Below are positions 1 to 64,000 of a stretch of 64,000 nucleotides of DNA, piece by piece. Source of the DNA: Perkinsus chesapeaki (lineage: Eukaryota; Perkinsozoa; Perkinsida; Perkinsidae); NCBI GenBank assembly GCA_013115145.1, contig JAAPAO010000140.1, positions 1 to 64,000 on the forward strand, read 5' to 3'. The stretch's first letter is position 1. Each line of letters opens with the position of its first letter. The position numbers were made by a program, and so were the translations under genes. The notes beneath the pieces are model-generated. The model had not been told where the DNA came from. It made no database searches and saw nothing but the letters and a program-made list of their open reading frames with translations.

Positions 1-562
1 CTTTGTGGCTCTACTTGATGGAGTTTAACGTCGCTAATGATCGGTTTTACCTTCATTAACATGTTAACTCGAATAAGTAATCTTTATCTACAGTAATCGA
101 TGATGCTCAAATGATTAGCAGATGTCCTTAATCATCGCATGCATCATCCCTTGTCTGGTACACGGTCTGCAATCTTCTAACCCAGCTCATCATTCGGTGG
201 CTCGTCGACGACTTGCTGAATACATTCATAAAGTTGAAGCGGGGCATATAGAAAGAGTAGTCCCTTGCTGGTTACCTGCCTATCACTGCCTTTAGATAAA
301 TACGGGTTACGACTTGGTAGGGGATTCAGCTAGGCTCACTGATATTTCACGATGTATCTTTCACAATAGGTAGGTACCTGTACTGGTGGCACTATAACAC
401 TTTCACACGTGTCTGGTTTAAGCTTTGTAGAAATAAGCGCTATCGTGGTGTTGAGGACTGCAGCGTATTACGCAGTCCTGATTTAACTCTCGTAGCGGCT
501 GTTACCAGGTCAGGAGCATCTAAAGGGGTGATAGTATAATTATTGATGATAGCGAGGACGAC
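1..562. other. No gene recognised
   Basis: No open frame of useful length and no recognisable RNA gene or repeat on either strand. It may hold the upstream region or untranslated exons of the plus-strand frames that begin at 563. Confidence 0.4.
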
Positions 563-1358
563 ATGTACGTGTTCCCAAACATCGCCAACAAACCATCTGC
601 ATCGCACAACGCCCTCAAACCTCTCCAGAATTCAGCCATGGACAAGGTCTTCGAGCAGATCTATCGAAGACATGAAGATCTAACGAATGCTCGATACAGT
701 TGTTTATTCACAGTCACGCAGTACGAAGGGTATAATAAATTTGATCTATTGACGAAGGACTTCGAATCCAAACCTTCTACAGTGAGCTCTGATGCTCGGA
801 CGCTGGGATCTGTCTGCAGGTTTCGGCCCAATATAGAGTGGTTCTTGTGCTTACTAACAAAATGGAAGGACTCAAAATTGCCAAATTGGAGCTCATCACA
901 TATTCGTTACCAACGTGAGTTCATTGGCGGTGGTACCAGTCTAGAGATCTTGCTGTCACGTCAGAGTCGGCGTCCCAAGATTTAATATGAGCCTCTTGCG
1001 AGCTTGGGAGGCTTCGAGGCAGGAAGTATCTACAGTAGATCTTACTGTGGGAGATGAGGAGCTTAAGCGTCTCTGTGTCGACTATATGTCTTATCCGAAG
1101 CCTAGGGCACCAAATTGGAAACCAACACAGAAATGGTTCTTCGAGGACGCAGACGATATGAAAGATGAAATAATGCACCTAATTCGTTCGGTTACTAATA
1201 CCAGATTGCGGCTAGCAAGTTCAGGTGGTTGGACTAGAGATGTTCTCGAAATCCGAATTCATGAGCCAATTGGCCGGCGCAAGTGGCCGGTAGTTTACCA
1301 GGATCCCAATTATCATGCGGTGTGGTTGAAGGATGAGCTGTCACGGCTTACTGGTTGA
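563..1358 (+). CDS. Hypothetical protein, probably two or more exons
   Basis: Two plus-strand open stretches (563-985 and 987-1358) lie end to end. A likely splice donor (GTGAGT at about 915) sits just after a stretch reading VLVLTNKMEGLKIAKLELIT in another frame. The second stretch is rich in charged and Trp residues (PNWKPTQKWFFEDADD; RKWPVVYQDPNYHAVWL) and ends with a stop at 1358. I do not recognise a family. Codon use looks coding, but exon borders are not resolved. The gene could be a partial copy or an element-encoded gene. No signal peptide or membrane segment is visible. Confidence 0.35.
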
Positions 1359-1520
1359 TACAGCCTCAGCTGCATATGATGTTGTTGGTGTCATGTCCTT
1401 GATTACAGTAGTTGCGTTGGAGCGGATCTTGGTGGTGTTTGGATATATCTTTCAGGGCACAAGCGTGATAGAGGGTATCTCATGAATATATATTCATCAT
1501 ATAGTATCTTACGTTGATCC

Positions 1521-4500
1521 ATGCCATCTCCACGTAAAGGATCTACTCATCGTCTTCGGAATGATGACGAGGAACCGTCATCACCCCAAGTCGATTATGG
1601 TGAGGAGTGGGAGGAGATATATCGAGAAGAGGAGCAAGCAAGGATAGGTAATATGGGAAAGTATTACTGTAAATATTTACCACTATCGCCGTCCAAGACT
1701 TATACTCCCCCTAAGGCCATATATTCATGGTCCCAGTTGAGTGTCCAAAGTAGGATGAATATTATATAGGGGATGAAGTAGGGTCAATATTATATAGGGG
1801 ATGAAGTAGGGTCAATATTATATAGGGGATGAAGTAGGGTGAATATTATATAGGGGATGAAGTAGGGTCAATATTATATAGGGGATGAAGTAGGGTGAAT
1901 ATCGTATGGGGGATGAAGTAGGGTGAATATTATATAGGGGATGAAGTAGGGTGAATATCGTATGGGGGATGTAGTAGGGTGAATATCGTATGGGGGTGAA
2001 TAATTTAATTGTTAATATTAATAATCCAATTGCCTCGGGCGGCAAGTGAGGTAGTCGTTGTTTCAGCTGCTGGTCGGCCTAAGAAGAAGGCATCTTCTTC
2101 TAGTAGCCAAAAGCCTCGATTGAACCTCTGGGATGACTGTGAAAATATGCCTGGAGCCAAGCCGAATGCAACACCAGTACAGCGAGAGTGAGCTACCAGT
2201 GGATGATGGCCTTGGAGGCCGACTTGTTAAGTTTATCAGTAAGGTACTTTGAATCGAGATGCCTGAAGGTTTGGAAGGAGACAGCTAAGGAGAGTCAAGC
2301 GCACGAGGAGGAGCGGTCTCGTGAACTGGAGCTGGAGGAGGCGGAATGGTAGTAAGAGGAGTTACGGTAGTGCTTCGGGCTGAGACTGATGTTGTTGCTG
2401 TTGTAGTCTTGAGAACGAGATAACAGATTTGTTCGAGATGTTTCCTTTGCTGGATTCAGCTTTGATACAGGACATTTACCTTTGTAGCGAGAGGGACTGG
2501 GATGCCACCGTCGACACTTTATTGGTAAAGCCGGACGGGATAGAGGGTATTTTGGAGATGATGTCCTATTCTGCCATTTTGGCGTAGCTGTAAAAGGTTT
2601 TCACACAACAGGGACGGGATAACATGGTTTTTAGAGATGTTATCCAGTTGTCCCTGTTGTGGCAGTATTCTGATCGCTGCACAGATATCACTTTGCTGGC
2701 TTTAATCGACAGGCTGGTCGAAGGGAAGGAGGACTTGCCTGAATTCTATAATATAGAATGTCCTATATATGCGGAATGACCTGGTGATTGCATATTGGAT
2801 ATTGTTAACGACTCCCGCTCATCTAGAGGTCATGTGTTTTGAGCATCTGATGCTTAATGACATCCCCTAAACGGTGGATGTTTGATAATTTTGGAACAAC
2901 CTAATTAGGAGTTCTCTGAGCTAGTGCTGCTGCTGGCGAGGATATTTGAATTTCAGAAACTGAGTGGAGAGAATGACGGTCTCGATGCGAAAGTGAGCAA
3001 GCCGCCACCGAAGATGGACGACGAGAATGAATTCCCCCTCCTTATAGGGAGAGACGATTGGCAGGTGGGCGGCGGAGGCGCCTTAGTTGGATGGAGAGTA
3101 TTATCAGGTGGTCCCGCGATATATAATGGAGGAAGGCGCAGCGCCGTCGAAGCCGCCAGAATCATCTTACTTGGCGAAGGCGAAGGCCTCTTCTTCCGAC
3201 AAGACTGCAGAAAAACCTTAGCCCATATGTAGGGAACTTTGTATCTTTGCCTCGTTTCTACGGTTCTGATTTCATCTTCAAGAGGAATTGTGTTAACCTT
3301 AGTAATGAGACGGTGACAGCTGATCGAACATGGACGGGAGTGATGTCTCCTCGGGTACTGAGGGTGAATCGTCTGGTGATGAAGAGGAGATAACGTGGAA
3401 TGTTAACGAAAGAGAGAAACGTATAATACAGAAACCAGGTAGATCGAGCGGTAACAGGTTGGAGATATCGACCTGGCTTAGCGACTTCACGGGATGATGA
3501 TGAGTTTTGGAGCTCGACCTTGCATGACACTTGGGAGGAGGATCCGGATGATACAAGCATATCTTTCAACTCTGAGGACGAGGCGGATGAGCAATGGCAG
3601 GTAGCCACCACCCCATTCAAAAGTATCTTAGCTCGATGCTAGTAGGATGTGGGAGAATCTAGCATGTCCGATTCGGATTCGGTTGATGATGAGGATGCTG
3701 AGAGCGGCGTTGATGAAGCCAGTGATGATAGTTTGAAGAGGAGGCGTAAACCCAACAAGTAGGCGATACATTTACAGTATTACACTACTTCACCCACTGC
3801 TGCTGCGGCTGTTATTTTTAAACGTGGTTGCAGACTTATTGATGACATGTTAACGAATTCGTATTATGATTGTTACATTAATAATTATTCATCAACTTAC
3901 TTCTTCTTGGGTAGTAAAGTTGCCGCTTGTATCTCCCACGTATTTTTGTTTGAAGAAGGACCACTGCTTAGTAGTGTCCTACTGACGCTCTGGTAAAGCT
4001 CTTCGGTATACCTCTTTAAATTTGGCTGCCACATGCTTTATGCCATTCCGAAGCTCAAAGGATAATTGAAGGTATGTCGATCCAGAGTTGCAACCGAAAA
4101 AGAGGAAGACTGGTGTAAAGCAGCGAGCAAAGAAATCAGGGGAGATCAGTGGACCGTCCAGGGAGGAGACGTCTGATAACGGGTAGGTTTTAATGGACCG
4201 CGGAGCTTATCATAGAGTGTTCCGGTTAACAGGAAGTCTTCGCCACAGTCGAGGGGAGTGAGCACACGGGACACAACCCAAGCACAGACTGTAGATTCGA
4301 ATGTTAGAGAGGCTGATCGGCAACATACTCAGGCGGAGCGACGCAATCGACGAGGGAAAAAGGTGAAGAGTAAATGGCCAAGCTATGTGGGATCATCCAC
4401 ATGTCTAGTCGATGAGCAAGATTTTCAGGATGAGCTGATGCAGGAAGCTCGTGAAGTTGAGGTCTGGAATACCGGGCAGTTAACAAGTTATATTGCCTAC

Positions 4501-4605
4501 GAGAAGGAACTACAACAGACTGGACATCATCAAAGCTCCGCCGTTAAAGCCAGGAAGAAAGCACGAGAAACTGCCCCTTACATCCGATGGACCTCAAGCA
4601 GGTAA
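1521..4605 (+). CDS. Acidic multi-exon (or decaying) gene with a CUE-like domain
   Basis: A series of short plus-strand open stretches with similar acidic, Ser-rich composition runs from an ATG at 1521 to about 4605. The stretch 2411-2524 reads ITDLFEMFPLLDSALIQDIY and then ends in TVDTLL before a GT donor. This has the MFP motif, the hydrophobic spacing and the terminal di-leucine of a CUE domain, a roughly 40-residue ubiquitin-binding fold. Before it is a charged helix (2230-2350, ESQAHEEERSRELELEEAE). After it come very acidic exons (3331-3640, DDDEFWSS and EEDPDDTSISFNSEDEADEQ) and a basic stretch (4258-4605). CUE plus acidic tail recalls ASCC2-type proteins, but nothing else confirms that. 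Several joins need very short introns or frameshifts, so this may be one gene, two genes or a pseudogene. Confidence 0.35.
1751..1997. repeat. 28-bp tandem repeat, about 8.5 copies
   Basis: Units of 28 bp start near 1769, 1797, 1825, 1853, 1881, 1909, 1937 and 1965 (GGGGATGAAGTAGGGTSAAT plus an 8-bp variable end). They differ mainly by C/G at one site and by ATTATATA versus ATCGTATG at the end; the CGTATG form is commoner toward the 3' side. The long minus-strand frame across it (1818-2045) is only a product of the repeat. It lies between two candidate exons of the acidic gene, so it may be intronic. Confidence 0.9.
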
Positions 4606-5130
4606 GCAGCCTCTCGCATCTTCTTATGTGAACGAGTCTCGGCAGCTCCTCGGATGGACACGGGGCAGTGGAGGTGTTATCCTTCCATAACGGAGCGACA
4701 AGCTCAGCCATCTCCCCACCGACGGTAGGGCAGGTGACGGAGCCGGACCAGACAGGGCCTTGGAAATATCGGGAACCTCTGACGAATGAGAAGTAGCCAT
4801 CATCCCATGTGCGCGCTATTAGTATGTATTCAGATTTAATACGATTCAAGAGTACCAGAGCCTCCGACAGAAAGGTAAGGAAAGGGAGCTGTCAGAGTTT
4901 CGCCGGGCTTTGGAAGCTCTGGAAGCTTTCTGTCCAAATGGTTGAAGTTGCTAGTTGATGTGCTGTTGCGTTAAACTTTTATGTGGGGTTGTCGAACAGA
5001 GCGTACGGTTCCTGTGAGGCGGCGAGTAGCTCAATCGGTCCAGATTGGGAAGGACTGATGAGAACTCTATCCAACACAACACGCTCTTTTCACATAAGAC
5101 ATCGGTTATACATACTAGAGGGACAAGCTG

Positions 5131-6405
5131 TTAAAGAGGAAGACGTAAGTAGATGTTTAGCGCATTCACACAAGCTTCGGACCATCTACGGAGCCTGCCT
5201 TCCTCCGAGAAGTAACTCTGGAAGTTGAACCGATGTTGACATGGCCGAACAGCACTTTTAGGGAAGTAGAGTAGTTTTTTGGACAAGTCAAAGCCAATCC
5301 TGTAAGCTTTGAATAGTGGCCAACCCAGAAGAGGGCATTTACCATCGGGAACAGGCCCAATGGCCAGTTTGCACTGGACGTCATCACAGTCCCTAAGATA
5401 GTGTTTGGGCTCAATGCTGAGGTCAATGCAGCCTGCCCATGCTCCAATACAGTACACAATAGTGGGCAGATATTTCACATGCTCTTTCCGCACAAGCATA
5501 AAACCACTCTTTGGATCTTTCACCATCAGCTTCTTACCGGTCCTTGGCACCGGTACAGCATCGGTTCGATTTGCCATTTCCACCATTACTTGGTCGATCT
5601 GATCGAAGATAGGTAGTGGTACGTCGATAACGGTCGCACCAGAGTCCACGACAACGAGTTCCATGTCGCCGTATCTGCGGATGTTATCCCCTCTGTCTGC
5701 ATATGATTTATCATCACTGTCAACAATCGTGACCATTGGTACCGGTATAGAAGTCTTACGGTGATAGGCATATCGACGACCATGGTCCATTCTCAGAGGG
5801 TGGCTATCCACCAGTTGCGCATTCCCTATCGATAGTACACCAGACATGGTATGATTAGGGCCGTTGATATCAATCGAGTATTGAAGATTAGAGATGATGC
5901 CCCGTCGCTTTAACTGCTCTAGAGCCGTTTCAGGTAGGTATCTCCTACCAAAAGATAGACCTAGAAAACCCTGAGGCGTGCAGTTGTTGTCACTGTGGTT
6001 GATCGCCAATCCTATGGTGAAATGCTTTATTATTATACTTCCGATGGTGAGTGTAAGGCTATGCTCCACGTACTCGTACACGCCCCCAGTCTCGTAGGGA
6101 ACCGTCCATCGCTTCCTCTCGAGAATATCATTACAGGGATTCTCAATAGGGCAAAAGTAACACCCTGAAAGAAGTCTACTGCAACTCCCTTCTCCATTCT
6201 TTTTCTCGTAAGAAGGGCCGTGTATAACAAAGCTCCTAGCCGTGCCCGTGTCCATAATAACGTTAGTTTTTTGCCCGTCCAAAGTGAGAGGTATATATCC
6301 TTCTGTTATAGGTAAGGTTATCACCTCAGCGATGCTAGCCTTCGCCGACAGTGTGAGTACGATGCAGCTGGAACGCATAAATAGGGAAAGTAAACTTCCT
6401 AACAT
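5131..6405 (-). CDS. Secreted pepsin-family (A1) aspartic protease, copy 1
   Basis: An intronless frame of about 424 residues. The open frame extends upstream only through a TTG codon, so I take the ATG at 6405, which opens a hydrophobic signal peptide. Catalytic Asp residues are D52 (MDTGTARSF) and D254 (VVDSGATVIDVP), one per lobe, as in pepsins. The usual DTGSxxLW is changed to DTGTARSF. A Cys cluster C-x6-C-x2-C-x5-C (CSRLLSGCYFCPIENPC) follows the first active-site loop and is shared with the two neighbours. There is no clear prosegment between signal peptide and mature start. Expected to be a secreted or vacuolar endopeptidase. It lies about 130 bp downstream of copy 2 on the same strand; the array arose by tandem duplication. 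Confidence 0.9.
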   Translation of the reverse strand: MLGSLLSLFMRSSCIVLTLSAKASIAEVITLPITEGYIPLTLDGQKTNVIMDTGTARSFVIHGPSYEKKNGEGSCSRLLSGCYFCPIENPCNDILERKRWTVPYETGGVYEYVEHSLTLTIGSIIIKHFTIGLAINHSDNNCTPQGFLGLSFGRRYLPETALEQLKRRGIISNLQYSIDINGPNHTMSGVLSIGNAQLVDSHPLRMDHGRRYAYHRKTSIPVPMVTIVDSDDKSYADRGDNIRRYGDMELVVVDSGATVIDVPLPIFDQIDQVMVEMANRTDAVPVPRTGKKLMVKDPKSGFMLVRKEHVKYLPTIVYCIGAWAGCIDLSIEPKHYLRDCDDVQCKLAIGPVPDGKCPLLGWPLFKAYRIGFDLSKKLLYFPKSAVRPCQHRFNFQSYFSEEGRLRRWSEACVNALNIYLRLPL

Positions 6406-6536
6406 CCTCGAGTTCACCGCGCAAACTCCACGCCCCAATATTTATCACGCGACCTCTGCTTCGATTCTCTTAAATTGCACATCTGTTATACATATGGATT
6501 TAACAATATAGTATAGAATCGAAAACACTCAATGCA

Positions 6537-7730
6537 CTACATCGCTGACAGACGCTGTTTCCGTCTGATAATTGATTTGATCAAGCTTGGTAGACGTCGA
6601 AGTATCCGCCTGGAAGTGGAAAAGTAAAGCTGCTCGCTAGACAGATCAAAACCAACCGTGTAAGCCCTGAACATGGGCTTACCCAAGCAGAGGAATTCGT
6701 CATCGGGAATACGACCAAGTGCCAATGTACACTCATTGTCATCGCAAGTACCAATATAGTGTTTGGGTTCAACTTTGAGCTCAATGCAGTCCGCCTGTCC
6801 TCCAATACAATACACGATAGTGGGGAGGTATTTGACATACTTCTTCCGCACAAGGACCCAACCACTTTTTGCGTCCTCCCATATTATTTTATTATCACCA
6901 GTGGCAAATCTCGATTTGGCCGACAGTTCTGCCATTTTTTCAGTAATTAGATCGAAGCTTGATGCTGGAATGTCGATTAGTGTCGCGCCGGAGTCCACAA
7001 CACCAGTAATGGTATCTCCTATAGCGTATTCAGATCTACCAGCTGAATATACTCTGCCGGTAGGATCAGAGAACGTTACCGCCGATACCATCACAGCAGC
7101 CTTCCTGCCAATCGAGCCAGGTTCTCGACGGTCCATATAAATCGCCTGGCCGTCGATTGGTCTTCCATCTCCAATTCGCAGCATTCCAGTCGCATCCGGT
7201 TTGCGTTCTTCAATATGAATTGAGTAAACGAGATCTGAGATGACGGCTCTTCTCTTGAGTTGTTCCAAGAATGTTTCTGGAATGTCGCCCCGGCCGAAAG
7301 AAAGGCCTAGAAGCCCTTTGGGTGGATACCGCAAACTTGAAGTTGAGCTGTACTGGAGTACCAAACCAATTTTGAAATCCTCTATTATCCTAGTCCCGAT
7401 GGTGAGTGCAACGGAATGCTCCACGTACTCGTACACGTATCCATCTCCGAAGACGGCAACCCATCCCTTCCTTTGGAGAATATCGTTGCAGGACTTACCC
7501 GGAGGACAGAAGTAACACCCTGCAAAAAGTTCTTCGCAGCTCCCATGCCCGTTGATAGCCTCGTAAGAAGGACCATATATGGCAAAGCTCCTAGCACTTC
7601 CAGTGTCCATATGAAAGTTAAGGGCCTGCCCGTCGAGACCAAGAGACACACATCCTCTCCTTATAGGTAGACTTATCGAATCAGTGCTGACCAAGGTGGG
7701 CGGATAGAATATGAGGAATAAGAGATACAT
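6537..7730 (-). CDS. Secreted pepsin-family (A1) aspartic protease, copy 2
   Basis: An intronless frame of 397 residues from an ATG at 7730, with a short hydrophobic leader (MYLLFLIFYPPTLVS). Catalytic Asp residues are D42 (HMDTGSARSF) and D246 (VVDSGATLIDIP). It has the same Cys cluster as its neighbours (CEELFAGCYFCPPGKSC) and the shared C-terminal blocks VKYLPTIVYCIG and VEPKHYIGTCDD. It is clearly paralogous to copies 1 and 3 along its whole length. Both lobes and both active-site motifs are intact, so the enzyme should be active. A role in digesting host or environmental protein is inferred from the secretion signal only. Confidence 0.9.
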   Translation of the reverse strand: MYLLFLIFYPPTLVSTDSISLPIRRGCVSLGLDGQALNFHMDTGSARSFAIYGPSYEAINGHGSCEELFAGCYFCPPGKSCNDILQRKGWVAVFGDGYVYEYVEHSVALTIGTRIIEDFKIGLVLQYSSTSSLRYPPKGLLGLSFGRGDIPETFLEQLKRRAVISDLVYSIHIEERKPDATGMLRIGDGRPIDGQAIYMDRREPGSIGRKAAVMVSAVTFSDPTGRVYSAGRSEYAIGDTITGVVDSGATLIDIPASSFDLITEKMAELSAKSRFATGDNKIIWEDAKSGWVLVRKKYVKYLPTIVYCIGGQADCIELKVEPKHYIGTCDDNECTLALGRIPDDEFLCLGKPMFRAYTVGFDLSSEQLYFSTSRRILRRLPSLIKSIIRRKQRLSAM

Positions 7731-8778
7731 GAATTAAAACGAGAAAACCTAAAACCATGAAAGATATTCCCATAAGACCGTCCCCGAAGAAGGAGTCAGC
7801 CTGATACTTCGTACGGGATGGTGATTTATGGGGGCAGAGCTTTGATGACCAAAATCGCCCCGCTCATGCCACGAGCCAATTGGAGCCGGAAACAAGTCGA
7901 ATGCTCAAGTCAGCTTAGTTCATACTTTAGAGAAAAAAGGTGCATGCGCCCAAAAATAAGCGACATTCACCCCGTCTCCCTTTCGCATTCTTGATTTCTT
8001 TCGTATTCTTCATACTGGAACAGCCCGCGTCTCGTAGTAATTCAACTCTTGTCATGTGAGAGTCTCACAGTACTACAGTACACGGATGTAGATGATAAGC
8101 GCACAGTGAGCACTTCCGCAACAGTCTGTAGTACTGCCATTTGCCGGAAACTCCCATTTCCCTGTCATTCAGACAGACTCGACATTAATAGGGCACCTTC
8201 AAGTTGAGGGCCTCAACCGTTCTTAGTGAGAACTTCTTACGGAATCAAACGGGAGTCCTCTCTTTCAACTTCTCCCTCAGTGAGTGACACTTTGTCGTGG
8301 TCGATTGCTCCCTAAATGGACATAGTTGCCCCAGGAATCATCGGTGAAGATTGCCGGACAATATTACTCGAACAGATTGTTAGGTTTATGCAGGTTGGTA
8401 AAAGTACCATATAGTTGATATTTTAGGATAGAACTAACGGACTGGTTACAGTTTGTTCCTCCCGTTGACATTAACGAAGGGGTTGAAAGAACAGCCGTTG
8501 ACATTATACTCTTACCTTGTCAACGTGACACCCAGAACAGCCTGCGATAACCAAGTAAGGCGTCCCTGCTGAAATCCCTGTAAAAACACATCAACTACCT
8601 CCCGAGTCAAGGATTTTGACATGTATCTATGACGTATACGTACATGTCGAACATATATTCTCAAACACAAAATAAAGATGGAACATTAACGATCAGCACA
8701 TCCATATGCAGTTACAGGTCATGACAGGGTTTACAATAATAAAAAGTATCGTGTAGCAGCCGCGACATCAGAATCAAC
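7731..8778. other. Spacer between protease copies 2 and 3
   Basis: About 1 kb without a supported gene. It must hold the promoter of copy 2 and the 3' end of copy 3. No repeat or RNA gene is seen. Confidence 0.5.
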
Positions 8779-9939
8779 TCAATTGCCTTCTGCAGGCAAT
8801 TCTACGCCGGGCTCGATAGCTGTGAAACTGAATCGCTCTCTAGATAAGTCGAACCCAATCGCGTAAGCTCGAAATAGAGGCTGACCCAGGCCAAGGGCTC
8901 TGCGGTTTGGAATACGGGCAACGGCTAGAAAACAATAACCCCTGTTGCAATTCTGAATATAATGCTTAGGCTGTATTCTGAGCTGAATACAGTCTGGTCC
9001 CTCTCCAATACAGTACACAATATCAGGGAGGTACTTGGCATGTTTATCGCGGACGACTACCCAACCACAATTATCCTCCCATATTATCTCCTTGTGGCCT
9101 CTATCACCCACAGATATCTTGCTACCCTCTTGAGTTAGCGAATCTATCATAACTAGGTTAATTAAATCGAACACACTTGCAGGCACGTCGATAACACCCA
9201 GACCGCTATCTACGAGCATGGGTGTGCTATCTCCAGCTGTAGCACCCTCCACTGCGGCGTGTAGATGGAGTACTCCTTGGATATCAACGAGTTGGATCAT
9301 TGATAGTGGTACAGCAGGCTTCCGATGGAGTTCTGGGGGTCGCCGTGGATCCATCTTCACCGACTCTCCGCCCACCAGTTGCGCATCGCCCAACGATAGT
9401 ACACCAGACGTGCTGCCCATGGGGCCTTTGATATGAATTGCGTACACGAGATCGGCGATAATGCCGCGTCTTTTTAACTGCTCCAATACGGTTTCTGGTA
9501 GGGATCTTCTACCGAACGACAGACCTAGGTAACCGTGAGGCTCACAGCGCACCCCGCTGTGCTTGATCGCCAGTCCGAACGTGAAATCCTTTATCACCGC
9601 CGCCCCGATAGTGAGGGTAAGAGTATGCTCCACGTATTCGTATTCTCCGCTTCCGAACGCAACTCTCCAGCGCTTTCTCTGTAGGATATCTTCGCATGGG
9701 TTCTCGCGAGGGCAAAAATAGCATCCCGAGCGAAGTTTACCACAACTCCCTTCCCCGTTGAGCCTTTCGTATGAAGGGCCATGTATGGCAAAACTTCTGG
9801 CGGTGCCTGTATCCACGAGAAGGTCATTTTTCTGCCCATCCAAGCCCAGAGATATAAATTCCTCCACTACGGGCAAAACCAAAGCCTCAGCGACGACGAC
9901 GCGGCTCAGAGGGGTCAAGAGGACGAGAGTAGAATACAT
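8779..9939 (-). CDS. Secreted pepsin-family aspartic protease, copy 3 (altered second active-site motif)
   Basis: An intronless frame of 386 residues from an ATG at 9939, with a hydrophobic N-terminus. The first catalytic Asp is D43 (LVDTGTARSF). The second lobe keeps D244 but the motif is DSGLGVIDVP instead of DSGATVIDVP in the other copies: the Thr/Ser that normally follows Asp-Ser-Gly and hydrogen-bonds near the catalytic Asp is missing. The Cys cluster (CGKLRSGCYFCPRENPC) and C-terminal blocks are kept. The open frame is full length with no stop, so the gene is under some selection. It may have reduced or altered activity, or be a non-catalytic binding protein. Confidence 0.88.
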   Translation of the reverse strand: MYSTLVLLTPLSRVVVAEALVLPVVEEFISLGLDGQKNDLLVDTGTARSFAIHGPSYERLNGEGSCGKLRSGCYFCPRENPCEDILQRKRWRVAFGSGEYEYVEHTLTLTIGAAVIKDFTFGLAIKHSGVRCEPHGYLGLSFGRRSLPETVLEQLKRRGIIADLVYAIHIKGPMGSTSGVLSLGDAQLVGGESVKMDPRRPPELHRKPAVPLSMIQLVDIQGVLHLHAAVEGATAGDSTPMLVDSGLGVIDVPASVFDLINLVMIDSLTQEGSKISVGDRGHKEIIWEDNCGWVVVRDKHAKYLPDIVYCIGEGPDCIQLRIQPKHYIQNCNRGYCFLAVARIPNRRALGLGQPLFRAYAIGFDLSRERFSFTAIEPGVELPAEGN

Positions 9940-10464
9940 AAACGAGTAAACTGAACTTCAGTGTATCTGCGCGTGAGCTTCTACTCTGCATTTTCGACGC
10001 TTTCAGAGCAACGCTATGGCATTTGGTGCTCAGCTAAACCGTGCTTAGTGACAATGAGTCGGTGCTCAATAGCTACACACCTCCTTATTTCTGGGTAACA
10101 TGGAAGCGCTCTCCCGCTCGACGTGCAACGATGGTGTCTCGTCTCCATTGTTCAGCCTATCACGTGTCTCCCGGACTGCACTGTCTCTTCTCGTGCGAGT
10201 GGAATACGGAGACCAAGATTTCGGCAAGATGCTTGCCTGCATGGTCTACGCGACGTTTCTGACATTGCCAGTGCTACAACGGAGCTTCAGGAGTTATTCG
10301 TGTACATGCGAAAGAAGTGGCCTGCGTAGCTACTGAGCGGTCTCGAAACGGTTTTTCATATTTTCTGGCGGACTGAGTGTGTTACAAGCAAACCAGTAGG
10401 ATCATCCAACTAGGACGGGGAATCTAGCCCATGTGAATGTTTTCGGATCAGCGTGTTTCTGGGG

Positions 10465-10513
10465 TAGCTAGAAATCTCGAAATATCAGCCTGGTATTTCG
10501 AGATTTCTGGCTA
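10465..10513. repeat. Inverted repeat, 20-bp arms, 9-bp loop
   Basis: Left arm TAGCTAGAAATCTCGAAATA (10465-10484) and right arm TATTTCGAGATTTCTGGCTA (10494-10513) are reverse complements with one mismatch. It sits just beside the protease relic. It could be a transcript hairpin or the scar of a small element. Confidence 0.75.
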
Positions 10514-10546
10514 CTCTGAATACGTAGAATATCTGAATAGCATTCG

Positions 10547-10665
10547 TTTGTTCGTGTCGAAACCCCCTGAAGAAATATCGATAGTAATCGCACCAGAGTC
10601 AACGATGGAGGTTATGCTCGCTATCCTCTCCACCAGAATAGTTGACCATGTCATCTGAATCCGAT
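10547..10665 (-). pseudogene. Relic of a fourth aspartic protease (second active-site loop only)
   Basis: Read on the minus strand, this stretch gives ITSIVDSGAITIDISSGGFD, which aligns to the second catalytic loop of copies 1-3 (TGVVDSGATLIDIPASSFDL). No first lobe or C-terminal blocks are found nearby, so only a fragment survives. It extends the array to four copies and shows loss as well as gain. Confidence 0.7.
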
Positions 10666-10669
10666 CAGT

Positions 10670-11487
10670 TACAGGCTGCATGCTCTACCAGTTCAGTATT
10701 TTATTCCATTTTATACCTTTCTCTCTGACCGCATTTCGCCAAAAATAGGTGTATCTCGCCACAAACTCGAGCCGGGCCGGTTATAAAGATCGGCGCGACT
10801 GCCTAGTGACTCAAATTCAGATACACAACCAAGCTCGCACAGACAATTGTGTGGCAACACAAATAGACAAATGAGGAACCGACTCAAGCTCGAGCTGTGC
10901 CTCTAAGCACTCTTGTGCTTTCCGACTAAGTGTGATTGTCTTTTAGGTGGAGCAGTAAAACTCAAGTATCATCAGTACATCGCACTGTCGTGGTTGTTTC
11001 AAGTCGATAGTGTATTCTGGTTCGCGATTCTCATTATATCAACGCCTTGACAACTCGAAGACATCAGCTATTTGCAGAAAACAACGATTTCGAGTTAATA
11101 ATACAACAGTCATTCAAAAGCGGTGATAAGCTAACGAATATAAAGAAGACAACTGAGCGAGATGAAAATATCATTCTGAGGGGGAAATAATGTCAGAACT
11201 TCCCATTGCTGAAATACTCGTTCTTCGGCTACCCAAAGATGCTGTTGATGCCATTCCATTCTTTCTGAGATGATGCACTGTAACCCACAGACCGCTGTGA
11301 TCAACTCACCTTATTAACGGCTGCCGCCAAGCCAACACCCAACTGGGAGCGAGGCGTGCTTGTCCCTTGCTGAGGGACTCTAGTGGACGGAGACGGTGGG
11401 GGAAGGTCTCGCCGCGAGCTGACAAGGAATCGCTGGTTGCGGTTATGACTATACCAACTTTTGCACAACACTTTGTTGAATGACTAT
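10670..11487. other. No gene recognised
   Basis: Only short shadow frames. No RNA gene or clear repeat. Confidence 0.4.
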
Positions 11488-14400
11488 TTAAGAAACTACG
11501 CTGAATAAGTCTAGCGATAACATATAAGGCAGTACGAACCTACCTCGCAGGGGAGGGGCCGGCTGGTGAACGCTCTGCGATAGGCGTTCTTGTAATACTG
11601 TCGTGGCCAATGAAGCTCGACGAGAGGCTTGTGTCACCACTGAAGCATAAGTTTTGACAACGCGACTGTTATGGTTCACCTTGAGCTGCTGAGTCGATCT
11701 ATTTCATCTCGGCTTCTCGGTGAACTAGTCGATATTTTATCTCTAGTGGCTCTACTGGTATGTCTAGACAGCCCCTCTTGAGGGAGTTCCAACTCAGCAG
11801 CTGCTGCTGCTGCTGAGCTGGTTTGCCGTACAAGTCCTCCTGGAGGAAGGGCTGCGCTGGTTTGTCGATTGAGTGCTCCAATCGGTGCAAGTGGGGCGGT
11901 CATCTCTTCGGACTTGTTCAGAGAGGAATTCTTCCGCGGTGTTCCTCGCCTAGAAAGCAGCAATCCTTCAGAAACAGCATCTCTAAATAACTACATATTA
12001 ACCGCTTCGGGAGTGGCCGCCACAGTACTATCGGGGCTCTCGTTCAACACAGGCGTTCTGTAAGCGCTCTGGGCTCTCGTCAACGGTACCGGAGTTGCCA
12101 TCGGCGAAGATGCGTATGCCGCCGACTGTGTTGACTTCAACGCAGGTTGTTGATAAATCGGATTGTATCGCGAGCCTCGAGTCGCTGGACTTTCATCGCG
12201 GCAGAGACCAGAGGCAGCAGCAACTCTAGGGCTCTGTTGGTAAGCATACAGGGATGCCCGAGGGCTAGGTTGATATCTCCGGGACGAATTGAGACGATCC
12301 GCATACAGCGAAAGTGCGCTTGACTCGCGCCTGATGCCGTTGGGGGCAATGGAGCCCCGAGGTGTGCAGTCAACACCAGCAACGGAGCTTGAGTCCCTGA
12401 CAAACACACATTCGAGCAACAAGATTGTAGTCGGCTGCGGTGGCGGGAGGCTGACTTGACTGACCTCCAAGGATCGTCCTCATTGGGCATAGTGTAGTTA
12501 GATGCTGCCTTCAAAGCTGAGAATGACAAATGAATAACACACCATAAGTGAGTAAGGGTGAGCTTCTTCTTCTAACCTTCAATATTCTTCCTTCTTTGTT
12601 CTTCTCGTTCTTCTCTAGCTCTTCTCCTCTCCTCCAGTTTCTCCCTTCTTGCCTCATGCTCCGCCCAGGCCTTCGCTTCAGCATCAGAGTTGCTGGTGAA
12701 GGAATCTAACCATCATCATTGATACGATCGAATGATCATCATCATTGATACGTATTGGATGAATTACGATTGATGATCATCATCAATCGTAACAGAATGG
12801 TCGTTATTAATTTGATCAAGAGCTCCCAATCACCGAAAAACTATTAGTATCAATCACCGTAGGCAGGGCAACAAGCCCGGTATCACGAGTCACCGCTCGG
12901 AAGCACAGACAGACTCCAGAACAAAATTCCTTCGAAACTGGCGTTCCTACGTTAACGACCAAAACGAAGCTACTCGAACAACTAGATGGCTGGCTCATCG
13001 CCCACCTATCCGGGCCGGAGCCACCGCACCATTTTGGCCTGCCCCCCTCCTGCTCGCCGTAACGTCATCATCGTCATCATCATCAGCACTCAAGGCAAAT
13101 GAATCCTTCGCGGATGAGGCCATCTTCACAGGAGTATGTCTGCCATCACTTATTGGTGATCTCCGTGCTTGCTGTTCTGGAGAGGGGGTAGGCTGTAGCG
13201 TTTCCGCTGGTCGGCGGCCACCACCACCGGCAGCATCAGCCGGATGAGTCTCATTGCCGGATGGCTTTCCAGGTGCTTTCGAGGCGGGTATACTGAGGGA
13301 AAGCGGCGAAGTAGGATTGGCCTCTCTATGAACTGATAAGGTTTTCGGCCTGAAGTTTAGAACACTGAAACTTTTGTCTAAGGCTAAAACACTGGAGCTA
13401 ACGAAAACCAATACCATCGGGAAATATTCATATTGCCCTGGCAAAAAAGGGTAAAACCCCTGTGCCCCTAACTGCCTTCACTCTGTCCTATCGTGAACTG
13501 GGGGTTAGCCATCAGACTAGGCCAGTGGCCCTGGGTCACTCATAGAAGAGACTCTGATTACCGCATAAATGCAAGTTTGACTACAAACACTCGCATACGA
13601 CATTTGACAAACATAATACAAACAAGAAAAGATTCCCAAGAATCTTGTTATTTAGGTCATCTATTTCTAAAGTCCACAAAGGTAAGAAAACGTGATCACG
13701 TTGGTGTAGAAGTAATTATTATTTTTCTATTCCTTCAGCACTACAACGACGCTACATTAGGTCACAAGATATCCCTCCAGACCTATTGAAGAGAAAGCCG
13801 CCCATTGAAAGAATGTCATTCAAGCTTGGATGAATAGTATCCATTAGACACAAGTTATGTAAGTCTAGGAATAACAAACTGACAAATGGCGACTGGCTAC
13901 TTACCTCTGGCTCGGTTTGCCAGCAGCTGCTGCTGCTGGCACTTGCTTGCTCCTCTCACGGTGAGCCTCATCATTATTATGATGTTTATGATGATGGTGC
14001 TTCTGTGGTGGCGGTGGAGGCGGGTCGCTACTAAAACAGATCCCCATATGCGAAAAAAGTATATCAACTGTCATGTCGAGTGCCCATGCCACCAGAGCTC
14101 AAGAGCAATGAAAACTAGCTCCGAAAAATGGTCGAATAGGGGAGCGTTGAAGTGTAAAATAATGTACTAACAACAATAAAGGAAGGTGTCACCAATAATC
14201 TTTACGATACATCGAAATTGAAACTGCACCGCTACTTCAAGTGGGCTGCTGCAAAGTGCCGGTTTCCCCGACTAACCCTCGAGCGGGAGAGGTCACCGAT
14301 AGGTCCACCCGGGCCGTACTGGGTCGGAATTCACTTCTATATCTTCTCAAATTGGACGGCCCTGTTGCCGTTCCGCTCACAACTGGAGCGGTGTCATCGA

Positions 14401-15655
14401 GCACGCTGCTCCGATAGGGGCGTAAACCTGGCTGAGCAACTGATCCAGATGCATGCGTACCGAAACCAAAGCTTCTGTAGAAGGAAGGATCGTCATATAC
14501 ATTCGAATAGGTTCGCAGACCCGCCCCATCAGCCCGCCAACGAGCAGCAGGATATCTCTGAGCACCCGATGTAGTGCATGCTCGCTGTTTCTCGATATCC
14601 GCGTCAAACCAAGAAGGCAGATCGTGACGCCAACGATCTCTACCGTACATCATTCGACGCCCAATAGTTTTGGCCGCTAGAGTTTCTGATGATGAAGAGC
14701 CCGCTGAGGACACCAAGTCGGAGTTTATTTCCTCAGGAAAATCGTCTCGATGCAAATGAGCTATATCATCGTCCAGCGGTGCTCTCTCTCTCCCATGATA
14801 GTGCGGGTAAACTGACCGCTCCCTCTCGAGAGGCACTGCCTCCTGACATTCCTCTGAGTTCGACCGAGCCCCAACTAGACCGTAATGTCCATAGTTCGGC
14901 CGACTCTGATTTGACTTGGACGAATCCCTGATTTAAAGTGGCTTGGTCGATGTCCCCCTACTACCTTTTACAAGACTTAGCGCTGTGGCCACTGGTTGTA
15001 CCTATGATAGATATGCTCATAGAGCGATCGTCTTACACACTTTAGGTCAAAGTGATAAAATACATCATGAAGATATTTTCCCCGTCGGCCGGGTTGCGTC
15101 TAGTATAATAACCTCTACACTAAAATCAACGCAATCGGGGCGACATCTAAGTCGCTCAATTCGGATATATGACCAACATTCTCCAACCGACTTTCATGAT
15201 CAGGTATCGATCATCTCTCTAGTACAACATTTCGAACGCTCCATCCCGGCAATCGGCTACACTCCGTTTTGGACATCTTTTACTAGTAACCATCAATGAC
15301 ATCACTTCCCCTATACTACTTTCTATCTCCTTTTCGTCTTTAGGGTCCCCCGAATAGCAGAGTAGCTTCTCGAATATGCTTCGATGCCTCCTGCTCCCTC
15401 TCCCTAAAATAAACCCTTTTCTACCTTCAACAACTACTGACTGCCTTACCTTCAGTGCTGGGGCTGCGGCTATGACCTTCCCCACTCTTCTTGGCATGAC
15501 CGTTTGAACTGACATTCCACTTAAACTCGAATCCTTTCAACCAACAGAAGTTCGATACGAGCAAAGGTTTGTGGAACAACTTAATACGTATCTTTGGCGA
15601 TAGAATACGCGGCTTTAAGATTCTCCTCTCCAGTAGCGTCCTCATCTCCGCTAAC
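11488..15655 (-). CDS. Long disordered Ser/Arg-rich multi-exon protein (hypothetical)
   Basis: A run of minus-strand open stretches with matching composition and good splice sites. The first candidate exon (about 15655-15453) ends at CTGAAG|GTAAGG; the only in-frame ATG is at about 15645. Middle exons (14836-14237 and 13444-12995) are rich in Ser, Arg, Tyr and Pro, with an Asp run (ADDDDDDDV). A short exon at about 12705-12583 encodes a strongly charged helix (RREKLEERRRAREEREEQRR), a likely coiled coil. Exons at 12390-11991 and 11963-11676 carry repeated Ser/Gln/Pro-rich text and an Ala run (SSAAAAAAELELP). No enzymatic domain is visible. It may be a cytoskeletal or scaffold protein. Whether all stretches belong to one gene is uncertain. 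Confidence 0.4.
12764..12792. repeat. 14-bp perfect palindrome arms, 1-nt centre
   Basis: TTACGATTGATGAT and its exact reverse complement are separated by a single C. It lies in a probable intron of the disordered-protein gene, next to two direct copies of ATCATCATTGATACG (about 12711 and 12738). Confidence 0.8.
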
Positions 15656-15660
15656 TCCAC

Positions 15661-17541
15661 AACGCTTCCTTCAATTTTTTTGATTATTTCCGGTTAAAAT
15701 ATTTTCCTGCGAATTTCCTAGGCTCCCCTTCTACCTTTTGAATAGATTGAATATATCACCAAAGGTAATACCAAAATACCATTGATCTGAATTGATGCAC
15801 ATTTATAGGAATAACAATATAGATACACACGACATAGGTTAATAATAAAAAACAACTGTGCCCAGGGACTTATTCACAAGAAGGGGTGGCTATGGGAAGG
15901 AAAGTGCTCTTCCGATGCTGAGACATAAAGCAGATCGATTACTGTAAAATATGACCGGAGACCAGAAGCAAATATAGAATGCATGAATCCTTCCTATGTG
16001 CCGTTGACAGCGCCAGCTCCTTAGACTCGTACTCAGCCAAAGATATCAAGAAAACCAATGCATGCGCTCTTATGGAATTTAGTGGCGCAGTGACGATTTT
16101 CTGATCAAACCAGCCATTCCAAGCCTCCCTAGCTAAAGTTAAGTGTTATATTATATTTTTCAATGCATCTCATCATATTTATATTTCACTTTTCTAAGTA
16201 GTACCCTCCCCTAAATTGAAGTATAAAGTCGATTGTTTGGTTCAATTTCAATTTTAACGTTTAATTTCGCTCCCTATTTCGCCTGGTTGAGCTGTTGACA
16301 TTTGAAAGCATTCCTCCTTGTTATGTCCGACAGTCTTTGCTACGATCAGAAAGCGAGAGTGAGGCAGGAACGAATCTGGGATGAAATAGTGGAAAAAGAG
16401 CTGAGGTTCGATGATAGCACAAAAAGATACGCTGAAGCTAGACCTTAAGATACAATCGACCTTTTAAAAGATTCCAAATGAATCATACAAGACCATTGCC
16501 ACCAACAGTCACCACAGTTACTGATAAGGTACAGCATAAAAGCCCTCAAGAACGAGTAAGATCAAATCTTTATAGTGCGATACTGGGGGAGTATCTTTTT
16601 AGATACTAGCATCTAAGGTCGATGCGAGCTCCTATGAGATTCAGGTGATGCGTCATCGTTCTAAAGTGCCAGCTGAGCGTCTGACCGCCCCAGAGACCAG
16701 CCAGCAAGAAATCGGATGGCTTATTGGTGTTCGGTAAGTGTCTCATGATCGAATTCACCTCTATAGAGGCTCTGGGATCCAGGTCCTTAGAGCTCAAAGG
16801 TAACAAACGGCTGCCACTTCAAACTGCAAGTAGCGACTGCTCAAGAGGAGAAGGCCCTGCTGTGCTGATGCAACAGGCAAGGGATTTACCAGCTAATACG
16901 TAAGGGTTGTGTGCTTATTTAATAGATAGCATATTATTTGGTTTTACATACAGAAAGTATATCTATAAAATATGTCAATAGGAGACTAGGTAGCAATAGT
17001 AACAATTATGTATTATACTACTAAATAAGCTTCATTTAAACCAGCTATTGCAGCTCATTTTACTCCAATGTTGTCCTTATGTGCTTCTGAACAGTAGTGT
17101 GTATCAACAATATTATGTTCACTGAATAGTTCACTAGGATTCAACGTATGATAAAATATCATAATAATATACGGTAGATATCATTACCCAATGAATACTA
17201 GCTTTTTAATGCATAATTATACCATAAATGATCTTGTCATTTTTCAGGGTCACCGATTTGAACTCTTTAAACCCTTCTAGATGGCGTCACAGCAAGTCCA
17301 CATGCGATGTCACTCAATATGTTGATGAGTAGTATCTTATCTTGAAAACCCGAAACCCAAAACCCAAAACCCTATTCTTTGCTTTCAGATACGTAACTTT
17401 CTTTCGAAATAATCCTTTTAATAAGTCGTCAAATCCGCGGTGAACTCGCATGTTCTTTGGTTGTCGATATTGCCTTGCTCTTGTGTTCGGGTGTCCCGCG
17501 GGCGGCGTTGATTCATTCTTGCCTGTAGTTTATCTCTCAAT
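15661..17541. other. Gene-poor spacer
   Basis: AT-rich, with no supported coding exon. It contains one copy of the dispersed motif GTGGCGCAGTGAC (16082-16094) and a run of AAAACCC-like units at about 17343-17372. The 3' part must hold the promoter of the gene that starts at 17542. Confidence 0.5.
16082..16094 (+). repeat. Dispersed motif GTGGCGCAGTGAC, copy 1
   Basis: The same 13-mer, preceded by ATTT plus one or two variable bases, occurs at 52919-52931 and 56466-56478, always on the plus strand. It resembles the A-box of a tRNA promoter (TGGCNNAGTGG). This copy lies in a gene-poor spacer. Confidence 0.6.
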
Positions 17542-18172
17542 ATGGAAGGTCTAGCATTTGATCAGTTCAAGCAGCGCGATTTCAGTGATCTGGCCAAAGC
17601 AGGGTTCGCTGGGAACCTTAAGAAGACCCTAGCAGACTGCTCAAGTCATGGTGGCTTTGCACAACCTAAAATAGAGGATCTTGGAGGTGAGTCTCGATTA
17701 TTAGAATGGAGATGATGATCATTGAATAAGAATGTGCTGCTGCCTTTCTGAATAATCGTTCCGGGGACAATAGTGGTTTATAACAGTGTTATGTTGTCTA
17801 TTCATATCACCATAGGTTGTTGTTACTTCATCAGCGAGCAGCCTTGATCAGTAGTACTGCTCAATGTGCATCTATGATGTTAGTTGTCAGTAAACCTTTA
17901 GTATGATATTCAGTAGTCCGGGTGTCCAGACAGCTTTGGGTCATCAGCACAGCGTAAAACAACATTATTATAACAACACAACATCGTTTATTTATTTCTT
18001 CTGATTGGACTTCCTTTCAGGTGCATTAGCCGATTTCTTCGGTGATGGCGATGATGATGATGCCACCACCGATAACGACTTGATGGCCCTCGGAAACGGC
18101 ATTAATGAGGCAGCTGATTTTGCCAAGTCGGGAGGCGAAGCTCCTGATGATAAAAAGTCCAATAGTTCCTAA
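17542..18172 (+). CDS. Small acidic protein, two exons (98 residues)
   Basis: Exon 1 is 17542-17686 and exon 2 is 18021-18172. The donor GTGAGT and acceptor TTTCAG join in frame (phase 1), and 297 nt code for 98 residues plus stop. The protein starts MEGLAFDQFKQRDFSDLAKA, has an Asp run in exon 2 (FFGDGDDDDATTDNDL) and ends Lys/Ser-rich. No transmembrane segment, signal peptide or Cys. It is too short for the usual frame search but has clean splice sites and consistent coding character. Function not recognised; an abundant cytosolic or mitochondrial small protein would fit. Confidence 0.65.
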
Positions 18173-18364
18173 GTATCCTCCTTCCTTCTGGTACATTAGT
18201 TTTCAATATGCTACTGTCGTTTATTAAATACCAATTATTTTCACTATCCCAATATTCTTTGGTTTAAGAGTAGTTGGAGGCACATGGTGAGTCATACCGA
18301 GGCTACACCAGGGTGAGAAAGGTTCATTTGGACCGTTCCTCGCCGAATGATATTGTTAGGAAGA

Positions 18365-18474
18365 CAGGTCTCCAGTCGGTGGTGCTGCATATGGGATGCC
18401 CAAAGACTCGATGACATTTTGGTATCGAGGCTGCTGTAATGTATAATCTGCTTGAAGCACTCTGCCAGTGATCG
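18365..18474 (-). pseudogene. 110-bp inverted near-copy of the carboxylesterase gene
   Basis: Matches 22811-22920 of the esterase gene in opposite orientation at 108 of 110 positions. In frame it encodes the N-terminal esterase block (…LGIPYAAPP-type) and then meets a stop a few codons on. Beyond it, only weak similarity continues on the 3' side (AATGA…TCTCACCC). So it looks like a fragment of an older esterase paralogue whose core was recently homogenised with the gene at 22.7 kb, or a recent small insertion. Confidence 0.85.
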
Positions 18475-18549
18475 GACAAACGTGCAAAAGCTTCCAGAAA
18501 TCTCCAAAGAAAATTTCGCTGTCCAACATAATATAAAGACGATGCCCAC

Positions 18550-21500
18550 ATGCTCACCAACAAGGCTCTAACCGGTAGATCTCATACTGACCGAGTAAAC
18601 CCGGCCTACCTCTCTCGTGCAGACAAACAGGTTAATGGTGTCGGCGGTGTCGCTGATGTTCTACCACTAGTATTGTTTCAAACGGGCCTACTAAGGTCTG
18701 GTATACTTGCTCCTAAATGCGTTTCATCACCTCATTGGTTCCCGAGCATGGGTGCGATGTGTCATCTGCTGCGGAGCAAATCCGGACATTTGGTACACCC
18801 TACGCTTCTGTAGAGGAGGAGTACGGAATTACAACGACCGATGACAGTTGTCTATCAGGCTGCACCGCGGTGAGATAACACCCCTCCTCATCACCGTTGT
18901 AGCCGTATAAGGGTCTGAAACTTTCTACCAATGACACTTACAATGCGTACAAGCATTTTTATAGTCGGTTCATCAACCATAGTTGTTGTTAGTAGCATTA
19001 TCTCGTTTTGGTCTAACCAAGTCAAATCTAGTATCGTCATAACCCTCTACGAAGGGTAAGGTCTCACATGCAGCTCAGTTATGCGGAAATTATGTGGGAA
19101 AGTGTTCAAACAAGCAACAGTAGTAGAATGCATCATCAGTAACACAGCAGGAGCAGGCGGACCCGATGAATAAATGCTATCAGGGGAAGTTTCGGGACAT
19201 TCCGAAGTCGAGGCCGCATAGCAATCTTGCTCAATATCCGAATAATGCAACATTAGTTACTTTGCTGTCCCATCGATGGCCGTATAACCGTTCAACACTG
19301 TTTATTCTCAGATGCGTCTCTGTTGTAACATCCACTGCAACGGCCTCCCTCATGTTGAAACTGTGGCGCACTGTCTCGGTGGAACGCAGTATGAACCACT
19401 TCTGCGTCAGGGGGGCAAAGGGAAGGAACGAAAAATTGGAGTGAGAGTTGACAGCATTTGAGATGGTATGGTCGCCACAGGTTTGTGACTGCTTGCCGCA
19501 CGGCACTTTTGAAACGGCTATATTAGTGAGGCCCGATGTTGTCAGACTCGCAGACTCCACAGATACTTATCCTGCTGGTGAGGGCTTTGGGACCTACACA
19601 GAGGAATGGTAGCGATTCAGGTGTAGCGGAAGACCTAGTTGTTTGTAAACGTGCTTTACTCGATGCTGTTCGGCGGCTCGATCTGCCTCTGGGCATCGAG
19701 GCTTCATCAATATCGTTGGTCGTCTCAGTACAGGAGGGAACGCGTCCAGTTAAGGGAGACTGGAGTGACTGGCCGTGAGTGGTTCTAAAATGCTGATGTC
19801 AAGTTGATTCCTCAGTTATCTTACCACAGACGCAGTGAAAGCTATAATGGAAGGAGAGTTAAGGGAAGCTAACGGAAGGTGCGACAATACCTGATGGGAA
19901 ATGCGAACTCGGCATGGCCGTAGGTCACTTAAGATAAATCACTTCCGCACAAATCTGCCTTCAATTGAAAGAATGGATTCTGGTGGAGGAATGTGGAATC
20001 ATTGTTTGATGTTTGGTATTGACAGTGAAAGAAGAACTTCATGGTTGGATAATAACTGTCTTGTGGCGGCAGAGAGTGAAGGCAGCAGCACCAGGAGACT
20101 GAAGGATGCTGTAGGTCAGCATCGAGCATATATTATATTCTCTCTTGTAGCACCGGTTCACAGTAGGGGAAGCCTTCTGCATCCCCGAGGGCCTCTCCGA
20201 AGGGGTATACAAGCTCCTTTGTGTCGTTGCACCTTTACAGCTGGATGCATCCTTCGCCACGCCGCTTCTATTCGAGTACGATGCTGCATCGTAAATGCAA
20301 GGGCTAAAGCATCCGTCATTGTTTATTCAACAAAACGCGTATTGCGTCAAAGGGGCTTTGAGGTCAGGCAGCACGATAGGGTTTTTCATGGGTAAGGCGG
20401 ATCAGTGTGGGATCATAGGCGAGTCGCAGAGACAACCAACTGGTTGAAATCCAGCAGACGCGCCCTCCGGGGGAGATAAATCAAACTGGCATGTGCGGCA
20501 CATAGGCAGAGTCATTAGAGGACAAGCTTCAGTTAGGCGGGGTGTTGCAGACAACACCTTGAAAACCTCGAGTCTTGAGTCTTGCGCAACACTCAAGTTA
20601 GGCTCGAGAGTTTCCGGGTATGTCTTCCCCGTAGCATGTCTTCCTATACGCGGCCAGGGTGTCTTCTGGCCACCCTCACCCCAACTAGGCCTTAACACTC
20701 TTTCATTTACTCTCCCTCACGGTTTAGCCACATGGCATGTACATTCCTTGTGATACCGCTGGTTGGCCAGGCCCATTGTGGCTGATCTGTCACCAATGGC
20801 AACGTCCCAGTCTTCTCTGTTCTCCGTCCGATTCATGTCGATGCTCTAGCCAAACCTCTGCATGATGATGATGATGTCTATCTCTCTACTTGGTGCCGGG
20901 GAGCATACAGTATATGTACGCGGAAGAATTTCTCAAACCCGCGCGCACTCCAGAAGTTATCATTGCAGCGATAGAGGGCCGGCTCTATCGCTGCTAGTAT
21001 CATTGCTATCATTATGTTACGCACCCTGCGCTCTGACCTCACCTTGAAGCGCAGAGTTGCTCTGCCTGTCTACACTGTACGTGTTCTCGTGGCGCAGAAG
21101 TTCCACCTTTTTTGCTCATAGCTATACTTTTCTTGAATCTGGTATTTCGGTCCTTTCCTTTACACTGGCCGGTGCAGCGCCGGCGGTGCTGGTACGCGAA
21201 TGGATGATATCCACCGCGTCGTTCTGGCAGTGTTTGTCAACTCGACACTTGTACCCGAGTGGGGAAAATTTGAAGATATAACTCAGTTGAAGGTCTGAAG
21301 CTTCCTTTAGCGATACTCGATCATGGCGCCTATCGCCTGCGTGCAGACCAACTCCCACGCTTACTCATACTACTTATAACTTGACAGAGCAGCCACCCAA
21401 TCTACAAGGGCTCTTACAGGAATAAAGGAATTCCAGCTGAGACAGCATGTCAATAATACGGATGTCATCACTACAGCGTTGAACTATTGCAATAATGCGA

Positions 21501-22700
21501 GGCAATGGACATCTAAGAATCTACAGATACTCTTTTTCCGGAGGGCGCCTATCGGCGCCTCTATAGAGTATTGATGGCGTAAATTGTGCGCCAGCACAAT
21601 CGCTATCCGCGATTTATCATCCCAGACTCGAGGATCACAGGAACACACGCCTTGAATCGAGGAACTCCCGCTGGGTGATTCTCCGCTTAAGTAGTACTAC
21701 TTTTTAAGGTATTTCATGAGTTCAGACAAGTGGGCTCGATTGTATCGTTCCCAGCGTTATCCATTTGTAGTACTAAGCTGACATTTTCTGGTGCTTAATC
21801 CTTCTTCGTCTAACACTCCGACTGTTGGGTTTGCACCAAAAACGAGCGGCCTGGTCCCGTTATGGCTACGCCATTGATCGATCCAGCGTTCATAATACTT
21901 TCCCCAAACCAGTTATGGTAGGAGAATTTGTCAGAATTTGTGTGATTGGTGTAGGAGACTGGGCCTGGAGAACCAAAATGCAACTCGACTGATTCGCTCT
22001 TGGATTTTACTAATTTGACCTCGGCTTGTATAATAATGTTTGATTATGAGTAAGAAATTCCCATCAGCACTGAGGAAATTCAATTTAATATTTGATCAAA
22101 TGGCCCGTGCTCGGTTGCTCAACAGTAGTGGGCGTTGGGACATGCTGGTCAGGGGCAGGAGCACTCGTGCGATGGATCATCGCCGATGGTGCCCCGTCCC
22201 TTCCCAGATGTCGCATTTCCAGAGAAATGCCTGAAGAGCAACAGGGCGGGACGGGTGGGCAAACGCTTTTCTGCCACTAGACCGGGGGTCTAGGCGATAT
22301 ACTGGGGCTGGCGGCATCGGAGACAGCGAGAGGACGATTGCGCTGAGCTATGTTTCGGTTGCACGCATGCGTTGATCTTCCCTCCGCGCGCGCTATTTGA
22401 CATGGTCCGATGACTTGAACTGTTAGGATACAGTACCGACCCTGCTATGATAGCGGCGCTATCTCAGATAGCGATATCATTATTCACAGATAGTCTATCT
22501 GCGAATAATTCCCTTCCGGCGGAAATGTACAAAATTTTTTTGTCAAAAAATCCTACAGAACGTTTTCTTACATGTGTGCCGCCCATATTTTGCTTTTCTG
22601 AGGCTTTCAAATTCAGACTTTGGAGCTGCTTCAGTGAAACTATTTAAAAGATTCGTCCGTGATGGAGGAGCACGGGGTTATGTACTATTTTTTCAGACTT
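18550..22700. other. Long region without a firmly supported gene
   Basis: Frames here are short and mostly shadows. Two minus-strand stretches (19560-19231 and 19253-19047) and one at 20698-20402 (CRTCQFDLSPPEGASAGFQP) have somewhat protein-like composition and may be exons, but no family or reliable splice pattern was found. A hairpin lies at about 22473-22506 (TTATTCACAGATAG / CTATCTGCGAATAA, one mismatch). The 3' end holds the esterase promoter. Confidence 0.35.
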
Positions 22701-22710
22701 CTGTCACCTC

Positions 22711-24534
22711 ATGTCATACATCGTTCTATTCCTACTGGTACCCGTTTGCGCCGATGCAAGTTCTTTTTTGGACCGAAAAGCCTCCCAGCAAATAGAGACC
22801 AAGAACGGATCGATCACTGGCAGAGTGCTTCAAGCAGATTATACATTACAGCAGCCTCGATACCAAAATGTCATCGAGTTTTTGGGCATCCCATATGCAG
22901 CACCACCGATTGGAGACCTGCGCTTCAGAGCGCCTCGACCATTTAATGAGAGCTGGTCTCACCCCCGGTCGATGGTCAACCGAGGGCTATTTTGCGAGAA
23001 ACACGAGGATTGCCTTTATCTTGATGTCTACACTCCCGAGAAGGCTCCTGGGTTCCTTTCCCTGCCGGTATTGTTCTGGATTCACGGTGGCGGTTTCATG
23101 GGTTTCCACTTCCCTCAAGGAGACGGAGTTGCACTCTCAGCAGCTCACGACTTGGTTGTGGTTATAGCTCATTACTGTTTGGGGCATTTGGCCTTCTTCG
23201 CATCTGATGCTTCTTTATCAGAGGAAGGCTCAACTGGTAACTGGGGAACGCTTGATCAACGAGCAGCCCTATTATGGGTAAAGGAGAACATTGCGAACTT
23301 TGGTGGTGATCCTGGACGGGTTACGATAGCGGGAGAGTCGGCTGGCGCTTTCAGTGTATTATGGCACTTGGTGGCTCCAGGGAGCGCTGGTCTTTATCAT
23401 GCTGCTATCCTCGAATCTACCACTGTCATAAGTCCAATTTTTTACCAAGCGAAAAAGGACGCGTATCGTTATTATGAATGGGTGGCTACTCAACTTGCTG
23501 GATGCAAAGACGCACAAGATCTTCAATGCCTCCGCAAGGTAGACTTCAATGAATTGCAACTCAATTCTTCATGGCAAAGCAATGGTAAGATGAAGAAGAA
23601 GTTTGGACCACCCTGGGCATCAGTGATGTTCCCAAAGTATCCCGTAGGACCAGTTATTGATGGTGTGACGCTACGGGATTCTCCACTCAACGTGGTTAAG
23701 AAAGGTGGCCACTCCAAGGTGCCTATCATACTCGGTGTTAATCATGATGAGGGCACAGGGTTTATATACGAAGTCCCTCAATATATTCAAGGAGCATCGC
23801 ATACACCAACCGAAACGATAGAGAAGAAGTTGATGGCCTACCTGTTAGGCGAAGCTGCTGTAAAGGCTGGTATCTTGGAAATGTACCCAGATTCAGAATA
23901 CCACTCGTGGACCAACAGGGCGGCCATTTTCTCGAAGGCTTCTCGGATTCTTCGTGATTCGGCCTTCCACTGTTCCACACTACGTTTGGCTGAGGCGCTA
24001 ATCAAATGGGATGATAGAGTTTACATGTATACTTGGAACTTTGAAGGTCTTTTTGGAATTCTGGATTATCTCCCTATTATACCCTTCACTGGTGTTGACC
24101 TCGACAGAATGGGGTTCTTTCACTCGGCCGAGCTGCCTTTCGTGCTCAAGTATTTCCCTCAACGGCCCGAGCTCAGCATGTATATTTATGCTGGACACCC
24201 ACCTCGAGAGAAGAATGATGATTTTCATAGATTATCCGATTGTGCATCGTGTATGTGGGCCAATATGGTTACATTCCATAGTCCAGTGGGTGGTAACGCC
24301 TCCTGTGAGTCTCACGTCAAACTGGTTGATTGGCCCAAATTTGATGGTGAAAGATTTCTGTATATTAGTAGGAATCCAAGAGCTATGTCAAGATCGAATA
24401 GCACTGGTGCCTTCCCAAATGATATCTTCCCATCCAACAGAAAATGTAACGTCTTTGATAATCACCAAGCAATCTTTCGTGATGTACGTATTGCAGTGGA
24501 TAATCTCGAGAATTGGAACCCAAATATCACTTAG
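22711..24534 (+). CDS. Secreted type-B carboxylesterase / cholinesterase-like
   Basis: A 607-residue intronless frame from an ATG at 22711, with a signal peptide (MSYIVLFLLVPVCADA). It is an alpha/beta-hydrolase of the carboxylesterase B family. Visible landmarks: the EDCLYLDVYTP signature, oxyanion loop HGGG at residues 125-128, nucleophile Ser210 in GESAG, acid Glu347 in GVNHDEG, and His471 in GFFHSAELPFV. All three catalytic residues are present, so it should hydrolyse carboxyl esters outside the cell or in a secretory compartment; the natural substrate is unknown. Length is normal for the family. It lacks introns, unlike most non-protease genes here. Part of it is copied at 18365-18474. 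Confidence 0.93.
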   Translation: MSYIVLFLLVPVCADASSFLDRKASQQIETKNGSITGRVLQADYTLQQPRYQNVIEFLGIPYAAPPIGDLRFRAPRPFNESWSHPRSMVNRGLFCEKHEDCLYLDVYTPEKAPGFLSLPVLFWIHGGGFMGFHFPQGDGVALSAAHDLVVVIAHYCLGHLAFFASDASLSEEGSTGNWGTLDQRAALLWVKENIANFGGDPGRVTIAGESAGAFSVLWHLVAPGSAGLYHAAILESTTVISPIFYQAKKDAYRYYEWVATQLAGCKDAQDLQCLRKVDFNELQLNSSWQSNGKMKKKFGPPWASVMFPKYPVGPVIDGVTLRDSPLNVVKKGGHSKVPIILGVNHDEGTGFIYEVPQYIQGASHTPTETIEKKLMAYLLGEAAVKAGILEMYPDSEYHSWTNRAAIFSKASRILRDSAFHCSTLRLAEALIKWDDRVYMYTWNFEGLFGILDYLPIIPFTGVDLDRMGFFHSAELPFVLKYFPQRPELSMYIYAGHPPREKNDDFHRLSDCASCMWANMVTFHSPVGGNASCESHVKLVDWPKFDGERFLYISRNPRAMSRSNSTGAFPNDIFPSNRKCNVFDNHQAIFRDVRIAVDNLENWNPNIT

Positions 24535-25732
24535 CATTACCCAGCAAATCATTTGCACATTCGCCAGTTGTGCATTTAGTTTCAAACTACTCTACTTGTT
24601 ATGAACTACTAGTTTACTGAGTAAACTTTACTCACTTTTGATATTTCCATGTCTTTCAATTCACCATTGTACCAATTATCAGTGGAACCCTTTACTGTTC
24701 ACATTTAGCCTTGTATGTATTGAATAAGTAACGGTACCCTACAATGGCACTAACTTGCGTTCGTTGTCAATTCGCTTGTTTTCAATGGAACTATTTATGG
24801 GCAATTGTCTGAACTCAATTAAATTCAATCTTAGAAGGAGAACTCAACTTACTACGTTCACAAAATTGCATTACAAGGCACTAGCGTCGCGCTATGCACA
24901 ACACAGGAAAAAGGCACAATTATTCTGGGATGAGATACTGTATCATCTTTTGGACAATCTCTGCAATTGTTGTGGTATCAGTCCATGAATATTAAAGGCT
25001 TCAGTGCCTTACCCGATCATCTTCGTATTCGTGTGAAGCATGCTGATATTGAAGATATTGCAGATTTTTGGGTAAAATCGAGCCGCTGACCAACGCGAAC
25101 GAAGTGGACACTCACGGTGATCGAAAAAACCGTGGATGGGAGACGGGAGCATTGCTGTATGAACGAAAATGCCCTATCAATGACAGGCTGTCATTGACCA
25201 AGACCGTTTCATCGGCTTGGGCGGGCGAGCCCTGGACACAAGTCCTTAGGTGTGCGCGCACACCTCGCAATTAAAAGGCCACCTGCACTTGTCTAGCTCT
25301 CCTGCGAAATAGATCAGAAATAATGAGGGATGGCCACTGGCCATTCCTGCATCTTGATCAGCACTTGTTTATTTTCATCGTTTCCACGGTGATTGAGCTC
25401 AATGTTCCTCGGATCCTGCTGAGTTATGCGCAGTATAGTTGCAACTTTCGCAGTTTTGAGTCGTCCAGTGTTACACTGCCAGTGTAAATAAAATTTACAT
25501 AGCGTGTTGCTGTAGACTCTAGTCACATTGTAATACTTTATCAGACTAGTGCCCGTACAAATTGACTTATCAATGTCTCATCTGATGATAACCATCACGA
25601 TGGTCTCGCGGTACTATAAATACAGCAATGGCACTAGTCCTAAGGAGGACCAAGTGCACACCATGGGCACAGGGTCCAGCACCCTACCCTAATGCAACTC
25701 GAACACAAAGCACGCGTACTCGACATGACGAC
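24535..25732. other. Spacer with a perfect 16-bp palindrome
   Basis: No supported gene. GGTGTGCGCGCACACC at 25249-25264 is a perfect palindrome, and TCAATGACA/TGTCATTGA form a short hairpin at about 25177-25197. Confidence 0.45.
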
Positions 25733-25991
25733 AACCTCTTCATAATATCCTTAACCGCGCAGCTCAAGATTTTGCCGGCATATCCGAAAGCGAACGAGTG
25801 GCCACCGAGGACGAGCTTCTACCTCTCAGCAGCATGGTCTTTTTCGGGCCTTTTCCTGGACGCTTCCGAGATAACAACGAGAAACAGCCCAGATTGCAAC
25901 ACGTTCTCCTATACCTGAAGTCAGTTAGCGAGCGTTGGCTGAGCCACCTTGGGGAAGAAACGAAAACGAATCAATGGGCAGTCGGAATGGG
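25733..25991 (+). CDS. Possible coding exon, unknown protein
   Basis: A plus-strand stretch open without stops, with helical, charged composition (AAQDFAGISESERVATEDEL; LQHVLLYLKSVSERWLSHLG), ending at a good donor (GGGTAAGGT at about 25988). It needs an upstream exon, which I could not identify. It lies just beyond the 3' end of the convergent phosphatase gene. Confidence 0.3.
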
Positions 25992-26161
25992 TAAGGTACA
26001 CATACAAGCAAGGAGGTTTCATCAAGAAAATTAATGTAGGGGGTAAGGTGATGAGAATAAAGGAACTCGTGGGGTAGCATGTCCTCGAGCGTGATAATTT
26101 GTGAGGACGCTAAAATCAATCAGCGCAGAGGGATGTTAATAGTTTCAGGAAACCACTTCAC

Positions 26162-26888
26162 TCACATTGGAGTGTAGCCGTGAAGAAACGCCGACTGTTC
26201 TTTAGTGAAGCATCTAGAGCTTCGAAGCTGCCGTACCAATCGTAACTGTTCAATAACAGGTCGCAGAGCATCACCTACTTATCCTTACCGCATCAGTTGG
26301 CTCCATATTCTCTCTCTCGATGAGGCCAAGTGCAACCATTACCGGGGACCGCCCGAGACCAGAGATACAGTGGATAGCAACGCATGGCGGCTTTGCTGTG
26401 GCACACTTCTTCTTGTACAGCGAGGAGTCCAATATTTCCATGAAATCCTCTATCACCCACTCCGGCGGAGAACATCCATCGGCGAACGGCTAAGGGAAGA
26501 CTATGCCTGGCGCTGACCTGAGCGCGATGGAGCTTACCAAATCATGCAGTGCGATTTCTAGCTCCTCGAAGGCCCCTCGAGGATACCGGGAATCGTTGTC
26601 GCTCGAGACTCTAATCTGAGACTTAACTTGATGAACTGATCGATGATGTCATGCTACCAAATCTGTCACACCGAACCGATTCTTCAAGTACAGGGCCACG
26701 GCGCGAGCATTCTCATGTGTTGGCGCTTCACAAATGACCATCTGTGATTAAGTAACCCGAGCTGATCAAACTGAGACATATCCCACCTTAAAGCGTCCAC
26801 TGTCCCCTCCTGTGACGAGTGTCGGGCCTTTTGGTGACACAAGATAGTTGTAAGTTCCAGCGGGTGGTCTCGCCCAATCATCAACCAT
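26162..26888 (-). CDS. PRL/PTP4A-type tyrosine phosphatase, five exons
   Basis: Five exons: 26888-26787, 26741-26658, 26615-26538, 26489-26289 and 26245-26162. They join in frame at GT-AG sites to give 182 residues. The protein follows PRL phosphatases throughout: the N-terminal strand (RFKMVICEAPTHENARAVAL), RFGVTDLIRV, the general-acid loop PFADG (Asp92), the P-loop HCISGLGRSP (Cys129, Arg135) and the tail (RSSRCFTKEQSAFLHGYTPM). It should be a cytosolic or membrane-associated protein phosphatase. Two differences from animal PRLs: Ser136 replaces the Ala after the catalytic Arg, and no C-terminal CAAX prenylation box is present in this model. A GTGAGT at the stop codon allows an alternative last exon, but I found no CAAX in it. 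Confidence 0.85.
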
Positions 26889-27344
26889 TAGCCCGGCCTT
26901 ATCTACAAATCCGTTCATTACTTATGTGTCACCCATATCTTTGCATACATCGCCTGTACAGCTCTGCCCTTTTCGTGTGCTCTCGTAGCCGTCTCTCGAC
27001 TCTACTCGAATGCAATGGCTTCACTGCAACTGCTGCCATCACGTTCCCTCCGCTCAAGGTACTTTGCTCGCTGCCTTCCTCTTCGACGAGGACAGTCGGA
27101 GATCCTATCGAGGAAACTTCAATTTTATTGAAGGCGCGAAAACAAGCGGCGTGTAATTAATTCTTGTTACCGTCGCTTTCCCTCTCTTGGCTGCCTCGTA
27201 TGCCGGTTAACCTTAAAAGCATCTTTCACAGCTTCTATAATGTAACGTATATCTGCCCGATAAAACATTACCCAGTTACCTGGTGATAATCTCACTCACC
27301 AAAGACCCTTCTTAGTAGCCTATTTTAATCGACTTTACCACTCT
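26889..27344. other. Spacer between phosphatase and channel genes
   Basis: No supported coding exon on either strand. It should include the phosphatase promoter and the channel 3' end. Confidence 0.4.
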
Positions 27345-30300
27345 TCAAAGAGATGTGATGAGCCAATGTGTGTAATTTAGGTCGTTGAAGGCCCCGTTAG
27401 CACGACACTCAGAGGCCAATACCAAAGAAAAGTGTGCAGTAGTGGTCGGAAGGTCGCCTAAAGAGACATGTAGCTGCTGGCCAGCTGTGACTGCTGAGAG
27501 ACTTACCCAGCTTTTGATAATCAGCGATCTAAACCGCTGACTGTTGATGAGTTCAAGTAAGGTGCTGAAAGTGGTGTCGAGTGCTCTTTGGTGATCAGAG
27601 CACTTGTTCAACGACAAGTGGTAGTAGGTTTTAAACCAAAGTAAAAAGCCTGACAGCAGCGATCTTGCCAACGAACCCATCAACGCCACAGAACTATCAA
27701 TGAGACAAGTTGTCAGTAGTTCATCTGCCATGCGGAGAGTAATCATGGAAACTTCCGACCTATGGGGGCGATGCCGGAGTAACATAGCCGACTTACCGGC
27801 TCCGTCATCAAGCCTCCTCATGCCAGCCTCCGCTGCGGTTTTCGCCCTTGCTTCAAGCTCAGGAGATAACATCCAGCCCATTTTCTCTCCTTGCCCTACG
27901 CAAGTTCGACACCCAGCCAGGGCAATTCTCTCGCATATTACTCTCATTTTCCGGGTAGCTCCTTCGCCTTCGATCCCCACCTGCTGCTGTTGCTGCCCGT
28001 ACAACATCATTCCTGCTTTTATCGATCTCCTGAGAGCTCCCTGCCTCACCCGAGACATGTTTCCCCTTTACAGTATGAACCGAGGCGATAACCTTCCGCT
28101 TCAAAGTCTTCACTCGTGCATTGTTCTCTATGCTCTCCTGCACTGCTTGGCACCTCAATCTATTCTCCTCAAACAAGTCCCTCCATCTATTCACGTCGCT
28201 TCCAGTCTACCAACGAATATGTACACCGCAGCTGGACGAGCGCCATCTCACTCCGGTGAGCGTCAAATTCATCAGCCTCATGCGCTCTTCAATGTCCTCA
28301 AGCTTTTCCAATAATCCCAATAGCGTTACCCTCAACGTGAGCATATCCCTCGCCTTAGCGTCGCCCTATCACTCGAGCCCTGCTCTCAACCACGGTTAGT
28401 AAAGCCTGCCGACCCTTAAACGCAGCAACCCGCTAACAAACTCCTCGCAAGTTATGGAACCAGATCCATCAACATCCAGGATCTTGAAGAGTTCTTCGAC
28501 CATTGCTGGTTGAATGTCAATCAATGCCAACTTTTGCTGAGGAGGGAAGTCTCGTCAAAGCCGTGCAAGTTCCCACACTCGTCATGCGCTATTCAAGTTG
28601 GAAACCGAATGCAAAGAACGATCGATCCCGCTGGATATCGCAAAAATCAGTACGAATGGTGTCCACGTGTCATCCTATGCCTAGGATCGTGAAAGCTACT
28701 GTTAGATTGAGAAATAAGCAAACCACATATAAAAGCATATCTTACCTTCATGCTAGGATCACCAAGGACACTCTTTTGAAACTCATCCCATCGTAATGTA
28801 CCAGAACCATCAACATCTGCCTTCTCAAACTCCCCTTGAAGTGATCTTATGAACTGCACCTCCAGTTGGTAGATAAGCTATATAAGGAGCACTATCGAGC
28901 AGCAGCAGCAGTATTAGCTCCTCACTTTGGCACGTTCGACTTCATTACCATCTGAAACTGCCATCACTCGCTCGACCACCACCCCCAGCAAAGCCTTCAA
29001 CATCCCGTACGAGCAAGAATAAACAACGAAGATGATCAGAATGTTCGCAGCTAAGTTGATCTCGAGCACCTAACTATTGATTGGCGCGTGAGAAAATCAG
29101 CTGCTTGGCAGACAGACCTCTCTGGAGACTGTGTACCAGTTGTCCAGGGTCAGTAGCTGCAGACAAGTGAGCAAGGAGCGTCCTATGTTACCAAAATACT
29201 GGCTAAGTTCAGGCCAAACGTGAACCTAATACGACCAAATAGAATGAAAACAGTAGTAACATAGCGGACACAATTATCAGTGTTGGACTACATACAAATG
29301 GAAACACGAATTCGCAAAAATCAAACTCAGATTCGCAGCACGGGTTAACGCCTAGTCGATGATGGGGTCCAACACCTTACATTATCAAGCTGCGATGTCC
29401 CAAGGGCCAAGGCTACCTGATAACAAGTGTACCAACGCCAGAGAGTAGGCTACTACCTCACTTGGTGAAGGCAAATGGGAGGTAGATTGTCCGACTATAA
29501 GTGTGAAGTAGCTGGCTACTACTAACCTATTATTGCGCTGCCTGCTGGTTAGACAAGCTATCTAAGCTCACATGATGATACCAAGTATAATAGTAATCCA
29601 AACTAGAGTGCGCAGCGTAGCCTCAATACCCGCCACAAGCACCCATAGCTGCTTGAGACCGCTGCTGTGCCGGACCAGGCTGACAGGCCTGAACTACTAT
29701 CATCTACTTGCCCTGCAGCTGTAGCTACTACTATACCTGACAAGTCTAATGATTCGCATTGCCGAACCCAGCTGGAGTTTGTCATCGCTCCCAGCAGAAG
29801 GGTCGTTGGGGTCAAGATCGATCGACTTGAGGCCAAAGTAGACATCGTAAACTCCGAAGACCAGAAGCATGAAGTCGACAAGCGTCCATGAATCGAACAA
29901 GATTCCCCATCCTGAGCCACCTCGCTTTGCCGGGAAATCTGTCCTTGGTTCTCACCAAGTTTTTTTGCATGAATGAAGAGTTCCACTGTGAAGCCCGCAA
30001 GGCAGAGCATTTGTAGGAGTTGAAACACGAGTATCTCAGTTCGCTTCTCTGAGGACGGTCTCCCAACTACATCGGTTTCGAGGCCCGCCAAAAGGGTAGA
30101 CTACCAGCATGGCAGCAGACACACAGGCTCTCACTTACCATCAATACAACTATCCACATTATCGCATCGAACGAATGCTTCCTCGCAACAGAGGCAATAA
30201 GAGCCCGGATGCCGCCGCCAGATGGGTTCATAAATGACAAGTCCATGGTTGCCGCTGAAGCCATGCCACCGAAGGCACCATCCCCACCAAAGCTGCCCGT

Positions 30301-30447
30301 GGAAGCATACCTGCACCTGGAGATACTCACCGACCAACAGAGGGGTAAGTTCCGCCGACCTAGAGGATGACCAGCTTGTAGAGACCGGTCGTATGGGGAC
30401 ATCATCAACACGCATGTTCCCTCCCACTGCACCTTGAAGCCTGTCAT
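27345..30447 (-). CDS. Single-domain voltage-gated cation channel with two EF-hands
   Basis: Many short exons; outer borders approximate. In order: S1 (FDAIMWIVVLM, exon ending 30139), S2 (VFQLLQMLCLAGFTVELFIH), S3 (WTLVDFMLLVFGVYDV), S4 (SAMRIIRLVR), S4-S5 linker and S5 (LWVLVAGIEATLRTLVWITI), pore helix and filter (YFGNIGRSLL then LLTLDNW, about 29200-29119), S6 (LAANILIIFVVYSCSYGMLK), EF-hand 1 (DVDGSGTLRWDE, exon 28859-28752), EF-hand 2 (DVDGSGSITCEE, about 28475-28440), then a charged coiled-coil tail (28340-28090). Both EF loops are canonical 12-residue calcium sites. One 6-TM domain suggests a tetramer, as in bacterial sodium channels and protist EukCat-type channels. The filter has Asp (TLDNW) where those usually have Glu (TLESW). 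One S4 intron may use a GC donor. Confidence 0.8.
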
Positions 30448-31694
30448 TAGACGGTCTAGACGGAACTACTGGTAGGCACTTACAGAGATAGCAGCTGTGG
30501 GCTGATCTTGCGCTGCTTCACTCGCTACAGCGCAAGCAAGATAACGACATATGAACAGTAAGACAGCGGCCTCACCTTTACCGGCAACTGTCGAGGAGAA
30601 TCTGAAGGCGGGTAGCCTCAGGATTACCTCAAAGCGTTCCTATGCGAAATATGTAGACAAGCACGGAGATTAGGCAAGACCCATAGACAGGTAAGCAAAC
30701 AAGTATGTCCGGTTAGCAAGTACGTCATAAGCTTTTACACACGTCTTGGAGCCAGGAAGACTAAAGCTCATCGATTTCATCAATGAGCTCCCTATAGTGA
30801 ACTCAATATGAGGGAGCATCTATCGAGGTAAGGTTGTTCTCTTGTTGAAGACAAGTCAACGGACCAGCAGAATCCAACGTGGCTACCTATATCATCTTCA
30901 TCACTTTCCACCCTCTCTCCACCATCCTGACAAACACAAATGATAAAGATACAAACTATGCTAAAATTCAGACACCCAGTGAACTGTTTAGAATCACCTG
31001 CTCATCCTCACCTTCACCTACATACACCTCCAGTGGCGAAATGCGCACAGATGCCCTCCGCCTAGCTACCATCAATTCACTAAGTACTAAAATATATTAT
31101 TATGAACGCAAGACACTGGGGGAGTAAGAGGGAGCTCGGGCCCATACGAGACGTCACCGTGAGACTCCGAGGAAACACATCAACCCTCTGGTATTACTAC
31201 AACAACTACAACCAACAAAAGCAGCAAATGTATCATATCCGACATCATCATTATCGACGTTGAGACCCTTACGTTAAAAACGCAGCCGGTGAACGAAGCA
31301 AGAAGGAATGATACAAATATAATAATAAGAGGGAAGTTGCTATCGGAAGCAAACAGCTAATTAGACGCTATGGGCCGAGTCCAGTTAGAGTTTATGAAAG
31401 AAGAATGATTATGATAGGCAACGATTATCCAAACATGGCAGCTTATCGGAAGTCTATACCAACAAAATTGAGGCGACCCATAGCAGCACAGTTCAATGTT
31501 GGATACCTCAAGGGGGACAGTGTAGTGATTGTTGTTGACTGTATCATCAATGATCAACTATTACAGACTTCACCGAAACTAACACTATCACAATCTCACT
31601 GTACGTAAGATGCTCAAGAGCAGTCGGTAAAGCCCATAGTGGGAGATCTCGGAGATGAAACGGTCTACAAAAATAGCAGCAGCCATAAAGGTTA
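30448..31694. other. Spacer upstream of the channel gene
   Basis: No firmly supported gene. Some of it may hold 5' exons of the channel, whose true start codon I could not identify. Confidence 0.35.
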
Positions 31695-32084
31695 TTAGTT
31701 GCACGGCACGTGCTTAAGGACAGCTCTGGCCATCTGTGATGGATCTTCATTCCTTGATACCATGCAGCTCGTCGGTACAGTAACCACATCAAATCGGCCG
31801 ACTCTGCGCCTTTTTATAAGGTCGCAAGGCTCGGCCAATTCACACTGAAATCTTCCAATACGTCTAACCTTTGGACTCGTAGAGGGTGCTGCTGTTACCG
31901 TTGGCTTTATGCAATCAGTATCCTTATGGAGGGTGGCATCTCTTAAGCTCTCGGCATCATCATGAGATAGAACAACCAAGGGTTCGAGACTAAACCGTCC
32001 CCTCTGAGTCCGAGGTGTCTCATCATCCTTGGTAACAGATGATGATGACGGAGGTTGGGTTAAAGGTTGAGTATTATCGACCAT
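31695..32084 (-). CDS. Small protein with three GRF motifs, paralogue A
   Basis: About 129 residues if translation starts at the in-frame ATG at 32084; the frame stays open to 32171 without another ATG. Three spaced motifs share a Gly-Arg-Phe core: RGRFSLE, RIGRFQCE and RRVGRFDVV. The rest is low-complexity and Ser/Thr/Pro-rich. No signal peptide or membrane segment. It is paralogous to 35687-36172 from the first GRF to the C-terminus (RVGRF…SRNE/SRSE). It lies head-to-head with the glutaredoxin gene at 32319, 234 bp apart, so they may share a promoter. Family not recognised. The RFxV-like form of the last motif recalls docking peptides of WNK/SPAK kinases, but that is only a resemblance. Confidence 0.65.
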   Translation of the reverse strand: MVDNTQPLTQPPSSSSVTKDDETPRTQRGRFSLEPLVVLSHDDAESLRDATLHKDTDCIKPTVTAAPSTSPKVRRIGRFQCELAEPCDLIKRRRVGRFDVVTVPTSCMVSRNEDPSQMARAVLKHVPCN

Positions 32085-32318
32085 GCAAAGCACAGGCCTT
32101 GCTACAGGTAGTGGCTCGAAATTAAAGAAACAAAACGAAAGCTGACATTCAACAGCATCAGTTTCGGTCAACTTCTAAGAATCTTTACTCGCTAGCGATT
32201 CGTGCGAGTGAGCTCGAGGAATCTTGAGAATCTTGCGTTCTTGCAGCATTCCTCAACTTTCGCGGGTGTCCCGCAGGACTTAACACACCATAGAACGCTC
32301 AAGAGATTCACTTGATCA

Positions 32319-32751
32319 ATGACCGAGGCGAAGACTTTCGTAGATAGTGAGATAGCTGGTAACAAAGTAGTGGTATTCAGTAAGAGCTACTGCCCTTTTT
32401 GCACCAAGGCCAAAAAGGCCCTATCTAGCGTTGGTAAGCCCCCTGTATAAAGGAATGTCTCATCACGTAACTACAGGTGCTGATTACAAAGCCATCGAAC
32501 TCGATGGGCGTAAGGATTGTGATAGCATCCAAGACTACCTACTCAGTATAACTGGTGGCCGCAGCGTAAGTGTTAGAGCATAGGTAGTCGCTGATTGCTA
32601 CAATCAGGTACCTCGTGTGTTCATCAAAGGCAAGTTCATTGGCGGTGGCGATGAGACAGCTGCCAAGGCGAAAAGTGGTGAGCTCCAAAAGGTAAGAAAC
32701 CGTTGCTCAAGATACCCAACCATGTCCGTTTGGCAGATACTTGAAGGCTAG
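32319..32751 (+). CDS. Dithiol glutaredoxin 1 (CPFC), four exons
   Basis: Exons 32319-32433, 32477-32565, 32608-32691 and 32737-32751 join in frame to code for 100 residues. Active site KSYCPFCTKAKKAL (residues 25-28 CPFC), cis-Pro in VPRVFIKGKFIGGGDE, and the GG glutathione-binding turn are all present. A classical dithiol glutaredoxin that reduces protein disulfides and protein-glutathione mixed disulfides using glutathione, presumably in the cytosol as no targeting peptide is seen. Introns 1 and 2 fall at the same sites as introns 1 and 2 of glutaredoxin 3. The last exon encodes only ILEG. Divergently placed to GRF paralogue A. Confidence 0.92.
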
Positions 32752-32985
32752 AAAATGTCACCACAATTTTTAAATAAGTTTTCAAGATCTGCTTTTCTAT
32801 CGAGTTGTATTCAGTCGAATTCATCATAAAAACAGGAATGACCATAAAACAAAACACGTATTACGAAGCTGAAAAGTCTTGGCAGTACAGGGCACCGACG
32901 ACTGCTCAAAAGATAACAGTTCAGAACACACCAATTAACATCCGTTGAACTGCAATTAATCTCCACAATAAGCTCCCTGCCGGCC

Positions 32986-34296
32986 TCAGGCATTAACAAT
33001 CGTATGCAGGAGGCCAGATAGACAAAGGGGAAACATTAACACCCCGAAGATGAACAAACCCACCGACATGTACCACGTGGCGCTTTGCCTGACGAGAGAC
33101 CGAAAAGTGGCTTTCGACAACTTATCGTATTCATCTTTGCCAACTTCCCTTTCATAGAAAATCCTACAATACAGAAGCGTAGGGAAAATGAAGACCAAAG
33201 TGTTGGCACTGACAATGGACATGAACGAGTACGTATAGCCTAGGTTCTCGACCCCTACTGATATTGATACGCAGAATACAATAAAAGCAACTGTAGATCC
33301 AATATGGAGTTTAGTTGTATCTTTTAATAAGGGCATGAAGTAGCATAGAGCTTCCCCAAGGGATTGTCTAGCTGCAAATAATATAATAGGAAAGGCAGTC
33401 AGTAGGGCTACCGGTAGGGCTATATAACCAATTAATATTGCAGGGTGCCCAAGTGGCAGACTCAGATAGAAATTTGCAGAGACGTTGTAACCATAAACAT
33501 AATAAGGTATTATCATAGCTATGGCAAAGAACACCGTAACAATGAGGAAGGCTAAGACCAGTATTGTGTCGAGCCGAGGTAGAGTTCTGCGTATAGTGTC
33601 TTGTGCCACCGGTAATGCTACGAAGTGACAAGAATATGCTCCAACAAACAAAGGCATAACAGATAGTAATTGCCATACATCCGATTGGGGTGGGAAACCA
33701 ACGCTATCAGAACCCGCTGGTTCCTCACTCACAGCAGCATACACCACACCAGCAATTATCGAATAGAGAAATAGCGTGATGCCTATAGCACTTGTGATGG
33801 CATTGGCTGATATGTGCCGGGCCATACATATTGGTAAGAGCAGTACAACAATAAGAGCAATGAACCCTACTCTTATCCAAAATCTATTGCTAGTAGTTGA
33901 TCCAGGAATGAAGTGCTCAGTGAGTGACAAGCCGATATCCGCGAACACTTGAAGGTAAACCGTGTCCATCAGAGCGTTATTTAAGAAAAGTACTATATCG
34001 GTTATTGGGGCCAACCAATCTAGGCCCGCATGAACTGATACTGTATTGAATGTAAGCCTTTTATTAGGCATAACCATAGCAATACAGTTAAGTAGATGAG
34101 CAGTAAATCCAGATAGAACTGCGCATAAAATAAACCATGAAACGCCGATTACCCATCCACACTTAGATAGACCAAATGCGAGTGTGAGCATACCTGTGCC
34201 AATAATAGCATTGGCAAGGCAAGCAACACCAGAGAAGATGCTCCCTTTAGGAGGTAGAGGGGGTAAGTCGTAATCAGAGCTCACTCGGCTAGTCAT
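32986..34296 (-). CDS. Amino-acid transporter, AAAP/SLC38-like
   Basis: An intronless 436-residue frame from an ATG at 34296, with about 11 hydrophobic helices. The N-terminus reads GSIFSGVACLANAIIGTGML, the family hallmark in TM1 (N-x-x-x-G-x-G-x-L). It belongs to the amino acid/auxin permease family (SLC32/36/38 type), which moves neutral or cationic amino acids across the plasma or vacuolar membrane with sodium or protons. Substrate cannot be told from sequence. It sits between the two copies of the GRF-glutaredoxin module, so it either was there before the duplication or was inserted later. Confidence 0.88.
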   Translation of the reverse strand: MTSRVSSDYDLPPLPPKGSIFSGVACLANAIIGTGMLTLAFGLSKCGWVIGVSWFILCAVLSGFTAHLLNCIAMVMPNKRLTFNTVSVHAGLDWLAPITDIVLFLNNALMDTVYLQVFADIGLSLTEHFIPGSTTSNRFWIRVGFIALIVVLLLPICMARHISANAITSAIGITLFLYSIIAGVVYAAVSEEPAGSDSVGFPPQSDVWQLLSVMPLFVGAYSCHFVALPVAQDTIRRTLPRLDTILVLAFLIVTVFFAIAMIIPYYVYGYNVSANFYLSLPLGHPAILIGYIALPVALLTAFPIILFAARQSLGEALCYFMPLLKDTTKLHIGSTVAFIVFCVSISVGVENLGYTYSFMSIVSANTLVFIFPTLLYCRIFYEREVGKDEYDKLSKATFRSLVRQSATWYMSVGLFIFGVLMFPLCLSGLLHTIVNA

Positions 34297-35686
34297 CGTA
34301 TTGATAATAGAAGTCTATACATTCAATTCACCCGTGTTCCTGAAGTATCGACGCTAGATATGCGCACGCGTGCTGCTTGTCGGGGCTGTCACCAACCGTG
34401 GCATACCCGTTATTCGGGTTTCTCGGGCCGAGTAAGTCGGAGGCTCGATCACCAAAACCTAGTCAATAGCTTCGTGCTGAGTCTGTTTCAAAATCTGTAG
34501 CCAGGTCGCAAGGCTTCAGCGAGGGGCGAGGGGAGGGCCCGAAAAAGCGCCAACCCCCCTGCGTGCAAGGATCCTTCGTCCACGGGAAATCGGAGTGGTT
34601 TTCGTGTCGGGTTTGGCAGTCACCATTGATTTTTCATCATATCCTGTAAAGTGTCAGCTATCAGGCATAAGTCTTATTCAAAGCTTCATCACTGGACGAT
34701 TAGTGAGGGATTCGCAATAAGTGATGCGACTCCACTGGCTTTCACTGGAGCTAAGAACCACATGTAGCAGTGCGTTTTGCATCACCTGTTGAACAGGTTC
34801 TACTCAAAAGGCAGGTTTTCAAGGTGGTCTAAAAGTCTCTGTCAACACAGGGTGTGCAATTTTAGTTCAAGGGCTGCTCGTGTGTACGGCGCACACTGTG
34901 CGCCCCCAACGAGGTATCGTGTGCGCGAAATGTGTTGCCGTCTCCAAGGAAGACTCTCCTCCGGAATCGCTGTTGGAAAAGTATGCTATACGGATAGGAC
35001 AGCTTGTCCTCGTCGAGAACGTCTCGGCAAACGAATATAACAAGAGCGCCCCGACACAGTGTTGACGGGTGGAATCGGCGAACTAGGCTCCCATGGCCTG
35101 GGCTCACAAAGATATCTAACACCGGGTATACATACCTTTTAATTTGCACCCTATTCAGAATAAACCCACATAAACTTCACACCCGTAATTTGCTTGCTGT
35201 GGCGGTTTTCGGACCCAATGGGATCCACCCTATTGGAATTCATCGTGATTTCACTAATGCACGCATGCTCACCTACAATAGGTAGAGCTAAGTCAGAAAC
35301 CGGAGCGAGTGAAGTGACTCGCGCACACCGATGCTCCGGTTGCCGAGTGCGTTCTACAAACCTATGAACAGTTCGAAATCAGCGTTTTTGTTATAAAAGC
35401 AGGGCTTCCATTCGAACTGTGCCCATTCAGGCGATCTACATTTTTTGTACACTTTACACCTCATAACGATTTGCGCTCGACGACTCCGACGACCGCCACT
35501 TCGAACACCTCAATGAGCCATCTTGCCTTACGGAAACGTCCAAACATATATTATATACAACAGGCAATTCACTACAGAAGGTAGCTACAAAGGATAGGAA
35601 TCGCTGATGCAAATTGACAGGGTTAAGGCAGAATTCCAAGAATCATCAACAATGATGTTAAACTATCAACACCAAAAATGGCAGAA
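34297..35686. other. Spacer between transporter and GRF paralogue B
   Basis: No supported gene. It includes the transporter promoter. An inverted repeat built on ACAGTTCGA / TCGAACTGT spans about 35368-35421. Confidence 0.4.
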
Positions 35687-36172
35687 CTAGAGTTGTGGTG
35701 GTCTTTTAAGGACAACCTCATCCCCGCTCTGAAGTGCTTCTTCAGACCTCGATATCACACAATCAGAAAACATAGTGGTGACAACGAACCGACCAACACG
35801 TTTTCGGTGAACCATATTTCTATCGATCACGTTGTCAGCTTCAGCACACTCGAAACGGCCAACACGGCCAACTTTAATGCTTTGGCGTTTGTTGCTCGGG
35901 CTTTCTTTGCCAATGCAAGAAGCACAGGTGCTACGGCTGGTAGCATTTTCGGTCTTGTAGAGGATTGCGGAAGAGAGATCACGAACGTCTAGAGGGGATA
36001 GGATGACATCATTCTCAAGACTGAACCGGCCACGACGGCATGACGATGAGGAGGTCGAGGATGATGACACTGAAACCCTTCTATTATCAACCGGTATATT
36101 ACAAATATTGCCGTATGGACCTCTAGGAGGACAATAACAACAACAAGTCTGAGTGGTGGTGGTAGTGGCCAT
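35687..36172 (-). CDS. Small protein with three GRF motifs, paralogue B
   Basis: 161 residues from the in-frame ATG at 36172. The N-terminus has a Thr run and a Cys cluster (QTCCCYCPP), then a Ser-rich stretch, then three motifs RRGRFSLE, RVGRFECAE and RKRVGRFVV at the same spacing as paralogue A. The C-terminal parts of A and B also align (SDCVISRSEE against TSCMVSRNED). The Cys cluster could be palmitoylated or bind metal; that is a guess. It lies upstream of, and divergent from, the glutaredoxins at 37064 and 37699. Family not recognised. Confidence 0.65.
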   Translation of the reverse strand: MATTTTTQTCCCYCPPRGPYGNICNIPVDNRRVSVSSSSTSSSSCRRGRFSLENDVILSPLDVRDLSSAILYKTENATSRSTCASCIGKESPSNKRQSIKVGRVGRFECAEADNVIDRNMVHRKRVGRFVVTTMFSDCVISRSEEALQSGDEVVLKRPPQL

Positions 36173-36214
36173 GAGAATAACAATAGCCACACCCCTTAGG
36201 GATGGTGACAACAC

Positions 36215-37063
36215 ACCAATATCACAAACCCTAACAAAATAACAATATCTAAATAGCGCGCCACGACAGTAAAGTAAGTCAAGTCACCACAGTACGTCGG
36301 TCATGGCACAAGCTTGAAGGAAGGAAATCGATTCTAGCGACTTGGAAAATCTTGCAATCTTATGCTCTTCCTCCACGCTGCGTCCGCGTACTTTCGGTGG
36401 CATCTCTTGACCGTGTCACCACTGGTGTTTACTTGTCGAGCTGATTCTAAGACCACTACTGCATAGGTCCACTAGCAGCCTTGATCGTAGTGATGCTATT
36501 CCTAAGGAGCGTCGGTTGGACGGAGGGAACTCCTAATGTGATTCACGTTACGTGAATAGTTGCTGTTGTCATTTCTTTCACTACTCAACTTCACGCTTGC
36601 TCTATATCACTCGTCTGTTGTCGAGTAGATCTAAAAGTGTTCGACTTAAAGGGTGCTTTGAGGTGGTGGTGAAAAGTCCGACTGTTCCCGTGACCTGCAC
36701 TCATGTCGTACACTACAATCGAACAATAAGCTGTGTGTCTTGCAATCCCGCCGCACAACTCGGTCATCACTAGTGAGGAGGGGATCAGTGGCCTCCGCCG
36801 CTTGTTGCACCCGCCACTTCAGGGCGACACTGACCCATGAAGGGGAGATCAATATCTAATGCTAGCCTCGGCATTCGACCTACGATCGGGGCTTCCTTGA
36901 TCACCACCTGGGGCATTATTACCTCTGTACTGTCTACATTCACAATCGTTAACACAATTTGTTCCGCTCCTTGTGGGAAATCCGGCGGGACAGTCTTTGT
37001 GTCACGCAGCTCGGTAATATAATGGATAAGTAAGTTATCGTTTATTATATAAAGAAGTACATT
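36215..37063. other. Intergenic region with residual duplication similarity
   Basis: Around 36340-36390 (GAAAATCTTGCAATCTTATG and following) there is weak similarity to the spacer between GRF paralogue A and glutaredoxin 1 (about 32223-32262). This supports a block duplication of the module. No gene seen. Confidence 0.4.
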
Positions 37064-37425
37064 ATGTCAAGCACTGATTCTCAGCAAGTGAAGGCTTTCG
37101 TCGACAACGAGATTGCCTCTAATAAAGTTGTCCTCTTCGGCAAGACCTACTGTCCCTTCTGTAAGAAGGCAAAGGAGGCCCTTGCTTCCATCAACGCCAA
37201 TGCCAAGGTCGTTGAGATAGACCAACGTGATGACTGCTCAGCCATCCAGGACTATCTTGGTCAGCTTACCGGCGCCAGAAGCGTAAGTCTAGGAATAGAT
37301 CTTTCACCTTTATTGTATTTGTATAGGTCCCCAGAGTGTTTGTGAACGGCAAGTTCGTCGGTGGCGGTGACGACACCGTGGCTAAGGTCCAAAGCGGCGA
37401 GATGAAGAAGTTGATCGAAGCTTAA
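37064..37425 (+). CDS. Dithiol glutaredoxin 2 (CPFC), two exons
   Basis: Exons 37064-37282 and 37327-37425, 105 residues. Active site KTYCPFCKKAKEAL, cis-Pro loop VPRVFVNGKFVGGGDD and a normal C-terminus (MKKLIEA). Soluble glutathione-dependent oxidoreductase, presumably cytosolic. It keeps only one intron, at the same site as the second intron of glutaredoxins 1 and 3 (just before VPRVF), so it has lost, or never gained, the first. It starts a tandem pair with glutaredoxin 3, 274 bp apart. Confidence 0.93.
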
Positions 37426-37698
37426 GTTCACTAGTAACCTGTTGGTTGAACTCCTGCACCAAAAATGTGCGGAGTTGTTTATTATCACCACCAGCAATGA
37501 TTTCATATATTAGTGTTTGTTGAGTTTTCTCAAGTGTTGCCGACAGGTCGGATGTCGTCTCCAAATCGCCCTTTAATGCTGCTGCTGAAAATTGGCCGAA
37601 TTTTCTCCCAAAATCTTGTTGTCTTGGACAAGCTGTTTGGTACCCTAATGTTCCTGTGTCCTCGATGTCAAATAGGAATTTTTACAAGCTAGCACTTC

Positions 37699-38267
37699 AT
37701 GGGAGATTGCTTCTCGTCTGGAGGAGGGGGAGAGGGTTCATCTGGCGTGTCAAAAGAGGATGCCAAGAAGCTAGTTGATGATGAAATCGCCGGTAACAAG
37801 GTTGTGGTGTTCAGCAAGAGCTACTGCCCACACTGTAAGAAGGCAAAAGCTGCTTTGGACAGTATAGGTGGTAACGGGAAGGATGTGTAGTGGCGTTGGC
37901 ATAGGGGAACTTCAGGCGTTGAATACAAGGTTATTGAACTGGATGGTCGAGGGGACTGTGATACAATTCAGGACTACTTGAACCAGCTTACGGGGGCTCG
38001 CACTGTATGACTGTTGCCAATCTTCGAGGTGGATTGGTTACCGATAGGTGCCTCGTGTTTTTATAGACGGCAAATGCATCGGTGGTGGAAGCGAGACGGT
38101 GGCTTTGAAGAACTCTGGGGAGCTACAGAAGGTGGTGTTGCATTGACCTGTTTGGAATCCTTCGTCTACTTGATCAGATGATTGCCAGCACTAATCCTCT
38201 CCCTACTAAGGTGGAAGGTGCCGAAGAAGAGGGTGGTGGTGGTGGAGGAGGATTGCATCATGACTAA
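37699..38267 (+). CDS. Glutaredoxin 3 (CPHC) with probable lipid-anchored N-terminus
   Basis: Exons 37699-37867, 37916-38004, 38048-38131 and probably 38211-38267, joined in frame to give about 132 residues. The N-terminus MGDCFSSGGGGEGSSG fits N-myristoylation (Gly2, Ser6) with a Cys4 that could be palmitoylated, so this enzyme may sit on a membrane. Active site is KSYCPHCKKAKAAL, with His in place of Phe. VPRVFIDGKCIGGGSE carries the cis-Pro loop. The last exon encodes VEGAEEEGGGGGGGLHHD; without that splice the frame ends at 38145 (QKVVLH). Intron sites match glutaredoxin 1. Likely reductant is glutathione. Confidence 0.87.
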
Positions 38268-38479
38268 CTCTATGGTGCCAATTTTTTGATACGCCCTGCC
38301 GCCGATTAGCATTACGGTATACGCGAATTCACCAAGCGTGAAGAGTAACCGCCATTAGCCATCTTAATACGGTTCCATCTACTAGCAGCCACTTTTTGGG
38401 AGGAACTTTGGTTCGCCATCGGAGCGTCTGTTGCGTTCTAGTATGTCGTTGAGGGGCCGTCCAGAACTCCAGTCATTGA

Positions 38480-38842
38480 ATGCCTCGAAAACACAAGTCT
38501 CGGCGAGCACCGTCGACTCCTTCATCGACATCGTCGACTTCAACAAAAGAAGGAGGAGGAGTCAATAGGAGTGTTGCTGAAGTTTCAAAGGCGAGAGAGG
38601 AGGTGATATGGCCTAGTGGTGGAGCTTTTTGTTGCTAACCGATAGGTCCCCAGTTCGATTCCTCCTTCCTTTAGTTTACCGCCTCCCTCCAGCCTCATGT
38701 TGCTGCACTGAGCAAAGCCCTGAGTATTGTCCTCACCAAAAGGTGGCTTTTGCTTGGCTCCAATGGCAATATGGATGATGCAACTGAATGTGTGTTTAGA
38801 GAGCACCAGAGGGTCGTGGAGTGGCTCAGGGCGGACATGTAA
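38480..38842 (+). CDS. Small basic protein, two exons split by a tRNA-like intron
   Basis: Exon 1 (38480-38602) codes for 41 residues, starting MPRKHKSRRAPSTPSSTSST. Exon 2 (38675-38842) codes for 55 residues and the stop, ending RVVEWLRADM. The frame is kept across the 72-nt intron (phase 0). Function not recognised. The start MPRK and the Lys/Ser-rich head resemble that of the gene at 41236. The intron itself carries tRNA A- and B-box motifs and is listed separately. Confidence 0.6.
38603..38674 (+). other. 72-nt tRNA-like intron (sense)
   Basis: Bounded by AGGAG|GTGATA and CTTTAG|TTTACC. It contains TGGCCTAGTGG (38611-38621), an exact A-box, and AGTTCGATTCC (38652-38662), a near-exact B-box, about 30 nt apart. 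Overall length equals a tRNA. Stems are degenerate (T-stem and acceptor mispaired), so it is not a working tRNA gene. Confidence 0.6.
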
Positions 38843-39309
38843 TATGCTCGGGGCTCACGAATGCATCGGCAATACGCTCGCGTGAATGGACTCATAATTC
38901 GGTCTTGAAGGGGTCGCTTCACAACGGGCCGAGATTGCGTATCGAAGAAAGATGCCTGATTCTCGCTTCAGCATTTGCTATTCCCTAATGAACTTTTCAA
39001 ATAAGAGTTGTAAACAACTTTGCTCCTCCTCCTCCTCCCCCATAACCCTTTTTGTGGTGAGTAACTGTTGAGCCCGTAATGCACGTGCGAGAGACACGGT
39101 AGTTGTTGGAACCCTCGGTAATGGCTTTAAACGGGCCCACCAACAAAACTTCGTGGGCTAATCCTCTCCCAGGTCATGGTGACTCGGGCCTCGTCAATAG
39201 GACATGCCCGCCTGTGGGCAGGGGTTAACACTGTACGGACTCGGTCGAATCTGAGGGTTGGCAATTTTTGGAGCGCCTTGCGTATCTCGGTCGACTAAGA
39301 ACTGAGTCT

Positions 39310-39750
39310 GAAGAACGCGGAGCTATTGCCTTTCCGTTAGTCCTATATTCGTCGGCATCCCTTCCTCACGCATCTGGACCTTGCCCCGGCCCTCTGAAGG
39401 TCGACAAGTGGTGAAGATGTTTTTAGGACCAAACGAGCCGAGCAGCTGCTGGTGTCCCTCCGAGTAGAGCTCGAGGCTTTCCAACAGAAACATGGCAGCA
39501 ATCTCGGAAGGATAATACGGCATTTGGATGGTGAGCCTATTGCGTATCTTTCATGCTCGACCTCCCGCATATCTTGTCTATCAGGCGTGGCTACTTCTAC
39601 CGTAGCTGAGCCAGAAGCGTCCACTGATGTGATTAACGATATCATCACATCGGCGAGTCACTGCGCGGCGGAGATGCTCTTGGCGGTGAAAGCGCTGCTA
39701 GATCATCTCGATACTGTCGACCTAAACTCGAAACAACTGAAGGTATCTCT
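39310..39750 (+). CDS. Possible exon(s) of a helical protein, unknown
   Basis: From about 39433 to 39741 the plus strand is open and strongly helical (AEQLLVSLRVELEAFQQKHG; HCAAEMLLAVKALLDHLDTV), ending at a GTATCT donor. Upstream, an acceptor-like CGTTAG at 39340 could begin a further exon. It might be an upstream exon of the RING E3 gene (an acceptor TTTTTTTAG directly precedes the ATG at 39967), or a separate gene. Confidence 0.3.
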
Positions 39751-39966
39751 TTGCAAGCCTTCCGGGGAAAGTCGGTCCCTTTTAGGACGAAGAAGCAATC
39801 AACACCTGGGCGTTGGCGATTACCTTGGAAACACCGCCTCAATTGCGCATGCGTGCAGATTTTGATACCAACAGTGAATGACGGCAAAGAGTATTTTACG
39901 ATTAGATTCGTCTGAACTTGTGTTTCGTCGAAGGATACCGAACCTTGTCCATTAGTTTTTTTAGGA

Positions 39967-41202
39967 ATGGGGCAGCAGGAATCTCGGACACTTCCGCCGC
40001 TTCCGCAGCAGCGCGTGGTGGGTCCCTGGTTCGATTCCTGGGTCCGGCATCTTCCGCTTCAGATCCGTTTGAACCCCGACGGGACCTCCACTGAGGTAGT
40101 TCTCAATCCCAGCGGTCACACACTCAACGCCGACAGCTCAGCCGCAGCTCAGAGGGGCTCTGGTCGCTCGCCGGGCGGAGAACAGCTGACACCAGTCAGC
40201 ATCGAGGCCTATGTAGCTCAGCGACTTGATCGAGATTATGCAACCTGTTGAGTTAGGTTGACCGAAGCTCCTTCAGAGTTGACGATGGCAAGCTGAGCTT
40301 CACTGTGGTGGCCTCAGCCGATGCTATGGTGACAGTTTACATGAATGCTATAAACAAAAGTACGGTGTGTTGCGTCACACTCGAAGTGCAATCATCTGAC
40401 AGATGACCAACAACTTGCTCGCCATCGTCATGGCCCTCTGCGGTGGCCTGTTCTCAGCTACGAGCATTCGGAAACTCAACGGGTTGCTTGCTTGGCACCA
40501 GAGACTCGAACGCAGTTGACGTATGAACTGGAGCCGGCCACCGTTATCCTCAAGGCCATGAGCCAGCAGAGATGGCCTTTGGTCCGTTGCCGGGGATCGA
40601 ACCTGCGTCCTCCCACTTGATGATGATGTTCTTGTAGGTGGTAGAGGTCTTCGTTGCAGCGACTCAAAGCGGAACTATGATGTATCTAACAGCAGCCGAC
40701 TCTAACGCGACGGCTGTGAGGGTTTCGGAGCAAGTCCATAAGTTGCCGAATGGCACTGTGGTGGCAACGGGGGCGCTGTACGGTTTATCGGAGATAACCA
40801 AGAATAGTAAGTCACCAGGGATCGAACTCAGGACCTCGAGGTATTCATCCTAAGCAGATAACGGTTCGGCTAATTCCTCTGGCTTAGAACAGGACCGATG
40901 CTCGATATGCCTGAGTAACCCCATCAACACGGCGTTGCTGCCCTGTGGACACACCGCTCTTTGTACCATCAACCACCAGTCGCACCGTTCTAAAGCATCC
41001 TTCAGGTGCCGATTGTGCGAGGCTGCTGCAGGATGATCCCGCCAACTCCAAATGCCCGATTTGTCGAGCTCATGTCATCAGCTCAGTAGTAAATTTCCTG
41101 GCGCGCGGTCACATCTCTGTAGGTTACTCTCGACATACCTCGGAGCTGATGACTCGGATGTATGATTATATTTTTAGTTCCTCCTGTCGAGTTGATGGGT
41201 GA
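39967..41202 (+). CDS. Mahogunin (MGRN1)/LOG2-type RING ubiquitin E3 ligase
   Basis: Exons 39967-40246 (or 39967-40014 plus 40063-40246), 40279-40364, 40516-40581, 40638-40806, 40888-40962 and 41006-41202, all in frame; about 290 residues (274 if the 48-nt intron in exon 1 is removed). It matches MGRN1/LOG2 ligases in order: an MGQQES N-terminus suited to myristoylation, KLSFTVVASADAMVTVYMNA, WPLVVEVFVAATQSG, ALYGLSEITKN, and a C3HC4 RING (CSICLSNPINTALLPCGH, then CADCARLL, then CPICRAHV). It should transfer ubiquitin to membrane-linked substrates. Several of its introns carry tRNA T-arm-like sequence. It ends only 33 bp before the next gene. Confidence 0.8.
40015..40062 (+). other. 48-nt putative intron with sense tRNA T-arm
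   Basis: GTGGTGGG…CGCTTCAG has GT-AG ends, phase 0, length divisible by three and no stop, so it may be spliced or retained. It contains TGGTTCGATTCC, a B-box, inside a partly paired arm (CCTGG/CCTGG). Confidence 0.45.
40582..40637 (-). other. 56-nt intron with antisense tRNA T-arm
   Basis: Reads on the minus strand as ACGCAGGTTCGATCCCCGGC, a textbook T-arm with an exact B-box, starting a few bases from the intron's 5' splice site. The same 20 bases occur in the intron at 41575-41727. No A-box seen here. Confidence 0.55.
40807..40887 (-). other. 81-nt tRNA-like intron (antisense)
   Basis: On the minus strand it shows an A-box (TAGCCGAACCG), a 5-bp anticodon-type stem with 7-nt loop (TTATC-TGCTTAG-GATGA), a variable-arm hairpin (ACCTCGAGGT) and a B-box (AGTTCGATCCC), in tRNA order and length for a Ser/Leu-type tRNA. 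The acceptor stem is decayed. The intron boundaries almost coincide with the unit. Confidence 0.6.
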
Positions 41203-41235
41203 TTATATACCCTCCTGTAGCCCTTCCTTGTTTAA

Positions 41236-42538
41236 ATGCCACGCAAGTCCAAGAAGGCCAAAGACCAGGAGCAAGAACAGGAGCCAGCAGCAGCAGCCGT
41301 GGCTGAGGCGGCCTCGGACAACAACAAGACGAAGAAGAAGGCGAGAGAGCGTGCAAATGACGTCAAGTTGGAGCCGGACTCGCTCGAACAGCGGAGACGA
41401 GAGCTGCAGCGAACAATACAGAAAACGGTGGGTCTGCGATGGCGTGATGCATCGGGCGTGATGGTTGGGTGGTGGTAGGTGCGGAAAATGCGGGAAGAGG
41501 GAGTTGATGAGGCGCTGATTAAGGTGGAGATTAATAGGATTAAGAATAGGGAGCAAAGAACACTTATGCATGCCGTAAGAGGACATTATGAAAATACCGG
41601 AGCCGGGGATCGAACCTGCGTGGTTAGGTCAAACAGCAGCAAAGGGTTGAAAAGGGCAGCAAACACGAAGTCGTTGTGGTACGTGAGGGCGGAGCGAAGC
41701 GATTCATCATTAACGGTTTCATGGTAGATTCCGATTGCATGGAAGCAAAAGGCCAGAGAAAAGGCAGAAGTTGACTCGGCGTCGATCGCCGTGAAGAGGG
41801 CCCTCCTGTCAGCTGGAGTGGACGCATGGCTTGACCATCGAAGAGAGTAAGCAGCCAATGCTATCTCCTCTTGTGGAGACTATCCAGATACACACCCGGT
41901 CAGAAGTTTGCCTATTGGGAGCATCTCGGTGTCAAGTTCCGCGTGGAGATTGGTCCCAATGATGTCGCCCAAAACCAATGCGTGGTGGTCCGAGCTGACG
42001 AGCCAGGAGAGTGGCTGAAGCATCAGAGGAAGCGAGGAGTAAGGTTCTGGTGGTCGCGGCTATTCCACTGTGCATTCAGGTGAGGCTCTCCTGCCGCGGT
42101 ATCATTTCCGCCTTGATTGAGCTCGGTTATGATGGCGGCGGTGCTGCTGGTGACATTGACAGACTTGACGATGGCATACTGGAGGGGACAGCCGGCCAGG
42201 ACGAGGACCACGATGAGGGAGGAGATGCCCACGAGGAAGTTGATGAAGGTATTTCGCTGCCAACACGCCGCATCCGCTGGGTATTTCATTTCCTTTGTAG
42301 ATTTGGCCGGCAATGTAGCGCTCTCATCTGATGCCCCCAAAAGAGAGAAGCGTAAGACACCTTACAAGTCCTTCCTGATGAACAAGAAGAGGCAACGTAC
42401 GTCAGAGTGAAGCCTCCATTGTATTCTATAACGTCATCTCTACCAGCGGCCTCCGCTGGGCTTCGATGCTCAACAACAACATCCACGATAGTTCCTCTCG
42501 CTGGTGACTCGGCCTTGCGTTTGGGGAGTAATGATTAG
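41236..42538 (+). CDS. Protein with ProRS-like anticodon-binding domain, seven exons
   Basis: Exons 41236-41427, 41479-41574, 41728-41846, 41888-42038, 42080-42248, 42301-42396 and 42447-42538 join in frame to give 304 residues. The N-terminus is Lys/Glu/Ala-rich and helical (KKARERANDVKLEPDSLEQR). The middle, LLSAGVDAWLDHRREYTPGQ followed by KFAYWEHLGVKFRVEIGPND, matches the class II anticodon-binding fold of prolyl-tRNA synthetases (…DRxxxTPGWKFxxWExxGVPxRxEIGPRD). No catalytic synthetase motifs are present. The C-terminus is acidic then basic. It may bind tRNA or a tRNA-like RNA. The third exon is preceded by a 153-nt intron with antisense T-arm. The stop is 38 bp before the next ATG. Confidence 0.75.
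41575..41727 (-). other. 153-nt intron with antisense tRNA T-arm and GCGGAGCGAAGC motif
   Basis: Minus-strand ACGCAGGTTCGATCCCCGGC is identical to the one at 40582-40637. The plus strand also carries GCGGAGCGAAGC at 41689-41700, which recurs in introns at 56397-56411 (reverse) and 58054-58068. Confidence 0.55.
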
Positions 42539-42576
42539 TTTGTATAGTTTTTAATAAACTGTCTGGCTTGGGGTCG

Positions 42577-44580
42577 ATGCAGTCTCAAGACTGCATTGTA
42601 AAATCAACACGTCATCTTAACAGGCTTCTCTCGTCTCTGCGAAGAGAGAAGGGATCGTCAGAGCGAGCACGGTGCCTCATCGATGAGGCTTTTCGGACAC
42701 AAAAGATTGTCCCCGATTCGTTCACGTACAGTCAGGCCTTCCTCCTCGGAGCCTACAGCTGTTCTGAAATCGCCCCCATAGTGCGAGCCAAGGTATCATC
42801 TCTGAATACAGTTGCAGTGAACTCTGCGATAGCTTCCTGTGCCCGTATGGGTTGCGAGGCCGAGGCCCGGGAACTGCTGCGATTGAGCGAGTCGAACAGT
42901 CTGGCCAATACTCGTACCTACAACGCTTTCCTCGCAACTGTTACGACCGGCTCGGCAGCTCTGACAGTATGGCGGTCGATCCCAGCTGGGCTGAAAGACG
43001 GGTATACTCTGCAACTTGTCTTGAATCGATTGGCCCAAGATGGTCATCCACCCAAAGACTATCACACTGTGCTTCAAGAGGTCCGTGGTATCATCCCCAC
43101 CGATCGTCATCATTTGGCCACGGTCATCTCTGGTTGCATTCGAGGTGGATATCCGCTCGACGGTCTCGAGGCTTTGAAGGCTGCTAACGTGAAAGCCTGC
43201 GATGACAAGGTGCTCGCCACCTGCGTGCTGTGTGCTTACGAGCGGCTCGGTATGTGGCGTGAAAGCATCGACTTGGTTGGAGCAATCGACGAGCCCGATG
43301 CTGTATGCTACACTGTGGCGATGGCTGTCTGTGCTCGAGCTGGACGAGGCAAGGAGGCCGTCATTCTGTGGGGAGAGATGCGCAATCGTGGTCTCACTCC
43401 TCAGCGGCAAAGTCTCTCCGCAGTGGTGCGCGCATGTGAAGCCGCTGGCGACTACGACAACGCCATACGAATACTAAGTGAGATTGGTGAAGAAGCTCCG
43501 AAGGTGGGTGCGGTCACCGATCCGACCAAAAGATTCGCTAGCAGCCGGCCAGAGAGGATCACTCTTGCCTATCGAGACCTGCTCTGCGATAGGCTTGAAC
43601 TGTCGCTCAACAGGGGCTCCGCTGTCTCTCCTTTGGGTGTCGCCGACCATCGCCAAGAGACAGTGCGAGTCGGTGTTGATTTCGGTACCGGACCCGCGCC
43701 CCATCAAGATGCGCTTGCCAAGCTTTTACCATCAACAGAGGAGCGTATGCGCGCCCTTGCGGCTGTCACCGATCTGAAAGGCCTTGCCGAAAAGGTGGGG
43801 CTCGGGTGTATAGAGTACGGTGCTGCAGCCGCCGGCCTGGCCTTGCCTCATGGTGATGTCGACGTTACTTTGGTGCCGCAGGGGTTTGACTCCTCAACTG
43901 CGTGGCTTGAGAGCCTCTCCGATGCCGACAGGTCGGCCTATCCACCACGGGAATCTGCCCAGGCCTGTTTGCTCTCCCTTTATCGAATGCTCAATGATCG
44001 CTCTCCTTTCGGTGTTGTGGCCACTGGTCTCGGCGGAAGAGTCCCTGTTCTGACAATCCTCCACAAGGCCACTAAAACAGTGATGGATGTCACCTACATA
44101 AACGCCCTCGGCTGTCGGAAGAGCATCTGGCTCTCTGAACAAGTGGCAGAGCTACCTCAACTTAAAGATGCTATCCGCGTGGTAAAGTATTGGATGAAGA
44201 GACATGGCATGACAGGCCAGTCTAGAGGGTGGCTCGGCGGCTATTCTCTCGCGGTGGCAATGGTCGGAGTGGCGAAGGCCATCGACGCCCCCAACGACTG
44301 CGAAACCCTCTGTCGAGCTTTCGTTCGTTTGCTGCGCCAAATGGACATAGAAAGGCATTGCATCAGCCCTCGGCTTGGTGGAGTGGTCCCTAAGGTGTGT
44401 GGGAGAGGGCAAAGTTTGTCCATTGAAGACCCTATTGAAATACAATGGGATTTGGGAGCCATCCTTGGAGAGGAGAGGACGGCGGCACTACTTGGCAAAA
44501 TTGGACAAGTCGATGCATGGTGTGCACGTAACAGTGACTCAAGTTTGACTGAATGGTTGCTGCTTGCTGTTTCTGATTAA
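42577..44580 (+). CDS. PPR domain fused to a non-canonical poly(A)/poly(U) polymerase
   Basis: 667 residues, no introns, ATG at 42577 (the frame opens earlier only through a TTG). Residues about 10-310 form repeated helical pairs of PPR type (VNSAIASCARMGCEAEAREL; DAVCYTVAMAVCARAGRGKE; SAVVRACEAAGDYDNAIRIL). Residues about 370-660 are a nucleotidyltransferase of the Trf4/TUTase class: EYGAAAAGLALPHGDVDVTL with Asp427 and Asp429, third Asp504 in KTVMDVTYIN, and the central domain (VVKYWMKRHG, GWLGGYSLAVAMVG). The usual Gly-Ser of the active site is Gly415-Ala416. PPR domains bind RNA by sequence, almost always in organelles, so this may be a self-guided mitochondrial RNA-tailing enzyme. Confidence 0.88.
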   Translation: MQSQDCIVKSTRHLNRLLSSLRREKGSSERARCLIDEAFRTQKIVPDSFTYSQAFLLGAYSCSEIAPIVRAKVSSLNTVAVNSAIASCARMGCEAEARELLRLSESNSLANTRTYNAFLATVTTGSAALTVWRSIPAGLKDGYTLQLVLNRLAQDGHPPKDYHTVLQEVRGIIPTDRHHLATVISGCIRGGYPLDGLEALKAANVKACDDKVLATCVLCAYERLGMWRESIDLVGAIDEPDAVCYTVAMAVCARAGRGKEAVILWGEMRNRGLTPQRQSLSAVVRACEAAGDYDNAIRILSEIGEEAPKVGAVTDPTKRFASSRPERITLAYRDLLCDRLELSLNRGSAVSPLGVADHRQETVRVGVDFGTGPAPHQDALAKLLPSTEERMRALAAVTDLKGLAEKVGLGCIEYGAAAAGLALPHGDVDVTLVPQGFDSSTAWLESLSDADRSAYPPRESAQACLLSLYRMLNDRSPFGVVATGLGGRVPVLTILHKATKTVMDVTYINALGCRKSIWLSEQVAELPQLKDAIRVVKYWMKRHGMTGQSRGWLGGYSLAVAMVGVAKAIDAPNDCETLCRAFVRLLRQMDIERHCISPRLGGVVPKVCGRGQSLSIEDPIEIQWDLGAILGEERTAALLGKIGQVDAWCARNSDSSLTEWLLLAVSD

Positions 44581-44898
44581 TCGATTCACTGTTGCTTTCA
44601 TAGTAACATGGACGGCTTGTGGCATGGAAAGCACTTTGGTTAGCCGGACAGGTTAACTATTAAACGAGTCGTTATTTAACATCAGACGTTTCTCTCGTGG
44701 ACGTTAATGACTCTTCAGAGATTGCTGGTTTAAGGGTGCTTTGACCGTACTTTGTTATTGTATTGATGATTAACATTTAACACCACATACGATAAGCTGC
44801 AGAGTAAATGCTAATTTAACACATTACGTAACACAACTGTCCCCTCAGTGAGATCAACCCTCTTGTTCAGCTCATCACGGTGGGCTGCATCCGATACC

Positions 44899-47800
44899 TC
44901 AATCACAGTCGATGATCTCAATGTCTTCGCTGGATGGCGGATCATAATCCGACAGCGACACTGAATCGACTACATCACCAACAAGCATTTCGCTCGAGGA
45001 CAACGAGACGCCATCCTCGATAGCATCCACGTCGGTGAACGGATAGTCGCCGCTCGACGGCAAATCAAGGTCCTCTTCCAGGCATGGCTGCGCAAGGGGA
45101 ATCTCGTCCTGTGTGTGATCACTAATAATCTCGGCTTCGGACGACTGACTGCTCTGTAGCTCTGTTTTACCGCTGGAGGCCTTCCGCCCACTCAGCTGAC
45201 TCGGCGCGACTTCCCACGTTCCAGGGAGACGATTGTCAAGCTGACCCAGATTCCGCCGAGCCCTGAGCTCTTCGATAGGTGCATCGCATCGCACGAAGTA
45301 GTTATCACAATGGTAAGCATCCGTGCAACCTGCAGCCATCACAACAGAGCCTTCTGTGCAACTCGTACAGATCAGCCTAGCTGCACGAGATCTTGCCTCG
45401 GCCCCTCGTGCTGCGCTACTCCCAGCGAACGCCACCAGAGCCGGATCGCGGTCCAAGCATGTTTCGCAAACCCAACGAGTGCCTTGTCGACTGCCCAATC
45501 GATGATGGCATAGGAAGCACTCTGAACTCATGCTTTCTACAGCTGGCAGATCTTCGGTTAACCAAGCGGCCACACTCGGGAGGATCGGTGCGAGGATGCG
45601 CTGGACCGCCGGGAAGAACTGCTTCGTCAAGTAGTAGTCAGCATCGATAACAACATTCCTCGACCCAGCGATCCTGTACGGCGGTACCACTCTGTCCAGG
45701 AGCTTAGCGTTCGACCTGTCACCAGCTTTTCTTGCCACCACATAAGCCACACGTTCCTTGTAACCGGTGTCCAGTCCTTGTAGGGCGGCTACATGGGCCG
45801 CTGGAGGGAGATTCTTACTGCGATAATTAAGCCGTACTTGGTTTTGAAATATGAATTCAGTTTTGCTAATCTCACCGCTATAAAGCCGTCTGATGATCTC
45901 GCGCCCGGCTCGTCGGCCAGCCTCCAGATGAAGCGTCTCGTCTGCCGTAGGGTCCGTTCGGAACATAGCCTCGAGCACACTGTGCACAGACTTTGCCGTG
46001 AAGGGGCAGCTGTCTCGCCGGACTGTCTCGATGCCCTTGGCGAAGAACTCTGGTTTAGCTTTAGGATGCTCATATGCCCAACCGCAATATCTTTTCTTTG
46101 ACACCAAAATACATGGCATGCAGACTTTCTCAAGTTGCAGTTTGATCGGCCATGGGTTAACACTCGTCACACAGTCCGCCAATCTGCCTCCAAACTCGAA
46201 CGCAGCTTCCACAGACCCGCATGATTCACTCGGCGGCCTGCACCATGAGCTGTAATAAAAGACCGCAACGCTGTTGCTGTGAAACTCACCGTATGAACAT
46301 AGAATCGGTGTCCCCATACAAAACTGTGGCGCCCATGTCCTCAGCAATCGACATGGCCTGCTGCAAAGTCCGCCTGGCTGTCAAAACAATAGCATCAGCT
46401 AGCTCCGAGCATGGCATGCGGCCAGAGAATGACGCACCAGCGTAGCCATACCTGAACTCTATGTGAGGAAATGATCAACTATGTGCAGCATCGCTACGTC
46501 ACGTTAGCCAGCAACTTAAGCCCGAGTTGCCGGGCATCCATAATTCTATATAGTGCGGGAGAATCTTTTGAATTCACGCGTTTCATTGCACGCTTGACCA
46601 TAAACCTTGTCTGGAGGACCTGTGAGATACCATTCGACGAAGACCAAAAGATCCAGTCGACGAACCTCGTGGAGCATCCGGGGCAAGATGCCAACTCTAC
46701 ATGACGGCTGCACGAATACCACTCCATTCGCAGCAACAACAACATTATCATCCTGGAGAATCGATGACGATCGTTTAATCTACAAACAACAAATATGTCA
46801 TTCAACGATCCTACGTAGTAGTCGAAAGTTACCGTATGAGGTTTATCTCGCTGCGTGCCCAGTGGTACTGTCACATCCAGGTGTTCAACACGCCCCAGAC
46901 ATGTTGAGTAGCACATATTATAGGCAATTATAATGCTTGGATATAGACTCTGGAAGTCTAGAATTATAGTAGGCGTTCGGTAATAGCCAGATCTTGGCTC
47001 AAGGATCATAGGAGTTCCCTCCAACGCCGGTTGTGCTTTCACCTAAGCAAGTAGGCCTAAACACAGTTACCAGCCTAGGTCCCCTAGCTCCAGTTGCGCA
47101 TTCGAAAACAATCAGTTGTTCGCGGGGCTCACCTGCGCTTTGGATGATGTGACTAAGGCGAAACCGCTCCTAGTTGCCGCGCGATGGAGAATGCACTCAA
47201 CTCTATATTGGCTTCCTCGAGTCAGCACCTGAGTAGAAGATTCCTGCTCGGAAGATTGACGAACTCTACAACAGAGTTCACGAACGCCCCCTAAATTAAA
47301 CGAAATAAATAATTACCTCCTCGACATCCGGCATTCCTAATACGGATGACATCTCAGATGCTCGACTGAGAAGAGTACTGGCATCCAGCAGCTGCAAAGC
47401 GAGGAGGACCATCCGTGAGGTATATTTAAAGGCTTTGAGGCACAATGCTCTATCAGTCCACCAATCCTGCAGCAACCACATCGGGATATTCGGCAGCGTC
47501 AATCCGAGCAGCTGCCTTGCTGCACCATGCAAAGTCGTTGTTGACAACTTGAGCGAATCCTCCTGCCGCAAAGTCTGCCAAAGATCAAGCGTTATGCGGC
47601 CGAATAGGGTAGACGCTCCCATAGGCCCTGGAACAGGCGCGATGCAGACTCGATGGAATAGATACTCCGAGTTTGGAACGCGGAGGGATCGGGCCCGCTC
47701 AGCCGCATACACGATACCCTTCCGAGAGGCATCCCAGCTAACCACTACTGTGGGATCGAATTGACCAAAGACGTGGTCGAGGGCGAGGATGAGCTCGGAC

Positions 47801-49404
47801 TCACAGGAAGCGTGTTGCAGTGTGCAGTATGTATCAACCGCCATAATTTCATCTTCGTTCAGGAGGTCACCAATCGTACACACCCATTTCCGTTGCATAG
47901 GGGTTTGCCGTTGGTCTCTTAACACACATACAGCACCAACAATAGGGTGTATAGCAGCATCCCACCTGTTAACCCCACGTGGCACTTGAACCACCAACTC
48001 CAAATATAACAAGGTACAATAATCTACCGAGCTAGAGTCGCCTACAGCGCCGTTGGCATCAGGGGCACTCAGATATCTCGGGCTTATTGTAGGCCTCTCG
48101 CAGCATTCTTCAAGAACGGTCTCCAGCGAAGGCGGGTCCGGAAGGAACTCGTACAACTCATTCAGACGGGGCAACATCTCGGCCGCGCTCGTCTCAGCTT
48201 CTATGTTGGACGCCGGACACATCACTTCGAAACCAACATCACTCGCAGCCGACGAGCCCGAAGAGTTACTCTCCGCGTACTCGTTGACCAGCATCCCACT
48301 ATCAGCTGGTAGGTCAACTTGAGCATGACGGCTGGCCTCTGGGTAGGCTTTAATATCTTCTCCGACAGCCTCATCAGGAACTACTTCAAAAAAGTCCTCC
48401 AAAGCAGCCTTCTGGCTATGATGAGCACCTTGGGACCCGCTGGCCGCCTCCTGCTTTGCGACAGAGTCTCGCAAGGCCTCCAACCTTGAAGAGTTCTCCG
48501 AATGACAAGGCATGCTTTGTGGAGTAGGACGACCGGTTGCACGACCTTCGGGCACATAGGGGAACTCCTCACCTGCAGCCAGACATCTTTCATGTTCACC
48601 ACGCCATAATGTACGAAGCCTCTGACACATCATACTAGACGAACCACCAGACTGGGATGTGGACAGCGGGGAAGGTCTTGGATAGGAGACAGTATGATCC
48701 TGGCTATCTGGTTGAGAGGTCGAGAGCCGACCTCCAGTTGGAAAGATACCGTGAGCTTCTTCTGGGTTGTAGATACCACTACAGGGAGCGTCGATCTCCA
48801 GCGAGCATCTTGAATGTCGGTCACTTGGAGGCCTCACCGAACACGCATTGGCCTCGATCCGGATAGTTGCACCAGCAGCCAGACCACATTCGCTAACGAA
48901 CTGCAATGTGTACGGAATGTGAAGCTCAAATATCTTACCGTTTCTCCCGTATCTTGCACACAAAGATTTATACGCATGCGCAAGCTTGTAAGATTCGCTT
49001 GGATTCGCGTAGCGCACTTCGAAGATTTCTTGCTCAACCTCGTGATACCCGTAGATGTCCGTGCGCCGCACCCGCCTCACATCAACCACGCTGGCTGCGT
49101 TCTGGTTCCCTAAGTTCATCAACCGGTCCAGACCGTCACCAAGCTGCCTTTCAGTAAAGTTGTCCGGGAAGCCTTCGGAGTCTAGCAGGACCTTCGGATG
49201 ATACCCATGAACATGTACGCAGCACTGCACTCGACTGACTGCCTCACCCGCGACCACATGCCCATACAGTCGAATCACAGGGCAAACCACCGAGCGCTTT
49301 CCGGTGATGCCCGACACGCTCGCGTCCCCCAGACCGGAGTGAGGCTCGGCCAAGTACCAATCGAGGTGGTAGAGTTTCATAACAAATGAGTTGGAGGAGG
49401 CCAT
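44899..49404 (-). CDS. REV3: DNA polymerase zeta catalytic subunit
   Basis: Seven exons: 49404-47317, 47228-47133, 47042-46833, 46779-46666, 46619-46498, 46451-46290 and 46237-44899; 4131 nt, 1376 residues, all in frame. The N-terminus has the REV3 start (VMKLYHLDWYLAEP). Family B motif A is DFQSLYPSIIIAYN (Asp757), motif B KLLANVTYGYAGASFSGRMP, motif C YGDTDSMF (Asp924, Asp926). Also TRGSQYRVE, CILVSKKRYCGWAYE and KGIETVRRDSCP. Two Cys clusters follow near residues 1171-1250 (ECFLC…CETC; CTSC…CTDAYHC), the second being the iron-sulfur/accessory-subunit site. The acidic tail ends EDIEIIDCD. It extends past DNA lesions and mismatched ends, with Rev7. Shorter than yeast (about 1500) and human (about 3130) forms. 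Confidence 0.95.
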
Positions 49405-49563
49405 GACAACATCTTACGGCAATTTAATATATCAACTACTCGACAATTGACAACTGTACGCAAACCAATACATCTTCTTCCAACACCAATTTGATAAATC
49501 TCAAAGCATGAGGTGGTGCCCCGCCCTATCAGGCGGTCCCGATTAATTTGCAGTCAATGACTC

Positions 49564-50260
49564 TCACTTCGTCGGCATGGCAGCAGCAGCACGGTTGCGT
49601 GGCACGAAATCGAATGTATGGAGTTTCCTGAACCAAAGAATACCAGCATGATCTAATCTTAAGGAGTCCTCATCACTGGAATTGTCCTCTTCGATCAATC
49701 TCCCCCCACCCAGACATCCACTCCCCCGTTTCCTTCCTCGGCAGGCTATACTTGGTCCTAAGCCCTCGTCCCATCCATGAGGTGCAGTCCGATTCCGAAG
49801 CCACTGCTTCCTTAACATCAGCTTTTCGCCGCAAAGTCTTCGTTGAGTAACTATCAGTAGATGTCACATCCAACCAACAAGAGCAAGTATTCACAGAATG
49901 CCACTCAGTGAAATATAAACGATAATTTGTGACGGCAATATTAACCGGGAACATGTTCCTCGGGCGAAAGTATGCCACGGTTTCCCCAGTGGCCCTCCCC
50001 TCCCCCCTCCCACCCTACCTCGCAGGTATAGCCTTCTTAGCGGCGAATCTTCCACGGCTCGGAGCTGACAACATATGCAGCAAGTGGGCAACGTTACCAT
50101 CTGTCTGGAGGTTGGAGGATGACCGTGGGTCTGTCGGAAAGATACCTGCATCATCGACAAGCTCATATATTGCCCGACTGGGAGGATGAGTGGGCGAACC
50201 GGATGAAGTCTTAAGATATGAAGTAAATTATGGATGGAGCTGGGCGACAACTGGACTGCC
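49564..50260 (-). CDS. Hypothetical multi-exon protein
   Basis: On the minus strand, a stretch reading ELVDDA, an intron (GTATCT…GACAG), then GNVAHLLHMLSAPSRGRFAA to a GTAGGG donor gives a coherent coding run. Further down, 49978-49673 and 49700-49564 are open; the latter ends RLIEEDNSSDEDSLRLDHAG and then MPTK. I do not recognise a family, and the joins between these blocks are not certain. It lies upstream of REV3 on the same strand, about 160 bp away. Confidence 0.35.
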
Positions 50261-50483
50261 ATTTCGAAGCGTTAAAAGTGGAATCGATTTGATTCGGATG
50301 TATGATACGCGCAACAGCGGGGAATACAGGGTATTTGGCATGCAGTACTGAAAGTATAGAAGGCCAATGGTATAATAGAAAAGCATATCCTCTAGAGGGT
50401 GGAAATTAACACATCGCTTCAAGAGCTGGATGACGACTTCGAAGGTCAAAGCCTTCAAGCCATACACACACTAACAACACTTC

Positions 50484-50920
50484 TCAGATACCAAACTTCC
50501 AGCAGTGTGTTGAATAAAAGACCATCGCTCCCTCCTCGTCCTCCTTCGCCCTTCTAGTACCCATCCCACGGTCTCCTTCACTCTGCCGTGGCCTCTCTAT
50601 TTGCATCCTCTTGCGACTTCCTCTTAGACCGTGATTGCCGTTGGTGGGCGAAAAAAGGTCTGTACTACTCGACGTAAAGTGCCTCCGACTGGACCTGCCG
50701 AAAACAGCGATACCAAGGATCGAACCCGTGCTCAGTTGAATGAAGGTGTAACAGTAAAACCGCTACGCCAAGCAGCCGCCTCGATCCTCACCCGAAGTTC
50801 AGTCCATCAGCCTTTCTTTCAACACCAGGACTCAGAGAGCCCATAGCCAATTGACTAGGCAACACAGACTTCCGATGCTTCGGTCCTTCCGAGTCGATCG
50901 AGCCCCCCAAACCTCCCTCG
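50484..50920 (-). CDS. Hypothetical protein split by a tRNA-like intron
   Basis: On the minus strand, an exon from about 50916 to 50792 (KSVLPSQLAMGSLSPGVERK) joins across a 97-nt intron (50791-50695) to an exon ending at the stop 50486-50484 (HFTSSSTDLFSPTNGNHGLR and then a Arg/Glu-rich end). The frame is kept (Gly codon split). The 5' end is unresolved. Function not recognised; composition suggests a disordered, basic protein. Confidence 0.4.
50695..50791 (-). other. 97-nt tRNA-like intron (sense to its gene)
   Basis: On the minus strand it runs GTGAGGATC … CGGCAG, with an exact A-box (TGGCGTAGCGG) and an exact B-box (GGGTTCGATCC) about 38 nt apart in the right order. The T-stem has wobble pairs; the acceptor stem does not pair. 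Intron length is about that of a tRNA plus splice signals. Confidence 0.6.
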
Positions 50921-51629
50921 TCAGCTGTCATCAACCTCGATCGATTATCCTGCCCATGCAACCCAGCAGATGAACCAGCAAACCCATTATATCACCTGCC
51001 GGCTCTGGCCGCTTTTATCAGCTCTTTTTGAATCTACAAGGGAGAGTCTAAGTCCACCGACCGTCCCAGTCAGGTAACCTTCGTTCTCCCGCGAATGCAT
51101 GCTGCCCAAGGCGAATGAGCTGGATAAATCAGGCCTCATCTTTGCGGTGGCCTCCTCCCCACCACACACACTTCCCTAAAGCTTCCAACTGTTATTGCCT
51201 ATCCAGTATAACATTACAGAGTGTTGAAGGCCAGCGAGCGTCATTGGACTTGTCCTCAATTCTGTGTAGTACCGCTGGGCCATGTCAAAGAGGATGAAAC
51301 AAGCCTTTCAAAAAGTACTGTCGAATGCAGTTATCACGTTATGGCCATGGATGGGCCATCCACACCTCTCAAGACGTTTTAAGAAATCAAGAGAAGGCTC
51401 GAGGACGTGCATGAAAGATACTAAATAGCTCACCTCTTTGACATGAGATATACCTATTACCAACGTACCTTGCGTGGGTTAAAAAGGAGATGTATTGATA
51501 GAAACCTCAATTATAATAAGCCGACCTGGCTAGGATGGTGACACAATTCGCCTAATTGCATGTAATGCATGAAAAACTTGTTTCCATCGGGCATGACACC
51601 GTGACGTCATTAGTTTACCGCGTTGAATC

Positions 51630-52660
51630 ATGACTGACTCAATCGTAGAAAAGGACACTAGAATGGATGGACATGGACGACACTCGACCAATGAGATTTG
51701 TGGCGCGCAAGAAACTATTGCCTATACCGCTGACGGCAATCAGAACCTGTTCATTGACGAAGACCGAGCTCCACGTGTTGGGATAATGGAATCTTCTTCA
51801 AGTGAGCTGGTGCATGCATCAACCTAAGATTCTCCTCTTTGCAGACGACGGGGATCAAGGTGACGTAAGTGGTGGTTCTCTGCGGAAAAACGAACCCATG
51901 GTGAAAAAATTACTATGTCGTCACGCGAGGTTGAAGCAGGTCATTGACTGCCACCGAAGATACCATGCTGCCGATTCTCGGGACCACCGACATGGAGACC
52001 TCAATGCCGCCGACAGGTCCTCGTGTGATTCTATCATGGACGGGGTGCTGAAGGAGTATTATAACAGCAGAACCGCTGCAAGTACGTCCGCATTTAGAGT
52101 GACCAAAATCACTTTCCTTCAGCCAACCGAGCAGGCACCACCAAGTCCCTGCAGCGGTATTGGAGGTCTGATGGTAAGATACTCTCCAGGCGTTCCTCCA
52201 ATACTTTTCAGAAACTTCCTCTCCGCGCGGAGCTACACCCTTCTTCCGTGGGAAATTCCGCCGCAAAAGCCGAACGTTGAAGTTAAATGACAAAGGAGCG
52301 CCGCTCCTGCCTTCAACAGGACGGTCTTGGACAGGACTGAGGCACAACAGCGCCGGTGGTGGACCGCCCAGACGAATCCACGAGCTTCCTGGAGTGTTAC
52401 CGACACCAATAGGAGGAGGAAGAATCTTCCCGGACACTGATGATGAAATTGATGCGGCTGAATACCGAGGGAGCCGGATGGTAAGTGGGGTGGTGTTATT
52501 AGTAGTCACATACACAACGCTTAGGGCAAAGGCTGTTGCTGTTGAAATCGCCGTTGGAGCTCCTAAACTTCATATCGAAATATCTCTATATTGTCTGAAT
52601 CCATCATTACTGATTGGCGATAGTGCTTTATCATCGCTAACAGGCTCAAATGCAAAATGA
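51630..52660 (+). CDS. Hypothetical multi-exon protein
   Basis: Exon 1 (51630-51801, start MTDSIVEKDTRMDGHGRHST) joins at GTGAGC…TTTGCAG to exon 2 (from 51845, NDGDQGDVSGGSLRKNEPMV, then RHARLKQVIDCHRRYHAADS). A donor GTACGT follows at about 52082. A later exon around 52277-52483 is Gly/Pro-rich (GGGPPRRIHELPGVLPTPIG; FPDTDDEIDAAEYRG). No domain recognised. Charged, low-complexity, soluble. The 3' end is approximate. Confidence 0.45.
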
Positions 52661-52918
52661 ATATGAACTATTAGTTATTATATCACTTTAATGAGTATTA
52701 ATAAAATATCTACTAACATCATCTCTAGAGATAGTCTAACCATGACCACCGGAGACCATATCATCGTAGAGTACGTCCTATTAGGTGCATGATGTTCAGC
52801 AGTTGCCTAACCCTCCACCACAGACCAACCCGCCCCTTGGACCATTCTCCTCGGGCATCTTGCTCCCGATGGCACAACCAAGCATCTGCGACAGGGTGGG
52901 TATACCAGTGGTAATTTC

Positions 52919-52931
52919 GTGGCGCAGTGAC
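52919..52931 (+). repeat. Dispersed motif GTGGCGCAGTGAC, copy 2
   Basis: Preceded by AATTTC and followed by TTTTAGGTTACAG, in the spacer (or a 5' intron) before the Trf4-like gene. Confidence 0.6.
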
Positions 52932-53077
52932 TTTTAGGTTACAGTGGACGTCGCTTTGTTTATGCATCTCGTTGATTCATACGCTCTCTCAGGCGACAGT
53001 ATGAAAAGGATGCGTCTCTGCAGTTTGGTAGCAGTTTGGTACCCTCCTCATGACCGCGCGCCACGTAATTCCCTCAG

Positions 53078-56000
53078 ATGCAGTTCATGATAGCAGGTTT
53101 TCGGCCAAGGGAAAATGAAATTAATGACGATTGTCAAGTGCTTCGGTGCATCCCGTTTGGATCGTAAGTTCAATCAGCCCTCCTCCCCTAAAAGGTCCAA
53201 CTCACCTGCTTGTTGCTTGTTGCAGGTTCACGTACAATCTCCATTTACCATGGGCAAGCGATCTAGATTTTGTTGTAAGCTCCGTTACTACTTTTATATA
53301 ATCTACATTTTGTATAATAATAAATAATTGCCGTGGCGTGCGGTGGGGGACGGTGCTTCACACGTCCGTATTACCATCGTGTGAATTGTACCTTACGCTC
53401 ATTAAACCAATTCTGAATGGCCGTGCAAACGTATTGTGCAGCAGCTTCGATTGATACCCTCTGTGTCCAGAAATTTTCCCACTAAAAGTACCCTCAGGGC
53501 GTGGGCCCATTTTTGCAGCATCTGACTTCGTATATTTATCGTTGATTTACCGTGGCGTGCTTCTGCTGTCTCAGTTACTGCCAGCGTCAGCTCAATACGC
53601 AGACCTTCTCTCTCCGGGCGCCACCGCCATGTCGGCTCGTACGGAGTCGGTCGGCCCTGTTGTTGTTGGGGGTGAAACCTCCGAGGTGATAAAGTATTAT
53701 TAGTTTTCCTATTTCTGTTTTAGGCACCAGAAAGTGACGGGAACCGTGGCATTGATAACGTGAAGAAGGCCGAACTATGCGCGGCATTGTTGGGGGAGAT
53801 ATCAGACTATCTCGCCCGGACTCTACCATCAGGTAACCAAACTTGGCTTGCTTAACTCGCTCGTCGGACTATTAAATTGCTCCTTCGTTACTGACTTGTT
53901 CCGTCTTGTACACTTTTCGTTTGGCCCCATATGCCCAAGTGCAGCTTAAGGGACACACGCACGAATTCTTCATCGGAAACTACTTACTTCCCATTGTATC
54001 CGAAACCCATCGGAAACCGTTGTTCATTTTCAAAAGGCATTTTAATCAACAATCTGATGAGTTTTGGTTAACGTCCCAGTGCCCCTCACAGGAACAATAA
54101 CCTCCCAGCCAACAGTGATATCCTCCTCGAGGATTCCTTTAATAACAGTGTCATGTCGCGAGTTCATCATGGACAGCTTCGATCGGCAGTGGTGAGCAGA
54201 CCTGGAACGGCCCGATCGATGACTAAAGACTTCAGGTGTTCCTCCTGTTCTCTCGGCTCGGAGTCCTTGTGTCCGATGCATGCTCCAGTGCAGCTTCAGA
54301 TATCTTTATCGGGGCCACGCCACACAGGTGAGGTGTTATTCAGAAAATAAGCACATTCGGAATTCTTTCGGGTGCGATTTTGGTGGATGTTTTCTACAAG
54401 GGAAAGTTTGTGGGGAAGATTCATCTGCCTTTTTCATCACCTTATATCGGTATTAATAGTTAACCCTTGCAACATTAAAGCTCTATAGTTAATATTTACT
54501 TTACCTTCCTTCTATCACACCAAGTGGCATGTAGCGCTCGCGCTTTTATCGTGATGAAGACACCAAAGCAGTAACGAGGTTGAGGGCCATCGAATCGGTT
54601 AGCACTACTTAGTAACCCAGATTGTCAACTTTCCATTCCTCAAGTGTCATAGTTTTATCACCAACTTATTGCATCTGTCCGATCTGTCGCATTGATATGT
54701 CAGTAGCCTTTACTTGCCTTGGCTCCCTAAGTTGGTATCTTCACCAAATTAACTCTGCCTGCTGAGTTATTATTCCTGGATGACAGCTGCTGTATTAATA
54801 TATTACTTGCCATTGGCGCAAGTTCGATAGTTGCCTGTGGTAACCCCGTCAAAGTGGCATTTAGTATCATGCTGGCATGTCTGCAGTTGTCTTGTAGAAG
54901 GGGGGATTTTCGAACATAGTTGAAGATACTTTATTCATGACGTGATGGTTACGAGGAGGTTAAATAATAATGATAATAAAACTGATCTCCGTTATAGTAT
55001 ATTATTACACATTCTGTAGTATATCTTTTTCAGGCCTTGAGACATCCGCCTATATCGCCCTCATGAGCCAGCATTTCGAGTGTCTCCGGCCGCTGGTTTT
55101 GATGGTAAAGCACGTCCTGCTCTGTGATGGTTTGGTATCGACATACAACGGAGGTGTCAGCAGCTACACTTTGGTAAGCAACACCACGTACGGACCTCGG
55201 TGATATGCTAGTTGGGCAGCAGGTCCTCATGACTGTATCATTTTTAAATCAATTTTACTCCAACGATTGCTGGATCGGGGTGCCTCTCGGTCAACTACTT
55301 CTCGGTTTTCTTGGTTGGTATGGCGGTGACAACGATAATGATAAAGATGAGGTTGGTGTTGTTGGATGCTGCTGCAGTGGTGGTGGTGACGAAGATACCC
55401 TCCTTTATAACGGAGACAGAGTGTCTCTAGTGTTCCCCGACGGTAAGTCATTTTATACATAATAATGCGTATCCTACAGCAATCTATATCAGTATCGCCG
55501 GTTGAGTTCTCGGTAGCACTATGAAGATTCGCAAGCGCAGCTCCAAGCTGTCAGTTTGTATGACTACTCAGCCTTGTGGCATGGACGCCTTATAATTCTA
55601 TATGTGCTTATTGCTAGCTTTATCAACGTTCCCCAGGGGGAGATTTTTAAAACATCATGTCTCCGCCAGACTGTCAGAAATATGCACCTCTATACGTATT
55701 GATTTAATAGTATTGTTTATCTACCTTAATCCATCTCACAGTACTCCACTGCTATTGTCGTTATTATTCATGCGGAAGCGAATACGTATTTTGCGGACCT
55801 CGGCGATGGCGGTGTTATTATTTCACACATTTCAGGTTCAACATTCACATCGTTTGATGCGAGTCGGTTGATTATCCGACCGTTGAGTTCTTCTTCGTCC
55901 GGTGACTCGGTCAACTTCGAGCTTCGGTCAGAAAATGATCCTTCAATAAATTTGTTTAAAATGGATATGTTGGTTATCCTGGATCCTCTCTCCCCGCTCG

Positions 56001-56759
56001 GTGAGTGTAGCGGCGGAGAGTGTATCATCACCACCACGAAGTTGGTCCAAGAATCTATCGCACTCGCTGGAATATCTTTTATCCGTTTTAGTGTATACCA
56101 GTACTCTGTAGTTGAAATAATTCGTAATTAAGAGTTAATCAATATATTATACTATTATAAAACCGTCTTTTCTTCATTATGTAGCTCTTTATATTGAATT
56201 ATCATTATTATGTATAAAACGTTCATTATTCACCTTCGCGTGCTTCCTTGTATTCGGCTCCTTTATTACTGAGTGTTCCCCACAGTACTGTTCTATAATA
56301 TACAGTCTTCGTTGTTCTCCCGAGGAGAACTTGTCTCTCAGGAGAAACCCTGAATCTCGGCCGATCGGCGTGGCGTTGGCCATCAGTCACCGCAGCGCTT
56401 CGCTCCGCTAGAAAAAGTCTGCTTTCTGGCAACTGGTGGGGCCAAAAGTGAGCAGGAGACATTTTGTGGCGCAGTGACTCGACCCTTCAGATACGGTATG
56501 TCTATCCCAACAGTGTGGGTTGCAGCCAAGCGTGCCGGTCATGGGAGCGTTTCGGAGCCCCTGGTCGGCGCTGATAGTAATGGCTCCGCAACAGGCACCA
56601 CGCGGAGCTCCGAGCTCGAAGGCGGCAACGGTATGCATGCTGGTGGAAATAGATCCGATGACGATACGACAATGAAGAGTGTGCAGTCGGTTACCGAGGT
56701 AAAGTTGCATATTCCTCCCACGTCATGTTTTACGTCATCATTTCAGGCCGGCTCTTGAC
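53078..56759 (+). CDS. Trf4/PAPD5-like non-canonical poly(A) polymerase, many exons
   Basis: Clear exons: 53078-53163 plus 53226-53274 give CIPFGSFTYNLHLPWASDLD, the FGS…LPxSDxD catalytic loop with both Asp residues. About 55035-55162 gives GLETSAYIALMSQHFECLRP and LVLMVKHVLL, then GGVSSYTL. The next exon (from about 55224) gives VLMTVSFLNQF and LGQLLLGFLGWYG. An exon at 55840-56012 ends in MDMLVILDPLSPL, the PAP-associated block. The last exons start at about 56489 and end at stop 56759 (AGS). A third Asp may be in SGAILVDVFYKG near 54380. Middle exons (53610-54340) are only partly fixed, and more 5' exons are likely. It should add short A tails to nuclear RNAs for decay or maturation. Confidence 0.75.
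56397..56411 (-). repeat. Intronic motif CTAGCGGAGCGAAGC, copy in Trf4-like gene
   Basis: Exact 15-bp match, in opposite orientation, to 58054-58068 in an intron region of the homoserine dehydrogenase gene; 12 of the bases recur at 41689-41700. Confidence 0.6.
56466..56478 (+). repeat. Dispersed motif GTGGCGCAGTGAC, copy 3
   Basis: Lies in the last-but-one intron of the Trf4-like gene, 10 bases before its 3' splice site (CCCTTCAG). Confidence 0.6.
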
Positions 56760-57240
56760 GGTGGCTGTGATATTAGCGAATAGTTCCTAAGTGTATCATT
56801 TGTGTAATTGTCTCCTACTATATGTCACATTTGCCCCCGCCATTCCTCAGCACTAGTCTCGTAATGTAACATAACATTATCATCATCAAATGAAATCGTG
56901 AATTGTCACACTTGACCACCATATGGTTTTCTTATATATATTTTATAATAATTACTATGGCGTCCCTGCCGGTCTTGATTCACTTCCTGGCCCGTTGGAT
57001 TCCGTCCGACCACTGTCGTCGAAATAGTCATTACGTCATGACACTTCTCTTCTGAGATTAGTAATCGTTGCTGCAGTTTTTCATCCAATCTCGGAGAGTA
57101 GTACTCCTACGTAGCATCTTCAGCAATGTTGCGTTGGCAGTCTCACCATACACCATTTCGGCAGAAGCTTCTCATTGGCTCCTCACTTGAATGGTCAACA
57201 CATCCGACGATAGGGTTAGGTAGCTGAGTTGCGCTCGCTG

Positions 57241-59322
57241 ATGCCTTCACCTCCTCTTCCCCTACTTAGAGTTGGCATGCTCGGTTGTGGTGTTGTTGGT
57301 GGGGGTGTGATAGAGCTCTTGAAACCGTACAAAGATACTATCAACATTTGCAAGGTTCGACATAGCACCGATGTGCTTGAATCATTCCTTCAAGCTTTTA
57401 TTGACCGAATGCTACCAATTGTTATTATCAGGTATGCGTCCGCGATCCCAGCAAGAAGCGTGACATCCAATTCCCAGAAGGGTGCGAGATCCTCCCTGAC
57501 CCGGAAGCCATTCTTAACGACGAAACTATCGGTATGGATGTTGTCCTTGATAATCGGTATATCGCTGTTCAGACATTATAGTCGAAGTTATGGGTGGCAC
57601 TGATGAGGCATGGGCATGCACTCAGAAGGCCCTGAAGTCCGGCAAGTATGCCATCATCATACTGCTCGATCTTCATCACTTTCTGTCGTCTTCTTGAATC
57701 CTGCCTACATATTTTAACCGCCCTGAAACATCCCTGTTGAAGTGCGCCGAAAATTTCGTACCGGGTTTTGCGTGTTGGATCCCTTAAATGGAAGTATGCG
57801 ATTTCGGAGGCCTCGAGGTGCGACCTAGCTAACCTCGTAAGTATCTTGCAACAGCTGGTAGTTGTTTCTACAATTGAGCCCATTGTTAATCTGAGCTAGT
57901 AGTAGTGTGCCCGAGAGTTTGTCATGTGATGAATGATCTGCTTCAGCTGATGATGAAATGATCAGGCACGTGGTGTCAGCTAATAAAGCTCTCATTTCCA
58001 AGTACACCGATGAGATCGAACGTCTGGCACTGGAGCAAAATGTAGATACATTTCTAGCGGAGCGAAGCACTCATTCTTTTCAAGGTTCAATTTTTATATG
58101 AAGCTGCTGTTTGTGGAGGCATTCCCATCATCAAGACAGTCCTCCGTGGATTGAGGGCCGATACTTTTAATCACATCTCGGGGTAGCGTTTTGCCGGCGA
58201 TGTAATCAAAGATATGTTCAGAATCATGAACGGCAGTACCAACTATATATTGTCCCGTATGGAGAATGAAGGTGTCAGCTACGAGGAGGTATTCAGGTAG
58301 CTGATAGAATAACAATTGTTATACAGGTTATCAATGATGCTCGTCGCCTAGGGTATCTAGAGGCAGATCCAAGTGCAGGTGCGCATGCGTGCTAAATCTT
58401 GTGTAATTGTCTCCTAGACCTTGAAGGGTATGATGCACGAAGCAAGATATGCATTCTAGCTCGCATCGGTTTTGGAGTGACTGTTGCCGATGAAAACAAA
58501 CTGTGAGCGATCTGAGTTATAGCCTTTAACGCTTCTGTAGTTACACTGCTGGTATAACCAACATTACATCTCGTGACTTCGAGTTTGCCAAGTCTCTCGG
58601 CTACACCATAAAACTCATCGCCAAAGCCCGACTTCTTCCGAGTAACTATATTATCTTCAATGGCTTCCTAATCCTTCGGTATAGGAGATAACGCGACCAC
58701 CGAAAACCGTTTGGAGTGTTGGGTCTCCCCTGCATTCGTGCCTCTAACGAATGCCATGGCAAAAGTCAGCGGTCCAACCAACTGTGTGGAAGTGTCCACA
58801 GTTCAAGTTGGCCCACAATGGTGACATCTTCCCTATTGGCGTGATCCACTTTGTCATCACTAGGTACATAGGAGCTGGTGCTGGGAGGTATCCCACAGCG
58901 AATTCAATTGTCAGTGATGTACTCGAGGCGGTTGACAATTGTTCAGCGGGAATAGGGTAAGTCTCCTTCCCCTTTGGCCCGGTTGCTCATCTCATCAGAT
59001 TCTCGTCACCCTACGGAAGTCGCCGTATCGATGGCAAGGTCGAGGCTGACATCAACGCCCGAGTGTAGGTCAGTTTTGACGATCTTCACGCTACTGTTTT
59101 ATCATCAGTTACATTCGTGTGGCAGATAAGCAATCAGCCGTTGCTACCCTAACTAAGGAAGGTGTCCAAATTGATCCTGGTGGGTTGCTTACTCTTTTTC
59201 TGCCCGGCACAAGCTCTTCAGATACTCCAGCAGATGTGGTGATTTCGACTAAGTCTGTGAGCCTTTTACAGGCCAAGGCTGCGCTGGACGCTTCAGCGGT
59301 TGTCATGCCTATTTTAGAGTAA
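57241..59322 (+). CDS. Homoserine dehydrogenase, many exons
   Basis: ATG at 57241 ([12 protein letters not shown]). NAD(P)-binding [16 protein letters not shown], then exons [73 protein letters not shown], the substrate block [93 protein letters not shown] and a C-terminal ACT-like part ([20 protein letters not shown]) to the stop at 59322. It reduces aspartate semialdehyde to homoserine with NAD(P)H, on the way to threonine and methionine. It is the stand-alone form, not fused to aspartokinase. At about 58132-58186 an in-frame TAG shows that a short intron (GTCCTC…GGGGTAG) must be removed. Confidence 0.9.
58054..58068 (+). repeat. Intronic motif CTAGCGGAGCGAAGC, copy in homoserine dehydrogenase
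   Basis: Exact match to 56397-56411 (other strand), just after the exon ending LEQNVD. Confidence 0.6.
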
Positions 59323-60053
59323 CAATCACACCATGAGTTTTTCTATCACGACAACTGTTGAGTTAACCAGTCGATCGGTGGTCCCTTTCCGAGGGATTTC
59401 GGTACTTGGCACCGACCTTGAGAGTCGCTGCAGAGAGGTCGCTAGATAGTTGACGTACCGTAGGTTAAGTTCGCACAGCAACAGGATTTTCGATGATGTC
59501 CTCCTCACAGCTATTTAGATTGAGCCGCGACATCAATCTCAGAATATCCGTACTATTAATTGTTGAGTTGCCCCTATTAGAAATTACTAAACATAAAGAC
59601 AGTACAATCTTGGACAGCGGAAATGACGTGATTAATATCGAGACCGATGGTGAACCACGAAAGCGACCATGAAAACCTTTTGGCGATGAAGCCGTGACAC
59701 TGAAAGGTCCCGTGACCAGGGGCATGATGAAAAGAGGACTCTAGGACCCCGACAAGGTCAGGGCCTTCTCAAGGATAAGGGATCTTCTTTAGAACCGCCA
59801 GACTGTAGAATGTTGATTGTTGAGTGGTAAATAAGATAGGAACACATTATCATCATTATCCCTCAGATGAACTATTTCGGGCAAGGGGATCTACATTGAC
59901 AACTCCAACATATCAAACTTCTTGGAGAATGGGGATCGACTACAGACGTCTCCCTTCAAATCAGAAAGACAGACTTCTGGAATCAGAAGTTCCATCGACA
60001 AGAACTATTTCTATCGACCCTATGAAAGAAAAACAATAGCTCCTGAGTATCCC
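59323..60053. other. Spacer with one small open frame
   Basis: A 59-codon frame at 59493-59672 (MMSSSQLFRLSRDINLRISV) is the only candidate. No splice sites or homology support it. Convergent genes end on both sides. Confidence 0.3.
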
Positions 60054-62622
60054 CTATTGCATCCTGTCTTTCACAGATTTACTGATAAAGTCGTCGATAA
60101 GCTGCTTGGCTACTTGAGGTTGACCGATGGGCACCGAGTGCCCCGCGTTCCTGGTGACAACAGTAGTGCCATTCTCGCTAAGAAAGCTCACCTTATCGAA
60201 AAAGTGCGTAAGACTGCCTCCTTCACGGGAATAGCCATAAACCACTCTCGCCTCGTTTGGCTGAATGAGCAATGACTAGCTCCGGCAGCTAGGAGTAAAC
60301 GGAATCACAATTCGAACCCGTCTTCCACTTCTATCTGACTCGCCTTTGGTTATCCCTCACGCGAATTCGTCGAACTTCGATTATGAAGATTTATTAAGCA
60401 ACCCACCGAAATTAAAGCTTTAATTCAATCGATTGTTACGCGTGTTGTGTTATTGAGTAACTTACTCTCCATGGGCCCATCCAAATCTTCCGTGTTGAAT
60501 TGTCATACTCAGCTTTGCCATCCCATTCAATGTGCTTGAGCCATTCTTCAGTCCTGAGGTACGAGGAATTACATTTGCCACTTCGTTACGTGATGTGGCT
60601 TACCCAACAAAACCGTCCTTGACGTCCATTTGCCCTTCCCACAGTAAAACAGGCACACTAGCATTGAGCAATGGTGGAATGAACTTAGCCAGCGGTCTCA
60701 TAATATCCTTCTTCATCCTATCCACTACGTCATACTCATTTCTTAGCAGGAGTAAATTAATTAACCGAATAATAAATCACCAACGAGTTCGTACTTGAAC
60801 TTCCTCTCTGGAACGTTGAAGGCCTCCCTCACTTGTGGACGATTGGCAAAGTGCTCTAGTTCTCGGCTGCTACTGCCCATCTTCCTGTAGAGAGCATTAA
60901 TGTCAGGCAGTGCCCCTCCAGTAAAGATAAATCCACCTTATGTCATAGAGACTGACTCCTCCGCTTTCCTGATGTATCAAGTCCTCTAGTTTCTCACGTG
61001 CTTCTAGGGATCCTTCCCAACTGACGAATGATAATCAATTTCACCGTTTTGCTGGTGTAAATAGTGGGAGGCTCCCCTTTACCCTTCTTTGCACGTGACA
61101 CTGAAGTGAAGCTCCGCTGCCCAACTTACTCATAATTAAGTGCGAGCCTTTGACTTCTCCTTGCCCATCCACGAGCCTCCACAAGTTTGTCTTCACCAAT
61201 AAGACCAAAATAATAAGCTACATCGGCCTTGACGGCAACTTGATAAGCTAACAAGCATCATGTCTATGGACGAGGCAGTGAGGCTCTTACCTGGATAGGT
61301 CAGCCCGTTGCCGATTGCTAGCCCCGCCAGTGGTACATTTTCGATTGGGTTACGAAAGAGGTAATGGCCAATCGCTGGAACGTAGTGGCCTGCATACGAC
61401 TCACCGACGATGAACCTAAGCAAAAGAATTGCAAATTGTGGGGAGGAATGGCTTCAGATAATTGATGGGCAGTAAAAGTTATGACTAAAGATCAGCAGCC
61501 AATAAATGTCTTCTGAGCATTGCCCGTAAAGAGTTGCGAGGTGGTGGAGCCAGCTCGCCCCTGATTTATGGGCCCCAACAATAAGGGTTCCAGTGGCATA
61601 TGAAAATTGAGGCGGAACATATACAAAAAAAGTAACATGATAATATAGTCTGTTAAACCAGGGTAGATGCTCACAGGTAAGCTGTCACAGCTTGAGTAAA
61701 TGGTAATAGGACACTTCACGACAACAAAAAGAACATACCAAAAGATCCTACAAAGGATGGCCCTTCAAGTTAGGCTTCACTTCATCGTAGAATTTAGTTA
61801 AGAAAGTGTTGAGCTGTCGGGTGACATCGTGTTCAGTGTCATGAGCATAGCACGAGTAAGAACGTGAGTAACTGTAACCGGTGCCCACTGGGGAGTCAAC
61901 GAATATCATATGATAAGTTTCAGCCCAAGTGATGTTCCGGCGAACCTGATCGGATCAATCGGCCACATCAAGCTTGGTAATTGACAGTACCAGCTTGGAC
62001 GTGCCCACGAGTTCGAGAGGCCCAACTTCATAGAAAGCGCTTATGAGCCCGGATCCCCCAGGGCCGCCCGCCAACCAAAGTATGACAGGAGTACTTGGGC
62101 TGTTCTTGAGCGTCTCGTTTATTGGAGGGAAGTACCTAAGGACCATACGATGTGATACGCATTGGTTTGTCAATGTGTATGTCAGCGGCTCACCAGTAGA
62201 ACATGTCAGCGCTGCAGCGTGAATCAACCTCAATGGTTCCAGCTTCACTCTCTATAGCGAGAGCCTGATCAGTACGAGAAAGCTATGATGGATTAACTGT
62301 GGACCAAATTCGACTTGGAAGTCTATCGTTGAAACGATTCGATTTCTGTCTCTATACAGCTTTTCAACGGATATTTCAAGAATAGAAACTTCCTAAACCA
62401 TCTCCCTGCTGGGAAGCTCCTAAACGAAGAACCTCGAGTTCAATTTCGCCAACCTGTCACTATTCTCTCAATAGGCCTTGAAAAGGTGTAGATGAAGGAA
62501 GAGCGTTTCGAGCTCACATTTGGGTCGCTTGATATGTTGGAGAAGTCCACTGGCGCACCGGGGATGCCCCTAAAATTGAAAGCAAGAAGCAACAGGGTGC
62601 TTGCGAACGCGAATCTTCCCAT
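60054..62622 (-). CDS. Secreted serine carboxypeptidase (S10 family), many exons
   Basis: The ATG at 62622 opens a signal peptide (MGRFAFASTLLLLAFNFRGI). Exons then follow the S10 order: IEVDSRCSADMFYW, WLAGGPGGSGLISAFYEVGP (oxyanion region), HMIFVDSPVGTGYSY, FIVGESYAGHYVPAIGHYL with the nucleophile Ser, VKADVAYYFGLIGEDKL, FANRPQVREAFNVPERKFKY, VPVLLWEGQMDVKDG with the catalytic Asp, IEWDGKAEYDNSTRKIWMGP, and NAGHSVPIGQPQVAKQLIDD with the catalytic His. All three catalytic residues are present. The usual NGGPGCSS is AGGPGGSG. It removes C-terminal residues from peptides in an acidic or secreted compartment and would complement the aspartic proteases. The penultimate intron (about 60455-60270) holds a tRNA T-arm-like sequence. 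Confidence 0.88.
60270..60455 (-). other. Intron with sense tRNA T-arm-like sequence
   Basis: On the minus strand it includes GACGGGTTCGAATTG, a B-box match, 30 bases before a CTCCTAG and 60 before a CATTCAG acceptor. No convincing A-box, so weaker than the others. Confidence 0.4.
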
Positions 62623-64000
62623 AAAAGAGACCAAAAATACTGCCAGGCTTCACCAGAAATGACCTGCCAGAGGGCAGCTAGACCCCCAGTATCAGCGGTA
62701 AGGCTCGTTCCATCTCACACTATGGCAACTTCTTATAGTGCCGGAAAGCGATTCCCCGGGTGACGCGTCGAAATTCATAGCGATGTTTTGCGTCACACGT
62801 AACTGCGTAATATACATAACCTTCCAAAGTGCTATTGTAGGCGTTGATATTCAGATGTACCAAGAATACGATGACGAAGTTAACTGAGCTCTCGCGATAC
62901 TACCATCCCAACCCAACGGCAGGAATGATGCTTTATCTTATAATGCACCCACCCACCCAGCTTTTTTGTGAGAATGTGTGACGCCATTATGCACCACTAT
63001 TAGTAATAGCCTATTGCATAGTAGCTTATACGTTCATTAAGCCCCTCGTCGGATTCCAGTTGTATAAGATTCTTATACAGTATAAGTAGTTCGCAATACG
63101 GTGAACGGTGGCTGCGTCGATCGTTATAAAAGCTCTTCGCTTGTCACTTAACTCGATGATGGTCCGCGACTTGAGCGTTGCTTTCGACACCTTTCGGTAT
63201 CATCATTGGAAGCCCTGCACCGGAAGTCTCACCTTCCAGGAGTTTTCCGGAAGGGCCTTCCGGCCTATGTCTCACTGAGAAGCACACTATGGATCCTCCG
63301 ATTTCACTAACCTGAATGGCACGAGAGGGAATCTTTCTTTATGATCGCTCCTCATGTAGCTCTCCCGATAGGCATCTACGAGGCATGCTTACTGCCGGTG
63401 AACCACGGTTCGAGCTCACACATGAAGCCTATCATTCTAGGCGATCTGCCGAATACATTTGTCAGCCTGTATGGTTGAATGGCACACGCTTCGACTGTTG
63501 TTCAATGTAGAGGATTCGATCATGCCATTGATCGTTGCTTGTGATGGCCATGTTTGCCTAGCACAAGATATTGAGTGTAGCGTAAAATAGCGTGCTTGTA
63601 GGGAGCGCACGTTGTGTGTGGGTTGCACCACCCGTGGCATTTTCGGGGTCACCCGGGGTTGAGTTAGTCAGTTGAACTCGCAAAGCTAAGAGGTCTCTAT
63701 GGTCGAGACTTTTATGGTATCTTCGCAGTTACGCAAGGTTCCAAACCTCTATTTTTTTGTTTCCTCTTTGGGAGGCGCCAGTCTTGCTCCTCTGAAGGCG
63801 ATTTGTCTAGGGAAGACTCTCGCCACTCTTAGAAGCATCCTGGCCCTGCGATACCTTATCGGAGCGTTCTAGCAGAACTTACTCCTGATCCAGGTATCGC
63901 CTTTTCCCAAGCTCCCGGAGAGGAAAGCGGTTTTAATGCTGTTGTAACTGTTAGACTTAAAGCGACATACTGTAGTTCGTGAAACGTTGTAATATAAAAG
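62623..64000. other. No gene recognised
   Basis: Upstream region of the carboxypeptidase and distal sequence. A short frame at 63316-63510 has no supporting evidence. Confidence 0.4.

Follow-up and report, generated by a model that had tools for sequence, protein, structure and literature searches.

The question raised by this locus is whether introns of Perkinsus chesapeaki genes consist of tRNA-like sequence and, if so, whether such sequence has made the introns. The window, a 64,000-nt stretch of contig JAAPAO010000140.1, had been reported in a preliminary description to carry Pol III box motifs in seven listed introns of at least four genes, read as captured tRNAs or tRNA-derived elements that became new introns. 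With an element profile trained on 57 elements from outside the window, six of the seven introns score 18.1-37.7 bits (Table 1); the top score in the reversed window, used as a control, is 6.8. The seventh, at about 60270-60455, is rejected as an element, as its best profile score is -7.2 and 151 control positions are equally good. Two further window sites, near 27903 and 23051, give a score of 11, and the 23051 site lies within a carboxylesterase frame.

Four of the six element introns are removed in alignments with P. marinus or P. olseni proteins, and the element-free seventh is itself a supported intron (Table 1); to this extent the introns are real, as had been proposed. The segment 38603-38674 is absent from the alignment with P. 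olseni P0139, which shows 144 of 224 identical amino acids over 38480-40011. The spliced alignment of the RING-finger gene to P. marinus P0138 gives 194 identities in 269 amino acids. Both 40018-40062 and 40582-40637 are spliced out in the P0138 and P0139 alignments alike, the former having been taken as exon by a home-made HMM gene model. Its donor is placed 3 nt later than the earlier position 40015, since P0138 and P0139 both retain the preceding Val. The end of the 40807 intron is 40887 by the P0138 alignment, 40857 by P0139 alone and 40831 by the HMM. The probable intron at 41575-41727, predicted by the HMM and with a possible shorter alternative (41575-41629), also contains GCGGAGCGAAGCG at 41689-41701; its host is an anticodon-binding-domain gene with PF03129 directly downstream of the junction. 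At 50695-50791 the in-frame join was made by eye and the HMM predicted no gene there. Since P0139 spans 38.5-41.1 kb as one protein, the six introns fall into two to four transcription units, the rejected S10 gene aside, and the figure of at least four genes is not confirmed.

Table 1. Introns and host genes in the window, with profile scores of the elements they contain
Feature	Position	Gene strand	Element strand	Length (nt)	Details	Score (bits)
Intron	38603..38674	+	+ (sense)	72	A-box-like and B-box (AGTTCGATTCC)	18.1
Intron	40018..40062	+	+ (sense)	45	tRNA-3'-end element, B-box 40028-40038	33.7
Intron	40582..40637	+	- (antisense)	56	B-box 40593-40603 on -	27.2
Intron	40807..40887	+	- (antisense)	81	Nearly full-length tRNA-like	19.5
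Probable intron	41575..41727	+	- (antisense)		B-box 41606-41616 on -; HMM	37.7
Possible intron	50695..50791	-	- (sense)	97	B-box 50716-50726, A-box-like upstream	23.1
Host gene, RING-finger protein	39967..41137	+			PF13920; seven introns in alignment, three are elements
Peptidase_S10 gene intron	60289..60465	-			Supported by Peptidase_S10 match across it; no element

The P. chesapeaki genome (35.4 Mb) carries hundreds of dispersed repeats that resemble the 3' end of a tRNA gene. They consist of the variable loop, the T-loop/B-box, the 3' acceptor strand, a discriminator A and a Pol III terminator, with a core of about 36 nt. Genome-wide, GGTTCGATYCC yields 863 matches versus 28 for the reversed-pattern control, C-N3-B-box-N11-TTTT yields 244 versus 0, the RAAYCC variant 184 versus 0 (some of the 184 are likely true tRNAs), and the B-box pattern with TTTTTAG 30 versus 0, with identical length in 25 of the 30. 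The reading as tRNA-derived elements in introns is supported, as a dispersed family far above chance genome-wide; the reading as captured tRNAs is not.

A sample of 61 elements was taken for closer analysis, reduced from 64 by removing second counts of palindromic B-boxes. Strict matches in five Rfam tRNAs, matches less than 80 nt from a locus end and one coincidental match in the CCT4 coding sequence (L034:1514) were dropped before counting, and the presence of B-boxes had decided the choice of 16 out of the 20 sampled loci. Conservation in the 61 is limited to tRNA positions ~42-73 plus the terminator, with information only within about -10 to +25 of the B-box. TTTT starts exactly at +22 from the B-box in 26 elements, every other offset occurring at most twice. 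An A-box is found upstream in five (random expectation 0.6%); the A- plus B-box at tRNA spacing noted in the window is therefore a feature of some copies and is missing from most. CCA follows the discriminator in one, and an origin from mature tRNA is rejected on this ground. A blastn comparison of 75-nt segments around the 61 gives 52 linked pairs at E<=1e-5, in a tiny database; when the 81-nt intron (40807-40887) was the query, the only similar sequence was the intron itself.

The elements are not tRNA genes. Within the window ARAGORN finds no tRNA and Rfam finds none even at E 10, and true tRNA genes are rejected there. Among the sampled loci covered by Rfam, L032-L045 (140 kb), only the five tRNAs already removed from the element set are present. 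All three variable T-stem pairs are intact in 23 of 184 elements against 22.1 after shuffling, and pairs 49:65, 50:64 and 51:63 are at shuffle level in two samples. No excess of T-stem pairing is seen in the 61 elements, in two 100-line samples or in the pooled set, with the exception of pair 51:63 (p 0.018, second sample, repeated lines kept). By comparison, all eight true tRNAs examined, drawn from 18 distinct sequences, have a paired T-stem. G or C makes up 92-93% of columns 49 and 65, and the composition of these two and of column 64 departs strongly from background; column 51 is 54% A+T, near background. A T-stem that is not paired above chance though two of its columns exceed 90% G or C suggests mosaics rather than decayed single copies. 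Positions 59-60 show linkage with the right half, at a level reached in 0 of 2000 shuffles, and not with the left half (p 0.17), an absence of left-right linkage that may partly reflect linkage decay over distance. With conservation confined to the 3' end and the T-stem at chance, the notion of captured tRNAs is not supported.

The HMM places 28 of the 61 copies in introns, 8 in exons and 25 in intergenic DNA, rough class counts since the HMM is exactly right for only two of the five element introns checked by homology. With these HMM classes the intronic density is 4.1-fold that of intergenic DNA (p 5e-7) and 6.7-fold that of exons. The 28 intronic copies divide into nine in introns longer than 130 nt and 19 in introns of at most 130 nt, 16 of the latter being in introns of at most 60 nt. 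The 19 short introns hold 11 sense and 8 antisense elements, bearing out the earlier remark that both orientations occur. The terminator-side intron edge is 18-24 nt past the B-box in 16 of the 19, and the opposite side is variable (9-43 nt). The splice sites fall beyond the conserved core and the element introns are GT-AG. The median predicted intron is 61 nt overall and 50 nt within the 38-130 nt class; at such lengths many introns would be almost filled by any insert of 36 nt, which counts, as do the nine copies in longer introns, against the reading favoured below.

Removal of the element is supported by protein homology for five introns, four in the window and one in CCT4 (L034:1904-1950), where 433 of 455 amino acids are identical to P. 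olseni across 14 introns. Three further element introns lie within Pfam matches of HMM-spliced proteins (L040 g2, L040 g5 and L043 g4). As judged by the protein homology of these five introns, the elements are spliced out of the host mRNA.

How the elements came to be introns is a separate matter. The reading that we favour, and to which we give about an even chance, is that tRNA-3'-end repeats of ~36 nt have been copied widely in either orientation and often form nearly the whole of a 43-60-nt intron; the copying route, the template switching and the creation of some introns are the conjectural parts. On this view each copy would descend from a Pol III transcript, or from the gene encoding it, with the 3' end kept and the 5' part lost, and would have reached its site through reverse transcription or break repair. 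A switch between tRNA-like templates within GGTTCRA would leave the left and right halves derived from different tRNAs. The flanks give GT and AG, and in sense copies the terminator T-run sits at the place of the pyrimidine tract before the AG. At least some introns may have arisen from copies rather than having been refilled. The genome has 56 RVT_1 matches, so reverse transcriptases are present. A more detailed version, which we hold only tentatively and think unlikely as it stands, is that mosaic tRNA 3' ends are the material from which perkinsid introns are being made or rewritten. Reverse transcription of Pol III precursors would begin at the U-tract, stall at the T-loop, where A58 is known to be methylated and to block reverse transcription, and switch to another tRNA-like template; the product would settle in genes, where it could serve directly as an intron that brings its own pyrimidine tract.

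The strongest competitor, possible but with the chances somewhat against it, creates no intron: SINE-like tRNA-derived repeats insert anywhere, exon copies are lost, copies in old introns are kept, and trimming to short introns leaves the element as the whole intron. Among five paralogue pairs examined one is informative, L040 g2/g5, which share an intron position occupied by one sense and one antisense element; this suggests refilling of an old intron. The junctions show no excess of target-site duplication (mean 1.70 nt for 20 element introns and 1.47 nt for 169 others, p 0.62), the copies in predicted intergenic DNA fit insertion anywhere, and introns of the 38-130-nt class have a median of 51.5 nt with an element and 50 nt without. 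However, neutral insertion in non-coding DNA does not lead one to expect the enrichment of introns over predicted intergenic DNA, and nearly the entire old intron would have to be trimmed each time. No second copy of the RING locus, the one locus tried, offers an empty site. Creation of new introns by the elements, as first claimed, is thus unproven.

Less probable, and in our view rather unlikely, are introners of the transposon type, in which a non-autonomous element enters exons, brings or duplicates splice sites and produces introns de novo. The near coextension of element and short intron, the two orientations and the clustering of copies agree with it; 39 of 100 copies lie <=2.5 kb from another, where uniform placement gives a mean of 10.6 and a maximum of 26 in 500 simulations, with the lengths of most contigs approximated. 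The absent target-site duplication signal and splice sites beyond the conserved core speak against it. A chance scatter of complete, once functional tRNA genes that have since decayed would account for the tRNA-gene register of B-box, discriminator and terminator and for the few A-boxes kept, but it is disfavoured and very improbable, given the enrichment in introns and a T-stem that pairs no better than shuffled sets in spite of the strongly non-background composition of columns 49, 64 and 65. Convergence, a splicing or TFIIIC-binding signal arisen repeatedly in introns rather than copied, has the smallest chance of all. The set does resemble weight-matrix draws in having no long-range linkage, but its members are found outside genes as well as in introns, where both orientations are seen, with the spacing to A-TTTT of a tRNA 3' end and no control match to the full motif.

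The elements can be compared with several known systems. tRNA-derived SINEs, p-SINE1 being tRNA-derived, have a B-box, sometimes an A-box, and a Pol III terminator. The perkinsid elements share the B-box and the terminator, with an A-box in 5 of 61, but are not conserved past the terminator, show no target-site duplication signal at intron junctions and in most copies have no recognisable 5' half. A p-SINE1-like intron is reported in the rice CatA catalase gene (Iwamoto 1999, cited in PMC3151243). It too would be a tRNA-derived retroposon serving as an intron, but as one SINE in one gene, whereas the perkinsid set is genome-wide and made of 3' ends. Introners, in the relevant sections of Gozashti et al. 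(2022; PMC9860276), are families of similar sequences that occur as introns in many unrelated genes. Most genomes described there have them enriched in genes, and some families that lack target-site duplications or terminal inverted repeats are suspected to be RNA-based. The perkinsid elements resemble them as repeats in introns of unrelated genes, with similarity that reaches near the intron edge on the terminator side and a variable stretch on the other, but differ from the introners of those sections in a core of a tRNA 3' end plus Pol III terminator that is ~36 nt long and divergent. The main text of that paper uses none of the words tRNA, SINE and Perkins. The introner elements of Amoebophrya, a related alveolate lineage, are repeated introns too; according to Farhat et al. 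(2021; PMC7789003) they have repeats, inverted as well as direct, and their splice sites are often not canonical. Compared with that account, the perkinsid element introns are GT-AG and junction repeats are not in excess. No description of an introner class built on tRNA genes was found in searches of the open-access literature, judged mainly by titles. The perkinsid elements are probably a new form of introner-like intron.

Where new spliceosomal introns come from has long been asked, and introners are the chief source known to yield them in large numbers. Copies as short and as divergent as these may escape searches that look for similarity among introns. A family of tRNA 3' ends would tie Pol III transcripts to intron gain or turnover, and elements that form whole tiny introns of ordinary protein genes may point to a new route by which introns form or are refilled.

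The preliminary description had read seven introns of the window as captured tRNA or tRNA-derived sequence, gained in an introner-like manner. Six of these match the 3′ end of a tRNA gene, with scores of 18.1–37.7 against a profile trained on 57 elements from outside the window (top control score 6.8). The seventh intron belongs to a serine carboxypeptidase gene; it has no such match and was rejected as an element. Two weaker profile matches (score 11) lie outside the listed introns, near 27903 and 23051 (+), the latter within a carboxylesterase frame. The splicing out of four introns is borne out by spliced alignment with proteins of P. marinus (P0138) and P. olseni (P0139). The end of one of the four, in the RING-finger gene, differs by partner, falling at 40887 with P0138 and at 40857 with P0139, which are unequal in length there.

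Introns of the window that match the 3′ end of a tRNA gene
Positions	Status	Protein alignment or reading frame	Gene-finding HMM
38603-38674	intron	removed in spliced alignment	no gene seen
40018-40062	intron	removed in spliced alignment	made an exon of it
40582-40637	intron	removed in spliced alignment	correct
40807-40887	intron	removed in spliced alignment	version too short
41575-41727	predicted intron		called; earlier AG at 41629 possible
50695-50791	candidate intron	plausible reading frames joined, by eye only	

A home-made gene-finding HMM was trained on the window and sampled loci L032–L051 (264 kb in total), L032–L047 having been picked for holding B-boxes and L048–L051 otherwise. The 61 sampled elements fall in predicted introns (28), predicted intergenic DNA (25) and predicted exons (8); by these rough classes the density in introns is 4.1 times the intergenic and 6.7 times the exonic density. 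The HMM was correct for two of five homology-checked element introns, 40582–40637 and L034:1904–1950, the latter a 47 nt intron of CCT4 with an antisense element. Pfam matches to proteins spliced by the HMM span three further element introns: PAP2_C (L040 g2 and g5) and Glu_synthase (L043 g4). Nineteen of the 28 intronic elements are in predicted introns no longer than 130 nt, 16 of these in introns of at most 60 nt, and the other nine are in longer ones. Among the 19, 11 are sense and 8 antisense; in 16 the terminator-side edge of the intron is 18–24 nt past the B-box, and the left edge is variable (9–43 nt). A splice-site pair beating 90% of random places was found at 5 of the 25 elements classed as intergenic.

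In the 61 elements the conserved stretch begins near tRNA position 42, reaches to the discriminator and is followed by TTTT, which starts at exactly +22 in 26 elements, every other offset being seen in 2 elements at most. CCA follows the discriminator in only one of the 61. This corresponds to a tRNA gene's 3′ end plus terminator and not to the end of a mature tRNA. Five of the 61 have an A-box upstream, as compared with 0.6% of random 38-mers, so a minority of elements may be near full length.

Genome-wide counts were taken over the 35.4 Mb assembly (884 contigs), of which the window represents 64 kb. There are 863 copies of the B-box GGTTCGATYCC, against 28 of the reversed control. The same motif followed 6–14 nt on by TTTTTAG is found 30 times (length 29 in 25), and C-N3-GGTTCGATYCC-N11-TTTT 244 times, with no control copies of either. 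The RAAYCC form gives 184 matches (control 0), including some repeated lines that probably represent true tRNA genes. True tRNAs are fewer than elements in the sample, five passing Rfam in 140 kb; genome-wide, at least 62 were scored. Copies are clustered: 39 of 100 listed places lie less than 2.5 kb from another, against 10.6 expected if uniform, the lengths of most contigs being approximated. With contig C48 left out, the figure is 24 of 85. C48:18185–36311 is itself a strong local cluster, with fifteen exact B-box copies in 18 kb.

All five T-stem pairs are formed in the 8 true tRNAs tested, from 18 distinct sequences listed. In the elements, pairs 49:65, 50:64 and 51:63 show no excess over column shuffles, being formed in 26, 38 and 19 of the 61 sampled elements, in 39, 73 and 41 of a first sample of 100 lines, and in 33, 41 and 48 of the 84 sequences that a second sample comprises once repeated lines are removed. 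When repeated lines of the second sample are kept once each (90 sequences), p is 0.018 for pair 51:63 and 0.058 for all three. All three pairs occur together in 23 of 184 pooled elements (22.1 in shuffles). A+T is 8% in column 49, 7% in 65, 18% in 64 and 54% in 51. If paired stems had simply decayed, pairing would still be expected to exceed chance, at 49:65 if nowhere else. Positions 59–60 are linked to 63–64 and unlinked to 49–51, and left and right trinucleotides show no linkage (p 0.36). This places a break between the element halves within GGTTCRA, although linkage is short-range everywhere and the right-side link to position 60 is not significant in the second sample alone (p 0.14).

No excess of junction repeats was found at element introns, and no second copy of the host locus at the one locus tried. 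Of five paralogue pairs one was informative, the PAP2_C genes L040 g2 (1636–2404) and g5 (7631–8746), which share an intron position, down to codon and phase; one paralogue holds a sense element there, the other paralogue an antisense one. This points to the refilling of at least one old intron, the alternative being independent hits on the two paralogues. Overall the evidence is in keeping with introner-like behaviour and does not prove intron gain.

The nearest precedent is an intron of rice catalase that is reportedly SINE-like. In the sections concerned of Gozashti et al. 2022 (PMC9860276), introners are mostly consistent with DNA transposition and those of ascomycetes are without TSD or TIR; the words 'tRNA', 'SINE' and 'Perkins' are absent from its main text. 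Amoebophrya introners, in the relevant part of PMC7789003, have repeats and splice sites unlike those of the element introns. In the portion of PMC3101222 on Perkinsus introns, 69.2% of 104 genes have introns, most of them <100 bp, and tRNA is not mentioned in connection with them.

A spliced leader of dinoflagellate/perkinsid type is present in the assembly in eight exact copies (control 0). The CCT4 of the assembly is nearest to that of P. olseni (85% by BLASTP, 90% by multiple alignment), with 433 of 455 aligned residues identical after spliced alignment. The source is taken to belong to Perkinsus or to a near relative, and is probably a species other than P. olseni. Reverse transcriptases are present, with 56 RVT_1 matches genome-wide. 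The window also holds three adjacent aspartyl protease open frames at 5131–9957 (−).

Other short repeats were seen. A palindromic repeat, ATCGATCACGTGATCGATT, lies within predicted introns at L032:9799, L043:9177, L045:7472 and L050:1518, and one starting TATCTTAGGT(T)GAA occurs in introns and intergenic DNA (L033:1883, L044:4982, L045:8821, L049:8871). GCGGAGCGAAGCG has 410 copies genome-wide (reversed control 0), two of them in the window at 41689–41701 and 56396–56408. Its core, GGAGCGAAGC, lies in predicted introns in 11 of 17 sampled copies, and several precede ATTCATGTTT and a T-run ahead of AG. AATTTCGTGGCGC has 409 copies (control 0), one in the window at 52913–52925; 11 sampled copies of its core are divided between introns (6) and intergenic DNA (5). 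In the sampled loci neither core was seen in an exon, only in introns and intergenic DNA. Several repeats may fill introns in this genome, the tRNA-like family being one of them.
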